NCBI GenBank assembly: GCA_905221615.1
Contig: CAJNDT010000968.1
Span: forward strand, 124,001 to 188,000
Reading direction: 5' to 3'
DNA: 64,000 bases
From: Symbiodinium sp. CCMP2592
Lineage: Eukaryota; Sar; Dinophyceae; Suessiales; Symbiodiniaceae
Positions 1 to 64,000 of this stretch are shown in pieces. The translations under genes and the position numbers were made by a program. Positions within the stretch are counted from its first letter, which is position 1; every line of letters begins with the position of its first letter. The notes beneath the pieces were generated by a model. That model did not search any database, was not told the origin of the DNA, and was given only the letters and a program-made list of their open reading frames with translations.

Positions 1-3000
1 GTGGAGGAGTTCCGTCCCCGACTGCTGGATTCCGTAGTTTGGATCTTCTACGACTTCGTGTCCCTGCATCAATACATCAGAAACGATGATCAGGAGCGGC
101 TCTTCCGGCGTGCGCTTCGCGACATTTTTGTCATGTACTCCCACGATGCCGTGGAAGTCCATCGGATCGAGATGCTGACTCCGGAGAGCGTGCGAGAAAG
201 GTGCGTGGCAGCGCACGGACCCAAGATCTGCGTTTATTGGGAGGAAGAGCAGAAGATGACGGACGTGCTTATCACCAAACTCAAGCGAAACGAGACGCCC
301 TACGAGGAACGGGGCTGGTGCCGGTCCGAGAAGGAGTGGTCTGCCCTTCGGACTTGGATGAAGGGCGAAAATCCGGTGCCGCTTCCGCCAGACATGTTCC
401 GGGCACGGATGCAGCAGATGAAGTTTACACACAGGGAGGACTCGGAGGAGGTCTTCAATCTCCAGGCGAAGGTATTCCTCCAGAAGGCCGCGTCCACGAC
501 CAGGCTCCTCATCGAGAACTTGGATGAGGACAAGATCGCCGTTCTGTTAGCAGCTCTGCCTTTCTACACCAAGCTGAAAGAGCTCGTGGTCGCGGGCAGC
601 CCCAAGACTGCTTGGAAGGTGTCCTTGGCCGTGGTGGAATCCGGCGCCTGCAACGTCGAGATCGCGTGCGAGAATGTGCGGGACGAAGATGCGATAGCTT
701 TTGCGGCCGACTTGGCCAAGAAGAAGTGCCGTCACCTGCAACGGCTGCAACTCAAGTGCGAGACGATTGGTGAGCTGGGTAGGCAAGCTCTCGAGCAGAC
801 GATGACGCGCCGCAGGGCGAGTCTGGTGATCAGCATTCCAGACGGCAGTCGGGGCTATGACGGGCAGGGGATGGAGCCAGCGGTGGCCTCGGAGGCTTGC
901 GTGACGCTGCGCATCCTTCCTGTGGATGTCAGTGCAGCCGATTCGTTGAAATTGCATGCAGCCGCCATGACGCAGATCTTGAGCGTCCTGTGCTGTAGAC
1001 GCAGACGGACCGAGCCGACGCTGCATCCCGCAGGGTCAGAGGCTGGTCCGGACAGGGCGGTTCCATTGCGTATCTTTGGAGTTCCATTGCACATCTTTGG
1101 AGGAACCAAGAAGCAGACGGTGAGAGTCCATTGCCTGGCAGGGTCCGGCTTTGAGCTGGAGGTGAACTCTTCCCAAGCGGGGTGGTATGTGACGGCACAC
1201 ATCGCAAGCAGAAGTGGCCATTCTGCAGAGACACTCGTGCTGACATCTGGTGGTTGCGTCATCAATCAGCGCGAGGCGCTGCTGCATCAAGTCCAGCACG
1301 GAGAGATCGCCTACTTGGTGCAGAAGCTTGGGGCGGGTCTTGCCGCGAGAAGTTGGCAGCGCCTGCTCGCGAAGAAGACTCTGTTTGACGCAGATGTAGT
1401 TGCTATGAACGAAACCGTGTCGCTCACGTGGAATGTCAACCAGACCTTGAAGGGCATCCAAGTACCCAGCAGCCTGCAGAGTTTGACGTTTGGCCACGTG
1501 TTCAACCAGAGCTTGAAGGGCATCCAACTACCCAGCAGCCTGCAGAGTTTGACGTTTGGCAGAGACTTCAACCAGAGTTTGAAGGGCATCCAGCTACCCA
1601 GCAGCCTGCAGAGTTTGACGTTTGGCCACGCGTTCAACTATAGCCTGGAGGGCATCCAGCTACCCAGCAGCCTGCAGAGTTTGACGTTCGGCGACAGCTT
1701 CAACCAGAGTTTGGAGGGCATCCAACTTCCCAGCAGCCTGCAGAGTCTGACGTTTGGTGCTTCATTCAACCAGAGTTTGGAGGGCATCCAACTACCCAGC
1801 AGCCTGCAGAGTCTGACGTTTGGCTTTAAGTTCAACCATAGCTTGGAGGGCGTCCAACTACCCAGCAGCCTGCAGAGTCTGACGTTTGGCAGGACCTTCA
1901 ACCAGAGCTTGGATGGCATCCACCTACCCAGCAGCCTGCAGAGTTTGACGTTTGGCTTCGAGTTCAACCGGAGCTTGAAGGGCATCCAACTGCCCAGCAG
2001 CCTGCAGAGCTTGACGTTCGACGAAGAGTTCAACCAGAGTCTGGAGGGCATCCAACTACCCAGCAGCCTGCAGAGTCTGACGTTTGGCTTCAAGTTCAAC
2101 CATAGCTTGGAGGGCGTCCAACTACCCAGCAGCCTGCAGAGTTTGACGTTTGGCCACGACTTCAACCAGAGCTTGGCGGGCATCCAACTACCCAGCAGCC
2201 TGCAGAGTTTGAAGTTTGGCATTCACTTCAACCAGAGCCTGGCGGGCATCCAGCTACCCAGCAGCCTGCAGAGTTTGACGTTTGGCCAGGAGTTCAACAA
2301 CCAGTGGCCGAACTTCATCGAGCCACCCAGCAGTCTGCAGTTTGGGGAGTTTGGCAAAAAAACTATCCAGAGCCTGGCGGGCATCCAACTACCCAGCAGC
2401 CTGCAGAGTTTGACGTTTGCCTTCAAGTTCAACTATAGCTTGGAGGGCGTCCAACTACCTAGCAGCCTGCAGAGTTTGACGTTTGGCAGAGCCTTCAACC
2501 AGAGCTTGCAAGGCATCCAACTTCCCAGCAGCCTGCAGAGTCTGACGTTTGGCAGGACCTTCAACCAGCGCTTGGATGGCATCCACCTACCCAGCAGCCT
2601 GCAGAGTCTGACGTTTGGCAGGACCTTCAACCAGAGCTTGGATGGCATCCACCTACCCAGCAGCCTGCAGAGTTTGACGTTTGGCTTCGAGTTCAACCAG
2701 AGCTTGAAGGGCATCCAACTGCCCAGCAGCCTGCAGAGTTTGACGTTTGGCTTCGAGTTCAACCGGAGCTTGAAGGGCATCCAACTGCCCAGCAGCCTGC
2801 AGAGTTTGACGTTTGGCTATAATTTCAACCAGAGCTTGGAGGGCATCCAATTGCCCAGCAACCTGCAGAGTCTGACATTGGGCGGTGGTTTCAACCAAAG
2901 AATGGAGAGCGTCCAACTGCCCAGCAGCCTGCAGAGCTTGACGTTCGACGAAGAGTTCAACCGGAGCCTGGAGGGCATCCAACTACCCAGCAGCCTGCAG

Positions 3001-3303
3001 AGCTTGACGTTCGGCGGCAAGTTCAACCAGAGTTTGGAGGGCATCCAACTACCCAGCAGCCTGCAGAGTTTGAAGTTTGGCATTCACTTCAACCAGAGCC
3101 TGGAGGGCATCCAACTACCTAGTGGCCTGCAGAGTTTGACGTTTGGCCACGACTTCAACCAGAGCTTGGCGGGCATCCAACCACCCAGCAGCCTGCAGAG
3201 TTTGACGCCTAGCTTTCAGTTCAACCAGAGCCTGGAGGGCATCCAACTACCCCACAGTTTGAAGACTTTCAAATCATACTCGTTTTGCGTAGGCAGCTTG
3301 TGA
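1..3303 (+). CDS. FNIP-repeat protein with ubiquitin-like domain, copy 1 (5' partial)
   Basis: Open from the window edge to TGA at 3301-3303; the first codon GTG is internal because copy 2 has the same sequence just after its intron. Order of parts: an unnamed domain conserved with copy 2 (motifs WIFYDFVSLHQY, RRALRDIFVMYSHDA, PYEERGWCRSEKEWSALR, residues about 14-200); a variable linker; a ubiquitin-like segment (about 371-447, starting QTVRVHCLAG); then 28 FNIP-type units of 22 residues from residue 479, ending in the cap SLKTF...FCVGSL. FNIP repeats are leucine-rich-like repeats best known from Dictyostelium, and probably form a binding solenoid. No signal peptide can be judged because the N-terminus is missing. 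The first domain is not recognised. Unit 14 is degenerate. Ligand and pathway are unknown. Confidence 0.85.
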   Translation: MEEFRPRLLDSVVWIFYDFVSLHQYIRNDDQERLFRRALRDIFVMYSHDAVEVHRIEMLTPESVRERCVAAHGPKICVYWEEEQKMTDVLITKLKRNETPYEERGWCRSEKEWSALRTWMKGENPVPLPPDMFRARMQQMKFTHREDSEEVFNLQAKVFLQKAASTTRLLIENLDEDKIAVLLAALPFYTKLKELVVAGSPKTAWKVSLAVVESGACNVEIACENVRDEDAIAFAADLAKKKCRHLQRLQLKCETIGELGRQALEQTMTRRRASLVISIPDGSRGYDGQGMEPAVASEACVTLRILPVDVSAADSLKLHAAAMTQILSVLCCRRRRTEPTLHPAGSEAGPDRAVPLRIFGVPLHIFGGTKKQTVRVHCLAGSGFELEVNSSQAGWYVTAHIASRSGHSAETLVLTSGGCVINQREALLHQVQHGEIAYLVQKLGAGLAARSWQRLLAKKTLFDADVVAMNETVSLTWNVNQTLKGIQVPSSLQSLTFGHVFNQSLKGIQLPSSLQSLTFGRDFNQSLKGIQLPSSLQSLTFGHAFNYSLEGIQLPSSLQSLTFGDSFNQSLEGIQLPSSLQSLTFGASFNQSLEGIQLPSSLQSLTFGFKFNHSLEGVQLPSSLQSLTFGRTFNQSLDGIHLPSSLQSLTFGFEFNRSLKGIQLPSSLQSLTFDEEFNQSLEGIQLPSSLQSLTFGFKFNHSLEGVQLPSSLQSLTFGHDFNQSLAGIQLPSSLQSLKFGIHFNQSLAGIQLPSSLQSLTFGQEFNNQWPNFIEPPSSLQFGEFGKKTIQSLAGIQLPSSLQSLTFAFKFNYSLEGVQLPSSLQSLTFGRAFNQSLQGIQLPSSLQSLTFGRTFNQRLDGIHLPSSLQSLTFGRTFNQSLDGIHLPSSLQSLTFGFEFNQSLKGIQLPSSLQSLTFGFEFNRSLKGIQLPSSLQSLTFGYNFNQSLEGIQLPSNLQSLTLGGGFNQRMESVQLPSSLQSLTFDEEFNRSLEGIQLPSSLQSLTFGGKFNQSLEGIQLPSSLQSLKFGIHFNQSLEGIQLPSGLQSLTFGHDFNQSLAGIQPPSSLQSLTPSFQFNQSLEGIQLPHSLKTFKSYSFCVGSL
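1435..3285 (+). repeat. FNIP-coding 66-bp tandem array, copy 1
   Basis: About 28 units of 66 bp, each encoding roughly FNQSLEGIQLPSSLQSLTFG plus two variable residues. The core is nearly invariant at DNA level. Variable pairs in order include HV, RD, HA, DS, AS, FK, RT, FE, EE, FK, HD, IH and QE. The unit length is a multiple of three, so other frames also stay open; those are shadows. Confidence 0.9.
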
Positions 3304-3935
3304 GCCTTGATGCGTTAAACAGAAAGCAGCTGATGTCATGTGCCTTCCCTGCACCTGTTGGCATCCAGTACTGGTGTTTCGTGATTTGCTTCCTTGCTGT
3401 CATTCCAACATTCTACACCAACGTCTGGCGGGACAAGGAGCTCGCAGCTCAGCAAAACCCGCAACCCCAAAGCCCTCCTAGAGCTCTGGACCTGCAGCGA
3501 AGCCCAATGCCGAATGCCTCTTGGAAGGCCAGTCTGCCAACTACGTCTTCGCATCGTGCATGATTGAGTGGTTGCATGGTGCGCAGCTGGTTTTGCATAT
3601 TTCAGCCCTTGCCCCAGCATGCAGGCCCCGAAGGCCTGAAACTCGAAAGATCCGAAAACCCCAGGCCCAAGCCCAAGATCTCAGGCTATCGACTATCATC
3701 CTCTATGTCTATATCATTAACGGGTGCTGCCTGTCAGTTCGACGGTTCCATCAAGCTGTTAAGGTTGGTGCAAGGAGGATGCAGGCCGCCGGAATTGCGA
3801 CTGAACTAGGACCAGGATGCCTTTCATCAAAGTGCCCGAAGCAAGGCACCTTCCGTAAGGACCAGTATGGCAACCTCGTTGACAGCACTGGTTGCATGTA
3901 AGCCCCTTTTTTGGATCCCGATCCTGAAATCTTCA
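3304..3935 (+). repeat. duplicated 3' flank, copy 1 (likely 3' UTR and downstream)
   Basis: Collinear with 10633-11235 and 17372-17940. Shared landmarks are the post-stop GAGCC, CAGCTGATGTCATGTG, the CACCTGTTGG segment, GTTCGACGGTTCCATCA and AAGGCACCTTCCGTAAGG. No convincing reading frame is conserved between copies. Confidence 0.7.
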
Positions 3936-3985
3936 TCCCAAACCCTAGAATCTTGACCAACTAACCCCCCGACCACTGTGTTCGG

Positions 3986-4092
3986 GAGCTCGAGGACAAC
4001 GTCTCGTTGGAGTCACACTTGGCTGACGCAGAGGCATTCCACGCGTGTCCCTGCGCCGTGGTCGCAACTGGTCCACCCTCGGCCGTGGAAAG
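3986..4092 (+). CDS. candidate exon, duplicated at 11279-11385
   Basis: A 107-bp segment reading ELEDN...ESHLADAEA...CPCA.VATGPPSA.E is open here and in the second copy with no indels, and is bounded downstream by GAAAG. Most of the difference is clustered in three codons. Not recognised. It may be a co-duplicated exon of an unidentified gene or a relic. Confidence 0.35.
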
Positions 4093-4409
4093 TTCAGGGT
4101 ATGCCTGTAGAAAGGAGCACTCAACCCCAGCCACTGCAGTACAACCCTCGACTTTAGCCCTCAACGTAGCCCGATTTAAACCCTCAAGCAAACCTGAGCC
4201 CTGAATCTAAAACCCTAAACCTTGAAGCCTTCCTCAACCCCAAAACCCAAAGAGCAAAAGCTAACACAAAATTACCGCAAAGCCGCAACTCCTGAAGCCA
4301 ATCCCAATGGACCGCCCGAAGCCTACCATCTCGACAGGGTCTTCTGGGTTTCTTCAGGCTTTTAGAAGGTTTTTCCACATAAGGTTTATGAAGGGTTGTA
4401 CAAGGTTTT

Positions 4410-4655
4410 TGCATTTTGAATAATGGTTCTGTGAGGGTTGTTTTATTAGGTGGTACAAAGAGTGGCATATTTTCGTGATGTTTGGTGATGGTTTTGGAGG
4501 GGTCTTTCACAAGGGTTCCACAAGGGTTTCCAGTTCGTGGTCGGGCAACCTCGAAGGACTTACGAGTCGTAGGAGGGCTGAGCCAAATCACATGGATGCA
4601 ACAAACTGAAGATGCAGAAAGGGATGCGCAGCTCAGAGCCCTGGAGTCTAACACA
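4410..4655 (+). repeat. duplicated block related to 12260-12465
   Basis: Shares TATTTTCGTGATGTTTGG, GAGCCAAATCACA and GCAACAAACTGAAGATGCAG with 12260-12465. In one frame it reads MQQTEDA.RDAQLRAL in both copies, so a decayed exon is possible. Confidence 0.55.
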
Positions 4656-4879
4656 CGATTGATAGCTCAAAGTGGTAGACCATGGTGGAACACTGATGTA
4701 TTGGGAGGAGTTTCTGGGGCTTTCGGTGAGTCTGTCAGCATGGCTCTTGCGGGTGAGTCGTCCTTGAGGACCGATAACTCAAGACCCCGGAGGGACGCAA
4801 CCTCCGAGCCAAAGCCTCGAAGCCGAGTTACTAAACTTCTTGAAGTGTCAAGTTCCAACGCATGACCGGAGATCGCAAG

Positions 4880-4970
4880 AGGTGGCCTGGCTGCGTCGCT
4901 TCACCACGAGCCCAGAAGGATGTGGCGTTCAGCTGGCAGGAGGAGGCCCAGCCGGGCTTGAGGCTAGTAG
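4880..4970 (+). CDS. candidate exon island, frame uncertain
   Basis: A GC-richer, non-repetitive stretch after CGCAAG. One frame gives EVAWLRRFTTSPEGCGV, but another frame is also open, so the coding call is weak. Confidence 0.25.
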
Positions 4971-5383
4971 AGGGGCCTTGATCATGAGACTCGGGTCCCT
5001 TTAAAGGTCCTTTTAGAGGGTTCATAAGTGCTTCATGCAGGATCTTGCCGCCCATCAGCCGCATCAATGAGCTCAATGAACAGGTCATCATGAAGCCTTG
5101 CACCCTAAACCTTGCACCTTCATCCCTGCACCCTCAACCCTACACCCCTTACACTCTCATCCATGAGCCCTGTAAGCCTTAACAAGTACAAGCAAAAAAG
5201 GCCTAAGCCTTAAACAGGAGAAAAATGTGTTATCAAAAGGCCAGAATTCTAAGCCCCAAAACCCCAACTCCTAAGCCCTGAACCCTAAACCAAGGGTTTA
5301 AATCCTAAACCTAAACCTATATGGCCTACATCCTGAACCCTAAAGCATAAGCCGTAAAGCCCAAGTCCTGAACTGAATCTCAG

Positions 5384-5453
5384 CGCTTCGCCCTTCAACC
5401 CGCTGCTGCTTCGCTCCGCGAGCCAATCCTTTCGGGCTACCGCAAACACAAAC
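5384..5453 (+). CDS. candidate exon island
   Basis: Preceded by TCTCAG and followed by GTAGGA. It reads RFALQPAAASLREPILSGYR with 23 codons plus one base. The segment stands out in base composition from the surrounding CCTAAA-like repeats. Not recognised. Confidence 0.35.
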
Positions 5454-5524
5454 GTAGGACCCGCCCTAGCACTCGAAGCTTGCGCAGGCCCTAAGCTCTG
5501 AACCCCCACAGCTTGGGGCTCCAG

Positions 5525-5699
5525 GCACGACCGCCGGGGCCGCGCCGAATCTGCACCTTGCGCTGGCAGTCTTTGCTGCCTAAGTTTTCTCCGTTTATGA
5601 AGCGGTCGTCTGAAAGTTTCGACCTTGTTCCCACGCTCTCGGAGCCATCGCTATTGATTACAACCCTGTCGCACCATCCAAACTGCGACCGCCTGCGAA
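5525..5699 (+). CDS. candidate exon island, frame uncertain
   Basis: Follows CTCCAG. One open frame contains SFDLVPTLSEPSLLITTLSH. Other frames are open in the first 50 bases. Not recognised. Confidence 0.3.
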
Positions 5700-6848
5700 G
5701 TGTCCTTGTTCTAAAGGCTGCAAAGCTCAAAGCCCTGAAGCCAAGACGCACCGGAAGATGATGTTTGTATCATCAAAGCACCCCAAAGCCTGAATCTACT
5801 CGGGCACGACGCTGCAAAGCCCTACAGCATCTCAAAATTTCAAAAACAACATGCGCAAGCAATGGGATCCATTAATTAGGGACAGGGGCCGAAGGAAGGT
5901 AGACAAGCGAGTGCTCCCCACTTCTCCTTCTTGCTCCCTAAGGTTATTTAGGGTTCGTCCCCTCCCTCCCCCTTGATCCACCCTCCAAAAGCCCGCAAAG
6001 CCTGTCAAGCACCTGAATACCCCAAACCCGACGGCCGAAAAGCCTCCTGGCCCAGGATTCGATAAACTTGTGGAATCGTGTGCCATCGTCGTTTTATTGA
6101 CCACGGGAGACTCGGAGATCGAATCGAAGGAGGGAGGGGTTCTGGGGGTTTACGGTTTTGGGGTTCAGGTGCCCACGGCCTGAAACGGGTGCAGTCCGAA
6201 GATCTGAAAATCAACCCCTGAACCCCCGGTTTCGGACTACGGTTTGGGATTTAGGGCTTAGAGCTTAGGGTTTTAAGGCAAAGGTTGTGGCTATAAGTTG
6301 TCAGGCATATTTTGGACCACTGACAACTGAACCTGCCGAATTGAATACGGATGGGCATGGATTCTGATATCAGGGCCTTTACGGAAAGGGCATTGTCCGA
6401 TTCGCGGGATAGAGCAGTCCGAACCCACCGTGTTTTGGTCATGAAGCCTCCCATCTGAAAGGAAGAACCCCCTTAAGTACTAGGCCTGCTCAGATCTTGC
6501 CCTGAACCCCCTATAAACCCTGAACCCAAGCCTTAAGCAATCAACCCGTTAAAGACCGATTTCACTTACGTCTAGGTCTTCCATCCAGGACCTGAGGGCT
6601 TCCGGAGCTTAGGAAGCTGAAGCAGATGGTAGAGAACACTTAGGGTCTAGGGGTTTGGCATCGGTCCCACCACGACGACTTCTCCCGTCGCCCCTGATGT
6701 GCTTCAAACTCCTACTACTCGGCCTACGCGCGAATACTCAAACAGGCTAGAATCGTTTTCAATCGTTCAGAGCCTGCGCGGCCTAAAGCCAAAACTTTCA
6801 CTCCGAGTTCCCCGGATCCTCCACAACCAGCCAACGGCGTGGCCTCAG
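5700..6848. other. gene-poor stretch of degenerate telomere-like repeats
   Basis: Holds mixed CCTAAACCC- and GGGTTTAGG-like words in both orientations. No gene, RNA gene or inverted-repeat element is supported here. Confidence 0.5.
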
Positions 6849-6906
6849 GATGTTCGACTTCGCTGCGGCCGTGCGTGCGCTGCAACGGGCGCTGCCATCC
6901 AAAGGC
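6849..6906 (+). CDS. candidate exon upstream of FNIP copy 2, duplicated at 14860-14917
   Basis: Follows CCTCAG. It reads MFDFAAAVRALQRALPSKG; the counterpart upstream of copy 3 reads IFNFAAAVQALQRALPSQG after the same CCTCAG. Differences include silent CTG/TTG and CAA/CAG changes, which suggests past selection on a protein. It may be a 5' exon of the FNIP genes or a relic. Confidence 0.35.
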
Positions 6907-7211
6907 CTCATCATCCTTGCTACGATTAAGAAAATTCCTCCTAAGTAAAACATACTGCTTCTTCTTACCATGTCTACTATTGCGTTATTCCGAGCATCCC
7001 GGGGCCAGCTGTGTTTGATTTTCTATCGCGGCTGAGGCTGAGGGTTACAGAAGTTTAGGTTCGAAGTGATGTTTCTTCAGCTCCGATTCTGGAGGTGCAA
7101 GCATTGAGCCTTACACCCTGACTTTGACATGAGGCACGTTTTTCACGCAGATGTTTCTGATCACAGCCGGAAAGACAGTCCAGTAAGTTCTTCAGATCCG
7201 CCGCAAACGCC
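6907..7211 (+). promoter_or_regulatory. conserved 5' flank of FNIP copy 2
   Basis: Patchily collinear with 14918-15203 upstream of copy 3: GGCCAGCTGTGTTTGAT, CAAGCATTGAGCCTTA and the segment just before the ATG. It likely contains the 5' UTR and promoter. No TATA box or trans-splice acceptor could be assigned with certainty. Confidence 0.4.
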
Positions 7212-10200
7212 ATGGCTTCATCATCCGCGGCAGAGGAGACGAGCTACGACTTGTCTGTGCCGGAAGCTCTACTCGGCTTCCTCGAAGATGCCGGCATCCG
7301 CCTGGTGCGCCTCGAGTACCTGGTCGAGCTCTCTGCCTCCGGCAGGCCTTTGCCGCGCCGTCAAGAGGCGGAGAATGAGAAGACGAGCTCAGGGGCGCCG
7401 GCGCTGGTAGAGAGCAGCGAGCTCAAAGAAGTGAGGATTGACCCCAACACAGCCCACATGTCTGTGATGCTCCGGCACCCAGTACCGAGACGCGTGCAAG
7501 TCCACCTCGTCTCCATCAGCCACATGTGGGAGAGCATGCAGCATCCGGATCCGTGGAGGTTCGGGGCTCGGGCATGATAATTCTGGGACTGTGTTGTAGG
7601 AGTAGATCTACAAGTCACAGTGTGAGTACACAATGTCACACCACCTCGTCCTGCTGCCCTTGCTTGCGAGGTTCCAGCTGGATGCCATCGTTGAGGACTT
7701 CCGTCCCCGACTCCTGGATTCAGTAGTTTGGATCTTCTACGACTTCGTTTCCTTGCACCAATACACCAGAAACGAAGAACAAGAGATGCTTTTCCGACGG
7801 GCGCTCCGCGACATTTTTGTCATGTACTCCCACGATGCCATGGAAGTTCATCGCATTCAGACGTTGACTCCGGAGAGCGTGCGAGAAAGGTGCGTGGCAG
7901 CGCACGGATCCAAGATCTTCGTTTACTGGAAGGAGGAGCAGAAGATGATGGACGTGTGTATCTCTCAGCTCAAGTTGAACGGCACGCCCTACGAGGAACG
8001 GGGCTGGTGCCGGTCCGAGAAGGAGTGGTCTGCTTTGCGGAGTTGGATGAAGGGCGAAAATCCGGTGCCGCTCCCACCAGCCATGTTCCGTGCACGGATG
8101 CAGCAGCTGAAATTTACACACAGGGAGGACTCGGAGAAGGTCTTCAAGCTCCAGGCGAAGGTCTTCCACCAGAAGGCCGAGTCCACCACCAATCTCCTCA
8201 TCGAAAACCTGGATGACGACAAGATCGCCGTTCTGGCTGCAGCTTTGCCTTCCTACACCAAGCTCAAAGAGCTCGTGATCATGGGAAGCCCGGAGAATGC
8301 TTGGAAAGCGGATTTGGCCGTGGTGGAATCCGGTGCCTGCAACGTCGAGATCGCGTGCGAGAATGTGCAGGACGAAGATGCGATAGCTTTGGCGGCCGAC
8401 TTGTCCAAGGAGAGGTGCAATCACTTGGAGCGGCTGCATCTCAAGTGTGAGACGATTGGTGAACTGGGTAGGCAAGCCCTCGAGCAGATGATGGGGCATC
8501 GCAGAGCGAGTCTGGTGATTACCCTTCCAGACTGCAGTCTGGGTTATGTCGCGCAGGGGATTGAGCCAGCGGTGGCTTCAGAGACTTGCGTGACGCTGCG
8601 CATCCTTGTCTTCAAGCGCAGACCTGCAGAAGCCGTGGCTGCCGGTCCCGCTCAGGCCGGGAATAAGACCTATGCAAGCGGTCTGTTGGAGCCGCATGCG
8701 TCCGGAGGCGGCGCGGAGCGGACCTTGAGCGTCCCACAGCCCGCAGAGGCCGGTCGTCCAGACACGGCCGAGCAGACCGTGAGTGTCCATTGCCTGGCAG
8801 GGTCCAGCTTTGGGCTGGAGGTCAACTCTGCCCAAACGGGGTGGGATGTGGCGGCACACATCGCAAGCAGAAGTGGCCATCCTGCAGAGACACTCGTGCT
8901 GACATCCGGTGGTTGTGTCATTGAGCAGCGCGAGCGGCTGCTGCCTCAAGTCCAGCATGGAGAGATCACGTACGTGGTGCAGGGGCTTGGCGCGGGTCGA
9001 GCCGCGACGAGTTGGCAACGCCTTCTCACGAACAAGACTCTGTCTGACACAGATGTTGCTGCCCTGCGCGAAACAGTGTCATTCACGTGGAACGTCGACC
9101 AGAGCTTGAAGGGCATCCAGCTGCCCAGCAGCCGGCAGAGTTTGACGTTTGGCAGAAGCTTTAACCAGAGCCTGGAGGGCATCCAACTACCCAGCAGCCT
9201 GCAGAGTTTGACGTTCGGCGACAAGTTCAACCAGAGCCTGGAGGGCATCCAACTACCCAGCAGCCTGCAGAGTTTGACATTTGGTTACTTGTTCAACCAA
9301 AGCCTGGAGGGCATCCAATTACCCAGCAGCTTGAAGAGTTTGACGTTTGGCGACAAGTTCAACCAGAGCCTGGAGGGCATCCAACTACCCAGCAGCCTGC
9401 AGAGTTTGACGTTTGGCAGCGATTTCAACCAGAGTTTGGAGGGCATCCAGCTACCCAGCAGCCTGCAGAGCTTGACGTTTGGCTTTCATTTCAGCCAGAT
9501 CTTAGAAGGCATCCAACTACCCCGCAGCCTGCAGAGTTTGACGTTTGGCTGGGACTTCAACCAGAGCTTAGGAGGCATCCAACTACCCCGCAGCCTGCAG
9601 AGTTTGACGTTCGGCGGCAAGTTCAACCAGAGCCTGGAGGGCATCCAACTACCCAGAAGCCTGCAGAGTTTGACATTTGGCCCCTGGTTCAACCAGAGCC
9701 TGGCGGGCATCCAACTACCCAGCAGCCTGCAGAGTTTGACGTTTGGCGACAAGTTCAACCAGAGTTTGGAGGGCATCCAACTACCCAGCAGCCTGCAGAG
9801 TTTGACGTTTGGTGGCAGCGATTTCAACCAGAGTTTGGAGGGCATCCAGCTACCCAGCAGCCTGCAGAGCTTGACGTTTGGCTTTCATTTCAGCCAGAGC
9901 TTAGAAGGCATCCAACTACCCCGCAGCCTGCAGAGTTTGATGTTCGGCGGCAAGTTCAAACAGAGCCTGGAGGGCATCCAACTACCCAGCAGCCTGCAGA
10001 GTTTGACGTTTGGCTACGACCTCAACCAGAGCTTTAAGGGCATCGCACTACCCGGCAGCCTGCAGAGTTTGACGTTTGGCTACGACTTCAACCAGAGCTT
10101 GCAGGGCATCCAACTACCCAGCAGCCTGCAGAGTTTGACGTTTGGCTATGAGTTCAACCAGAGCCTGGACGGCATCCAGCTACCCAGCAGCCTGCAGAGT

Positions 10201-10632
10201 TTGACATTTGGTTGGAACTTCAACCGGAGCTTGGTGCGCATGCAACTACCCAGCAGCCTGCAGAGTTTGACGTTTGGCCACCGTTTCAACCAGAGCTTGA
10301 AGGGCATCCAATTACCCAGCAGCCTGCAGAGTTTGACATTTGGTTACTTGTTCAACCAAAGCCTGGAGGGCATCCAATTACCCAGCAGCTTGAATAGTTT
10401 GACGTTTGGCGACAAGTTCAACAAGAGTTTGGATGGCATCCAACTACCCAGCAGCCTGCAGAGCTTGACGTTCGGCGAGGAGTTCAACCGAAGCCTGGAA
10501 GGCATCCAACTACCCAGCAGTCTGCAGAGTTTGAAGTTTGGTGCTAAGTTTAACCAGAGCCTGGAGGGCATCCAGCTACCCAGCAGTTTGAAGACTTTCA
10601 CTTCACGTGCGTTTTGCATGGGTAGCGCGTGA
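7212..10632 (+). CDS. FNIP-repeat protein with ubiquitin-like domain, copy 2 (complete)
   Basis: Exon 1 is 7212-7558 (ATG in MASSSAAEETSYDLSVPEAL) and exon 2 is 7671-10632 (TGA). The 112-bp GT-AG intron falls inside an AGG arginine codon, restoring HPDPWRFQLDAIVEDF; predicted length 1102 aa. Parts: N-terminal region with PRRQEAE and SHMWESMQHPDP; an unrecognised domain (about 125-330) with WIFYDFVSLHQYTRN and PYEERGWCRSEKEWSALR; an Ala/Gly-rich linker; a ubiquitin-like segment (about 484-558); and 23 FNIP-type units from residue 591, ending in SLKTFTSRAFCMGSA. There is no obvious signal peptide or membrane span, so it is probably intracellular. The likely role is a solenoid recognition protein; the ligand is unknown. 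It is the intact reference for the tandem family. Confidence 0.88.
7559..7670 (+). other. 112-bp intron flanked by a 7-bp direct repeat
   Basis: Starts GTTCGG and ends GCGAG. GAGGTTC occurs at 7556-7562 and again at 7668-7674, so each splice site lies inside a copy. It contains an in-frame stop when read through, which supports removal by splicing. Confidence 0.8.
9094..10617 (+). repeat. FNIP-coding 66-bp tandem array, copy 2
   Basis: 23 units. Variable pairs include RS, DK, YL, DK, SD, FH, WD, GK, PW, DK, GSD, FH, GK, YD, YD, YE, WN, HR, YL, DK, EE and AK. The runs DK-SD-FH and YL-DK occur twice, showing block duplication within the array. One unit is a codon longer (GGSD). Confidence 0.9.
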
Positions 10633-11235
10633 GCCATGATGTGTTAGACACCAGGCAGCTGATGTCATGTGCAGAAGTGCTTTTCTGCACCTGTTGGTAT
10701 CCAGTATTGAGTTTTCGTTCTTTTGCTTCCCTTGCTGCCATCCCAACAGTTTCCACCAACGGGTGGCGGAAAAAGGAGCTCAGCAACGCCTGCAACCCTA
10801 AACCCCTCGTAGAGACTCCAGCGAAGCCCAAAGCCTTGCGGGAGGTCCTTCTGCCGACAACGTCCTCGCATCGCGCATGATCGAGGCTGCCCGGCCTCCT
10901 TTCAGGGGCTGGATAGGGAGCAACGCGTTTTGTACATTTAAGCCCTAGCCCTCGCTTGCAGCCCGAAGGCCTGAAGCCCAAAATCTCAGCCTATCGACGA
11001 TCATCCTACCTCTAAGACTGAGCGTGTGCCTGCAGCTTGTCAGTTCGACGGTTCCATCAGGCGTTGAGGCTTTGGGTGTTTCAGGTTGGTGCAAGGAGGA
11101 CGCAGGACGCCGGATTGGCGAGTGTACGAGGATTCCCTTCCCTAAAGTGGCCGAAGTAAGGCACCTTCCGTAAGGGCCACTGTATGGCAACCTCGTTGTT
11201 ACCACCTGTTGCATGAATGTGACCCATTTGTTGAA
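10633..11235 (+). repeat. duplicated 3' flank, copy 2
   Basis: Collinear with the flanks of copies 1 and 3 (see 3304-3935), including the post-stop GAGCCATGATGTGTTAGACACC segment in shortened form and AAGGCACCTTCCGTAAGG. Confidence 0.7.
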
Positions 11236-11278
11236 TCCTGACTTGAAACCCTAATGCCAACCCTAGAACCTTGACCGG

Positions 11279-11385
11279 GAGCTCGAGGACAACACCTGGC
11301 GGGAGTCACACTTGGCTGACGCAGAGGCATCCCACTCGTGTCCCTGCGCCATGGTCGCAACTGGTCCACCCTCGGCCCTGGAAAG
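11279..11385 (+). CDS. candidate exon, duplicate of 3986-4092
   Basis: Same length and frame as 3986-4092, reading ELEDNTWRESHLADAEASHS then CPCAMVATGPPSALE. Not recognised; exon or relic. Confidence 0.35.
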
Positions 11386-11705
11386 TCCATGGAGTGTAGA
11401 AAAGATCGCTCAGCACTCAACCCCAACCACCACAACTCTAAATTCTAGCCCTCAACTCAACCCAAGTTAAATTGACCTAAACCTGAGCCCTAAATCTAAA
11501 GCCCGAAACCTCGAAGCCTTAACCGTTGACCCTAAACCCCAAAACCCCAAACGCCTAACCCAAAACTACCGTAAAGCCACGCAGTTCCTGAAGGAATCTT
11601 AAAGTTACTGCTCCGCCGGGCAATCCAAGACCAAACCCGGGGGGGCTTCGAGGACTTTTTTTTCTTGTTTGGGGTTTGAGGCTTTGTAGGTAGATCTTTA
11701 TGGGC

Positions 11706-11822
11706 CATGGGAGTATCCGAAAATTAGGGGGTACCTCATTTTTGAAATTGGGTCCTCACTTTTAGGATCCCACTCACTGCTCAGGGTACTTTTTTGGGCT
11801 TGTTTTCGGAACCTCCCGTATG
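11706..11822. mobile_element. decayed TIR element, family A
   Basis: Begins CATGGGAGTATCCGAAAATT and ends GTTTTCGGAACCTCCCGTA. These are imperfect versions of the family A inverted ends seen at 25305-25407. Confidence 0.45.
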
Positions 11823-11971
11823 AGGGCGAAAAGCCAAAAGAAGACTCACCAAGACAAGGTCTTTCAAAGCTGCCTATGCAGCCCGAGAAAAGGCCTTGTC
11901 AAAGATCTCCACGCCGACTTAGCCAAGCAGGCAAACCCTTAGCCCACAACCCCAAAGCCTGAACTCTGCAG

Positions 11972-12055
11972 AGCTCCCCAGAAAAAGGCGCAGCTGGCAT
12001 CGAAGATCGTGGCAGACTTTGGCCTTCGGGGCTGGGGCGCTCAGGAGCTCCGGGG
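11972..12055 (+). CDS. candidate exon island
   Basis: Follows CTCTGCAG. It reads KKAQLASKIVADFGLRGWGA then QELRG in one frame, with protein-like composition, between CCCTAA-type repeats upstream and TTAGGG-type downstream. Not recognised. Confidence 0.4.
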
Positions 12056-12059
12056 ATTG

Positions 12060-13470
12060 TTGCGGGTGCAGACTTCGGGCCTCGTGCTTCGAGTTTTTTG
12101 AAGGGTCTTCGTCTTAGGGCTCAGGGTTTCGGGTTCATTCGGGTTCAGAGTTTGCGATGTAGGGTTGAGGGTTTGGGTCCTATAGGGTTTAAGGTTCGGG
12201 TTTAGTTTGTCGTACGGTTTGCGACATGTCCTCATAACAGCTGTACGGCGGGGTTGTTACATTTTTCGCAATGGTTCTGTGAGGTTTTTATTAGGTGGTA
12301 CGAAAGGGTGCAATATTTTCGTGATGTTTGGTGATGGTTCTGGGGGGTTTTGAGTTCATAGTCGGGCAACCCTCAAGGACTCGCGAGTAGGAGCGCTGAG
12401 CCAAATCACACGAATGCAACAAACTGAAGATGCAGCAAGGGATGCGCAGCTCAGAGCCCTTCTGCAGAGCTCGCAATACGTAGTGGTACCATTCCTCAGG
12501 TTTAACTACCAAGGCCCTTCCTTATCTCCCCATGCGATGCACCCGAATGCCCTTTAACCTCCAGGACAAGACTGGATTCCATTGCTACTTTGATCTCCAG
12601 GATCTGCACAGCACCGCCTGCTGGCCTGATTGTTCAGTGTCTACATCAGGGGTCAACATATTGAATAGCAGAATCCTGGTAGCCCTTATATTGCAACACA
12701 CTTATAGTATCCCCAGAAGCCATGTCGGTAACCATGAAGGCCTCTATGTAGGGATCTCCCTGTATCGGAAGCTGGTGCCGGGTGAACTTCCGATTCCGAA
12801 GCCTTCAAAGCCACCAAAACAGAAGCCCTACACCACCCCGAACCCAACACCCTTAGACAGGGTTCTCCGGAAGCCGCAGGCCTTTGAAGCTGATTTGGGG
12901 AGGTTGGGGTTTGAGGCGAGGGTTTGAAGGTTTAGGTTTGGGGTTCGGGTTAGGGTCGGGGCGTTCACTCAAGGGTATTAAACCCTTAAGGCCCTAGGCC
13001 TCAACAGTTAAGGCAAACACTGTAGCTGCAAACTCCGCAGCTCTAACTACCCTTCACGGACTCACAGAGGCCCTGAACCCTAAACCCTTGTGAGAAGCTG
13101 GTAGCCTTTAAGGCCAGCGCGTCGCGTTGGTAGGGGCAGCCTGATGAATGGCTGTACCCGCACGTATGAGGTCATACACAACCCTAAACCCCTTTCATAA
13201 GAAACCTTGACAGGAACCGCTCCAAATTGTGAGGGGTTGGAGGCGGGAGGGGATTCCTATCCTTGTCCTTTTGGGGGGTCGCTCCAAATTTGAGGCCCCG
13301 GGCCTCAAAGCTCCTCAGATCCCCCCACCCTGGACCCCAAGACACTTAAAAAAAGCATTGCACCCTCTCCCCAACAGAATCGCCCAACCACCCCACACCC
13401 TCACAAACTATAAACTATAAACCCTGAACCCCGAAACCCCGAAACCCTAAGCGCTCCCCTCTTCGTGCAG
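12060..13470. other. repeat-rich stretch without a recognised gene
   Basis: Holds degenerate telomere-like words, the duplicated block at 12260-12465, and an open but unconvincing frame at 12532-12927. The 13050-13440 part is CCCTAAA-type and leads into the islands at 13471 and 13835. Confidence 0.45.
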
Positions 13471-13496
13471 AGGCCGGTGCTGCGCTGGTCGCGCAG
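13471..13496 (+). CDS. candidate micro-exon
   Basis: A 26-bp segment between CGTGCAG and a GC donor (GCCCCC). It reads AGAALVAQ after two bases. Weak because of its size. Confidence 0.25.
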
Positions 13497-13834
13497 GCCC
13501 CCGGGGGAGGGGGGGGCGAAGGTTGCTTTCTTAACAAAGCAGTCAAGGTTCTTAACAAAAAGGGAGGCTTCGTTTAAGAACGTTTAAGAGTCCTCAATCT
13601 GTGGGCTTTTGGGGTTTGCTTCATGGGAGGCTGTGTTTCTTGTCTTATGCTTTCGTTTTTAAATTTCGGTTTTGTCCCTATGCGGGGCTTTGTCATGATC
13701 AGGACCCCAGGATCCCCAGGACCCCCCAAGCATTTCGTAACTTATACAAGCCCAAAATCCTTTAAACGCCGTAACTTATACGTGTACAAGCCCCAAATCC
13801 CTGATTTTTTCTGCAAGCTTCAAACCCCGTGCAG

Positions 13835-13888
13835 GCTAGCCCGCCGCCTTCGCAGAATAGTGGCGGCTCTGACCACGATGCCGCAGAG
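13835..13888 (+). CDS. candidate exon island
   Basis: An 18-codon segment, ASPPPSQNSGGSDHDAAE, between GTGCAG and a GC donor (GCCAGC). It is a Ser/Asp-rich linker-like peptide. Not recognised. Confidence 0.35.
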
Positions 13889-14859
13889 GCCAGCCTCTTG
13901 GGGTGTTTGCCTGCCTCGGGACTCGCACTCGGTTGAGCGTTTCTCAGCGTTTGGGTTCTCAGCACTCCAGACAAGCCGTAGTGACGAGTTTGTCTTTTAA
14001 GATCTATGCCTACGTATCATAGGTATCAACAGGAGTCTGCCGTCTTCAACCGAAGCCTTCGACACAACCGCAAGCCTTCAGCCCACAGCCCGAAGTGCAG
14101 TTTCCCGCCCCGTACTTTCTACGCAGTCAGAGGAGCAGCGTCTTGAAGCTTGTGAGATGTCGGGGTGCGGCAGTTCTGTTGCGACGCAACCGGGGTTTGA
14201 GGTGCAGGGCCGTTTGGGGTTTAGGGTCGTGGACCGCCTTTGTGTTTGCATTGAAATTCATCGTACTATAAATGAGCCCTCTAAACTTCCTAAACCCTGA
14301 ATGAACCCCAAAGCTTGCGAACCCCGAAGCCCCAAACCCTTGATCCCTGAACCTTGAAAGTTACGCCTCTTCGGCGTGGTCCCAAGCCCCAAAGGCTCTT
14401 TCCTGAAGGACCTTTCTTTTACCCACGGAACTCGGAACCCAGGCTCCAGCAAGAATCCAACAGCACAACCTTCGAGCCCAGAGAAAGCCTGGAGACTTTC
14501 GGAGGACTTCGAGTTTGATTTGTTTGTTGGTTGTTTGCTGTGCCTGGTGGGGCTTCAGGTGCTGAAGTCCTGGGCCCGTGAGTCGAGGAAGCCCGATGCG
14601 ATTAGAGAGTATTGGGTTTATAGGTGTACGGGGGTTCGTGGGCTTTCGCAGGGTTGAGGCAGTTTCGAACGCGACGGGACTCATGTTTCATCGGGTTTCA
14701 GGCTGTCGGGCTTCGGGGGCTTCAGGCAGATCCCACTAAAATTCCGAGTGTTCAGTTTGGGGTCTTGGGCGGAAGCCTGCGAGCTGCTACGATGCTTGCC
14801 GAAGGTTTCCGAGAGAAACCTGCAAAGCGTCTTCGCTGTGGCGCACCCTGCACCCTCAG
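13889..14859. other. gene-poor stretch between FNIP copies 2 and 3
   Basis: Degenerate telomere-like words in both orientations; no supported gene, RNA or mobile element seen. Confidence 0.45.
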
Positions 14860-14917
14860 GATATTCAACTTCGCTGCGGCCGTGCAAGCGTTGCAGCGGG
14901 CGCTGCCATCCCAAGGC
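14860..14917 (+). CDS. candidate exon upstream of FNIP copy 3, duplicate of 6849-6906
   Basis: Follows CCTCAG and reads IFNFAAAVQALQRALPSQG. See 6849-6906 for the comparison. Confidence 0.35.
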
Positions 14918-15203
14918 CCATTACCATTCTAGCGATGAGGAGAGCTCCTAAAATATTTCAGCTCCGGTCATGTCGATAGTACCGTACTCTTCCCAGCGTC
15001 CTGAGGGCCAGTTGTGTTTGATCGAAGTCATGATTGTCCAGCTCCGAATATGGTCCAAGCATTGAGCCTTAAACGCAAACTCTGACAGCATGGTGCATGT
15101 TCGCCACACAGAGCTATTTCTGTTCACAGATGTTCGCCATACAGAGTTTTCTCGGTTCGCAGCCAGAGAAAGAGTGCTGGAAGTTCTTTGGATCCACCGC
15201 GCC

Positions 15204-17371
15204 ATGGCTGCAGCATCCGCAGCAAAGGAGACAGAAGCCATGGCTGCCGGTCCCGCGCAGGCTGGGAATAAAACCAGTGCGAGCGGTCCGTTGGAGCCGC
15301 AGGCGTCCGGAGGCGCCGTGGAGCGGACCTTGAGCCCGCAGGTCACAGAGGCAGGTTCGGACCAGGCCAAGCAGACCGTGAGCGTCCATTGCCTGGCAGG
15401 GTCCAGCTTTGGGCTGGAGGTCAACTCTGCTCTGCCCAAACGGGGTGGGATGTGGCGGTACAGATCGCAAGCAGAAGTGGCCATCTTGCAGAGACACTCG
15501 TGCTGACATCCGGCGGTTGTGTCATCGATCAGCGCGAGCCGCTGCTGCATCAAGTCCAGCTCGGAGAGATCACGTACGTGGTGCAGAAGCTTGGTGCGGG
15601 TCGAGCCGCAAGAAGTTTGCAGCGCCTTCTCGAAGAGAAGACATTGTCTGAGACAGATGTAATTGCCCTAAACGAAACAGTGTCACTCGCGTTTGGCAGT
15701 TGGTTTAGCCAGAGCTTGAAGGGGATCCAACTACCCAGCAGCTTGCGGAGTTTGACGCTCGGAAGCCAGTTCAACCAGAGCTGGGAGGGCATCCAACTAC
15801 CCAGCAGCCTGCAGAGTTTGACGTTTGGCTGTACTTTCAACAAGAGCCTGGAAGGCATCCAACTACCCAGCAGCCTGCAGAGTTTGACGTTTGGCAGAGA
15901 CTTCAACCAGAGCTTGGAGGGCATCCAACTACCCAGCAGCCTGCAGAGTTTGACGTTTGGCCACGTCTTCAACCAGAGCTTGAAGGGCATCCTGCTACCT
16001 AGTAGCCTGCAGAGTTTGACGTTTGGCCACTTCTTCAACCAGACCTTGGAGGGCATCCTACTACCCAGCAGCATGCAGAGTTTGAAGTTTGGCGGAGGGT
16101 TCAACCAGAACTTGGAGGGCATCCAACTACCCAGCAGCCTGCAGAGTCTGGCGTTTGGCGAGAAATTCAACCAGAGCTTTAAGGGCATCCCGCTACCCGG
16201 CAGCCTGCAAAGTTTGACGCTGGGCGGAGACTTCAACCAGAGCGTGGAGGGCATCCAATTACCCAGCAGCCTGCAGAGTTTGACGTTTGGCAGAGACTTC
16301 AACCAGAGCTTGCAGGGCATCCAACTACCCCGCAGCCTGCAGAGTTTGACGTTCGGCGGCAAGTTCAACCAGAGACTGGAGGGCATCCAACTACCCAGCA
16401 GCCTGCAGAGTTTGATGTTTGGCGAGGAGTTCAACCAGAGCCTGGAGGGCATCCAACTACCCAGCAGCCTGCAGAGTTTGACGCTCGGCGACAGGTTCAA
16501 CCAGAGCCTGGAGGGCATCCAACTACCCAGCAGCCTGCAGAGTTTCACGTTGGGCAGAGACTTCAATCAGAGCTTGGAGGGCATTCAGCTACCCAGCAGC
16601 CTGCAGAGTTTGGCGTTTGGCGGAGCGTGCAACCAGAGCTTGGTGGACATCCAATTACCCAGCAGCCTGCAGAGTTTGACGTTTGGCAGAGACTTCAACC
16701 AGAGCTTGGAGGGCATCCAACTACCCAGCAGCCTGCAGCGTTTGACGTTTGGCGACAAGTTCAACCAGAGGTTGGAGGGCATCCAACTACCCAGCAGCCT
16801 GCAGAGTTTGACGTTTGGCTGGGACTTCAACCAGAGCCTCGAGGGCATCCAACTACCCGGCAGCCTGCATAGTTTGATGTTTGGCTACAACTTCAACCAG
16901 AGCCTGGAGGGCATCCAACTACCTAGCAGCTTGCGGAGTTTGACGCTCAGCGACAAGTTCAACCAGAGCTTTGAGGGCATCCAACTACCCCGCAGCCTGC
17001 AGAGTTTGATGTTGGGCGGAGACTTCAACCAGAGCTTGGAGGGTATCCAGGTACCCAGCAGCCTGCAATTTTTAGATTTTGGCTACGACTTCAACCAGAG
17101 CCTGAAGGGCATCCAACTACCCAGCAGCCTGCAGAGCTTGACGTTCGGCGACAAGTTCAACCAGAGTTTGGAGGGCATCCAACTGCCCAGCAGCCTGCAG
17201 CATTTGACCTTTGGCGAGGAGTTCAACCAGAGCCTGGAGGGCATCCAGCTACCCAGCAGCCTGCAGAGTGTGACGTTTGGCCACGACTTCAACCAGAGCC
17301 TAGAGGGCATCCAACTACCTAGCAGTTTGAAGACTTTCAGTTCAGATGCGTTTTGCGTGGGTAGCGTGTGA
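15204..17371 (+). pseudogene. FNIP-repeat protein, copy 3: internally deleted and frameshifted
   Basis: The start (MAAASAAKET) matches the start of copy 2. The sequence then jumps straight to the linker before the ubiquitin-like domain (MAAGPAQAGNKTSASGPLEP), so the counterpart of copy 2 positions about 7240-8628, including the intron and the WIFYD domain, is missing. Inside the ubiquitin-like segment CTCTG is duplicated in tandem (15425-15434), shifting the frame so that the upstream frame stops at 15504-15506. The downstream frame stays open to TGA at 17369-17371 with 25 FNIP units and the cap SLKTFSSDAFCVGSV. It may be a recent pseudogene, a gene using a downstream start, or contain an assembly error at the 5-bp duplication. 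Confidence 0.75.
15704..17356 (+). repeat. FNIP-coding 66-bp tandem array, copy 3
   Basis: 25 units without stops. Variable pairs include SQ, CT, RD, HV, HF, GG, EK, GD, RD, GK, EE, DR, RD, GA, RD, DK, WD, YN, DK, GD, YD, DK, EE and HD. More core substitutions (PGSL, PRSL, LTLG) occur than in copy 1. Confidence 0.9.
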
Positions 17372-17940
17372 GCCATGATGTGTTGGACACCAGGCAGCTG
17401 CTGTCATGTGCAGAAGTGCTTTTCTGCACCTGTTGGTATCCATTACTGAGGTTTTGTTCGTTTGCTTCCTTGCTGCCATCCCAACATTTCCACCAACAGG
17501 TGGCGGAAAAAGGAGCTCAGCAACACCTGCAACCCTAAACCCCTCCTGGAGCTCTGGACCTCCACTAAAGACCAAAGACTCGTGGGAGGTCCGTCTGCCA
17601 ACTACGTCCTCGCATCGCGCATGATCGAGGATGCTCGGCGGCAGCGGGTTCTGCATATTTCAGCCCTCGCCCTCGCTTGCAGCCCCGCCGGCCTGAAACC
17701 CGAAGATCCGACAACCCCAGGCCCGGCCCAGGCCCAAAATCTCAGACTACCGACGATCATCCTATCTCTAAGACTTAGCGCGTGCCTGCCTGTCAGTTCG
17801 ACGGTTCCATCAGGCGGTTGAGGCTTGGGTATTCGAGGTTGGTGCAAGGAGGATGCAGGACGCGGGATTGCGACTGAACTACAGTTCCCTTCATCAAAGT
17901 GGCCGAAGCAAGGCACCTTCCGTAAGGGCCACTGCATGGA
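17372..17940 (+). repeat. duplicated 3' flank, copy 3
   Basis: Collinear with the flanks of copies 1 and 2 up to about 17940 (AAGGCACCTTCCGTAAGGGC), after which similarity ends. This marks the right edge of the tandem duplication. Confidence 0.7.
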
Positions 17941-18362
17941 AACTGTTTGTGCAGCTAGGTACAGCCGCTAGAACTGCGTGCCTTTGTGACCTGCTGTGCT
18001 GCACAGTGGAAACGCGGTTTTGCTATCCCAGGTCCTCAACAGCTGAGCTTGTTGGTAGCCGCAGAAGTTTGGTCATTCGACATCATGTTTTGGTGTGCCA
18101 GAACGTTTCTCTTTTCTACAGCCATCGAGTCTGCTTGTGCCAATCACTTGTTCAACTGTCAAGCGGAGGCTCTTTAACTTCCTCTCGAATCGAAGGGTAG
18201 TGTCAGGCATCTTTGAAACTCTTCTATAATTACTCTACTATACTCTACTGTACTTTTCAATGTTCTACGATGCTATGTTACGTGATAGTAGTGTCAGGTA
18301 TCCTTGAAACCACCGGTTCCAAGGTCACAGCAGATCGTTGGCTGCTGCTCCATCGGCTGCTA

Positions 18363-18473
18363 CCCAGACCTTCCAAAATCCCTTAATTATAAGGAATATC
18401 CCTGAAATTACAGTAGGATCCTTAATATGATTTAAGGTATATGCCTTAATTAAGGGATTATGGAAGGTCTGGG
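18363..18473. mobile_element. TIR element, family H
   Basis: Ends CCCAGACCTTCCAAAATCCC and its inverse with one mismatch over about 27 bp, bordered by TA on both sides. No coding capacity; a MITE-like hairpin. Confidence 0.75.
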
Positions 18474-19385
18474 TACGGTCGGTTTTGTATTTGGCTGAGC
18501 TTCGAGGTGCCGGAGCGCTACCAGGAGACCCTAGTTTGCTTTTGTAATATGGGGGGTCGGAGCAGTTACGACTAGTACAGTTACAGTAATATTACTTTAC
18601 TAGAGTATAGTACTCCAAACCCCGTGCTACGTATTGAGGCCCCTATATCAGGTGCACATGAAGGGAAGCATTGGGGGAACCGGAGCCTCATCAGTTTAAG
18701 TTTGCTTACTGTGTTTCAGATGTTTTAGGATTTTGGCTTTGGGTTATAGGGGTTTGGTGTGTGCATATGATGACCGTTCAACTCATTTTCCTTATTGGCA
18801 GCTGCATGATGGTTTGTATTATCGTGAATGCTCGGAACATGCTGTAGCTTGTTCCAACATATCGTGTAAACGCGCTAAACCCCAGCTCCGTCACACTTCG
18901 AGAGAGCAGGATAAGGCGAGTTGGGGGACTGTTGCGACAAGGGAGCTGGTGTTTCCAGTAAAATCGGGGCCTTGTTGCGGAGCTTACAGGTATGCTCGGG
19001 CAAGTAGAAGATGTTGGGTTCTCTGTGGAGACGACTATAGGGGCCTGAATCAATAGGGTTTTGGGGGTCTATGATGATAAACTAAATAGCAATATAAAGG
19101 CCTATGCGGACTATCGGGAGGTGATGAACCCAACTACTGTGCCACACGGGAAACCCAAAGCCTTCCCGAAAGCCCATGGGCCTCGCCCAGCACCGAAACC
19201 CCAAACCCTGAAAGCCTATACCAAAGCCTTCACGCGTTTAGGTTTCAGGGGTGTGTTTATAGGAGTTTAGGGGTATCAACGGCCTCAAACACTGAGCCCT
19301 AAAGCCCGAAGGAATGTGACTCTCCTCCGCCAGTGCTGCCGCATCCCACGCTGCATTTATATTGCCATGGGGGTGAGGCTGCATA

Positions 19386-19440
19386 AGGAAGTTTCCGAAA
19401 ATAGGGGGTACCTTATTTGGGGCCCTTCGGAAACTCCCAC
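19386..19440. mobile_element. short decayed TIR element, family A
   Basis: AAGTTTCCGAAAATAGGGGG at the left and CTTCGGAAACTCCCA at the right, with most of the middle lost. Confidence 0.5.
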
Positions 19441-19588
19441 ATCCTGCAGGGTCCCTAAACGTGGAAGCGAGGCATGGTCCCCTGAAATTCCAAATTCCGC
19501 ACTAAACCCCTAAAGCCCGAAACCTTAAACCCCTAAACGTAATGCCCTTAAGTTAGCCCTTGACCCTGAACCCTAATATCGCTGTTAG

Positions 19589-19674
19589 TCGACCAGCCCA
19601 GGTTTGCGCCGGAGGATGAGCCCATTGGCATCCCGACGAAAAGCCCGACCGGCGAGCTCAAGAGGACCGTCGTG
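19589..19674 (+). CDS. candidate exon of a fragmented gene
   Basis: Follows CTGTTAG and ends before GTGTAG. It reads DQPRFAPEDEPIGIPTKSPT then GELKRTVV. CCCTAA words precede it and GGTTTAGGG words follow. Phase-compatible with 20024-20129. Not recognised; possibly an upstream exon of the acyltransferase gene. Confidence 0.45.
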
Positions 19675-20023
19675 GTGTAGAGGTTCAGGGTTTGAGGGTT
19701 TAGGGTTGAAGGGTTTGCAGGGTTGTAGGGTTTAGAGTTTGGGCATTTTGGATTTTGGCTTTGAGGGTTTAGTGGATTATTTTAGGAAATAGTGGTTGAG
19801 GATCGGGAAGGCAGGACTCTGAGTACAGCTTCTTGAGATAAGCGCCCAGCCCCGCAGCCACAATTCCGAACACTTGAATCCACAGGCCCTGGTCTCTGAA
19901 GAATGGATGTTGGCCCCCAAACCCTTATAAACCCTTAGCCCCCTAACCCCGCCTTAAAGCCCTAAAGCACCCGAAACCCGAAAGCTGCTAAAATAGTAAA
20001 GCCAAGTGCCCCCAAAAGCTCAG

Positions 20024-20129
20024 CCAGAACTGCAGGAGCTCGCCCAAGCATTCCTTGGAAAGCACGAGGAAGCGCGAAGCACCGAGATCGAGTGGGAGCA
20101 CCCACTGCCACTGGAAAAAAGACCCGCAG
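20024..20129 (+). CDS. candidate exon of a fragmented gene
   Basis: Between AGCTCAG and a GT donor. 35 codons plus one base, reading PELQELAQAFLGKHEEARST then EIEWEHPLPLEKRPA, a charged helix-like peptide. The leftover base joins in phase to 20776. Confidence 0.5.
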
Positions 20130-20303
20130 GTTGTTGGATTGCCTAAACTCTGAGCCTTAAACGTTAAACCCTGAAAGTTCTGCGTTTCGAAGTTGGTGGT
20201 CCGAAGAGCAGAGATGTTCGAAGTGTTTGGGCTTCACGTGAGTCGACTTCAGGCTTGACGACTGTAGGCTGCCAGCGATAAACACAGCTGGAGCATCAGA
20301 ATT

Positions 20304-20401
20304 ATACGGACCTTAATGATTGCCTACACTTGCTATACTATTTTGGGGGTTCATCAATTTTAATGATGGTATACTGGGCCTTCTAATTATAACGGCCCCT
20401 C
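20304..20401. mobile_element. TIR element, family F
   Basis: Begins near CGGACCTTAATGATTG and ends near TTATAACGGCCCCT. Related to 29531, 33065, 53873 and 55007, which share GGGGCCTTAATAATTACCAA-like ends and an internal TAGTATA motif. Confidence 0.5.
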
Positions 20402-20676
20402 TCGTGTTGTCCGTGGTATGCCACAGCTTGGAGACGGACAAAAGCTAGAGTTTTGAAGGGCCTCCAAGAACAGAAAGAAAGCAACTAAATCCGAAACCAC
20501 TGGAATCATCATCGGTTTGCAGAGCCCTGGAAGCCCAAATATGCGCATTTTTGAAGTCTATGATCGCATGTTTTATGCGGTTTCGGGTTCAGGGTTTAAA
20601 CGTTTAGGCATTCTCGATACTCATTCATACACGCACTTTGTTACTGGTGCGTACTAGGTGTGGGGCAGTGTCCCAA

Positions 20677-20767
20677 CCCAGAGGCCCCAAAGTAGTTCCT
20701 TTTTGGGATTACCCTATATCGATTCTATATACGAACCCCCAAAAGGAACTACTTTGGGGCCTCTGGG
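20677..20767. mobile_element. TIR element, family B
   Basis: Inverted ends CCCAGAGGCCCCAAAGTAGT and its inverse, about 35 bp each. Same family as 25482-25571 and 62560-62649. It ends 8 bp before the exon starting at 20776. Confidence 0.8.
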
Positions 20768-20775
20768 AAATGCAG

Positions 20776-20834
20776 AGGCGGTCACCAACATGTTCGGGGC
20801 GACGGTCGCGGCCAGCGGCTATGTGGTGGGCAAG
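20776..20834 (+). CDS. candidate exon of a fragmented gene
   Basis: Between AATGCAG and donor GTCGGG. It reads AVTNMFGATVAASGYVVGK after two bases that complete the codon begun at 20129. Hydrophobic and glycine-rich. Not recognised. Confidence 0.45.
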
Positions 20835-20906
20835 GTCGGGGCCAGGGGGTCTCCAGGTCTGGGTGCACCCAGGCTTTCAATCAAAGGGTTCACAAGGGTT
20901 GTTAGT

Positions 20907-21024
20907 CTAGGACCTAGAGTAGGCCCTTATTCCCTTTTTAATTTTTAAGGGTTCAGGTTCCCTTGTAAGCCCCTTGAAACCAAAAAGGGCACCCTTTTTA
21001 TTCCTAGGTTACTCTTGGGTCTAG
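20907..21024. mobile_element. TIR element, family D, with 4-bp target duplication
   Basis: Ends CTAGGACCTAGAGTA and TACTCTTGGGTCTAG, flanked on both sides by TAGT (20903-20906 and 21025-21028). Second copy at 51940-52051 flanked by TCAT. Confidence 0.8.
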
Positions 21025-21109
21025 TAGTGGGTTTCACAAATTATCAAGACCCGCCCGTACATTAGGTAGCCGTCATCCCGGATGTTATAGATCTTCACCG
21101 AAGCCGCAG

Positions 21110-21128
21110 CCAACACTCATCATTGGAG
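21110..21128 (+). CDS. candidate micro-exon
   Basis: 19 bp, PTLIIG plus one base, between CCGCAG and GTATGA. In phase with 20834, but too short to trust alone. Confidence 0.2.
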
Positions 21129-21466
21129 GTATGAGGGTGTAATCAAAATCATGGCCGAGAGATGCAAGCCCCGAAAACGCACAACCCCTAAACCTGAAAT
21201 CCAAGCTTAGACCCGAACCTAAACTCCAAGCTCCTATGCCCCTAAATCCCATGCTCGAAAAACCTTAATCCCTAGACCTCAACCTCCAATCCCATCCACT
21301 AGCAGACTTCAAACCCAAAACCCTCATGATAAAAACCCGAAATCCTACAACCTACGCCCAAAACGCTAAACCCTGAGATACAGACCACACCCCATAACGT
21401 GGCCGCGCCTCAGACCCTCACATCTCTGCAGAACGCGGTAACCTCGGATCCGGCGGGGACCTCAAA

Positions 21467-21567
21467 CGATTTCAGTGGCTTTACAACAAGGCCCCAAAGT
21501 AATTCCTTTTTGGGGTTCGTATATAGAATCCTATAAGGTAATCCCAAAAAAGATTTCAGTGGCTTTA
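21467..21567. mobile_element. truncated family B element between 16-bp direct repeats
   Basis: GATTTCAGTGGCTTTA occurs at 21467-21482 and 21552-21567, around a family B left arm (GGCCCCAAAGTAATTCC) lacking most of its right arm. The first copy sits at the end of an exon-like segment after TCTGCAG. Confidence 0.55.
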
Positions 21568-21570
21568 ATG

Positions 21571-21770
21571 TGGGAGTTTCCGAAAATAGGGGACCCATAT
21601 TATAAGACCCTAAATCGTAGGATCCTTATTACAAGGACCCCCAAAATAAGGTACCCCCCCCATTTTCGGAAACTCTAGACCCTAAACCCTTTATAGATCC
21701 CTTATAGATCCCTTTAAGGAACCCTTAAAGGATCCCTTTAAAGGAACCCCCCATTTCGGAAACTCCCATG
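21571..21770. mobile_element. family A TIR element with an extra right end
   Basis: Left end TGGGAGTTTCCGAAAATAGG at 21571. One inverted right end lies near 21676 and a second at 21750-21767 (CATTTCGGAAACTCCCA). The DNA between is made of CCTTTAAAGG-type words, suggesting nesting or internal duplication. Confidence 0.6.
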
Positions 21771-21889
21771 TCGAGGCCCCAAAATTTAGGCTTTAAAGGG
21801 GAACTGTGGTTCCTTTAAAGGGGTCTATAAGGGTTCCTTTAAAGGGATCTATAAGGGTTCTACAGAGGGTTTATAGGGGTTTAAAGGGG

Positions 21890-21991
21890 AGCTCCAGAAA
21901 GTTGGAATATGGAATAATGGCAGGATCCCCCTATAAATTTGCCATAAAGGGGTTAGGATAATCATATTCCAACTTTCTGGCTTCTACTGTA
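21890..21991. mobile_element. TIR element, family C
   Basis: CTCCAGAAAGTTGGAATATG at the left and CATATTCCAACTTTCTGG plus CTTCTACTGTA at the right. Same family as 22451 and 51517. Confidence 0.75.
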
Positions 21992-22100
21992 GGGTTTCAG
22001 TGTTTGGGATTCAGGAGTTATGCAATCGGTCATGCAGACCATCACTTGGCGATTTAGGGTTAAGGGGTTTGAGGACTGAAGAGGCCGGTGGGTAAACCCT

Positions 22101-22220
22101 TTAATCAAAGGGGAAAAGGAGGGACCCTTAATGGGCTATATAATGGGTATATATTAGCTATATTGAGGGTATATACCTAGGGGTCCTTATTGAGGGTCCC
22201 TCCTTTTACCCTTGGATTGA
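22101..22220. mobile_element. TIR element, family E
   Basis: Inverted ends around AAAAGGAGGGACCC with imperfect outer bases and an AT-rich TATATA core. Related to 54471-54610. Confidence 0.65.
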
Positions 22221-22450
22221 AGGTGTAGGGTTTCGGGAAAATAGCAGTCTCCCACCTCCCAGGTTAAAGTCCACGGTGTTCTGAAGCATAGCTTGTGCTT
22301 TTAGTGGAGCCTATTTCGAAGCATTCGCTGTTCTTCTTTGGTTTCCGCGAACAGCCCATACTGCTCCTTCTAGAATCCTTCCCTAAACCCGACTCTTGAC
22401 CCTAAGCCCGAAACCCTGCACGGAAACCCTGAACCGTAAGCCCTGAACCC

Positions 22451-22545
22451 TACAGGGAACTCCAGAAAGTTGGAATATGGTTTCATTGTAATTTACCCTA
22501 GAGGGGTTACGATAATGATATTCCAACTTTCTGGCTTCTACTGTA
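22451..22545. mobile_element. TIR element, family C
   Basis: TACAGGGAACTCCAGAAAG at the left, CTTTCTGGCTTCTACTGTA at the right. TA at both borders. Confidence 0.75.
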
Positions 22546-22590
22546 AACTGAAGCTCTAGAGTCCCAGAGCTTTCGAGTCTCTGAGGACAG

Positions 22591-22652
22591 CAGCGTGGCC
22601 GACTCCACCATCTTCCAAACTGCCTTCAGCACCTGGCCACCTGGCTCTCTTG
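22591..22652 (+). CDS. candidate exon island
   Basis: Follows GAGGACAG. It reads SVADSTIFQTAFSTWPPG in one frame; a GC donor is possible at its end. Not recognised. Confidence 0.35.
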
Positions 22653-22683
22653 TTCTTTGAGGGTGTAGCATTCAGGGTTTCAG

Positions 22684-22739
22684 GTTAAACCCTAAACCCT
22701 AAACCCTAAACCCCAAACCCTAAACCCTAAACCCTAAAC
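22684..22739 (+). repeat. telomere-like CCCTAAA array
   Basis: About eight near-perfect CCCTAAA units. One of the cleaner interstitial telomere-like blocks, immediately followed by TTGGGAG/TTTAGG-type DNA. Confidence 0.8.
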
Positions 22740-23330
22740 CGTGAGGTTTGGGAGTTTTGGTGTTTTGTGCTTCAGGCTGAGCTTTAGGTTTTGGGTTCCA
22801 TATTCGACAGTGTCGTCGTTTACCTGTGGGTGCTTCCTGTGGCCGGATCGAATAGGTTTTGTGGCCCATTCTGCTATTTCGAGAATGTGAGATTCAAATA
22901 GATCATGTTCGGTCATTTTTCTGTTGCTCTGTGATGTTCTAGGTCTGTGGTTAGGGGGCTTGCTCTTCAAGATTGGCTCCATCTGAATACTCGTAAGGTG
23001 GCCTTAGTTTCCGCATTGTTGGGTGTATCATCTCGTCAAAGACCAGTTTCATTTGGATGAAATGCAAGTTGGATCCGGGTGCTTCACAGCATTCCCAATG
23101 TTAAATACATGTCCAATCGCTTGAACCGGCGCTGCAAGAGGTACAGGCCCACTTTTGGCTTGCTAGTGGCATAGCTTATCAGAGCACAGCAGGTACTAGC
23201 TGTGATTCATCGCGTTCAATAGTCTGTCTAGATGCCAACAAAAGTACATTGACATGCGATCGATAGCATGACAATTTCCGGCAAGAGATACTCTATTCAC
23301 TTGTGATGCGCAGCCGTCCCGTGGAGGCAG

Positions 23331-23386
23331 GGTTGCTTTGGAAGTTGACAGCAATACTCGTTGCGGTGGCAGCTGTGCTGAAGCAA
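23331..23386 (+). CDS. candidate exon encoding a membrane segment
   Basis: Follows GGAGGCAG. It reads LLWKLTAILVAVAAVLKQ, a plausible transmembrane helix, as expected ahead of the acyltransferase core that starts at 24359. Assignment to that gene is inferred from position. Confidence 0.35.
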
Positions 23387-23971
23387 GAACCCTAAGCCCC
23401 TAAGCATTCCGAGGCTAAGATGCAACGGCATCGTTCCATCGGTGTCCTACGACCCGATCCCAGGCAGGGCAGGGGTGCCTTCGCAGCTTCGTCCGCAGGT
23501 TCTTTGCTGTTTCTTGGGATTCCTGAACTTTCGTCCTCGCCGAGCGTCTTGAGACCCTAACCCCCATACCCTTAAAACCTAAGCCCTAAACCCTAAGACT
23601 CTAAAAGCCCTAAACCCCGTAAGGCTTCACAGGGTTGTAAGTGTGGGGTGGGTAGGCCCTGGCGTGGCTTGGGACTTCGATGCTCGCTGCGGATTATTGG
23701 GTCTTCAGGGTAAGGGTTGAGGGATCAGGGTTTAGGCTCTAGGGGTTTAGGGTTCAGGGTCTAGTCTAGGGTTTAGGGATTAGGGTTTTTGGGGTTACGG
23801 TTACAGGGGTATAGGGTTGCTTTTGGGAAAGGGGTTTTCCACAGATTAAGTGCGATTATTACAGATTTTCCAAGCCCCATCGCTGGACCTGATTCCACAG
23901 ACTGGAAACTAGCTGGTAGCCTAAACGCCAACTCCCTGAACCCGCAAACTCCGCGGCCCCATGTGTTTCAG

Positions 23972-23995
23972 CCAGGTGGCACCGCTGCGCCGGAG
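23972..23995 (+). CDS. candidate micro-exon
   Basis: PGGTAAPE between TTTCAG and a GT donor; eight codons. Weak alone. Confidence 0.2.
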
Positions 23996-24358
23996 GTCTG
24001 CACAGGGCACGGTATCGGATTTGAGCGTAAAGTCCTGCTTATGGGTTTGGCTTTTGGGTTTTGGGTTGAAGTTCGAAGTTACTCAAACCCTAAGGCCCTA
24101 AAGCCTCAATCTCTTAAACACTCAACCTCGGAGCCGTTGCATACCCATGCTGCAGAACCTTAAATCCTAAAGCCGTTACGTCTACACCCCGAAACTGAAA
24201 CCCCCAAATCCCCAATGCTCTAAAGGACCCGAGTTCGGGACCAGAAGGAAATCTCAGCTTTTGGTGTAGAGCTTAGGGTGTAGGGAATACATGTATACAG
24301 TATAAGGGATCCCCAAGGAATAGATATTACCAATATTGCTACTGTAGCCCACTCTGAG

Positions 24359-24438
24359 CTTCTGAAAGCTGCATCCGCGGAAACCCCCTACCGTGGACAG
24401 GACATGAGGCAAACCCCCATCATCCTCTGCAACCATAC
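24359..24438 (+). CDS. acyltransferase exon 1 (HX4D histidine)
   Basis: Reads ETPYRGQDMRQTPIILCNHT. It ends two bases into the Thr codon before a GC donor (GCGTGG). The catalytic His is the next-to-last residue. The start after CTGAG is the least certain boundary. Confidence 0.75.
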
Positions 24439-27400
24439 GCGTGGAGCTCGGTTTGCGTGCTGTTGACTTGTGCTTGGCAGCGCATAGAAGCCGCATGTCA
24501 TGCGATCTGCGGATTGAAAGTGAAAGGCTTCAGGCAGATTAACGTCTTCAGTGTCTGTTTAGCCGGGTAAGCACACACCAAGTAGAGGCACCAGCAAAAG
24601 CCACCCAAAACTCAAACGTGAGACACCAAACCCAAAGCCTACAAACACGACGTCAGTGTCTGGCCAGCCTGTCAATAGGGTTTCGGGGTATATTATACTA
24701 GAATTCTGACCCTCAACCCTAAACCGGGAACTCCTATATTATACTAGCATCACTATAATGAGTAAACCCCTATAACCCAAAAAACCCTAAATCCTAAATC
24801 CTGGGAGCCCCAAAATGGTACTCATATCTGCAATCGAGCTCCCAGGTGCTACCTGGACGGGATGGTGCTGGCTTCGGTCTTCCACGCACCGAAGATCATC
24901 GCCAAGAAGGGCACCCTGCTGGGGTCCCAGGGGGGGCCGGGGGGTCGTAGCCGGCATGCCGGTGAGACTCACAGTGGTGGTGTTGATGATGACGGTACAC
25001 AGTGACTACGAAGATGCTCATGACGATGACGGTGCACCTGTGGTAGATGAGTATCCAGATACAGAGAAAGAAGAAGATGAACGACAATGACGATTCCGGA
25101 GAAGATGAACGACACCGTAGATATGCTACCCTGATGGCGGTGATGATGATTATGATGATGACGGTGCTGATTGTGACGGTGATACTGATTGAGGTCGAGG
25201 CGGTGATGGTGATGCGTGAGCTCATGGCTTTTGTGTTCTTTGAGATGCGGGCGATCGGTGCATGTTGTCGTCCTCAGAACGCATTGTCGGCACGGGATGT
25301 CATATGGGAGTTTCCGAAAATAGGGGTACCTCATTTTGGGGTCCTGATAATAAGGATCCTATTAATTAGGGTACCATATTAGGGTCCCCTATTTTCGGAA
25401 ACTCCCATATCTGTATGTATGTAAGCATGTCAGCACGGAGAGTTCATGGCAACAGTCGCACACAGCATCGTGATGAGCCTACCCAAAGGCCCCAAAGTAG
25501 TTCCTTTTTGGGGTTCATATTTAGAATCCTATGAGGTAATCCCAAAAAGGAACTACTTTGGGGCCTCTGGGTAAACTGTTTGTGCGGAAGGTTTCAAGCA
25601 TCTTTTCGACCTGCTTCTGGCATTGTGTTGACGCGCTTCACAGAATGGTAGTCTTAGTTGTGGCCACGGAGATTGGTTGCTTAAGGTTCATGCAGAGGTC
25701 TGATTACATATGTTGTAAGGCCCTTGTTAATATCACTCATATAGCCGCAGCATACGCCCAAACCCTTGGTTGGTTGACAAACCGCCCTGGAAAGACTTGA
25801 CAGCCTCCTTGCGACAGAGTTGGACGATCTTGGCATCCATGGTGAGCACACCCACAGGCTGCAAGCTGCACCACCTAGGAATGTGCCCTTGATCGGGGCC
25901 TTTGCAGCTGACCTCGGTGTGATCGAGGTCCGGAGGGATGTGCAATCGTTGTGTTGCCGATTGCATGACGTAGGGGGGCCTGACGACTCTGCAAGGGATT
26001 TTGTAGTGCTGTTTGATACCTGTCAAGAGTGTTTCCTGAGAGGCAGGCGGATAGAGTCGGGTCGAGCCTCCAAGTGGCAATCCCGGCTCGGAAGGAAAGG
26101 AACACCCGAATACGGGAGCCTCAGTGATTAGTCATATGATTCCACAAACTCCTGTCCCTGAACGTAGAATGCTATGCTCCCTGCACTCCCTACACCGTTT
26201 GGCCTAGCTTCTTGATTCGAAACATCGCTTGGGGCTGGTCCAGGCAGCCGTTGTATAGGGTTGCTGTCATGGATTTATACAGTCAGTGTCTCAGAACGGT
26301 TTGCGCATATGCTGTCTAAGGCTTCATGTTCGATATCACCAGAGTTGCAACAATTCTCTTTTCTCTTTTGTTGCAGCCGTTTCAAGCTTTCTCTGATAGT
26401 TCCTCCTATTCATTCCTCCTCATGATGATGATGATGATGACGATCATCAGCTTCGCCACTCCTGAGCATCCCAGATGTCCCGACTACAAGACGTGAACAA
26501 CTCACGACAGCCCGCCCCTGACCAGCAAGGACTGCGACATGTTTGGGCACCGTGGGTACCAATCACCATCAACACTAAAGCATGCTTGATTGATGTCTGA
26601 CGAGGTAGCAACATTATGCCCTGGTATTCCTCGTATGGCTACACTACAAGCTGTGCAACAAGACGTGACCCTCTCTGAAGTCCAAGAGCTCTATTCCGGG
26701 CAGTTCTAAAGCCTAAACCAGGCAAAAAACCCTGTGCAGGTGGACCGGAGCGATCCCAAGTCCCGAGCAGCGGAGACCTCAGTCAGAATTCGTGAGGGTG
26801 TAACAAGGGTGTTATAATTAGGGGAATTAAGTATTACGTATCATCCACGCAAAGTTTGCAATCATCATCATTGCCGTTCGTATTCAAGCTATGACTCCTC
26901 ATGTTATCGATATTTGCAGCTTCTATTTGCAGATAAAGCCTTGTACAGTGCAGTTGCATAAAGTCCGCCAGACGTAATGGTTATTCAATCTTCCTGATGC
27001 AAAGGCTGATTATCTTAATGTATGCCATGCATGCGTCTGGTTTGCTTCGATTTGGGGGGCTGTTTCAAGGGCCCTGGCTCAGCGTTCGCCATCGTGGGCA
27101 TTCTCAGCAGTGTCCATGCATTAAGGTTCTTCGGTTTCGTCTTGAAGGCTTTCGGTCTTTCCTGGTGTTTCTGGCTTTGTCGAAGCCAGTGTAATGCCAC
27201 GAGCGACTTAAATACGGATCTTGCAATGGTGGCGCTGGGCAAAATCTAAAGGGCTAAATTGCCCGCCGTATCTCCCAGTCCACCGTCCCGAAACTTTTCA
27301 AGTACTCACACTGCAGGAGGCCGGGCATCAGTAGCCAACTTGAACCTTAACCCTAAACCCCAAAGCCTAAACCCTAGTCCCCTCCAAGCCCTGAAGCTCT

Positions 27401-28011
27401 ACCGCCTCTGATTCCCCAGGCCGTACTACCAAGAACCCGGCGCTCTCGGTAGCCCTTGTAGCCTAAAGCTTCCTAAGCTTCTCAGGCTACCATCCAGGCT
27501 ATCGAAGTCCGGGGCTCGAAGGGAGGAGGTGGTTTAGGGTTCAGGGTTTGGGTCGAAGGCTTCATGCTTCGGATGGAGGTTATTCTTTACAAAGAGCTGT
27601 GGGTTGTTGCATACCCCAACAAGTCCCGTGTAAAGCACTATGTGAAGTACCATATACGGTAAAGGCCCATAAAGAAACCCCAAAACTCAACAATCCCAAC
27701 TCCGGCAGATCCCAGATCCTAATTTCGTAGAAGCCCTGAGAAGCCCCCGTCTGCATAGAGACTTGTGCATAGGAAGCCCCCGTTGATCTTCAACTCCATC
27801 GTTTACCTAATGTGCTTATGAATAGAACTCGTGCTAGTATGATCATTCTTCTTATGACTGTTGTTACAAAATCTATATGGTTTGATGGATTACTATTATT
27901 GCTACTGCTGCCATTCTTACTACTCTTGTTAAACTTAGAGCTTTTTTTCTCATGGTTTGGTCTGGCGTTTCCCAACTTCTGTCCACTTTCTGTCTCTCTC
28001 TCTCTCTCCCT

Positions 28012-28053
<42 letters not shown>

Positions 28054-31000
28054 TTAACACTGTTTAAGTTTGTACAAACCCGGAACACTTTGCATCCGCT
28101 AAGGACCATGTGACCTCTTGGAAATCCGGCAAGCAACCACTGCTGCTGTTTCCAGAGGCCCACCTGCATCCTAACAGCCCCCCAAAATCCGAAGCCCCGA
28201 ACGCTGGGTTCTTGAGGTTATGCTGCACGAAACTCTACGACCCGCTATGATATACTCTACCGAACTATACCATGAACAGCTCAAACCCCAGGCCAGACAC
28301 CTGCTAGACATGTTGGCTTGGAGCGCGAGTGGCCTTGCATGACTCCGGGGTCACGGATTGAACCAAGCGCTGAATCAAGAGAGACTCTACGGGGATACTA
28401 TTACTTACTATTTTTCTTCAGGGTTCTTCTATAGAGCTCTGAAAGTCAAGAAGGTCCCTCGGCCCATACCCTCGGGTCCTGGTGCATCTTGGCCAAAGTC
28501 CGTGAGCCCAAGCCCTGAAAACACCCTACGACGAAAAACCCGAAAAGCTTCCTCTGCACTAGTTTCAAGCTTTCAGTCACCGAATGAGCCGTTCCCCCCC
28601 TAAAGAAGAACCTAAACTACGTAAGCCTTCAACTCCTCATAACCGTCAGCCTCAAAGCTGTTGGCGCCGTAAAACCTTAAGCAAGCCTTACACACTAACA
28701 GCCCTAAACCTAATGTCCCGAACGAAACAACTAATATCCCCAAACAAGCCCGAAACACTACAGGTCCTAAACCCCCTAATATCCCTGAGCCCTCAAGTCT
28801 AAACCCACCGAAGCTGTCAGGGCACCACCAGCAATGGGCAACATCTTCTAGAGTCCGGGCCCCGAAGTTTGCTGCACAGACCGGGATTTGGGGCTTTCCG
28901 TTTTTTGGGGCTGTAGCTTTGTGGGTCCGGGTTTTTTTGGCTTAGGTTCTGAGGTTACGGATTCAGTCGTTTAGGGTTTAAAGGTTTCTTTTGTCGTAAG
29001 GGTTTGGAGCTTATGTATTGAGCCACCGAATACCATCGAGCCCTTATCCCATCCGACAAACCTTTAAACTCCAAACAGAAATCCGGCACCGTAAACACAA
29101 GACCCTTATCCCACCCCAAGCCATACCCCTTCCCCCACCAGGACAAGTAAAGCCTAAACTCTTAAACCCCAAACCTACGCATCATCGCCCTAAAACTTCA
29201 AATCCCAAGCCTAGACCCTGTACAAACCCTAAACTCTCAAATCCTAAACCCTCAAATCCTAAACCCTCTAGGCCCTAAAGCCCAAGAAGCCCTAAGCCTT
29301 ACAGCAATCCAGAGGGTCTCTCGGCCGCGATGTCGCTGCGAGGTTCAAGAAAGGCGCTTTCGTCCCGGGCGTTACCGTGCGGCCTGCTGCCAGAGCCCTG
29401 TGTGCCTTCGAAGGGTTGACGGCTTCATATAGGGGCCTAGATAATTGCCAATACTACCTTGGGAGGGCCCGAATTGCTTTAAAGGGTTCCTTAAAGGGGT
29501 CCATAAGGGATCTATGGTAGGGTTCTATGGTATAAGGGCCTTAATAATTACCAATACTATTTTGGGGGTTCCTTGTTACAAGTATAGTACAGTGGGCCCC
29601 AAAACCCTATTCCAACTGTCGAGGCGCCCCTACTTGGAGGATCAGTGGACTTAGTAAGTAAGGTTATAAGTACCTTAATTGGAGTTATAAGTATAGTTAC
29701 CCTAATTATAACCATAGTTATGAACTCCCATGATCCTTTAAGTATACTAGGATACTAGGGCTTAGTAGAGGGCTCAGCCTTATGAGGGTTTTGAGTAGCG
29801 TCGAAGTGTCCGGGGGTTCATGGGGTTTCGGATCCAGGGCTCTGGATTGAGGCTTCATGGCATGGTTTAAGTTTGAAGTCGAGGTAGTGGAGCTTTTTTT
29901 GGGTGGGTTTTAGTTAAGTTCCCTAGTCCTCAAAACTACACATGATATCAGATGGTCAGACTTACAACCCCAACCCTAAACCAAAAGCAAAATATGCACG
30001 AGGCCCTAGATTTGGAGGGCCGGGGGAGTTTTTGGGCGGCAGGAAGTCTGAGAAAATGTCGAGGTTGTTGGAACAAGTTCAATACAGAGGTTTGAATATC
30101 CGAGAATCAGTACAGCGCATCCCCTATTTCGTCCCTGTACAATTGACCGCACTGTACCGCAACAGCGTTTCTATGTAGAAATGCCCTTAGCCCCGAAAGG
30201 AACCCTCTTGGTCTTGGGGGAGGGTTAGAGTCGAGGGATTTAGGGGCTGTTAGGATCCTATGAGGGTTCTGTCAGAAAGTCCGGAAGGGATCCTCTGCTG
30301 AGGGTTCTGCACGGGTTCTACAAGGGTTTAGGGCTTTGAGGCCTTTTGGTTCCTAAACCCTAAACCCTGCAACGGTTTAGGGCTTACAGCGGCTCAGGGC
30401 TTTGTAGTTCGAGGCTTGTGGATTGTGGTGAGTGGGGTCACCTCGCATTCTCATGGAAAGTCTTACTGAGAGCCATCCTCAAGGTCCTAAATCCGTGAGG
30501 CTGATTCAGCCCCTGTGCAAGCTCCGACAACCCCTGCCAAGCCTCTTATACGAAGCCTTCGTGATCCGCTATCAGGCTCCTACTAGTGTACATTAGGTCG
30601 GTCCGGCTCGGCCTTGTTGGGCCGTCTTGTTTCGGTAGGTAACCCGAAGCGAGGTAGTGATTTTGAGTTTTCCGTAGTTCGTCGCACATTGGGGAGGACA
30701 AACCTTACCAAGCCCTTTCTCAGCCCCGCATACGTACCGTAAATGTGAAACTCAAGCCCCAAACCTTGAACCCTAAACCCGTAAAACCTCAACCCGAAGC
30801 TGTAAACCCCAAGCCCTAAACCCCGAGGTCCTGTACTATAGCGGATCTTGGGACCCAGCAAATGTCTACTACAGACAAAGCGACGACGGCAAGATTCAGG
30901 CAAGGCACTGGGAATACAGGGGTCTGAGCTTTCCCTCGCAAAATATTTTTCTTCTTGATGAAAGTACCACCAAAGCCTTGTTTTGTTGTCCCCAGTGGCG

Positions 31001-33866
31001 GGCCCTGAATTCTGAACCCAAAAACCCAAGAGCGGTACTGAGTGGCTTCGAGCGCAGGTTCGACTCTTCGATTTTCTTGGGGGTGTCATGCTATTCCCTT
31101 TCCAGTCTCTGATGTGTTTGTGCTTGTAGCGAAATATGCACCAAAACCCAATTCAAACCATCAAGGCCTCTTGTGCTACACGTGCGGAAGTACGGTTCTA
31201 TCGGGTTCGGGGTGCAGCGTTTTGAGTTTGAGTTTAGGGTTCTTCCGGTGTATCGCATTTAGAAAGGTCTCGGGTGTAGGTTTTTAGCTTCTGGTCTGGG
31301 GTTCGTAGCGCTCTCATGGTTTACAACGGCCGAGTTGCGTAATTCCTTGCGTACCTACATCCTGAACCCTGGACCCTGAACCCACACTGGCATAGCATAG
31401 GTGAGCAGATCCTACACCCTGAAATAGCTAGAATACTCTTCATACTTTTACTCCACCAACACAATCCCGGAATCCTTTCTTTTGCTTATAATAGTTAAGC
31501 TCGAAGTTTGTGGGCTCCACAGCCCATTACTTTTGCGTTCGAGTTCCGCAATGACTCAAACTTCAGGGTCCGACAATACCCAGAGACGAAGCTGCAGTTG
31601 CCAAAGATCCGAAAGACTCCGAGTGAGCACCAAGAACCCCCCAATTAAGGCATATGCCTTCAGCTATAGAGGGATCGTCAGTGTACTCCTAAAATTATAG
31701 GGTTTTGGAATTTCTGAGAACCCCGAATGGCCTACTTTGGGTTTCTCGTTTCTCGTTTCGACTTAGCTTTTTGAAGCCGAGCCCTGTTTGTCTCAGGCGA
31801 TCGGAGACACCGAGTGGGCCGAGCAGCGACATGCCTGAAGCTTCTACATTGGGGTTTAGGGTTTAGGGATTCTCTATGCTTTGACGGACGAGGTCTACTG
31901 CTTGTAGTTCTTGATAGCTGACGCAAAAGCTTCTTCTATCTTTTTGCCATATGAAATATGTCGCCGCTTTCCTGTTGATGTTGCATCCTGGCAGTTTCGG
32001 TCGTCGGGGCGCAGTGTTTTGGGTGCGAAGAGATCAAGGTCCGGAGGTGCGGTCTGTGGGGTCGAACGCCTTTATCCTTCCAACTTCAGGGAGGATTCTT
32101 GGTAAGGATCCGACGAGCCCGAAATACTGTTTGTTACCAACCCTGCCTGGAAACCCAACACGCCAAACCTGAGCCCTCACCGCTTAAACACTGTTTGTCA
32201 TTTTTGAGTGAGAGTTCGCGATAGATGTTGCTGAGACTCGGTGGCGATCCGTGGATGTTTCTGAGGTTCCTCGGACACATGATGCACTCGGTGCGCATCC
32301 GGGTGCTGCCACCCTACAAGCCTTCGCAGGCTGCGAGGGATAAATCGGCTTGAAGTTGCAGGATCTCCGGTTGTAGTTTTAGGGTATAGGTTCGGGGATT
32401 AGGGTCCGGGAGTCAGTTTTGCGGATTGAAACTGAGGTGTGAGATTTCTAGCATTGGTGGTGTCCTGCGTGTAGATCGACATAGAATTGCCCGCCTTTCA
32501 AAGAGACTCGATTCTGATTGTTAATTAAGGCCCCTATATTGAACCCGTATAGCTACCCTTAAACTCCGAAATCCTGAATCCTAAACCTGTACACTTACCC
32601 CTAACGGAACCCTTCTTTAACTTTTACATCCCCAACCGTGAGGAAACCGTCCATCAGACACCTTAACCTGGAAGCAAGGCTTGGGAGGATAGCCAAACGG
32701 ATTAGACAATGAGTAAGTTGGAGGATGCGGACTTGATGCTGAGACGGGTCTGCGGATATTGAACGCTTTGTTCCGACCTCAATTCCAGGAAGCCCGTCAC
32801 TAATGCTGTCATTGCGGGGAGGTTTGAAGCAAGTTGGGTTTCAGTCCGAAACCATGCTAATGCAGGAACCTGATTAATTGGGGTTCCTTATATGAATCCT
32901 ATTTTGGGGTTATAGGCCCAGGGTTTCTTAATCAGGTTCCTACATTATCCTACACAGGCGCTTTTAAAACTTACCACAGGCGGAGAAGCAAGATCCGCAG
33001 CTGTTCGCCAACAATGTCCGGGAGGCTCCGGGTTCTCTCCAGGGTTCTACCAGTAGGGGTTCATGTAGGGGCCTAAATAACTATTTTGCAGGTTCCTTCT
33101 TGGAATTATATAGTATACCCATAACACCCTATTCTGCTTATAAAGGCCCCTACATTATGCTTGTTTTGTTTTTGGGCCTGGCTGTACAGAAGCAGAAGAG
33201 AAAGCTTGAGCCTTCGAGCGCCCTGAACATTCCTGGGCTAAGAGTCTGGGATAGAAATCAGGGTTTCCGTTTCAGCTCTTCAGACAATAGCTCCCCAAAA
33301 TACGTATGCCCACATTGAACCCCAATGAAGTCTAGACACCAGGAGCCTGAAGGAAGCTTCGCAATCCTGAAGCTTTGCTAAGGCCTATCGCCAATATGTT
33401 GAAATTTCGTAACTTAGCACCCTGACACCTTAAATGCTTAACAACAGGGCGTCTATATACCAAGCACTCGCAAACTCCAAACTCCAAACCCTTAGCCCCA
33501 AAACCCCGCACCCCAACACCCACACCGTAACACCCACACCCTAACACCCAAACCCTGAACTCTCAAACGCCTGCTAGCCGAAAAAAAGCAGGAAGCCGAA
33601 ACCCCCGTGAACCCTGAACCCTAAGCTCTAAATCCAAAAAGAAAAACCCTGAGCCGTTTGTTTAAAATCTCCAAAAGCCTAGACCCTAACCTCGAAACCC
33701 TGAACCCCAAACCTTAAATCCGAAACCCCTAGCCTTTTCTCTCAAACCTCCAAAGGCAGGCTACATAAGCTCCACATAGTACTAAACCCTTAAGAGCCCT
33801 AAGCCCTTGCCTTCAAACCCCAAAAAGCAGGTGATGTCCAAGGCCCACGGAGAGCTTCGGTCGGAG
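24359..33866 (+). CDS. lysophospholipid acyltransferase (LPCAT/LPEAT-like), multi-exon, ends incomplete
   Basis: Eleven short exons give a collinear PlsC-family acyltransferase: 24359-24438, 24846-24923, 25879-25927, 26740-26793, 28104-28157, 28821-28852, 29343-29385, about 32031-32101, about 32225-32329, 32980-33024 and 33831-33866. Joined motifs are ILCNHT|CYLDG (catalytic HX4D), VPLIGAFAADLGVIE, VDRSDPKSR, LLLFPE|GTTSNG (substrate-binding FPEGT), FKKGAFVPG, ERLYPSNFREDSW, RIRVLPPYKPSQ and DPQLFANNVRE. The family transfers acyl chains from acyl-CoA to lysophospholipids at the ER membrane (Lands cycle). Order and spacing match plant LPEAT and animal LPCAT. Donors are GT and GC, possibly GA once. 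Junctions 4-5, 7-8 and 8-9 are not fully resolved. The N-terminus and any C-terminal domain are not defined. Confidence 0.82.
24846..24923 (+). CDS. acyltransferase exon 2 (HX4D aspartate)
   Basis: Follows CTCCCAG. Reads CYLDGMVLASVFHAPKIIAK then KGTLL, ending before GTCCCA. Supplies the Asp of HX4D. Confidence 0.82.
25305..25407. mobile_element. TIR element, family A, TA target duplication
   Basis: Clean copy: TGGGAGTTTCCGAAAATAGG at the left, exact inverse at the right, TA on both sides. Lies inside intron 2 of the acyltransferase. Confidence 0.85.
25482..25571. mobile_element. TIR element, family B, TA target duplication
   Basis: 90 bp, ends CCCAAAGGCCCCAAAGTAGT and near-perfect inverse, bordered by TA. 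Lies 74 bp after the family A element in the same intron. Confidence 0.85.
25879..25927 (+). CDS. acyltransferase exon 3
   Basis: Between CACCTAG and GTCCGG; one base plus 16 codons reading NVPLIGAFAADLGVIE. Matches the P-hxG stretch that follows the HX4D block in LPCAT/LPEAT proteins. Phase fits exons 2 and 4 exactly. Confidence 0.82.
26740..26793 (+). CDS. acyltransferase exon 4 (R-x-DP-x-SR motif)
   Basis: Follows CTGTGCAG. Reads VDRSDPKSRAAETSVRIR. The end is at CGT before GAGGGT (a GA donor) or a few bases later. Matches the family block before FPEGT. Confidence 0.8.
27990..28049 (+). repeat. CT microsatellite
   Basis: About 60 bases of TCTC with two interruptions, within acyltransferase intron 4. 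Confidence 0.9.
28104..28157 (+). CDS. acyltransferase exon 5 (LLLFPE)
   Basis: Between GCTAAG and a GC donor (GCCCAC); 18 codons reading DHVTSWKSGKQPLLLFPE. The FPEGT motif is cut after Glu. Confidence 0.83.
28821..28852 (+). CDS. acyltransferase exon 6 (GTTSNG)
   Basis: Only 32 bp: GTTSNGQHLL plus two bases, between CTGTCAG and GTCCGG. Completes FPEGT and joins exon 7 as HLLEFKKGAF. Confidence 0.82.
29343..29385 (+). CDS. acyltransferase exon 7 (FKKGAFVPG)
   Basis: Follows TGCGAG. Reads FKKGAFVPGVTVRP, the conserved F-x-GAF-PG-PVQP block. The end is proposed at a GC donor (GCTGCC). Confidence 0.82.
29386..32030. other. acyltransferase intron 7, 2.6 kb
   Basis: Holds a family F element (29531-29633), TTTAGGG- and CCCTAAA-type words and several open frames without motifs (for example 30583-31089 minus). 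Nothing else is supported. Confidence 0.45.
29531..29633. mobile_element. TIR element, family F
   Basis: Left end AGGGCCTTAATAATTACC, right end CCAACTGTCGAGGCGCCCCT; the centre carries AAGTATAGTACAG. Confidence 0.6.
32031..32101 (+). CDS. acyltransferase exon 8
   Basis: Reads GVERLYPSNFREDSW, corresponding to the RYP...F..SW block. It ends before a strong donor GTAAGG. The start may be after GCGAAG (32031) or CCGGAG (32047). Confidence 0.65.
32225..32329 (+). CDS. acyltransferase exon 9
   Basis: Reads LGGDPWMFLRFLGHMMHSVR then IRVLPPYKPSQ, matching the VE-LP-Y-PS block. Ends before a GC donor (GCTGCG). The left boundary is uncertain. Confidence 0.72.
32861..32943. mobile_element. TIR element, family I
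   Basis: TGCAGGAACCTGATTAA at the left and TTAATCAGGTTCCTACA at the right, 80-bp hairpin within intron 9. Confidence 0.65.
32980..33024 (+). CDS. acyltransferase exon 10 (DP-LFANNVR)
   Basis: Between TTACCACAG and a GC donor (GCTCCG); AEKQDPQLFANNVRE, a near-exact match to the family's E-DP-LYA-NVR block. Confidence 0.83.
33065..33154. mobile_element. TIR element, family F
   Basis: TAGGGGCCTAAATAACTA at the left and TTATAAAGGCCCCTA at the right, 41 bp after exon 10. Confidence 0.65.
33831..33866 (+). CDS. acyltransferase exon 11
   Basis: Between AAAGCAG and a GC donor (GCTTCG); 12 codons, VMSKAHGELRSE, in phase with exon 10 and resembling the VMA-AL-G continuation of NVR in LPCATs. Confidence 0.7.
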
Positions 33867-34737
33867 GCTTCGCCCCCACCTGATGGATGTCTAAGGCTTT
33901 ATCGGGTTTTCCTTGGGTTGATAATGGTTTTTTTTCGGGTTTTATAGGGTATAGTTTTACATAATAGGGTTATGCAGATTGTTTATGGGATTTAATTTTG
34001 AAATAGGGACTTTGTAGATGGCACAGGGTATGAATGGCAAGATGCATCTTCTTTTGGGCCAGTGTTCAGGCTGCATGGGGTTTGAGTGTAGGGTCAGTGA
34101 CAGCTTGCCTATTTTGGGGTCTTGGGAGATGCCGATGGTCATGCCTTTTTCGTTGTACTGTTGTTGGCACGAGGGAGTGTCGGCAGCAGTTTAGAGGCCA
34201 AGCCTCCAACATCAAAAACCTGGTGCTGCTGGGAAAGACAGGATTACGATTAGCATGAACATGACGACTCCTTCTGGGAAGAGTTTGCAAACCTCACTGC
34301 CCTTGCCACCTGAAGCCTTTCGCACGGCAAGCAAGCTCCATTTCGCAGCGCATCCTTGCATCAAGGTCATTTCATCTACCTTGCCAAAACTTATCCTAAA
34401 CTGCGTGGCCCACAGAAATCTTGATGCAAAACTACCAAGAACCGAAGGAAAGAGTACACACTTGATACAGCCCTGCCAAACTGATGATTTCATGATGCCG
34501 GACAAAATTGATGAACAGAGCGGTGACAAGTTTTCTTGCAAGATACAAAGAACACTACTCCGCACGTAAAGGCTTTAAGCCCCGCGCTCTAATCCACAAA
34601 CCCTGAACCCTACACTCCGTGCTAAACCACTCCTTATCTTTTGAATCCCAAACCCTGTGCCCTAAACCCACCTCACAACACCCCTGACCCTAAACCCTGT
34701 AAGACCTAAACCCTACAACCCACCTTACAAGACCCAG

Positions 34738-34794
34738 CGGCCCTCCACCCAGGTGGCCGAGAACCGGGCAGAATCGGAGCGCCGGTCCCTCCAG
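34738..34794 (+). CDS. candidate exon after the acyltransferase core
   Basis: Between GACCCAG and donor GTTGGA; 19 codons, RPSTQVAENRAESERRSLQ. CCCTAAA words run right up to it and TTTAGGG words follow at once. Phase allows joining to exon 11. Confidence 0.5.
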
Positions 34795-35393
34795 GTTGGA
34801 GTTTAAGGGTTTAGGGTTTAGGCTATGGGTTTCGGGCTTTGGGGGTTTCGGGGCTTTGGGCTTGAGAGTTTAAGGTTCCAGGGGGCGTACGTCCTAGACT
34901 CTGTGGCTTTCATTGGGATTCTTATAGGCTTTCATGGGTTACGGTTACATTGCGGTTACAGGGTTACGGGCGCGTGCCGGTTGACGAAGGTTTTGGCTCT
35001 CCAGTCATTGCGGATGGCTGTGGGCTTTGAGTGGGTTTCTAAAGGTTGTTGTGTCGGGCTTCATGGTTGAGGGGTTCTGCGAGCTTGAGAATCCACCAGG
35101 CTTCAGTGAGGAATTGGGTTCGGGTTTCAGGGGCTTAGTTTCGGATCTATAGTGACAGTTTTCGAGTTTATTGTCTACCAGGGTCTCGGGGCGTATCTGG
35201 CAAAGTACCTAGCTTCTGAGGCCTGGGGAGCAGGGCGTCTTTTTTCATTCAATGGCGCCACTGCGCTCACTTGGGTAGTGGCCCCCACTCAGCAATAGTT
35301 AGTTGAATAGTATTCATAATATAGATATAGTAGGACCTTAAATAATAGCCCTATCAGCTATCATGGACTCTTACTGTATGGGGCCGTACCTAA

Positions 35394-35437
35394 GAAACCC
35401 TAAACCCTAAAAGCTAAACCCTAAACCCTAAACCCAA
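35394..35437 (+). repeat. telomere-like CCCTAAA array
   Basis: About six CCCTAAA-type units directly upstream of the candidate exon at 35453. Confidence 0.75.
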
Positions 35438-35452
35438 AGCAATCACTATCAG

Positions 35453-35518
35453 ACACCACCAGCCTTCGCCTCATCGCCACCCGGCCTTGGCCTCGAATCA
35501 ACTTTACTGAAGTGCACA
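35453..35518 (+). CDS. candidate exon
   Basis: Between ACTATCAG and donor GTAAGC; 22 codons, TPPAFASSPPGLGLESTLLK then CT. Phase 0 at both ends. Not recognised. Confidence 0.45.
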
Positions 35519-35730
35519 GTAAGCCCTGAAGCCTCAAACCCTAAACTCCAAACCCCAAGCCCGATCAAAGCCACAATTGTAAGGATCGCAAGAGCAATAC
35601 TAGTAGTTTATAGTAACATTGTAATGGCCATCATGGTAATATATAACAGTAATACTAGTAATGATCGCAACGTCATAATGGTAAAAACATAATATTCCTG
35701 CAAAGTTCACTCAAACCTTCTTGCAGCCAG

Positions 35731-35791
35731 GCATACGCCCATCGAGGCGTCGCGGCCCCGGCCGGAGTAGTCTTTCTGAGGAAGCTTGCAG
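35731..35791 (+). CDS. candidate exon
   Basis: Follows TGCAGCCAG. Reads AYAHRGVAAPAGVVFLRKLA, hydrophobic. The end is not defined; a different acceptor 4 bp upstream would change the frame. Confidence 0.35.
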
Positions 35792-36427
35792 CCTGGACTC
35801 TAAAACCCAGGTCCGCCAGCAGTACCCTTGTTGCACTTTTTCCATTTGGGGCTTCCTGATATTGTGTTGAACGTTGGGAGTGTGCGCTGCTGGTTGAAGA
35901 ATAGGAAGATGAAGCCGACCAACACAAGGGCCACCTCTTCATACCAAGGAACCTGGGAATGCTTGCCCTAAACGCCAAGTCCTGCTAGCCTCAAACTCTA
36001 TACCTCAGAGCCCTAGACTCAAAAAGCCCGAAGCTCAAGTATCCTAAGCCCGAGGACTTGAACTTTAATTCAGCCGAATATGAGTTTGCTCCTGGCCTAT
36101 GTCGGCTTCAGCTTGCTTCGTATCGGGACCTCTGGCTTTGGGCTTGGTAGAACCGTAATTGCCAGGATCCCGCATGACACCGGCATGAAGCCATAGACCA
36201 TCAATCCAAAGCCCTCCTGGACTGTACCTGGCAGTTGTTTGTTGAGACCTGTCCCAAGGCTAGCCATCTTTATTCGGGAAGGTTTATTTTCAGGGTCCCT
36301 CATGGATCTCTTCTGTAAGTGGACAATTACAACAACCCCGAGCTGAACACACTAAAGCCGCATACAACCTTTGATACGTCCCGAGAAAAGCACCAATATC
36401 ACCTATACGGAATCTTCTTTGGAACAG

Positions 36428-36475
36428 ATCTGGACCTTGAGTTTCAAGCCGCCTTTCGCCCTGTACGAATGCTTG
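36428..36475 (+). CDS. candidate exon with strong donor
   Basis: Between GGAACAG and GTAAGTAAGG, the best donor in the window; 16 codons, IWTLSFKPPFALYECL. Confidence 0.45.
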
Positions 36476-36568
36476 GTAAGTAAGGTCGAGGCTGTTGAGG
36501 CCTGCCGGAGTGTGGGTCGGGAGGGTACCCAGAGAGCCCACTACCCGAAAAGTCAGGGATATTCCGTA

Positions 36569-36657
36569 CCTGTAGCCGAAAAGACCTACCGTTTAAGGAA
36601 CTATATATAGAAACCATATTAAGGAATCCGAAAAAGGTAGGTCTTTTCGGCTACAGG
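36569..36657. mobile_element. TIR element, family G, TA target duplication
   Basis: Perfect 22-bp inverted ends (CCTGTAGCCGAAAAGACCTA...), bordered by TA, AT-rich core with TATATATAG. Diverged relatives lie near 40910-40985 and 55205-55275. Confidence 0.8.
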
Positions 36658-37170
36658 TAAAATGAGTGGCTTAATGTTCTGATTCGAATTTTACTCCTCA
36701 AGTAAAAGTATTAGGAGCTCCGGCTAGCGGTTCTCGGTGCAGGGTTTAGGCGGCCTCAGCAAAGCAAGGGTTGCGGGTATCTGGTTGAGGATTGCAAGGG
36801 TCTCGCAACTAAGTTGATGGGAAGTTATGGCTTTCCTAGTAGTAGAGTAGGTAACCTTTAACCTTCTTTGCATAGTATAGTCCCTATATAATCCCTGCAT
36901 CACAAAGCAGGTTAAGCTCTAGTTCCGCATGATACCTGACAAGTAGGCTTTGCCTTGCCAGAGTCCAAGAACCCGAGTGGCACATCGAGAGCCCTCAAGC
37001 CTATCGAGCGAAAACTGAACAGAAGCCTCAACGCAACCTAGGGGCATTTGGGGGCTCTGGTGAAGAGACTTGGATTTTGTAGGGTTGATGAGCTTCTGGC
37101 CCGGCTTTTGCCTGGTTTACGATCGAGGCCTTGGTAAGTGGAATGGCTTTTGGACCAACTCTTGATGGCT

Positions 37171-37340
37171 AGACGGATGGGTGGATACACAGATAGATAG
37201 ATAGACAGATAGATAGGCAAATATGTAGATAGGCAGATAGGTAGATAGGTAGATAGGTGGATAGGTGGATAGGTGGAGAGGCAGATAGGCAGATTTGTAG
37301 ATGGGTAGATAGATAGAGACATACATATGTATATATGCGT
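37171..37340 (+). repeat. GATA/GGTA tetranucleotide microsatellite
   Basis: About 130 bases of imperfect AGATAGAT and AGGTAGAT units, ending in TATATGTATACATACG-like DNA. Confidence 0.9.
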
Positions 37341-37404
37341 ATACATACGCATACACACCCATCTGTACATGTTATGTGGAGGAGATATCACTACACTAAT
37401 TGAT

Positions 37405-37540
37405 ACCCTACAGTGGAACCCTGGACCGGAAGGAGGATACAGGAGCGCGTGCGTGTTTGCTTTTCAGTCCTGCGCCGGTCGTCTGACCAGAAAGGCCAGT
37501 CTAGAATGCTTCGAAAGTTTCCAAGCCGTGAGGGCCTGAG
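37405..37540 (+). CDS. candidate exon island, frame uncertain
   Basis: Follows CCCTACAG. One frame includes CAGRLTRKASLECFESFQAV; another basic frame is also open. Not recognised. Confidence 0.25.
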
Positions 37541-37769
37541 CCCTGAAACCAGTGACCACAACCCTCCAAACAGGTCCAATCCCAAACCTGAAAGAAACAG
37601 CCTTCACATCGACCCAAGTCGCTCAGCCGTAAGCCCTGGAAGCGTGAGCCCTTAACCCCTAAACCCCAAATCTTAAGTAAGCTCTATCAAGCACTTTCAT
37701 AGTATTCCCGACACTTCCCTCCATATCCCGCAAAGCGATAAGAGTTCCCTGCAAACCCTTGCAAAACGC

Positions 37770-37905
37770 TTCTCAAACCTGTGGAACCTCTACTTGCTTA
37801 CCGGGCGCCAGGACGTGTTGCGCTACACAGTTGGCGCCCGGGCCTCTGACTCTTTTGTTTCACATCCAGACCGGCAGTGTGCCCGCGTCAAGCACTCTAG
37901 TGGGC
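37770..37905 (+). CDS. candidate exon island(s), frame uncertain
   Basis: Non-repetitive GC-rich DNA between CCCTAAA words and the TTTAGGG block at 37910. One frame reads WNLYLLTGRQDVLRYTVGAR. Internal CAG sites allow several exon models. Confidence 0.3.
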
Positions 37906-37909
37906 AACT

Positions 37910-38005
37910 TAGGGTTCAGGGGTTTGGGGTTTAGGTGTTTAGGGGTTTAGGGTTTAGGGGTTCGGGTTTAGGGCTTTGGGGTGTAGGGTTTAGTGCTTTA
38001 GGGTC
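37910..38005 (+). repeat. telomere-like TTTAGGG block
   Basis: Dense GGGTTTAGG-type words directly after the island at 37770-37905. Confidence 0.75.
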
Positions 38006-38703
38006 TGGGGGTTCAGGCTTCAGGGCAGAGGATCCAGCTGCAAGTTTCCACCATGGGAGCTGGAGTTGAGAGGTTGCAGGGTCTCCACCTTGGGGCTGCG
38101 CGTGTTGTTCAAGAATGTGGGATTGCAATGAGCATTGCAGACATGTTCAAACATCCCAGTAACTAGTATTAGGAATCGCACCCCATTCTATCCCCTTCAT
38201 ACATATGCTACCACCACAAATTTCACGGCCCATAAGCTCTGCACCCTTTTCCCTCGCTATCGATGATTCAGGGTCGGTGGCAAGCAAAGCGGTCTTGGGC
38301 GTTTTCGTTGTCATCCTGCTGAATGTCTTAGTCACAGACCTCATGCTGAGCATCCACACGTCTTTCATCGAACCGTAAACAACTCTTTATACAATCCTAT
38401 ACTACCCTATAGAACCCGATGCAGCCTAATTAAATAGGCCCTTAAATCCAACTTCCAATGCCAGCTGCACCATGGTAGATCGGCAACCTTGGTCGTGCCA
38501 TGCACCCTAAACGCGAAAACCCTAAACCCTAAACACGAAACCCTGACTCCCCAAATGCCAACCCCAAACCCTTAACCCCGAGCCCTCGATCTGCAAAGAT
38601 CAACCCTGAACCCTAAACCTGACTTCCTAAAACCCGCAGCCCGCAATCCTAAGACCCAAAAGCCTGCAGCCGCAACTCCAAAACCCCCCCAACAGTACTG
38701 CAG

Positions 38704-38740
38704 GGGGGATTTCTCGGGCGGGAGCGATCGTCGACAGCCG
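38704..38740 (+). CDS. unknown gene, candidate exon 1
   Basis: Between ACTGCAG and donor GTTCAG; GDFSGGSDRRQP after one base. The frame was chosen because it ends in phase 0 for exon 2. Confidence 0.35.
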
Positions 38741-41700
38741 GTTCAGGCCAGTCTCGTTCGGAATTTCTTTTTAAGCTTGGTTCCCAGCGTTTAGAGTTCA
38801 GGGTCTGAGGTTCAGGGTTTACCTGATATAGTTCGCACTTACTCCCCAACATAGTTGTAGTACGTGAACCACAACCACAAGTGTGATTATGTAGGGGTCT
38901 GGTTTAGAGGTTTGGGGTTTCTGATTCCCCAATATGACCGGCTTAGTGCTTCAAAACAAGTTTTTTGAATTTTGGCTGTAAGGTAGTCTTATTCTGAAAG
39001 TTTGATTTTTTTGCCCCATGGGTATTTGGGAAGTAAGCTGTAGCATTAAAAACTCCACAACCATAAGTCTGATTGTGCAGTGTTGGGGCTTTGGGCTGGA
39101 GGGGTTGGGAGGGTTCCCAGCAGTACGGAGGATGAACGTGCAGTTTAAGGTTTGTGTGTTTTGCTGGGCCCAGTGTTGTAACCCTAAACCCTAAACCCTA
39201 CCTTTGTCATCTGCCCGTGATTCAGAGAGCGAAAACTGATGAGATTTCTGAGATACCTGGGTGTTTGGGCTTGGGCTTAGACGATCGACGGTCGAGCGTC
39301 TGAAGGGTTGAGAGTTTCCTTGGACGAGCGTTTGTTCTTGCGGGTAGGGTGCCCCCAAATATATGCGCGTGTCTGCATATTCGGCATTACCATTCCTTCG
39401 ATCTTTCAACCCACGGTTTTTGTATAACGACCCACGAAATCCTGTTCTAATCAGTGATGCCCCTGTATGATCTTACCCAGCTGTTTGTGGCTTTCAATCG
39501 TATTCGCCTGTGCTCGTTTTGAGCTCGTCCGAATGGTCTAGGGCACCCTGAAGCCTCAGCCCGACAACGCACTCAAACCCCCAAAAGCCTCATCATCCGA
39601 ATCCGAAGGCCCCGGAGCCCCGGACCTTTGCTGCCGTAAGGGCCTCCAGGCAACCCTGACCCCTTAACGTTCGAAGACGCGTGGTGAAGGCAGCAGCGAG
39701 CGCCAGGAGTTCCAGAGGCGACTGACACAGAACTCAGTTTCAGAAGTTGGTGAAGGGCTTGCGCTTTCTTTGACTTAGGAAGTACGTTTAGCCAACTTAC
39801 ATGCTGATCATCCGGAGGGATTGCAGTCATGATTATGAAATTGGTGCTTGTTCTTGTTGCGTGGATTCCCGGGTTGGCGTCTAAACCCTTGAGCCCCAAC
39901 CCCTAAACCCAAACCCTCAGCAACAATCTGGCTCTTAGCGGCTGATGAACTCTCCAGGCTCTTCAGCCCCGCACGGCAACACGCAGACGCCGCATCATCC
40001 AGCAAGGCAAAAAAACCACAGACAGCTCTGACCCTAAAACCTTGACCCCAAACGGGTTAAGAACGCTAAAAAACCTTAAACACCCTTGAAACGCTTAAGG
40101 CCATAAACTCCTCAATTCTAAATCGTGCAGCCCTTCAGCCGAAACACCTGCGAACCTCAAACCCTAAACCCTAAACCCTAAAACCACCAGGCCAGCCCGG
40201 ATGTCAACCACCGCAAGTGGTTTCGGCCCCTGTTACGGTTTAGGGCAGGTTTAGGGTTTAGGGATGAGGGTTCAAGTGTTAGGGTTTACGGTTTTTGTTT
40301 TGGGTTTGAGGACCTAGTTTTGGGGTTTGGGGGTTTCATAACTACGGTTTAGAGTTTGAGCTTGGAGCTCCATGAGTTGTTAGGGTTGAGCCGGGTTTTG
40401 CAATTTCACGAGTTTTTTTTGTGGGGGGGTGGGGGGTGGAGAGATGAGCATGGGGATTCAGGGTTTGTTTGGGTAAGGTTCGGTTTAGGATTAGATGTAG
40501 GGTTTCGTTTAGGGTTGAGACAGGGTTTAGTTTGGGTGCGTGAATGGTTTTGGTAATGCTTGAGCCACGAGTCTTTCTCGAAGTGCCTCCTTTGCACCGC
40601 CTTCCAGATCTGATGCTTGACCGTGTTGTTTTAGGTTTGGGGATAAGGCTTCAGGCTTCAGGGTTTATGGATTTGTGCTGGGTTCAGCTTGAATATCGCT
40701 AAGCGGCTAAGCCGTAAACGAGAAGGCCTGCAACGCAGTCAAGGCCTACGAGTCTTAATAGCTGGCAGTAGTTTCAACTTATATCCCTATAGTTTAGGGC
40801 GATAAGGCGCCCACACTTCCGGCGTCTCCGGCAATTGAATCCTGAACCGTACGGCCCCAAGCCTAAACACCGACTCCGAACTCCGGCTCCCTAAACGTAA
40901 CCCTGAATCATATACCTTTTTCGAGTTCCTTATTATGATTTCCTCATAGAAGTCCTGAAAAAGGTAGGCCCTTCAGGGTTAAGGTAAACCCTACACCCGA
41001 AATCCGCATAGTTGCTATGTTGTTCTACCGGAACATACCCCAAAGTAATGTGCGCTTTTGTCTCTCTCAGGTTATGCCGGGCGTGCCGGAGACCCGGAGG
41101 GTTTGGGTTTCTCAGGTTCTTGGAAAGCGCTAAAGGTTTAGGGCCGAGGGTTTAGAGTGTCTAGAGTCTAGAGTCTGCAGTGCTTAAACTTTGGGTTCAG
41201 GTTTAAGGTGGAGGCTTTGCAAGTTCATTTCATCCTTCATCCTGCATACTGATCGCGATAACTTGTCATGCTAACCCTGATGCGGGCAGTCCAAAGAGAG
41301 GTCAAGTAGCCCCGTCCTCCGGCGAGCCGGTATATGGGGCTCGGTTTGGGGTTTAGGGTTTATCCTAAAAGGGTCTTCGGATTTAGCGTTTGTGGGGTTT
41401 AGGGTTTAGGGCTTGGTCCGCAGAAATTTGTGAGCCCAGAAGCCTTCGACACATCTGCCCCAAGCTCATAACACACTTCCTTTAGCCACGAGTTTCTAAA
41501 TCCTAACCAAAAAACACCGACACCATAAACCTTACATCCCGAAATCCTGAAGTCAATAAATCCAATACCCTAGAAATGCTCAGGCCTCGATCCGCACGTG
41601 CCCCAACGCCCGTAAACCTTCAAACCCGAAGACCCCAACTTCAAAGTTCCATGTCTTGGTCTTATAAACCCAAATCCTAGAACACTTAACCTCAGCTGGG

Positions 41701-43498
41701 ATCCTTCCTCTTAGGTCCCCGTCTTTGTTGTCCCAGTTTGAAGGGCATGGTCACGCCAAGTCTAGGAGCCCCCTCCCCTTTTGGCGGATGCAGTGCCAGA
41801 ATTATACCGTCAAAGCCTCCATAAGGCTAAGTCCTTTGTGCTCCTCAAATTCATCGTTTTTCCCAAGGTGCTTGCTTGAGCCTTGATACTCCACTGAGGC
41901 CAGCAGCCGCCGGTCGAAGAAGACGCCGCCGAAGCCCAATCCGCCGGTGAAGAAAACGGCCGAGCCCGAAGCCTAGGAACCCCAAGAAGGCCCCATATGA
42001 CTTTTAGTAGTATAGTCGGTGAAGGGTGCCCTGAACCCTGAACTCTATACCCTGGACCCAAAGCCCTAAACCACAGACCCGAAGCCCCAAATTCCTCAAT
42101 GTCAACCCTCTCCCACAAAGCGAACGTTGGGGTTCCGGGCTTCATGTTCCCCATCGCACAGCACCGAAGAATTTCCTGTGGACCGTCGACGTACGAAGTA
42201 CTGTCCGGGCCGGGGTGCTCTGGCATCGCTTAGATTCAACTCGCATGGTTTTCGGGTTGTTAAGTGATTTGGGGTTAGAGTTCCGGCATTTGAGGTTCGC
42301 ATCCGCTCACCGTTTCATGATGTAGCTGTGAATTTTAGAAATCAACCAACCCGAATATAGACCGAAAGCGAGTAGTCTCCGGTTATGAGAGCCCCTAACT
42401 AGGGAATTTTCTGGTTCTCAGAACTTGGCCTCTTGGCTCACGTATCCCAGGCTCTTAACCTCAGCCTTAAACTCTACAGCTAAGCTCGAAGTCCTCATAC
42501 CGTGCAGACTAGCCTTGCTAGGCAGTTTGGTGTCGGGAGTACTGAGTATGAACATCCTTCAGAATCGTCATGCAGATATGGGAGTTTCTGAAAATAGGGG
42601 ACTCCAGTATAGTACCCTAAATAGTAGGATCCTTACTATAAGGACCCCCGAATAAGGTACCCCTAATTTTCGAAAACTCCCATATACAGCGATACACTCC
42701 AAAAACCCAGGCCCGATTATTATTAGCTGGAAGTTTGAAAGCCCGATAAAGCCCCGTAGAACATACCGTCATATTACATACACCTTACGATTTACAGCTG
42801 AGGGTTTGGAAACTTGCTTCGCAGCATCCTCGCCACGGTAACTCCAGAGGGGCAGTTGCAGAATCCATGTGGCAGTTTCAGCACTAGAGGTTTGAGGTTG
42901 AGGGTTTAGAGTAGAGCCTCCTTTCAAGCAGGGTTTGCAGGTGTGTACAGGGCTTCTGATTCTGTCGAATATTGGTTAGTGTATGCATTTGGGAACTATC
43001 TGGGCAATAAAAAGTTTACTCAGTCTACTCCAGATAGACATAGACTTTAAATAGTAGGATCCTAGATACAATGACCGCTTATAACCCTAAGTCCTAGGTG
43101 CATTGAACTTCTTGGTATTATGGTTATGCCATGGGAAGCCTAATTACGAAGTCCCATGATTGGTAAACTGGTAAACTAGCCGTTTTGAGATTTCTCTACA
43201 GGGTTTTGCAACGGTTTTGTAGGGTTTAGGGTTGTAGGTTTTAGGGTTGGGGTTCAGCAGGGTTCAGGGTCGAGATGCTCGCAGCTGGCCCAGCAATCCA
43301 TATTGTGTTTTCATGCGACGTGCTTGGGTGGACTGGGGCTGACAAGGTTCCAACATGTTTTGACTTTTGAAAACCTCGGGAAAGCATTAGCCATTCCCAT
43401 GCCCTGAGCCAAGTCCCAAGACGGCCTCCTGAGCAAATTTCGCACTGGGCGTTGGGTGGTTTGTCAGCAAGAGTAGTATCTTTGTGGTAGTAGCAGTC

Positions 43499-43550
<52 letters not shown>

Positions 43551-46500
43551 CAGTAGCAGCAGCAGAAGTAGTAGTAGTTGTTGTAGTAGAAGACAGAAGT
43601 AATAATAGTGATAGCACCAGTAGTAGTACAAAGTAGTCGTCTTCGCAGTAGCAGCACGGGTGGTGTTAGTGTGCTCTGAGTCAGGAACAGTCGAGGCTCT
43701 AGAACAAGCAGGAAACTGAGCGCAGATAGCGTGGTCATATCTAATTCTGGAATGGTATTGCAGCTGATTCCAGTGCAAAGCTCGCAGCCCTAGCCATCCA
43801 AGCACCGCAGGAGCCAACATGAGGATCGTCGGCTCCTGTGCGACGATTTCGAAAGTTTAGCGCTTTTGAATGATCCCAGATCCTCCAACGTGAGGCACAC
43901 AAGCTCCCCTCAAAATTTCAAAGATCTCACATCACCCTGCCCGAAAAGCCACACCAACCTCTAATCTTGAGAAAGTCGCCTCTTAGCGCTGGCACGGGCG
44001 CACAGACCGTGCCCGCGGCGGCGGGCGCCGACGCCTGCTACGGCCCGCATAAACCTGATTGCCGGGCATGTTTCGAAAAGGCTGCGACAGCATTGCTACG
44101 CACAGAGGTCTCCTTGTTCTGTTGAGGCTACCGATCCGTCTGTGGGTACCCAAAGATCTACGTATCAGAGGTTCACATCACACGCCCGACCTGTAAATCC
44201 TGAACCCCAAAGTTTTCAACCCCAATCGCCAAGTCCTGTAAACCCCTAATTCGAAAAGGACTACACCTCAACGCCAAGCGTCCTCCAACCCCCAAACCCC
44301 TAAAAGCCCCCAGCCCCCCCAAACCCTAAAGCCCAAACCAATTTACATCCTTTAAAGGTGCCCTATTCAACAAACTTTGAAACAACCCTGAGTAAAAAAC
44401 ACATAGGTATCGGAAGCCCTGCAAGAGCCTTACAACAAATCGAGACAACCCACGTCGAGCCTGTAGAACTAGAATCCATATACTTATGGAAGTGGAACCC
44501 ATATCAGAACTTGTAGAAAGAGAACCCATAGAAACTATGTAGAAAGAGGTGGAACCCACATAGAACTCATAGAAACAGAACCCATTTAGAGTTGTTATAA
44601 GTAGAACCAACATAGAACTTATAGAAGCCATGAAGTTTTCTTCGCAGGATCCGACGAAGACGGTCGGCGACGATGGCCGGCCCAGCTGCTGGGCTTTTGC
44701 TTAAATAACAATAGTTTAGGGTTTGGGGTGTAGGGGTTTAGGGTTTAGGGGTTTAGGGGTTTGGGGGGTTTAGGGATTTAGGGATTTAGGGGTTTAGGGA
44801 TTTAGGGGTTTAGGGGTTAGGGGTTTAGGGTTAAGGGTTTTTGCTCGTTACCATAGTTTAAGGTTCCTTGATTATAGATCCCTAAAGAGGTAACTTGAAA
44901 TTATAGATCCCCACTACGGTAACTTAACGTATGCTCCTTTACCCTAAACTTTTCAAGGAATCATTGTGGTAGATCTTCTATAGAGGGATCTATTTCTATA
45001 GATCCCTCTAAGGAGCCCTTAAAGAAACTCTTGAAGGAGCCCCAGGGTAACTTCAATTAGATTCCTTAACCTTAAACCTTAAGCCCTAAACCTTGAACCC
45101 TTAGTGGGACCCTAAACTCTGGTAGGGCTCCTGAAGAAGATCCCGTTGAGAAGCCCTTGAAGGAACTCCCTAAAAACCCTTAACCCCTATAGATCCCTTC
45201 AAGGAACAACCCCCCTCAAGGAACCCCGAAACATCTCTGTAATGAACGCGTAAACCCTAGAGCCCCTATAGATCCCTTAAAGGAACCCCCGTAGATCCCT
45301 TCACAGATCCCTTTAGGAAACCGTTTAAGGAACCCTCATGGATCCCTTTAAGGAGCCCTTTAGGGAACCCTTATAAATCCCATTAAAGGAGCCCTTAAAG
45401 GAGCTCTTAAAGGAGCCCTTAAAAGGACCGAGCCTAGGCTTCTTCGTCCCGAGCGCGACCTTCAGCTTCCCGAAGCCGGGCCCGAAGAGGAAGAAGGCGC
45501 CCGCACCCCGGGGAGATCCGTAAAGGGGATCCTTTCAGGCATCCTTAAAGGGCTTCAAGAAGGGATCCTTCAAGGGATCTATAGGGGTTTAGGGTTTCGG
45601 GGTTGAGGGTTTAGGGTTTTAGGGTTTCGGGTTTAGGAGGTTAGGAGTTTGAAGGTTTAGGGTGTAGGATTCTAGGGTTTGAGGGTGCAGGGTTGAGGGT
45701 TTAGGGTTTAAGACAGGAACATAGGTTCTACATGTGTTGCTTGTCTTGTTATTTGGCTTAAGGGTTTCGGGCCACCCGGCCAAGGTCGTTTTAGGTTAGA
45801 GGTGGAAACGTCGGGACTTAGGGCTTGGGGTTTGTTCTTTTGATAGAGTAGACAGTGCTGGCCATTGTTGGCATTCCCATTCTTCATCTTGGAACCTAAA
45901 CCCTAAACCCCAAGCCCCAAACTCTACACCCTGAACGCAAGAGGCTGCCCGGGTTTTTCACGCAGAAAAGGATCAGAAGAAGAACAATCTTGATTTTGAG
46001 CTCTAAATGATTAATAAGGAGATCCCTCAGAGGTCCCTACATTTATGCTGGAATTATCAGGGGTCCTTACATTATACAAGACTGTTTACTACCGTATCTA
46101 GGGCTTCAGGACTCGGGTCCTGGCCTTTGCTCCTGAAATCCGTCGCCCGAAGGCCCGAAACCCGGTATGCACCAAAACGGTTTAGGGTTTAGGGTAGTCA
46201 TTAAGGCCTCCGTATCAGCCATATGTCATTTTCCCGCAATTGACATGCATTTCGAACGACCCGGATGGAGTTTGGATTATTAGAGGAATGGGGTTTTGGG
46301 GTGCATTCTAGTTCAAGCATAAATGGTGTAGGCCGATACCCTAAACCCTCAACCCAGACGCCTAAGCCCCAAGCCCTAAGCCCATCTGCACCACGTTCCA
46401 AACACTTTTTTACACCCCTACGCCCTCAGCCCCTAACCAAAAACCGTAAACTCTCAACCCAAGCCCTATACCCAACCAGGAGGTTTCGGGGCCTCAAATC

Positions 46501-47362
46501 AAACCAAACCTCAAAGCCTCAACCCCCAAACTCAACCAGGAGGTCTTAAACCCCAAACCCGAACCGCCCGAACCTTGTTATAGAGTTAGGGGCCCGAACT
46601 CTAAACCTAAACCCCCAACCAAAACCCTAAATCTTAGCCCAACCCGGAGGAAGAGAGCGAGCCCGAGCAGAAAATCCAGGAAGAGGTTGTCGTCGACATC
46701 AAAGCTCAGTCGGAGCGACGGTGGGGTTGAGAGGTCGGGGTTTGGGGCTCAGGGGTTAGGGTTTGGGATTTAGTTTTACGGTTGTTAAGGGCACTGCAGG
46801 GGTGCCCATCAGGGTTTAGTTTTTCATGAACATTTGGACGAAGGGCTATCTAAAATTTCAGGTTTCTTACGATGAAGGATAATCTGAGGGGAAAATGTTG
46901 AGAAGGAGTCAAACGTTGCACTGGCTTTGTTGCAAGGGTCCTGTATCTTCTGAAGCTACGACTTGCTTGCACCTTTCTTTTCTTACCATCAAACTGTTGC
47001 TAGTTCCATGGGAATGACGGCTTTTGTCTGACTGACGCAGCTTTCCCTGACACAGTAGCTTCCTCCGGCGTTATCTTGGGGCCCCGAACATGCCGATCCG
47101 ACATACCAGGCTCATATCATCCTATGAGCCCCTATGTGTCCCCAACCATAAGCCTCCAGCCCTGAAGACCTGCAGGAAATCCGCTTGCAGGTGAAATACC
47201 CGAAGCCCACAACAAGCAGGGTTTTGGGTTTGGGACACTGACAGACTCTCCGGCCCAAACCACCAAAGTTCCGGTCCCGCACTTTCCAAAGGAGCGTCCC
47301 ATGCCTGGCTGGCAGCTGGCCGTCGCGAACTTCCAGAACGAATGGAGGCCGATTATTGCAGG
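38704..47362 (+). CDS. fragmented gene of unknown function, twelve phase-compatible exons
   Basis: Proposed exons: 38704-38740, 39677-39749, 39939-40006, 40191-40231, 41290-41329, 41899-41970, 42162-42214, 43987-44107, 44648-44692, 45433-45519, 46638-46720, 47292-47362. Each begins after AG and ends before GT or GC. Codon phase is kept across the junctions through exon 11. Exon 12 in its best-looking frame does not follow exon 11 in phase, so a small exon may be missing. The peptide is mostly disordered in character (Ser/Pro/Lys- and Glu-rich) with one Cys cluster (CYGPHKPDCRACF) and a tryptophan-containing segment (GWQLAVANFQNEWRP). No domain recognised. The start is not found; possible continuation at 51129 and 54850. 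Confidence 0.5.
39677..39749 (+). CDS. unknown gene, candidate exon 2
   Basis: Between TTCGAAG and donor GTGAAG; TRGEGSSERQEFQRRLTQNS then VSEV, with one base left over. Confidence 0.45.
39939..40006 (+). CDS. unknown gene, candidate exon 3
   Basis: Between CTCTTAG and a GC donor; ADELSRLFSPARQHADAASS then SK after two bases that complete the codon from exon 2. Confidence 0.45.
40191..40231 (+). CDS. unknown gene, candidate exon 4
   Basis: Between ACCACCAG and donor GTTACG; ASPDVNHRKWFRP plus two bases. CCCTAAA array immediately upstream, TTTAGGG words immediately downstream. Confidence 0.5.
41290..41329 (+). CDS. unknown gene, candidate exon 5
   Basis: Between GGGCAG and donor GTATAT; one base then PKRGQVAPSSGEP. 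Confidence 0.4.
41899..41970 (+). CDS. unknown gene, candidate exon 6
   Basis: Between CCACTGAG and a GC donor; 24 codons ASSRRSKKTPPKPNPPVKKT then AEPE. A basic, proline-rich linker. Confidence 0.5.
42162..42214 (+). CDS. unknown gene, candidate exon 7
   Basis: Between TCGCACAG and donor GTGCTC; HRRISCGPSTYEVLSGP plus two bases. Confidence 0.4.
42579..42682. mobile_element. TIR element, family A, TA target duplication
   Basis: TGGGAGTTTCTGAAAATAGG and its near-inverse, bordered by TA; very similar in size to 25305-25407 and 58469-58571. Confidence 0.82.
42683..43986. other. intronic stretch before candidate exon 8
   Basis: Telomere-like words, the AGT microsatellite at 43486-43592, and microsatellite-derived open frames. 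No gene supported. Confidence 0.45.
43486..43592 (+). repeat. AGT trinucleotide microsatellite
   Basis: About 100 bases of AGT with AGC interruptions. The poly-Leu, poly-Tyr and poly-Thr frames on the opposite strand come from it. Confidence 0.9.
43987..44107 (+). CDS. unknown gene, candidate exon 8 (Cys cluster)
   Basis: Between CTCTTAG and donor GTCTCC; one base plus 40 codons, the longest exon of this gene. Contains ACYGPHKPDCRACFEKAATA, with C-x7-C-x2-C and a His, possibly metal binding. Confidence 0.5.
44648..44692 (+). CDS. unknown gene, candidate exon 9
   Basis: Between TTCGCAG and a GC donor; 15 codons DPTKTVGDDGRPSCW, phase 0 at both ends. Confidence 0.45.
44713..44836 (+). repeat. 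telomere-like TTTAGGG array
   Basis: About fifteen TTTAGGG/TTTAGGGG units directly after candidate exon 9. Confidence 0.85.
45130..45432 (+). repeat. degenerate AAGGAGCCCTTA / GATCCCTTTAAAGGAACC repeat
   Basis: Short near-palindromic words tandemly repeated; similar DNA at 21680-21880 and 29470-29520. No coding sense. Confidence 0.6.
45433..45519 (+). CDS. unknown gene, candidate exon 10
   Basis: Between GACCGAG and donor GTAAAG; 29 codons, PRLLRPERDLQLPEAGPEEE then EGARTPGRS, phase 0 at both ends. Other frames are open, so the frame rests on phase. Confidence 0.42.
46638..46720 (+). CDS. unknown gene, candidate exon 11
   Basis: Between AATCTTAG and donor GTGGGG; PNPEEESEPEQKIQEEVVVD then IKAQSER, acidic. 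Flanked by CCCTAAA words upstream and GGGTTT words downstream. Confidence 0.5.
47292..47362 (+). CDS. unknown gene, candidate exon 12
   Basis: Between TTCCAAAG and donor GTTGTG; ERPMPGWQLAVANFQNEWRP then IIA plus two bases. The frame does not follow directly from exon 11, so a small exon between them may be missing. Confidence 0.42.
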
Positions 47363-48016
47363 GTTGTGGAGTTTTGGTTTTACGTCTTTCGGTGCCCGAG
47401 TCTTGGGATGGCCCTGAAGCTACGGTATGGCAAGGCTTAGGGTTTTCTGGGTCGGTTGGGCCTGGGCTTTGTGGGTGTTATGGGTTGCTACTTCGGTCTG
47501 TCAGCGCTTTTGCCGCAGGAGCTTTGGTTCCGCGTTATGCATCCACGCTGTAGACTGGAGACATCTTGCCAAGAAATGAACTCAGAAGGCCTTCATGCTT
47601 GATGCCTGGGGTTGAGGTTACTAAACCGGCCTCTGCATCTCGCATTGTGTAGAGTTTGTCGGTGGCCAACCTCTGTAAGCCCGAAATTGACGAGGTACAT
47701 GAGCCGCAATGCCATGAAGGTGTGAGTCTAAATACCGATGCAGATGTTGTGTCCAACTATTAAGAGGTGCTGTCCAGCAGGATGTGGACGTGGTAGCTGA
47801 ATTAGAGCATGTGTCTCAGCCTATCCTTGTTCTACCATGGCCAGATGCTCGTCCCTGCTGTTTCCGAACTCAGGCTACGATTGACAGGGGCTCGCATGAA
47901 TCATGAGCTCCGAAAAAACCGCGTGTTTCATCCGATGCAGGCTACGCTTTTTGTACTAGCGACTTGTCGGTGGAGGGGTCGAAGCCAACAGTGTTTAGCT
48001 AAAAGCTGCTGCAGGC
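47363..48016. other. stretch upstream of the PARP gene
   Basis: Less repetitive than other spacers. It may hold the PARP promoter or a small 5' exon; TTATTAG at 48063-48069 could be a 3' splice site. No complete spliced-leader relic was found. Confidence 0.35.
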
Positions 48017-49702
48017 ATGCTGTTTGCACCAACATCTTCCACCCTGATAAAGCTTTGCGAATTTATTAGGTCTGGAGTTGCGTGGGAGTGCAAGCGCATC
48101 ATGTCCCAGCAGTTGCCAGCTGCACCCGACAAGGTGCCGCAATGGGAGTTTTTTCACGAGCGGTGGCTGCCCTTTACCGAACAAGCTAATGTCGAGGTGG
48201 AGGCTGCGTACCAAGCGAGTAATCCGGCCATCACGGTTCATATTTTCCAGTCTGACTATCAGATTAATATCCTGCAGTCTTGCCAGAAGAATTTGAAAAC
48301 TGGACGGATGCGTCAGATTCGAAGAACGATGGTAATCCTCGAGCAGGCTTGGCTGGAGCACAGTTCACAATTGTTGAGCCAGTTGGACGGCCACCGGTTC
48401 TGCACAGCGTTAGCACGCATGCACTGCACCTTGCAGTGGATGGCTTTAGCTGGAGCAGCAGATCGTGCTGGCGCGGAGCACCAAAGGATGCGACAACAGA
48501 TGCAGCGACAGATGGACTCCCCTGCGAAGTCCACCATGTTGCTTCAAAATGAGCTCGTCGCTGAGAAAGAGTTTCATCGAAGAGAGCTGCTTGAGATGCA
48601 AACTAAGCTTGAAGAAATGTCAGCTTCGAAGGCAAATCTCGAAACTCAGCTGAAGGTAGAGTGTGACCTGCGTAAGGCCGTGGAAGATGCCTCACGGGAT
48701 GAGATCGCCAGGTTGAAGGAGTCAAAAGACCGGACAGAGCAAGAACTGCTTGAACTCAAAGATGCACATATCGATTTGCAGGAAAAGCTCTGTAAGAAAA
48801 AAAAGGCTGCATTGCAGCTTCAGACCAGCTTGGATGCAGAACAACAGTTGCATGAGACAAAGTGGAACCACTTGAGACTACATCTTCTATCACAGTTGCC
48901 ACGCCTTGGTGCGGTGAAAGAGGGATCTGGCGTTTTCGGCTTTCCACAGGACCATCCCAAGTTTGTGGCTCTTCGAGATCTGTTTATGAACTCGATGGCT
49001 CAGCATCGTTATGACATAGGCTCTGACCGGTGGTGTGAGGCACCTAACGTGCGTGTCATGCGCATTCTCGAAATCCGGAACAGCAACTTGCAAGAGCTGT
49101 TCGAGACGGCCAGGAACCTCGAAGTTTTCCCGCGGAATCGGACAGGGTGTTCGACCATTCCACACATGCAGGCGTTCAAGTGCAACGTAGAAGCAGGAGC
49201 CGTCGACTTGAATGAGTACTTGCTTTTCCATGGTTGCCCAATGCATGCTGTGGATGAAATTTCTAAGCGTGGTCTTGATCCGCAACGTGGTGGAGAAGTC
49301 AATGGCACCATGTTTGGCCTCGGAAGCTACTTCGCTCAAAATGCTTCGAAGAGTGACCTGTACACCACCTGCGGCAATTGCAGATCGGGAGGAAAATTCT
49401 CGGATTGCTGCCATGCCACAGGAGAGCGATGTATTCTAGTGGTACGGGTTGTGCTTGGCGAGTCGATGCCAGTGACAACCCAGAAAATCAGCCAGTCGCG
49501 CAGAGCCCCGGATCGCAGTAGCGGTGATCCGTACGACTCCGTCACGGCTCTGACTAAAAAACATGGTGGAAGAGTCGACCACATGGAGTTTGTGAGCTTC
49601 GCGAAGAACCTGTCTTTGGTCCAGTATCAGATATACTATCGGCATCGTGAGACCTGCCAGTGTCAGAACTGCCAGCACAGAAGGCTGAGATCTCAACGAT
49701 GA
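48017..49702 (+). CDS. WWE domain / coiled-coil / PARP-type ADP-ribosyltransferase
   Basis: 561 aa, open without introns. Residues about 40-105 form a WWE domain (WEFFHERW..., ending NLKTGRMRQIRR), a module that binds ADP-ribose-type ligands. Residues about 175-290 are a charged coiled coil. The C-terminal 230 residues are a PARP catalytic domain: LFHG with His405, FGLGSYFA with Tyr438, and NLSLVQYQIYY, where the usual catalytic Glu is Leu532. An H-Y-L triad points to mono-ADP-ribosylation rather than polymer synthesis. Between them, CGNCRSGGKFSDCCH resembles the zinc-binding insertion of tankyrases. The tail is Cys-rich (CQCQNCQHRR). The start is uncertain: Met1, or Met29 just before the WWE domain. 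No signal peptide; likely nuclear or cytosolic. It lies between candidate exons of a fragmented gene and may be nested in its intron. Confidence 0.9.
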   Translation: MLFAPTSSTLIKLCEFIRSGVAWECKRIMSQQLPAAPDKVPQWEFFHERWLPFTEQANVEVEAAYQASNPAITVHIFQSDYQINILQSCQKNLKTGRMRQIRRTMVILEQAWLEHSSQLLSQLDGHRFCTALARMHCTLQWMALAGAADRAGAEHQRMRQQMQRQMDSPAKSTMLLQNELVAEKEFHRRELLEMQTKLEEMSASKANLETQLKVECDLRKAVEDASRDEIARLKESKDRTEQELLELKDAHIDLQEKLCKKKKAALQLQTSLDAEQQLHETKWNHLRLHLLSQLPRLGAVKEGSGVFGFPQDHPKFVALRDLFMNSMAQHRYDIGSDRWCEAPNVRVMRILEIRNSNLQELFETARNLEVFPRNRTGCSTIPHMQAFKCNVEAGAVDLNEYLLFHGCPMHAVDEISKRGLDPQRGGEVNGTMFGLGSYFAQNASKSDLYTTCGNCRSGGKFSDCCHATGERCILVVRVVLGESMPVTTQKISQSRRAPDRSSGDPYDSVTALTKKHGGRVDHMEFVSFAKNLSLVQYQIYYRHRETCQCQNCQHRRLRSQR

Positions 49703-49920
49703 TTCATGTGAAGATGATTAAGTTGTCTGAGCTTCAAGGCTTGGTGGCTTTGTGGCATCAGGTTGCATTGTCGGGTCAATGCGGTCTTGGACAAATCTCA
49801 CGTTTGGAGTTTAGAGCTTTGCGCTTGCTCATGCTTGAACATGCACGTTTGAGGCAGAGAATCGCGGCACGTGAGCCCCAAGCTAACTTGCACCGTCCAC
49901 ATAGCCAGTGCCGTAAAGTC

Positions 49921-50036
49921 AGCCCTGAACTCCCGAAACCCTAACCCCGTAAGCCCCCAAACCCTCAACCCTAAACCCTAAACCCTAAACCCCCAAACCC
50001 CCAAACCCTCAACCTTAAACCCTAAACCCCAAACTC
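49921..50036 (+). repeat. telomere-like CCCTAAA array
   Basis: About fourteen CCCTAAA/CCCCAAA units. Confidence 0.85.
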
Positions 50037-50837
50037 AACTCCGACTTGGGGGCTCTTGTGCCTGATATGAAGTGCAGATCTCTGCACTGCATAGCCGAGA
50101 TGGGAGGCTTGACTGGCATGTTGCGACGAAAAAGGGAATTAGGTTGCGGGCCTTGAATGTAGTGCCAGTCTTTAGGGGCTCCTTTAAGGGTCTTTAAGGG
50201 CTCTTTTCGGGTGTTTTGATTATAGAGTGGCCACGACACATGGTAGGACAAGATCCGCCGAAGCCTCGTTCTAGCTATTACGGCCGCTATATCTTTCTCA
50301 TATGGGCGTGAGGACTTGCACCCCCTGCTTGCACTAAGCCCTAGAAGCCCTATAAAACCACAGTGTTGAGGGTTTATAGACCCCAAACCCTTTGGGGTGT
50401 CGGGTTTAGGGACCCTAAAACCTTAAACCGTAAACCGGATAGATCCTGGGGTGAGAGGGTTTATGGGGAGTAGGGTCGAGGGTTTTGGGTTGATGTGTGA
50501 GGTGTTGGGTTGTGAGTCTCGGCTTCGCGATGCCCTCCAAGAGACTTTACTGTGTCCAACAGGTGAGGCCCTGGCACCCTGACCTGCACGCCTTCAGCCG
50601 TTAAAGGCTCTAGGCCTATTATCATCGCCAAAAGCTGAGAGAGTTGCGGGTATAGATAACTCAATTCCTGGTTTCAGCCTGCCGCTGCAGCTGCTGCTGT
50701 GCGATGACGATTACAACTATTGCTGTCGCCACTGCTGGCATTGCTGCTTCAAGTGACGGCTAGATACTGCTAGCGTTGTCAGTGTTCAGACAGCGAAGAA
50801 GTCAGTGCTACTTGCTGTAATTGCCCCCCCTCCTAAT

Positions 50838-50940
50838 GGCGATGACGATGATGACGATGATGATGCTGATGCTGCCAATGACGATGATTGCGGCTACGAT
50901 GATGACGATGATAGTGACATTGATGATGATTGTGGTGAGG
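50838..50940 (+). repeat. GAT/GAC trinucleotide microsatellite
   Basis: Imperfect GATGACGATGATG units; similar DNA at 24970-25210 and 26421-26448. Confidence 0.8.
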
Positions 50941-51128
50941 ATTATGACAAAGCCTAAACCCTACACAACAGTTTGACCCTAAAGCCCAAAACCCCAAACC
51001 CCTCAACCCTACACGACAGTTGGTATCCTCGTGCCACACCCTTTCGGACCCTACACCCTAAATCCCTAACCCCTAATCCTAAACCCCAAAAAACTTCAAC
51101 CCTACACCCTAAACCCCAAACCCTCTAG

Positions 51129-51210
51129 GCTCCTCCTCCGCGCCGCCCGCTTCCGTGGCTCGGCTCTGCGGCGGACGCCTCGCTACGTGGACGCCCGGGC
51201 CCAGGATCCG
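51129..51210 (+). CDS. candidate exon, possible continuation of the unknown gene
   Basis: Between CCTCTAG and donor GTTTTG; one base then LLLRAARFRGSALRRTPRYV then DARAQDP. Phase fits 47362 exactly, which would place the PARP gene inside an intron. Confidence 0.42.
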
Positions 51211-51516
51211 GTTTTGGGGTTTTATTTAGTTTAGGCCCCTTTGAGGGTCTACACTAGGGTCACCAGTTTGGGGGTCCTTTGAGGGTTCACGCTGGTTATA
51301 GGATTATAGGGTGTTGGGTGTTTAGGACCAGAAAGGTTTAGCATTGTAGGGTGTCTTTGGGTATCGGAATCCCAGAGGTCATGGGTTTTGGATTCCGGCT
51401 TTTGGGGGCTATAGGGGTTCAGATACTCGGCTGTTGGATGCCGGGTGTTGGCCTAGGGTTTTGTGTTTTTGAGAGTACGGGGTGTAGAGTTCTTGGCCCA
51501 AGGATTTGAAGGTTTG

Positions 51517-51619
51517 GGAACTCCAGAAAGTTGGAATATGGTTTCATGGTAGGATACCCTGCAATTTACCATAGAAGGGTTAGGCTAATCATATTCCAAC
51601 TTTCTGGCTTCTACTGTAG
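51517..51619. mobile_element. TIR element, family C
   Basis: CTCCAGAAAGTTGGAATATG at the left and CATATTCCAACTTTCTGG plus CTTCTACTGTA at the right. Confidence 0.75.
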
Positions 51620-51939
51620 GGCGGCGACCTGGGATCCTGGTTGCTTTGCTCCTCCTGACGTTCGGCTCAGTAGTCTGTGAGTTCAGCTAACATCGAAAGT
51701 CTGTCGATAACAACTACTTGCATTTGTGTTTCCTGCTTCGGTTTTCTAAGTGAGCAGGCCTTCGATCAACACATCTGTGTGGTTGGCTGGTTAGTTCAGT
51801 AGTTCATTGGCGGGAAGCCATCCTCTGCACTGCCACCACCGTACTTTCCTGATTCCCTGGGCCTTAGACGTGCCGCGTATGCGCGCATCATTGTCAGGGG
51901 TTCTCAGTCGATGCAGTTTCCCAGGCAGCCTTTCTTCAT

Positions 51940-52051
51940 CTAGGACCCAGAGTAGGCCCTTATTCCCTTTTTTGAGGGTTCAGGTTCCCTTATAAGCCCC
52001 TTTAAACCAAAAAGGGCACCCTTTTTATTCCTAGGTTACTCTTGGGTCTAG
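51940..52051. mobile_element. TIR element, family D, with 4-bp target duplication
   Basis: CTAGGACCCAGAGTAGGCCC at the left and TTACTCTTGGGTCTAG at the right, flanked by TCAT on both sides (51936-51939, 52052-52055). Lies 111 bp upstream of the ankyrin gene ATG. Confidence 0.82.
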
Positions 52052-52162
52052 TCATAGTTAGTCTGGAAATCAACCAAATGCAGTTAAATGCAGATGGGTG
52101 TTGATTGACAGCACACGTCCACAGAGGAACACGTAGCTAATCAGCTAGAGTATGACCGGAGC

Positions 52163-53338
52163 ATGAAGCGTGCGAGGGATGACGTGCTGCATGTCTACAA
52201 TGCAGTCTCTGGCGAGGAGTGGGCCACGGTGAGCACCGAAGAGTTTCCCACCGTGCACAGCTTGAAGCTCTATCTGCAAGGTCTTTGCGGTGTGTCGAGA
52301 TTCCGGCAAAGGCTCCTCCTTGGAGACACGACACTCCAGGATGGCGCGATCCTGGGCTCTAGTGATCTACGACTCGTTCTCCAGCCCTTCGCGAAGACTT
52401 CCAAGAGACAGGCGAACGAGCTTGCTAGGTCTGTAGAGCAAGGCTCGATACAACGGGTAGAAGAGATACTCCAACGGCCACAGGATCCGGACCTCACCGA
52501 CAAACATGGAAGGACACCTCTTTACATTGCTTCCTTCGAGGGAAATCTGTCGATCGTACAGCTGCTGTTGGAGGCCCGGGCCAGCCTTGAAAAGAGGTAC
52601 ACAATCAAAATACTACGGAACGGCCCGTCTCGCGCACGGTCAGCTCTTGGTGCTGCCGCCACAGAAGGTCACGAAGATGTCACCCGTCTGCTCTTGCAAG
52701 CCATGGCAAATCCGAACAAGTTCGGAGGCAATTTTTACTGCTTCAAAACCCGGCTCACGCCGTGTGGTATACCGATTCCGTCCGGGCCCTCTTTAGCAGC
52801 ACTTGATGACCTGTCGATGCCTGCACTCAGGACACCTCTTTGGCATGCAGCAGTGGATGGCCATGAAAACATTGTGCGCTTGCTGCTGAGGTTTTCAGCT
52901 GACGCTAACAAGATTTCCTCCGATACCTTCAGCACACCCCTCGGTGTGGCTTGTTCACAAAATCACCTTCAGATTGCTCGCCTTCTGTTAGAGGCCAGGG
53001 CGGACAAAGATGCTGTTTGTGGAAAGCGTGGCGAAATTCCTCTATTCCTGGCTGTCCGAGAGAGCTATACAATGATGGTGAGACTTCTGCTAGAGGCGCG
53101 CGCTGATTGTAATTCCACGAGAGCTTGTGGACAACATGGGCTCACAATACACGAGACCGCAGCTCGTCATCAGAATGAGGAGATTGCATGCCTGCTGGCA
53201 GCGCAACGAACTGATCTGGATGGCGAGTTGGCCTTGGCTACCAAGGGACGATGCCCAAAGTGCCGCGTCGTCTTCTTGGGCTGCAGGGATGGGATGTGCA
53301 GAACTTGTGATGTTGCGCTTGAGCTCTGTGCTTCATAG
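52163..53338 (+). CDS. ubiquitin-like / ankyrin-repeat protein with C-terminal Cys cluster
   Basis: 391 aa in a single exon, ATG at MKRARDDVLHVYNAVSGEEW. Residues about 8-76 form a ubiquitin-like fold segment of a type common in dinoflagellates (RFRQRLLLGDTTLQDGAIL, then DLRLVLQPF). About six or seven ankyrin repeats follow (HGRTPLYIASFEGNLSIVQL, RTPLWHAAVDGHENIVRLLL, TPLGVACSQNHLQIARLLLE and others), with a longer loop around residues 190-215. The end carries CPKCRVVFLGCRDGMCRTC, five cysteines that could bind zinc. Ankyrin repeats bind proteins; the partner is unknown. No signal peptide or membrane span. Single-exon structure among micro-exon genes suggests origin by retroposition, as is common in dinoflagellates. 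Confidence 0.88.
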   Translation: MKRARDDVLHVYNAVSGEEWATVSTEEFPTVHSLKLYLQGLCGVSRFRQRLLLGDTTLQDGAILGSSDLRLVLQPFAKTSKRQANELARSVEQGSIQRVEEILQRPQDPDLTDKHGRTPLYIASFEGNLSIVQLLLEARASLEKRYTIKILRNGPSRARSALGAAATEGHEDVTRLLLQAMANPNKFGGNFYCFKTRLTPCGIPIPSGPSLAALDDLSMPALRTPLWHAAVDGHENIVRLLLRFSADANKISSDTFSTPLGVACSQNHLQIARLLLEARADKDAVCGKRGEIPLFLAVRESYTMMVRLLLEARADCNSTRACGQHGLTIHETAARHQNEEIACLLAAQRTDLDGELALATKGRCPKCRVVFLGCRDGMCRTCDVALELCAS

Positions 53339-53428
53339 GCCTCCGGACCTGCCGCGCCCTCCGAAGGACCAGAGAGCTTCGGAGGCCTGAGTTTAGAATA
53401 TTAGAATATCGAGACCGTTCTTACTATA

Positions 53429-53530
53429 TGGGTGGTTGTCAAAATTAGGGTCCCTTTAGGGGCACCCGAAATAATGGGTGCCGTATTATAATAGGGACCC
53501 AAAAAGAGCCATAATTTTGACAACCACCCA
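53429..53530. mobile_element. TIR element, A-like family with different ends, TA target duplication
   Basis: Perfect inverted ends TGGGTGGTTGTCAAAATTA, bordered by TA; same size class as family A (about 102 bp). Confidence 0.82.
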
Positions 53531-53872
53531 TATCTACATATAGTATAGTGATAATGAGGCTTTTGGACTGTTTCATCTTTGAGGCCCGGGTGTTCGGCAA
53601 TCATCAGCTGACAAAGTGTGGCTGGGAAAAGCTCATGTCCGCTGGATGTACGGTTTAAGGATTTACAGTTTAGGGGGTTTAGGGTTCAGGGTTTGGGGGA
53701 ATGAAGAAGTTTAGGGTGTTTGGGCTGAGGAGTTGCGGACAAGCCCGTTTTTCCCCAGCACCTTGAGCCTTAAACTCAAAACGTGCACCCTGTAAGCCTT
53801 GAACCCTGGACGTTGGATGCACCCTGAACCGTCGTTCTACGAGCCTCAGCCAGCTCGTTTGAACTTAGTAAT

Positions 53873-53970
53873 GTAGCGGCCTATATAATTACCAATATTA
53901 ATAATAGTATTCCTTTTTATAGCTATACTATAATGTACCCCAAAACCCTGATGTAAGTTAAGGCCCCTGC
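53873..53970. mobile_element. TIR element, family F
   Basis: Left end TAGCGGCCTATATAATTACC, right end AAGTTAAGGCCCCTG. Confidence 0.55.
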
Positions 53971-54030
53971 CGTATGCTGAAGTTGCAGACCTGCTGTCTG
54001 ATGGGGATTGGAGTGTCGGAGCATTCGGCG

Positions 54031-54290
54031 CGGTTCAAACGTGAATACTGCATAGGGGCTGTCATAGGGGAAGGGTGTGATGGCTGTATCAACCAGTTGA
54101 GGTGGTAAGCTAATGTTGTAGAGTTTTCATGCTCATGAAACGGAAGCTATCCCCCAGCGGCTCAAACGTGAATACTGAATAGGGGCTGTCATAGGTCATA
54201 GGGGAAGGGTGTGATGGCTGTATCAACCAGTTGAGGTGGTAAGCGAATGTTGCAGAGTTTACATGCTCATGAAACGGAAGCTATCCCCTG
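54031..54290 (+). repeat. two-copy tandem duplication of about 130 bp
   Basis: Units 54031-54157 and 54158-54290 share GTGAATACTG, GGGTGTGATGGCTGTATCAA and GAAACGGAAGCTATCCCC. The second has an extra 8-bp TCATAGG-type insertion and a few substitutions. Confidence 0.9.
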
Positions 54291-54470
54291 AACACTAAGC
54301 CCCTAAACCCAAGCCCTACGCGCAAGAGCCTTACCCCCTAACGAGGTTAAGGGTTTGCGGTTTAAAGCCTTGATAGAAGTTACTACAAGTGTGCAGTCGT
54401 CGTGCGCCTGTGATTTATCCCAAAGGTTGTAAATACATGCCAATACAACTATAGTAGATTCTGGTGGTTT

Positions 54471-54610
54471 AGTCCAAGGGTAAAAGGAGGGACCCCCTTA
54501 ATAAGGACCCCTGGGTATATCTCCTGAATATATAGCTATTATATACCCATTCTATAGCCCATTATAGGGTAGGGATCCCCATTAAGGATGGCTCCTTTCG
54601 CCCGTTGATT
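54471..54610. mobile_element. TIR element, family E
   Basis: CCAAGGGTAAAAGGAGGGAC at the left; diverged inverse GGCTCCTTTCGCCCGTTGAT at the right; TATATA core as at 22101-22220. Confidence 0.6.
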
Positions 54611-54849
54611 TAGGGTTAGGGTTCAGGGTAGCAGACGGCTTGGCACTACATCCGTATTAATTCGACTCGTTGAGATGGTGGAGTCGCGGCATCTGTTTAG
54701 ACAACTCACTAGTGCAAAGAGTCTCAGGGTTGGACAGCGCCCAAAACCCTAAGCCCACACCCTCAGAAACGGCAGAGCAAGCAGCTAAACCCCTTAAACG
54801 CTAAACCCCTAAACCCCTGAACCTTAAAGCCGGTCACCACAAGTCCTAG

Positions 54850-54900
54850 GCTTCTGCTGAACCCGGAGCGCCAGAGCAAACCCGGATCCCAGAGCCCCCC
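54850..54900 (+). CDS. candidate exon, possible continuation of the unknown gene
   Basis: Between GTCCTAG and a GC donor; 17 codons ASAEPGAPEQTRIPEPP, phase 0 at both ends, compatible with 51210. Confidence 0.4.
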
Positions 54901-55006
54901 GCAACCTAATTAATCCGAATCTAAAGCTCCAAAACTTGAAATCGCATTGCTACGGCCGAACACCCCGAATCCCAAAGCTGTAAAGTAAAGCCCTAAACTC
55001 TACTTC

Positions 55007-55104
55007 TATAAGGGCCTTAACGAGTACCTATACTACTATTTTGCTTGTTATATTATCATAGTATAACGGGCCCAAAACCCTATTCCAATCATTAAGGCCC
55101 TACA
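55007..55104. mobile_element. TIR element, family F
   Basis: TATAAGGGCCTTAACGAGTA at the left and CCAATCATTAAGGCCCTA at the right. Confidence 0.6.
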
Positions 55105-55204
55105 TTGACCCTACAACCTTGACCCTACAACCTTAAAGCATAGATCCCAGAGTCCGACAACATTTAGAGAGCTGTAGAAAGCTTATGGAGCCCTAAGCCG
55201 TACT

Positions 55205-55275
55205 TTAACCCGGAAGAACCTACCGTTTTAAGGACTTTTATAATGAAATCATAAGGAACCCTAAAAGGGTAGGCT
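55205..55275. mobile_element. diverged TIR element, family G
   Basis: GAACCTACCGTTTTAAGG at the left and AAGGGTAGGCTATTC at the right. Similar in layout to 36569-36657 and to 40910-40985. Confidence 0.45.
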
Positions 55276-55675
55276 ATTCAGGGTTAAGATAAACCCTACA
55301 ACCGAGCCTGCATACGCAGAAATCAGCTGAAGAGGACGCTGTGGGAACCTATGGTTTGTACTTTTGGGGACCTAACGTCGCCCATCGGTTGACGTTTTTG
55401 GTAGTCCTAAACCCTAAGCCTTGAGCCTCAGGCCCTAAACCCTACACCTTAAACCCTAAATTGCACTAACTGAACGCCTTCCTCTAATGTGGGACCCGCA
55501 ATAATCAGAATAGGGTTTTGGGCGAGATTACATATACTGGATAAGTACAATATCAGGAGCCCGACCTTAACCTACCATAACCAACTTTTTGGTCGGCTCT
55601 CATGATATATAGACTTTGTAAGGACCCTACAAAAGAAGTAGGTGTAGGTACTTCAGGGTAGGGAAGTAAGAGTAA

Positions 55676-55829
55676 AGCCCCTAAACCCTAAACCTCTAAA
55701 CCCTAAACCCTAAACCCCTGAACCCTAAACCCCTAAACCCTAAACCCTAAACCCCTAAACCCTAAACCCCTAAACCCCTAAACCCTAAACCCCTAAACCC
55801 TAAACCCCTAAACCCTAAACCCCTAAACC
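55676..55829 (+). repeat. telomere-like CCCTAAA array
   Basis: About twenty CCCTAAA/CCCCTAAA units, the longest block of this orientation, running up to the candidate exon at 55844. Confidence 0.9.
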
Positions 55830-55843
55830 CTTAATTCACTCAG

Positions 55844-55885
55844 GCCCTCGTCCTCAGCAACCAGGCGCCGGCAGGGTTCGATTTC
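55844..55885 (+). CDS. candidate exon between opposed telomere-like arrays
   Basis: Between CACTCAG and donor GTGGGT; ALVLSNQAPAGFDF, phase 0. CCCTAAA array immediately upstream, TTTAGGG array from 55890. Confidence 0.45.
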
Positions 55886-55889
55886 GTGG

Positions 55890-56030
55890 GTCGGGGGTTT
55901 GGGTTTTGGGTTTGGGGTTTAGGGCTTTAGGGCTTTAGGGCTTTAGAGTTTAGGGTTTAGAGTTTGGGGTTTAGGGCTTTAGGGCTTGGGTTTAGAGTTT
56001 GGGGGTGTGGGGTTTGGGTTTGGAGTTTTC
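55890..56030 (+). repeat. telomere-like TTTAGGG array
   Basis: GGGTTTAGGG-type units; inverse orientation to 55676-55829. Confidence 0.85.
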
Positions 56031-56418
56031 GGTGTTCCTGGAAGAGTAATTTTGGAGTTGTTATACGGGCTACCATGCGAGCGGGGTTTTAGGAGTTCCT
56101 TCAAGAGTTCCGCCACAAGGGTCAGAAAAAGGGCTTGCAGGGGCTACTGTAGTCCAGGGGTTTAGGGGTTTTGAAATGGGTTTAAGGGGGTTTTGGTGTT
56201 CAAAGTTTCTGTCTTGGGGCCTTTCGTCTTGTCGGGTTTGCTGGCAGCCGTCCATCCTGTGATCAACTCTGACAAAGGGACCTGGGTGGAGATATGAATT
56301 TTGAGCACCGCGCCAGAACAGACGAGGGAGGTTGGGTTGCTATTCCTGAAGCCTTCGTGTTTGTAAAGGGTTTTAGGGTTCTTGCGCCGGTTTTTGTCAT
56401 CCGGTGACCCTCTGCCAG

Positions 56419-56451
56419 GCCGTAACTGACCGCGAGTATGCGCGGCCGCAG
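56419..56451 (+). CDS. candidate exon
   Basis: Between CTGCCAG and donor GTTCCA; AVTDREYARPQ, phase 0 at both ends, compatible with 55885. The frame stays open further, so the exon may be longer. Confidence 0.4.
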
Positions 56452-57609
56452 GTTCCAACGCCCCCGCCGGCCGTTCTTGCGCGATTTTTGGAAGTTTACC
56501 TTGTTGGGAGTTCGGTGGGTTTCGGAGCTCTTCCACTACCTTTCTTGGAGTTGCGATTTGGCATTCGGGGCTTTGGGGTTTGGCCGGTTTGGCCTTTGAT
56601 CTCGGGTTCTCCACAACTTGAAAAGAACCAGCAAAGCGACGCTCGAAGGAGTAGCATCCTCAACACGAAGCAAGAAGGCCAAACTGCTTCCACTGAACCC
56701 TACAGCCCTAAATCCCGCCCCCAGATCAGAAACGCCAGGTTCGAGTGGCCTACGAGGTTCTTTGCTGGCCTGCAGCTGAAGGAGAAAGCTTGAGGGGTTC
56801 GCTTAAGACGGCTTTAGGTTTGAGCTTGGGGGTTTCAGAGGCTTGTGATTTAGGGTTTAGGCCTTTTAAGGATTCAGAGTTTTGTGGCTTTAGGTTTTGG
56901 TGCAAGGGCGAAGGGTTTAGTGTTTAGGTTTTGAGGGTTTTAGGGTGGGCTCTTGCCGTCCATCCGGGTAGTGACGTTACAGAGGACGAGTTTGGGAGGT
57001 GAGATGCACAGTTTGCCCCCTTGCTCGTAGCCTTGTGTGTTTGTGTGGATATCCTGAACCCTCAGCACTGTACCCAAGATCATGCTTGTCCACTACAATC
57101 TACCGTCCTGTGTTGTCGGGTCTTGTCAAATTTCCCGAAGACAGAAAAATATAGGGACCCTATGTTAAAGCAGGTTATGGTGGGGTTTTGGAAGACCTCA
57201 CGACCTTTACCCGTAAGCCTAAAGCGCGAAACCCCAAGACGCCCAAAATCCTAAACCTTTGAGATAAACAACAAACCGTAGAACTTTACAACCCAGAAAC
57301 ATCTGACACACAGACAGCGAAGAAACTCCCAGAACAGACAAGCCTGAACCCGCAAAGCCTAAACCCCAAACCATGAACAAAACCGTAGTCCCGAAAAACC
57401 CCACAGCCAGCCCCAAAACCCGAAAACCCTCAAACCCCAGACCTTAAACCCCAAAGTCTAAAACAGAAAAGCCCAAACCCATATCCTATACGCTCAAACC
57501 GACAAACCCTATAGACCCAAACCACTATAGATCCCACTTGAGGATCCCTTTTTTGGCAACCCTTGAGGGATCCATTTGGAAACCTCCCAAGGAACCCTGA
57601 ATCACTGAG
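56452..57609. other. spacer with open but unassigned frames
   Basis: An open frame runs to 56793. A 16-bp island before GTGAGA near 56991 may be a micro-exon. Otherwise telomere-like words. Confidence 0.35.
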
Positions 57610-57655
57610 GTTCATCGACGTCGTCTTCGAGGATCGGCCGATTCAGAGGCCCGGC
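57610..57655 (+). CDS. candidate exon, phase uncertain
   Basis: Between TCACTGAG and donor GTGGGT; one frame reads FIDVVFEDRPIQRPG. Phase does not fit 56451 directly, so another exon may be missing. Confidence 0.4.
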
Positions 57656-58468
57656 GTGGGTTTCGGTTTAGGGATTAGGGTTTACGGCCTTGGGGGTTTA
57701 GGGTCTAGGGTAACGTTCAGGGTTCAGGGGTTAGGGTTTAGGGCTTAGGTTGCTTGGGGGTTTTCTGAGGACCTGAGGTTTATTTAGATTTCTGTTGAGA
57801 CATTTGCGACTTTGAGGTCAAGGGAGCCCGAATCGCATACCTCGGAGCGCAAGGCATGATAGTTGGGCAACACACCGGGTTTAGTGTTTTAGGGTTTAGG
57901 TGTATGCCTTGATCAACGGGAGTTGGAGTCTCTGGGCAAGTTTCGGGTGCAATCAAGAGCTTGCAAGGCCATGCCAATGCAGAGCGGCCCATAATATTGA
58001 TGTATCCGGATGGTATTTCATTTCGGGTTCCACATGGATCTGCTCGTGTAAGTCCTCTGTTTACGCTTTGGTTGCCCGTGCCCCAAGGCCTAAATCCCGA
58101 AAAGCCGAACTTCAGGTTCTGGTTCCTGGAGACCGTCGCGAGGATGCCGTACTTTGCCTACACCTCTGCACCTGCCTCGGCTTCTTAGCGGTTAGCGAAC
58201 CCTGAAAGAAAGCTCACAGAACCCTGAACAGGAACCTTTCTGGGATCCTCATTGAGGGGCTTAGCCTTGCAATCCTAAGTTTTCCAGAAGCACTTCCCGT
58301 GAGATCTTTCTGCTGGTGCAACTAGGGTTCATGGTCTACTGGACATAGTTTTGCGGCAGTTGGGCTTCATGGTCTATTGTCTACTTGATGTTTTTTTTAA
58401 GGGTTGCGGAGGCCTTAGGATGTAGGATTTGGGCTTCGGGTTTTAACGTTCAGCAGTAGATGTAGATA

Positions 58469-58571
58469 TGGGGGTTTCCGAAAATAGGGCACCCTAATAT
58501 AATACCCGAAGTAGTAGGAGCCTCATTATAAGGACCCCCAATAAGGTATCCCTAATTTTCGGAAACTCCCA
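58469..58571. mobile_element. TIR element, family A, TA target duplication
   Basis: TGGGGGTTTCCGAAAATAGG and near-perfect inverse, TA borders. Confidence 0.83.
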
Positions 58572-58674
58572 TATTATATGACACCTTATGTAAAGCCCTA
58601 AGAAGCCCTAGGACCCGTATAAACTATGAACTCCATAAGACCCTAGTCTTGTTGTAAAGGCCACAATTAGGATG

Positions 58675-58808
58675 TCCTTAAGGGGGGGTGGTCCAAGGGG
58701 GGTAGGTAACCTAGTAATCCCCATTATTCCCCAATACTCCCTAAGCTTCCCTAAGGTTCCCCAAAGCTCCCTAGTACCCTCCCCCCTTGAACCACCCCCC
58801 CTTAAGGA
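58675..58808. mobile_element. TIR element, family J
   Basis: TCCTTAAGGGGGGGTGGTCC at the left and its inverse (one mismatch over 28 bp) at the right; inner part made of CCCTAAGCTTCC-like words. Confidence 0.75.
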
Positions 58809-58989
58809 TCCTATAACACAAAGTCGTAAAATCCAGTACCCTTCTTTCTGATTATACTGTAATATATCTTAAGCTCTTGTCTCCACCTTGGCCCCAAACC
58901 TCTTAAGCCCTCAACCCTAAACCCTAAACTTCTGGACCCTCAACCCTAAACCCCAAGCCCTAAACCGTAAACCCCCCGAAAGATGTCAG

Positions 58990-59058
58990 GTGCTACATCT
59001 CTACGAAACCTTCGGCTGGTGGCGCTCGCCGGAGCTCCGCGCGGTGCATGCGGCCGGG
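58990..59058 (+). CDS. candidate exon between opposed telomere-like arrays
   Basis: Between GATGTCAG and donor GTCTCC; 23 codons VLHLYETFGWWRSPELRAVH then AAG. Strongly protein-like. CCCTAAA words end 15 bp upstream; a long TTTAGGG array starts at 59096. Not recognised. Confidence 0.52.
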
Positions 59059-59095
59059 GTCTCCAGCAGCTTTTTGGGTCAGGGCTTGTTTAGGG

Positions 59096-59258
59096 TCTGG
59101 AGATTTAGGGTTTGAGGGTTTAGGGTTTTAGGGTTTAGGGTTTTAGGGTTTTAGGGTTTTAGGGTTTTAGGGTTTAGGGTTTAGGGTTTAGGGTTTTAGG
59201 GTTTAGGGTTTTAGGGTTTAGGGTTTAGGGTTTTAGGGTTGAGGGTTTGAGGGTTTAG
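59096..59258 (+). repeat. telomere-like TTTAGGG array
   Basis: About twenty TTTAGGG/TTTTAGGG units, the longest block of this orientation. Confidence 0.9.
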
Positions 59259-59799
59259 TCGGGTTTAGGCTTTTCGGGTATCGAAAGGTTGTGTGGTTGT
59301 GAGGGTCCTGGTCTGCTTGAGCAGCCACTGGTTCGGTACCTCCGAAACCGAGAAACACACCCCAAACCCCTAAACTCATCATAACTGGGTCAGCTTTGCA
59401 CCGACAGTGGAGCTTTCGGTAATTTCCGAAACCGGAAAGCACACCCCAAAGCCTGAAGGCCCTAAACCGACCATCGCTGGGTCAGTGTTGCACCGACAGG
59501 GCGAACTGCGGAGCTTGGAAGCACAATGTAGGTCTTCCAGGGCTCAGGCATCCCTTTGTTCGGGGTTAAGGAGGCTTGTGTAGGGTTGCTGTAATGGCTT
59601 TGTATAACGGTTGAATAGAGGCTGTATTGGGGTTACGAATTCAGGCCTTTGGTCTCAAGGGTTAGAGCATGTCCTGAACCCTCAGTGCAAACGCCTCAAG
59701 GACTTGACCCTAAACCCAAAACTCTAAGCCTTAAGCCCTAAACCTTAGAGCCTAGTTTGCTGAAGTCTGGGTGGCGGTAGCTTTTCCGACAATACGCAG

Positions 59800-59841
59800 G
59801 CGGAGGAGAACAACGAGTCTGGCTCTTATTCTGACCCCGGG
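59800..59841 (+). CDS. candidate exon
   Basis: Between TACGCAG and donor GTCTGG; 14 codons AEENNESGSYSDPG, phase 0 at both ends. Confidence 0.42.
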
Positions 59842-59938
59842 GTCTGGGGTCTAAATTCCACGGTTGCAGGGCTTTCGGGGTTTTGGTGTTCAGGCTTCTT
59901 GCGTTTAGGGTTTGAAGTTAATTAGTTTGGGTTGAGTG

Positions 59939-59941
<3 letters not shown>

Positions 59942-59969
<28 letters not shown>
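59942..59969 (+). repeat. AT dinucleotide microsatellite
   Basis: Fourteen uninterrupted TA units. Confidence 0.95.
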
Positions 59970-59972
<3 letters not shown>

Positions 59973-60619
59973 CCTTTGTAGTAACCATTATAGCCCCCTT
60001 TAAAGGAATCCTATTCTAATTGTTCATTAAAGCCCCTTTATCAAAGTTTGAGGTTAGTTTGGGTTGAGTGTGCCCTACAAACTCATGATTTCACAGAGAC
60101 CTCAAAGCCGCTCTCTTTGCTACACCTGCTCCCCCACATTACCCTATTCTAATTATTAAGGCCCATACATTATCTGTCTTTGAGGTTTCGGGTTGAATTT
60201 CGTGCTTGGAGCTTCTTGGTTTCTGACGTAGGCCTTACCTGAACCCCAAAAGACCTACCCATGTAGGGTTTTGCAGAGCGAGATCATAGCAAGGAACCCT
60301 ACGAATGTAGGTCTGTTATGGTTTGGCCGGTCGCCACGCTTTAGGATGTGGTGGGTGAGAGGTTTGTGCATACATAGGTGTGTGGGAGTCGACAGCTGCT
60401 TAGCCGAGACTTTTTGTAGAGGGGATCCTTGGGCATTGAGCTCCTTGTGAGGAGATCCTAGGCAAAAGGGGAAACTATCTTTGGACTTTTGCTGGGACCG
60501 GTATTCTGATCCGTTCCGATCTCCAAACCGAAACGTGTACACACACCCTCAAAAATTTTGGTAAGTTGTAGTAGCTCCTTTATGTAGCCTTGATCACAAG
60601 CTTTTAAAGGAGCCCTCAG

Positions 60620-60700
60620 AACGTTTCGAGGCTCCACCACCTGCTCATCATGGAGTCGCTGGGTGCAGCGCCCAGAGAAAGTAGCGGATGTCGCAATTTC
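60620..60700 (+). CDS. candidate exon island
   Basis: Follows CCCTCAG. NVSRLHHLLIMESLGAAPRE then SSGCRNF; an internal GTGCAG could be the true donor. TTTAGGG words follow directly. Confidence 0.38.
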
Positions 60701-61016
60701 AGGGTTTAGGGTTTTGGGGTTTAGGGCCTTTGGGGTTTAGGGTTTAGGTGTTGGGTTTGGGAACCGTTCTTCCCTGTGATTTAGGATCTTCTCCGGCATG
60801 CTCCTAACTAGTAGCTGTTGTTCGTCTGGTGTAGGGCGTTCGGGATTTGTGAGCTTCAGGGTTTTAGGTCCTAGGGCTTATTCGGCTTCAAGTTTTAGGC
60901 TTCCAGGGTTCGCGGTTGGCTTCGCAAGATCTGCAGGGTTTCTGCCCTCAACCCTCAACCACCTCAGCCCAAAACCCGGAACTCGAAATCCTCAAAACCT
61001 TCAAAAACCCACACAG

Positions 61017-61093
61017 GCAAGGACGTCAGAGCGCGGAACGTTGAGTTTTCAGGGCCGCAAGTACTTTTCAGGGATTCGGCCTAGCTTTGCAAG
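61017..61093 (+). CDS. candidate exon
   Basis: Between CACACAG and a GC donor; ARTSERGTLSFQGRKYFSGI then RPSFA plus two bases. Confidence 0.42.
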
Positions 61094-61277
61094 GCTGTGG
61101 TGTTAAGACTCGTTCTCTAAACATGATCTTCGACCTCGAAAGCTGACCCGTCCAAAATAGGTTTCGGAATAAGTATTACTACTAGACTGCTACCATTCCT
61201 GAGTTCTTAGGGCTACTTATCAACCCAAGCCCGATTCAAGTTATGAAGGGCCCCACTACCAACAGTGAGAGCCCAAG

Positions 61278-61326
61278 GTGGCGACCAGCGGTGGCTAGAT
61301 CGGCTCATGTCTCAGCTGCTCCTTCA
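61278..61326 (+). CDS. candidate exon
   Basis: Follows GCCCAAG. In the phase left by 61093 it reads WRPAVARSAHVSAAPS; another frame is also open (RWLDRLMSQLLLQ). Confidence 0.3.
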
Positions 61327-61585
61327 GAGACATTGGGTTCAGGATTGAGAGCTTGAGGGTGTTTTCGGATTTTTGGAGGGATTTGGCGTTAAGGCTTTGG
61401 GGGCTTCATGAGTTTCATGAGTAGCTAGAAGCAAAGGGGTCAAGAGCATACAGTCTTTGCTACAGCAAGCGATCACAACCCCAAACCCTAAACCCCACAC
61501 CCTCAGACCTAAACTCCGTCCCGAGGCTTGAAATCCAAGCCTTAGCAAGCCCCCAAGGGAAGTCAATGTTTTCAGCTACCGACAT

Positions 61586-61667
61586 GGTCTGCCCGTCTTT
61601 CGGTCAGGGCTCCAGGTCCTACAACCGGTCTGCCCGTCTTTCGGTCAGGGCTCCAGGTCCTACAACC
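61586..61667 (+). repeat. perfect 41-bp tandem duplication
   Basis: Two identical units 61586-61626 and 61627-61667 starting GGTCTGCCCG and ending CCTACAACC. Confidence 0.95.
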
Positions 61668-61791
61668 CCCCACCCTGGGCCGGGTTTAGGGTGCGAGGTT
61701 TAGGGTTCGGGATTTGTGTTTTAAGGTTTGGGTTTTAGGGGTTGGAGCAGGTTTTGGGGTTTCGTGGTCACGGAGCTTGCCCGTAACGCAG

Positions 61792-61818
61792 GCTAACGGT
61801 CTGGTGACACCGGTCAAG
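61792..61818 (+). CDS. candidate micro-exon
   Basis: Between AACGCAG and donor GTAGGA; nine codons ANGLVTPVK. Confidence 0.38.
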
Positions 61819-61930
61819 GTAGGATTTGGGTACCGACCCTTGGTGAGTCCTGCACCCAGCAAGTCAGGTATTACGCAGCTCTGCGGTTTACGTCTAAGGC
61901 CGTGTAAGCCCTACACCCTGAACACCACAG

Positions 61931-61993
61931 CTTGAACCGTGGCTTGGGATTCACATGATGAATCTAAAGCCATCAAGTTTCTGGAAGATGCAG
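61931..61993 (+). CDS. candidate exon with possible GA donor
   Basis: Follows CACCACAG; 21 codons LEPWLGIHMMNLKPSSFWKM then Q, in phase with 61818, before GAAATC. Confidence 0.35.
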
Positions 61994-62210
61994 GAAATCC
62001 CATGCCTGGAAGGCAAGCAAAGCCTTAAAGCCAGAGCCCGAAAGTCTGAAAAGCAATGCCGTCTGAAGCCCTGTAAAGCCCAAGCCCATACACCTTAATA
62101 GCCCCACAGCCCTTCAACTAAAGCCTAAGTACAGCCCGAGAGTCGCTGAGTCTGAAAGCCCACGGGCCCTGAACCGGTGGGGTTTCTTGAGCCGCTTTTA
62201 CAGCTGGCAG

Positions 62211-62229
62211 GTGGTCTTCAAGGGAATCG
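62211..62229 (+). CDS. candidate micro-exon
   Basis: VVFKGI plus one base, between CTGGCAG and GTAGTT; phase follows 61993. Confidence 0.3.
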
Positions 62230-62253
62230 GTAGTTTGTGCCACCCTTCACAAG

Positions 62254-62296
62254 CTTTGGAATTGTCGATGACACGAAGCACTTGCTTCAAGCCGAA
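62254..62296 (+). CDS. candidate exon, frame uncertain
   Basis: Between TTCACAAG and a GC donor. The phase-consistent frame reads LELSMTRSTCFKP; the alternative FGIVDDTKHLLQAEATN looks as protein-like. Confidence 0.3.
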
Positions 62297-62336
62297 GCCA
62301 CCAACTAGGGAGTTTAGGAGGCTGAGTGTGCGTCAG

Positions 62337-62393
62337 CTTTGCACTCCCCGTGGGCCCACCAGAACGGCTGGCTTGCAAAGCTCTTCCACGCAG
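62337..62393 (+). CDS. candidate exon
   Basis: Between TGCGTCAG and donor GTTCTT; one base then FALPVGPPERLACKALPR plus two bases. Confidence 0.42.
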
Positions 62394-62559
62394 GTTCTTT
62401 GCTCAGCACGGTGCTGTGGCATACTACTGGCTCCTGGTGTTGTGCGCGTCTCAGACTGGACAGGGCTCAGCCTAGGACAACTTTAAAGGCCTTGATGCGA
62501 AACCCCACACGCACAAAAATCCAGAACTGCATGTCTTGCTGTTGAAAATCCACCGGCTA

Positions 62560-62649
62560 CCCATAGGCCCCAAAGTAGTTCCTTTTTGGGATTACCTCAT
62601 AGGATTCTAAATACGAACACCCAAAAGGAACTACTTTGGGGCCTTAGGG
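62560..62649. mobile_element. TIR element, family B, TA target duplication
   Basis: 90 bp, CCCATAGGCCCCAAAGTAGT and near-inverse, TA at both borders; same length as 25482-25571. Confidence 0.83.
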
Positions 62650-62929
62650 TAGGCATGCCCTTAGGGCTTAGGTACAACAAATCCTCATCTTACAGGGTTC
62701 TCACGGCCTCAAAAGCCAGAAGCCGTGAACCTTCAACCCCAAACTCCGAAACCCTGAAAAACAAAAAAGCAGAAATGCCTGATCGAAGAAGATGTGCTTG
62801 ACAAAGTCAGAAAGATGATGTGGTTTAGGGCTAACCGTGAGGAAGCCAGGCGATTTTCGGAATTTGGATTCAGGGTTTAGGGTTTCGGGTCTAGGTCCAG
62901 GATGTCGGGAGGGGGAAATTAAATTTCAG

Positions 62930-63010
62930 GTAGCAACACCTGTAAGCAAGCCACACATTGCCACAACTGGAGCTCCGAAACTTATCGTTGGGGTTGTCTG
63001 CTCATCTCAT
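62930..63010 (+). CDS. candidate exon, end not defined
   Basis: Follows AATTTCAG; VATPVSKPHIATTGAPKLIV. Phase does not follow 62393 directly. Confidence 0.3.
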
Positions 63011-63678
63011 CGTGTGCCCCAGCCCTTCGCCCTCATTTCCAGACCCCTTTCACCCCATTTCGCCTTCAGCCCGAAACCCCAAGTCCTCATTTCTGAGTCT
63101 TAGGCCGCATACCCTTCCTCAGGCTATATAATCCTAAGACCTTATCTCCTCGTTTTTGTTTTCATAGTAGTATTCAACTAAACCGTGTCGCCCCAGGTTT
63201 TTCGTGGTGGATCCCAAGTGGTCCTACAACTTTAGCCGCCTTATTGAGGTGCTTGGAGAACTTTTTCAGGGTTTAGGCTTGGGGTTTAGAGTTTAGTGTT
63301 AAGGGTTTAGGTGTTTAGGGCTTCGTGGTTCTGGGTTTAGGCTTAGGGTTTAGAGTTTAAAGTTTCTCAATATCTTTCGGTGTTTCCTGGAAGGTTGTAC
63401 AGGTGCGTCAAAGGGTTGACAAAGGATGTTGCGAATGTTTGGGGGCTCGAACACGCAGTTTGGCAGAGCTTCATAGGGTTTTACAATTCGGTGAAGGGCT
63501 TTATCTTTCAGGAATAAGGGTTGGGGTCATGGGCTTATGGCTTGCACGTCGGGTTTACGAAGTTAAGGCTTCATCTTCGATGGCGAAGCCTCAAGGCGGA
63601 GGCCATTACTACTTGTAGGTGGCACTTTGGGAAACTTTAGACTTGCCTGTATGGTTCATAGAGGTGCCTTACCGCCAG

Positions 63679-63715
63679 AACTGCGCCCTGGTGGCGTTGG
63701 CGGGGGTGGTGGTGG
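63679..63715 (+). CDS. candidate exon, hydrophobic
   Basis: Follows TACCGCCAG; NCALVALAGVVVAG, perhaps part of a membrane segment. The end is ambiguous among several GT sites. Confidence 0.3.
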
Positions 63716-63940
63716 CAGGGACTGTGCCATGAAACCTATCCTCCTGACATTTCTTGACCCATAAACCTCCTAAACCCTAAACCTATGCCCAAGACATTTC
63801 CTAACACCGAATAAACTCTGATATCCCAATTAAGCCTTAGGCGAGGCGAACGCGAGCGACAGTAGACCCTAAACGCTTAACCCGAAGCCTTCCAGAAAGC
63901 CCCCAACCCTAAAACCCGAAGCCCTCAACTCTTGTGACAG

Positions 63941-64000
63941 GCCCATGCCGTGGACACCTACGGCGAGTTCGTTGACGCCAACAAGGAGCGTCTGAAGAGC
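63941..64000 (+). CDS. candidate exon, cut by the window end
   Basis: Follows TGTGACAG and stays open to the edge: AHAVDTYGEFVDANKERLKS. Strongly protein-like after CCCTAAAA words. Not recognised. Confidence 0.5.

What the first reader, a model, noticed from the sequence alone, without database searches (positions are those of the whole stretch)
19500..64000. Exon islands bracketed by inverted telomere-like repeats: intron ends are mutually complementary
On the plus strand, CCCTAAA-type words tend to precede exon islands and TTTAGGG-type words tend to follow. Clear cases: the exons at 34738, 40191, 46638, 51129, 55844 and 58990, plus acyltransferase exons 6 and 11. Each intron therefore tends to start with TTTAGGG and end with CCCTAAA, which can pair in the pre-mRNA and bring the splice sites of long introns together. 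The orientation switch also predicts where exons are. I know of no established description of this in dinoflagellates, but I could not search. The exceptions (weak signal around exons 2 and 5) show it is a tendency.
Basis: partly seen in the sequence, partly recalled or inferred. Interest (0 to 1): 0.8.

Follow-up and report, generated by a model that had tools for sequence, protein, structure and literature searches.

The report
Exons bracketed by outward-facing telomere-like repeats
In this alga's genome, short exons inside long introns tend to be preceded by CCCTAAA repeats and followed by TTTAGGG repeats; the order bias is seen across the genome but is uneven from exon to exon, and the idea that each intron's own two ends pair with each other is not supported.

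Summary
Real as a bias, not a rule.

Window: nine acyltransferase exons chosen by protein homology (six within or reaching into a Pfam match, E=3.9e-15) have, within 300 bp, 10 CCCTAAA and 0 TTTAGGG upstream, 2 TTTAGGG and 1 CCCTAAA downstream; G+T step 0.22, p=0.013 (heptamer score p=0.063). The skew is confined to about 150 nt from the exon.

Genome (1.1 Gb): CCCTAAA..TTTAGGG pairs 150-180 bp apart number 128,010, the opposite order 50,132; at 450-480 bp 94,480 and 63,844. Twenty brackets average 61% central G+C, exon-like.

Against: 26 of 36 kinesin exons lack the word; over 63 exons, 20 of 32 informative ends fit, p=0.11.

Mechanism: an intron's own ends pair little better than unrelated ends, and pairs bracketing an exon are as strong and closer. 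Best reading: degenerate inverted telomere-like termini of long introns, probably introner-like in origin, perhaps marking splice sites locally. Inverted repeats at dinoflagellate intron ends are published; this telomere-like, exon-phased form was not found in my searches.

The parts
24346..24438 (+). acyltransferase exon D (ends PIILCNHT)
   Evidence: in the Pfam Acyltransferase match of the spliced product; flank counts; a GC donor fits
24717..24791 (-). CCCTAAA pair before exon E
24846..24922 (+). acyltransferase exon E (CYLDGMVLASVFHAPKIIAKKGTLL)
25878..25937 (+). acyltransferase exon F (NVPLIGAFAADLGVIEVRR); no exact heptamer within 300 bp
28104..28157 (+). acyltransferase exon H (DHVTSWKSGKQPLLLFPE); no exact heptamer within 300 bp
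28598..28708 (-). CCCTAAA pair before exon J
28821..28861 (+). acyltransferase exon J (GTTSNGQHLLESG); heptamers on both sides in the claimed order
28970..28976 (+). TTTAGGG after exon J
29188..29279 (-). three CCCTAAA before exon K
29315..29412 (+). acyltransferase exon K (RFKKGAFVPGVTVRP)
   Evidence: first part inside the Pfam match
30829..30898 (+). acyltransferase exon L, CCCTAAA pair 30771-30820 before it
   Evidence: frame and motif by eye; outside the Pfam stretch; family likeness recalled
32225..32332 (+). acyltransferase exon N, TTTAGGG 32378 after it
   Evidence: outside the Pfam stretch; likeness recalled
32979..33040 (+). acyltransferase exon O; no exact heptamer within 300 bp
   Evidence: outside the Pfam stretch; likeness recalled

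Best explanation
The ends of many long introns in this dinoflagellate carry 100-200 nt of degenerate telomere-like repeat in inverted orientation: TTTAGGG-like at the 5' end and CCCTAAA-like at the 3' end. Shown: the order bias in the genome, its excess at exon-like spacing, its limit to about 150-200 nt around the window's exons, and its absence around 11 kinesin exons next to short introns. Inferred: the two ends are the worn inverted termini of intron-making inserts (introner-like elements, or repeats that grew from such termini). Also inferred: they persist because G-triplet-rich starts and C/A-rich, CTAA-containing ends mark each splice site locally for the spliceosome, not because the two ends of one intron find each other.
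For: Orientation around homology-backed exons. Genome-wide excess of R..F over F..R pairs, 2.55-fold at 150-180 bp and 1.48-fold at 450-480 bp. 54 against 16 distinct places in the first 656 kb of contig C1, p=2.9e-6 (rows merged by hand; test). Skew fades beyond 150-200 nt. Central G+C of 20 R..F brackets 0.608 against 0.464 for 22 F..R intervals of a systematic sample (lengths not matched); published coding G+C of Effrenium voratum is 61.0% (PMC11114475). Heptamers near 10 of 25 isolated kinesin exons and 0 of 11 with a neighbouring hit within 1 kb, p=0.016. No clear own-intron pairing preference. The same word in reverse complement at both ends is what inverted termini would leave.
Against: 26 of 36 kinesin exons have no exact heptamer within 270 bp, so it cannot be a required splice signal. 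No family of near-identical inserts with target duplications was shown. In the acyltransferase gene most heptamers lie 25-150 nt from the exon, not at the junction. The exon-level test over 63 exons is not significant. In 36 kinesin exons G+T skew is higher downstream in only 21, p=0.076. No transcript data.
Confidence: 0.4

Rival explanations
1. One reading: the 5' and 3' ends of each intron base-pair in the pre-mRNA and bring the splice sites of long introns together.
For: Ends are complementary and more stable than random segments: -77.3 against -62.5 kcal/mol; kinesin exons next to short introns lack the word.
Against: Own ends pair little better than other combinations (-77.3 against -74.2) and no better than the pair bracketing an exon (-84.7), which is much closer in the RNA and would favour exon skipping or circles.
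Confidence: 0.17
2. Purely passive relic: introner or MITE termini, or telomere-like arrays grown by slippage, with no effect on splicing.
For: Introner elements are reported as more prevalent in free-living dinoflagellates (PMC10666404 and PMC10522408 passages; PMC11114475 section 14). A 128-bp element with inverted termini lies beside a kinesin exon in L043. Most kinesin exons do without the word.
Against: Passive insertion alone does not predict one favoured orientation against exons unless the insert itself makes the intron.
Confidence: 0.28
3. Telomerase or telomere capture at breaks: both ends of a broken gene were capped with telomere repeat and then joined, so the intron has telomere-fusion orientation and each exon island has chromosome-end orientation.
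For: The word is the plant-type telomere repeat reported for dinoflagellates (PMC11453091 passages). The favoured order is CCCTAAA-exon-TTTAGGG. Telomerase-linked repair insertions are reported for mammals (PMC2246262, search listing).
Against: No empty orthologous site compared; introns of about 0.4 to 6 kb need large filler; tracts are degenerate.
Confidence: 0.07
4. One reading: the eye picks exons where the strand switches, and the exons are not real.
Against: Exons chosen by homology show it, and the genome count needs no exon calls.
Confidence: 0.08

Closest known systems
Introner elements of dinoflagellates (Amoebophrya, Prorocentrum cordatum, Suessiales)
   Same: Inverted repeats at the two ends of introns, able to form a hairpin; more common in free-living species (PMC7789003, PMC10666404, PMC10522408; passages seen).
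   Different: The published search looked for 8-20 nt inverted repeats and 3-5 nt direct repeats within 30 bases of the intron ends (PMC10666404); 3.2-6.3% of Symbiodiniaceae genes contain introner elements (PMC10522408). Here a telomere-like word recurs over about 150 nt and is shared by different introns.
Nonconventional introns of euglenids
   Same: Intron ends complementary (PMC4770533, abstract in listing).
   Different: Here borders of the G[T/C]-AG type fit the homologous exons, and pairing is not specific to the intron.
Interstitial telomeric sequences
   Same: Telomere word inside chromosomes.
   Different: Here order and spacing are phased to exon-like islands; in mammals the sequences are linked to break repair (PMC2246262, abstract in listing).
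Intronic G-triplet splicing enhancers (recalled, no call)
   Same: G-rich runs just inside the 5' splice site.
   Different: Here the 3' end carries the reverse complement.

Membership tests
Introner element | inverted repeat at both ends of the same intron | tested here: inconclusive
   Oriented repeats present as a tendency, but generic among introns and mostly 25-150 nt inside; the published 30-base criterion was not run.
Introner element | many near-identical copies | not tested
Introner element | target-site duplication at exon borders | not tested
   Needs exact transcript-supported borders.
Nonconventional euglenid intron | non-canonical borders | tested here: inconclusive
   GT/GC donors and AG acceptors keep the acyltransferase motifs in frame, but I placed borders at such dinucleotides, so this is not an independent reading.
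Nonconventional euglenid intron | structure specific to one intron brings its ends together | tested here: not met
   Own -77.3, exon-bracketing -84.7, other -74.2 kcal/mol.
Interstitial telomeric sequence | exact telomere word in tandem | tested here: met
   Two-unit 14-mer 242,927 forward and 244,814 reverse against 209 and 224 for the control.
Interstitial telomeric sequence | inserted at a repaired break (empty orthologue) | not testable with these tools
   The tool says this genome has no relatives held.

The most novel reading that the evidence does not exclude
Long introns here were born as telomere-capped breaks: each exon island keeps the outward-facing telomere orientation of a tiny linear chromosome and each intron that of a telomere-telomere fusion, giving a genome-wide signpost for exons.
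Probability: 0.07. Interest if true: 0.9.

Novelty: new variant of a known kind. Interest (0 to 1): 0.6.

Why it matters
If it holds with transcript data, a simple strand-oriented telomere word helps to predict where tiny exons lie in multi-kilobase dinoflagellate introns, which would help gene finding. It would also tie the great abundance of telomere repeat in this genome to intron birth or splice-site marking.

Tried and rejected
Codon-model exon finding was too weak: predictions hardly exceeded reversed-sequence controls, so it is not used as evidence. Frame-by-frame Pfam scans of raw DNA miss short exons: eight frame-stretches of the window's plus strand gave only WWE and PARP families; plus-strand frames of L020 and L022 gave nothing. 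Not scanned: the minus strand, the first 19 kb, and the third frame of 49-64 kb. In one search the L022 pair of exons reached only E=0.064 (HATPase_c) and exons A-C only E=0.013 (a ubiquitin-like domain), both below Pfam's cut-offs, so neither is counted as proven. HSP90 mostly has short introns without the word; its one long gap (C680) is ambiguous, because CCCTAAA follows an exon there and may precede an undetected one. The chaperonin family gave 8 matches, too few to use. Adjacent-switch distances in the 200-kb systematic sample point the same way but are not significant (median 184 against 352 bp, p=0.18; window 188 against 321, p=0.14). PDB search: only chance-level matches. Rfam: no hit in the window. 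Dynein AAA_9 exons were located but their flanks could not be fetched. The F..R count at 60-90 bp did not complete, so the R..F count of 29,925 has no partner and is not used. Some of the 63 exons come from near-identical HSP90 copies and are not independent. The 150-180 bp gap was chosen after seeing it in the sample and window (48 against 27); at 60-90 bp that small sample showed the reverse (9 against 19).
Full report
SETTING. The window is G000:C968:124001-188000 of a 1,098,105,373-base assembly in 5,383 contigs. The DNA is dinoflagellate-like. Size, G+C near 50% and long introns fit Effrenium voratum (PMC11114475: G+C 50.6-50.9%, mean gene 20 kb, intron sizes peak at 1 kb; passages and section 14 seen). 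That identification is my inference; no tool named the organism. Below, F = TTTAGGG and R = CCCTAAA on the exon's strand.

THE OBSERVATION. The window has 102 F and 121 R; 15 of these 223 lie before 19 kb. They come largely in same-strand runs. In 19.5-64 kb the G+T fraction varies about four times more than the purine or G+C fraction at 100 bp.

INDEPENDENT EXONS IN THE WINDOW. Reading frames with lysophospholipid-acyltransferase motifs were found by eye (motif knowledge recalled; DNA) and spliced. The product matches Pfam PF01553 Acyltransferase with E=3.9e-15 over residues 23-131 of 224. Exons D, E, F, H, J and the first part of K lie in that match; L, N and O rest on recalled family likeness. 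I did not use the repeats to choose them, though several were first seen in repeat-bounded intervals. For these nine exons, 300 bp upstream hold F 0, R 10; 300 bp downstream hold F 2, R 1. The mean G+T step is 0.22 (p=0.013 in 2,000 circular shifts); the heptamer score gives p=0.063. Adding A, B and C (unproven) gives p=0.001 and 0.037. All rotations within 150 bp: upstream F 2, R 45; downstream F 11, R 0. The skew holds from 0 to 150 nt and is gone by 150-200 nt in the acyltransferase gene; in the other nine small exons it fades by 300 nt. After masking exact heptamers, downstream skew still exceeds upstream skew in 8 of 9 acyltransferase exons.

GENOME-WIDE, WITHOUT EXON CALLS. The two-unit 14-mer occurs 242,927 times forward and 244,814 reverse, against 209 and 224 for the reversed-pattern control. 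R followed 150-180 bp later by F occurs 128,010 times; the opposite order occurs 50,132 times; controls 562 and 799. At 450-480 bp the counts are 94,480 and 63,844; controls 576 and 777. So the order bias is 2.55-fold at exon-like spacing and 1.48-fold further out; only these two spacings have both counts. Overlapping pairs inflate both counts. Merged by hand into distinct places (rows within 200 bp), the first 655,564 bases of contig C1, the only stretch for which rows of both orders were listed in full, hold 54 against 16 (p=2.9e-6). I fetched 20 of the first 22 distinct R..F brackets; the two left out lie in L009. Their central 60 bp average 0.608 G+C. In a systematic sample (bases 50,001-60,000 of 20 contigs) the centres of 31 R..F intervals average 0.51 and of 22 F..R intervals 0.464 (p=0.048; brackets against F..R p=7e-5; lengths not matched). 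In window plus sample, whole R..F intervals have more G+C than F..R intervals (0.531, n=54, against 0.475, n=35; p=2.7e-4). Published coding G+C for E. voratum is 61.0% and intronic 50.1%. Pfam found no family in three typed peptides taken from the brackets, so their exon nature is likely but not proven.

LIMITS. Of the 20 sampled 10-kb stretches five are dense in the word (L009, L010, L020, L022, L023); the others have 12 or fewer copies. Thirty-six kinesin exons found by Pfam over the genome mostly lack it: 26 of 36 have no exact heptamer within 270 bp; totals F up 3, R up 13, F down 9, R down 14, of which 11 belong to one exon. G+T skew is higher downstream than upstream in 21 of 36 (p=0.076). 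Clear cases are L066, L049 (upstream only) and L070 (downstream only by exact word). L043 fits by exact heptamers but has two F rotations within 150 bp upstream. Misfits are L046, partly L048, and L056, L057 and L065 with F upstream. Exons with another kinesin hit within 1 kb have no heptamer within 270 bp (0 of 11); isolated ones do in 10 of 25 (p=0.016). Over 63 homology-found exons (9 acyltransferase, 36 kinesin, 18 HSP90), 13 of 21 upstream and 7 of 11 downstream informative ends fit the rule; pooled 20 of 32, p=0.11; per exon 13 of 24, p=0.42. It is a tendency of some genes, apparently those with long introns, not a rule.

MECHANISM. I computed duplex energies between the first and last 150 nt of introns around 18 window exons. 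Own intron ends average -77.3 kcal/mol, ends that bracket one exon -84.7, all other combinations -74.2, random segments -62.5; 5'-5' pairs average -71.9 (G-U pairs count) and 3'-3' pairs -31.8. The own partner is not clearly preferred (mean rank 7.7 of 18; exon-bracketing partner 6.7). Some exons taken as neighbours have, or may have, missed exons between them. Pairing of intron ends is thus possible but not specific, and the nearest partner brackets the exon, which would promote skipping or circular RNA. What needs explaining is that both intron ends carry the same word in reverse complement, only near the ends. Inverted termini of an intron-making insert explain that best; local splice-site marking can explain why it persists. 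Both are inference.

PRIOR WORK. [quoted passage not shown] the original, doi 10.1016/j.cub.2022.11.046, is not held). Plant-type TTTAGGG telomeres of dinoflagellates are in the same review. Searches listed no paper that, by title, start of abstract or the passages I saw, describes telomere-word orientation around exons. The library is partial and supplements were not read.

Noticed in passing
1-3300 and 7606-10629 (+): Two long single-exon ORFs built of a repeated motif like SLEGIQLPSSLQSLTFG (FNIP-like, name recalled), with a further repeat stretch near 16.2-17.2 kb; this part has few telomere heptamers.
   Followed up: no
47999-49699 (+): A long exon with WWE and PARP catalytic domains amid tiny exons, possibly retroposed.
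   Followed up: partly
52109-53335 (+): A 409-codon open frame with ankyrin-like repeats (by eye; this frame was not scanned with Pfam).
   Followed up: no
L043 730-857; similar ends seen by eye in L023, L010 and L030: Short elements with inverted termini like CTTGGAGGATCATGGGACTTAGTAAG, one beside a kinesin exon: candidate introner or MITE family (for the others).
   Followed up: partly
G000 contig C325 26.6-78.7 kb: Tandem array of HSP90 genes; gaps of roughly 80-100 bp between some neighbouring exon hits.
   Followed up: no
L019 (G000:C501:50001-60000): A 10-kb stretch with 29.5% G+C and extreme G+T skew swings, unlike the rest of the sample: organelle, contaminant or satellite.
   Followed up: no
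43390-43665: Long trinucleotide-like run that reads as poly-Y/T/L in three minus-strand frames.
   Followed up: no
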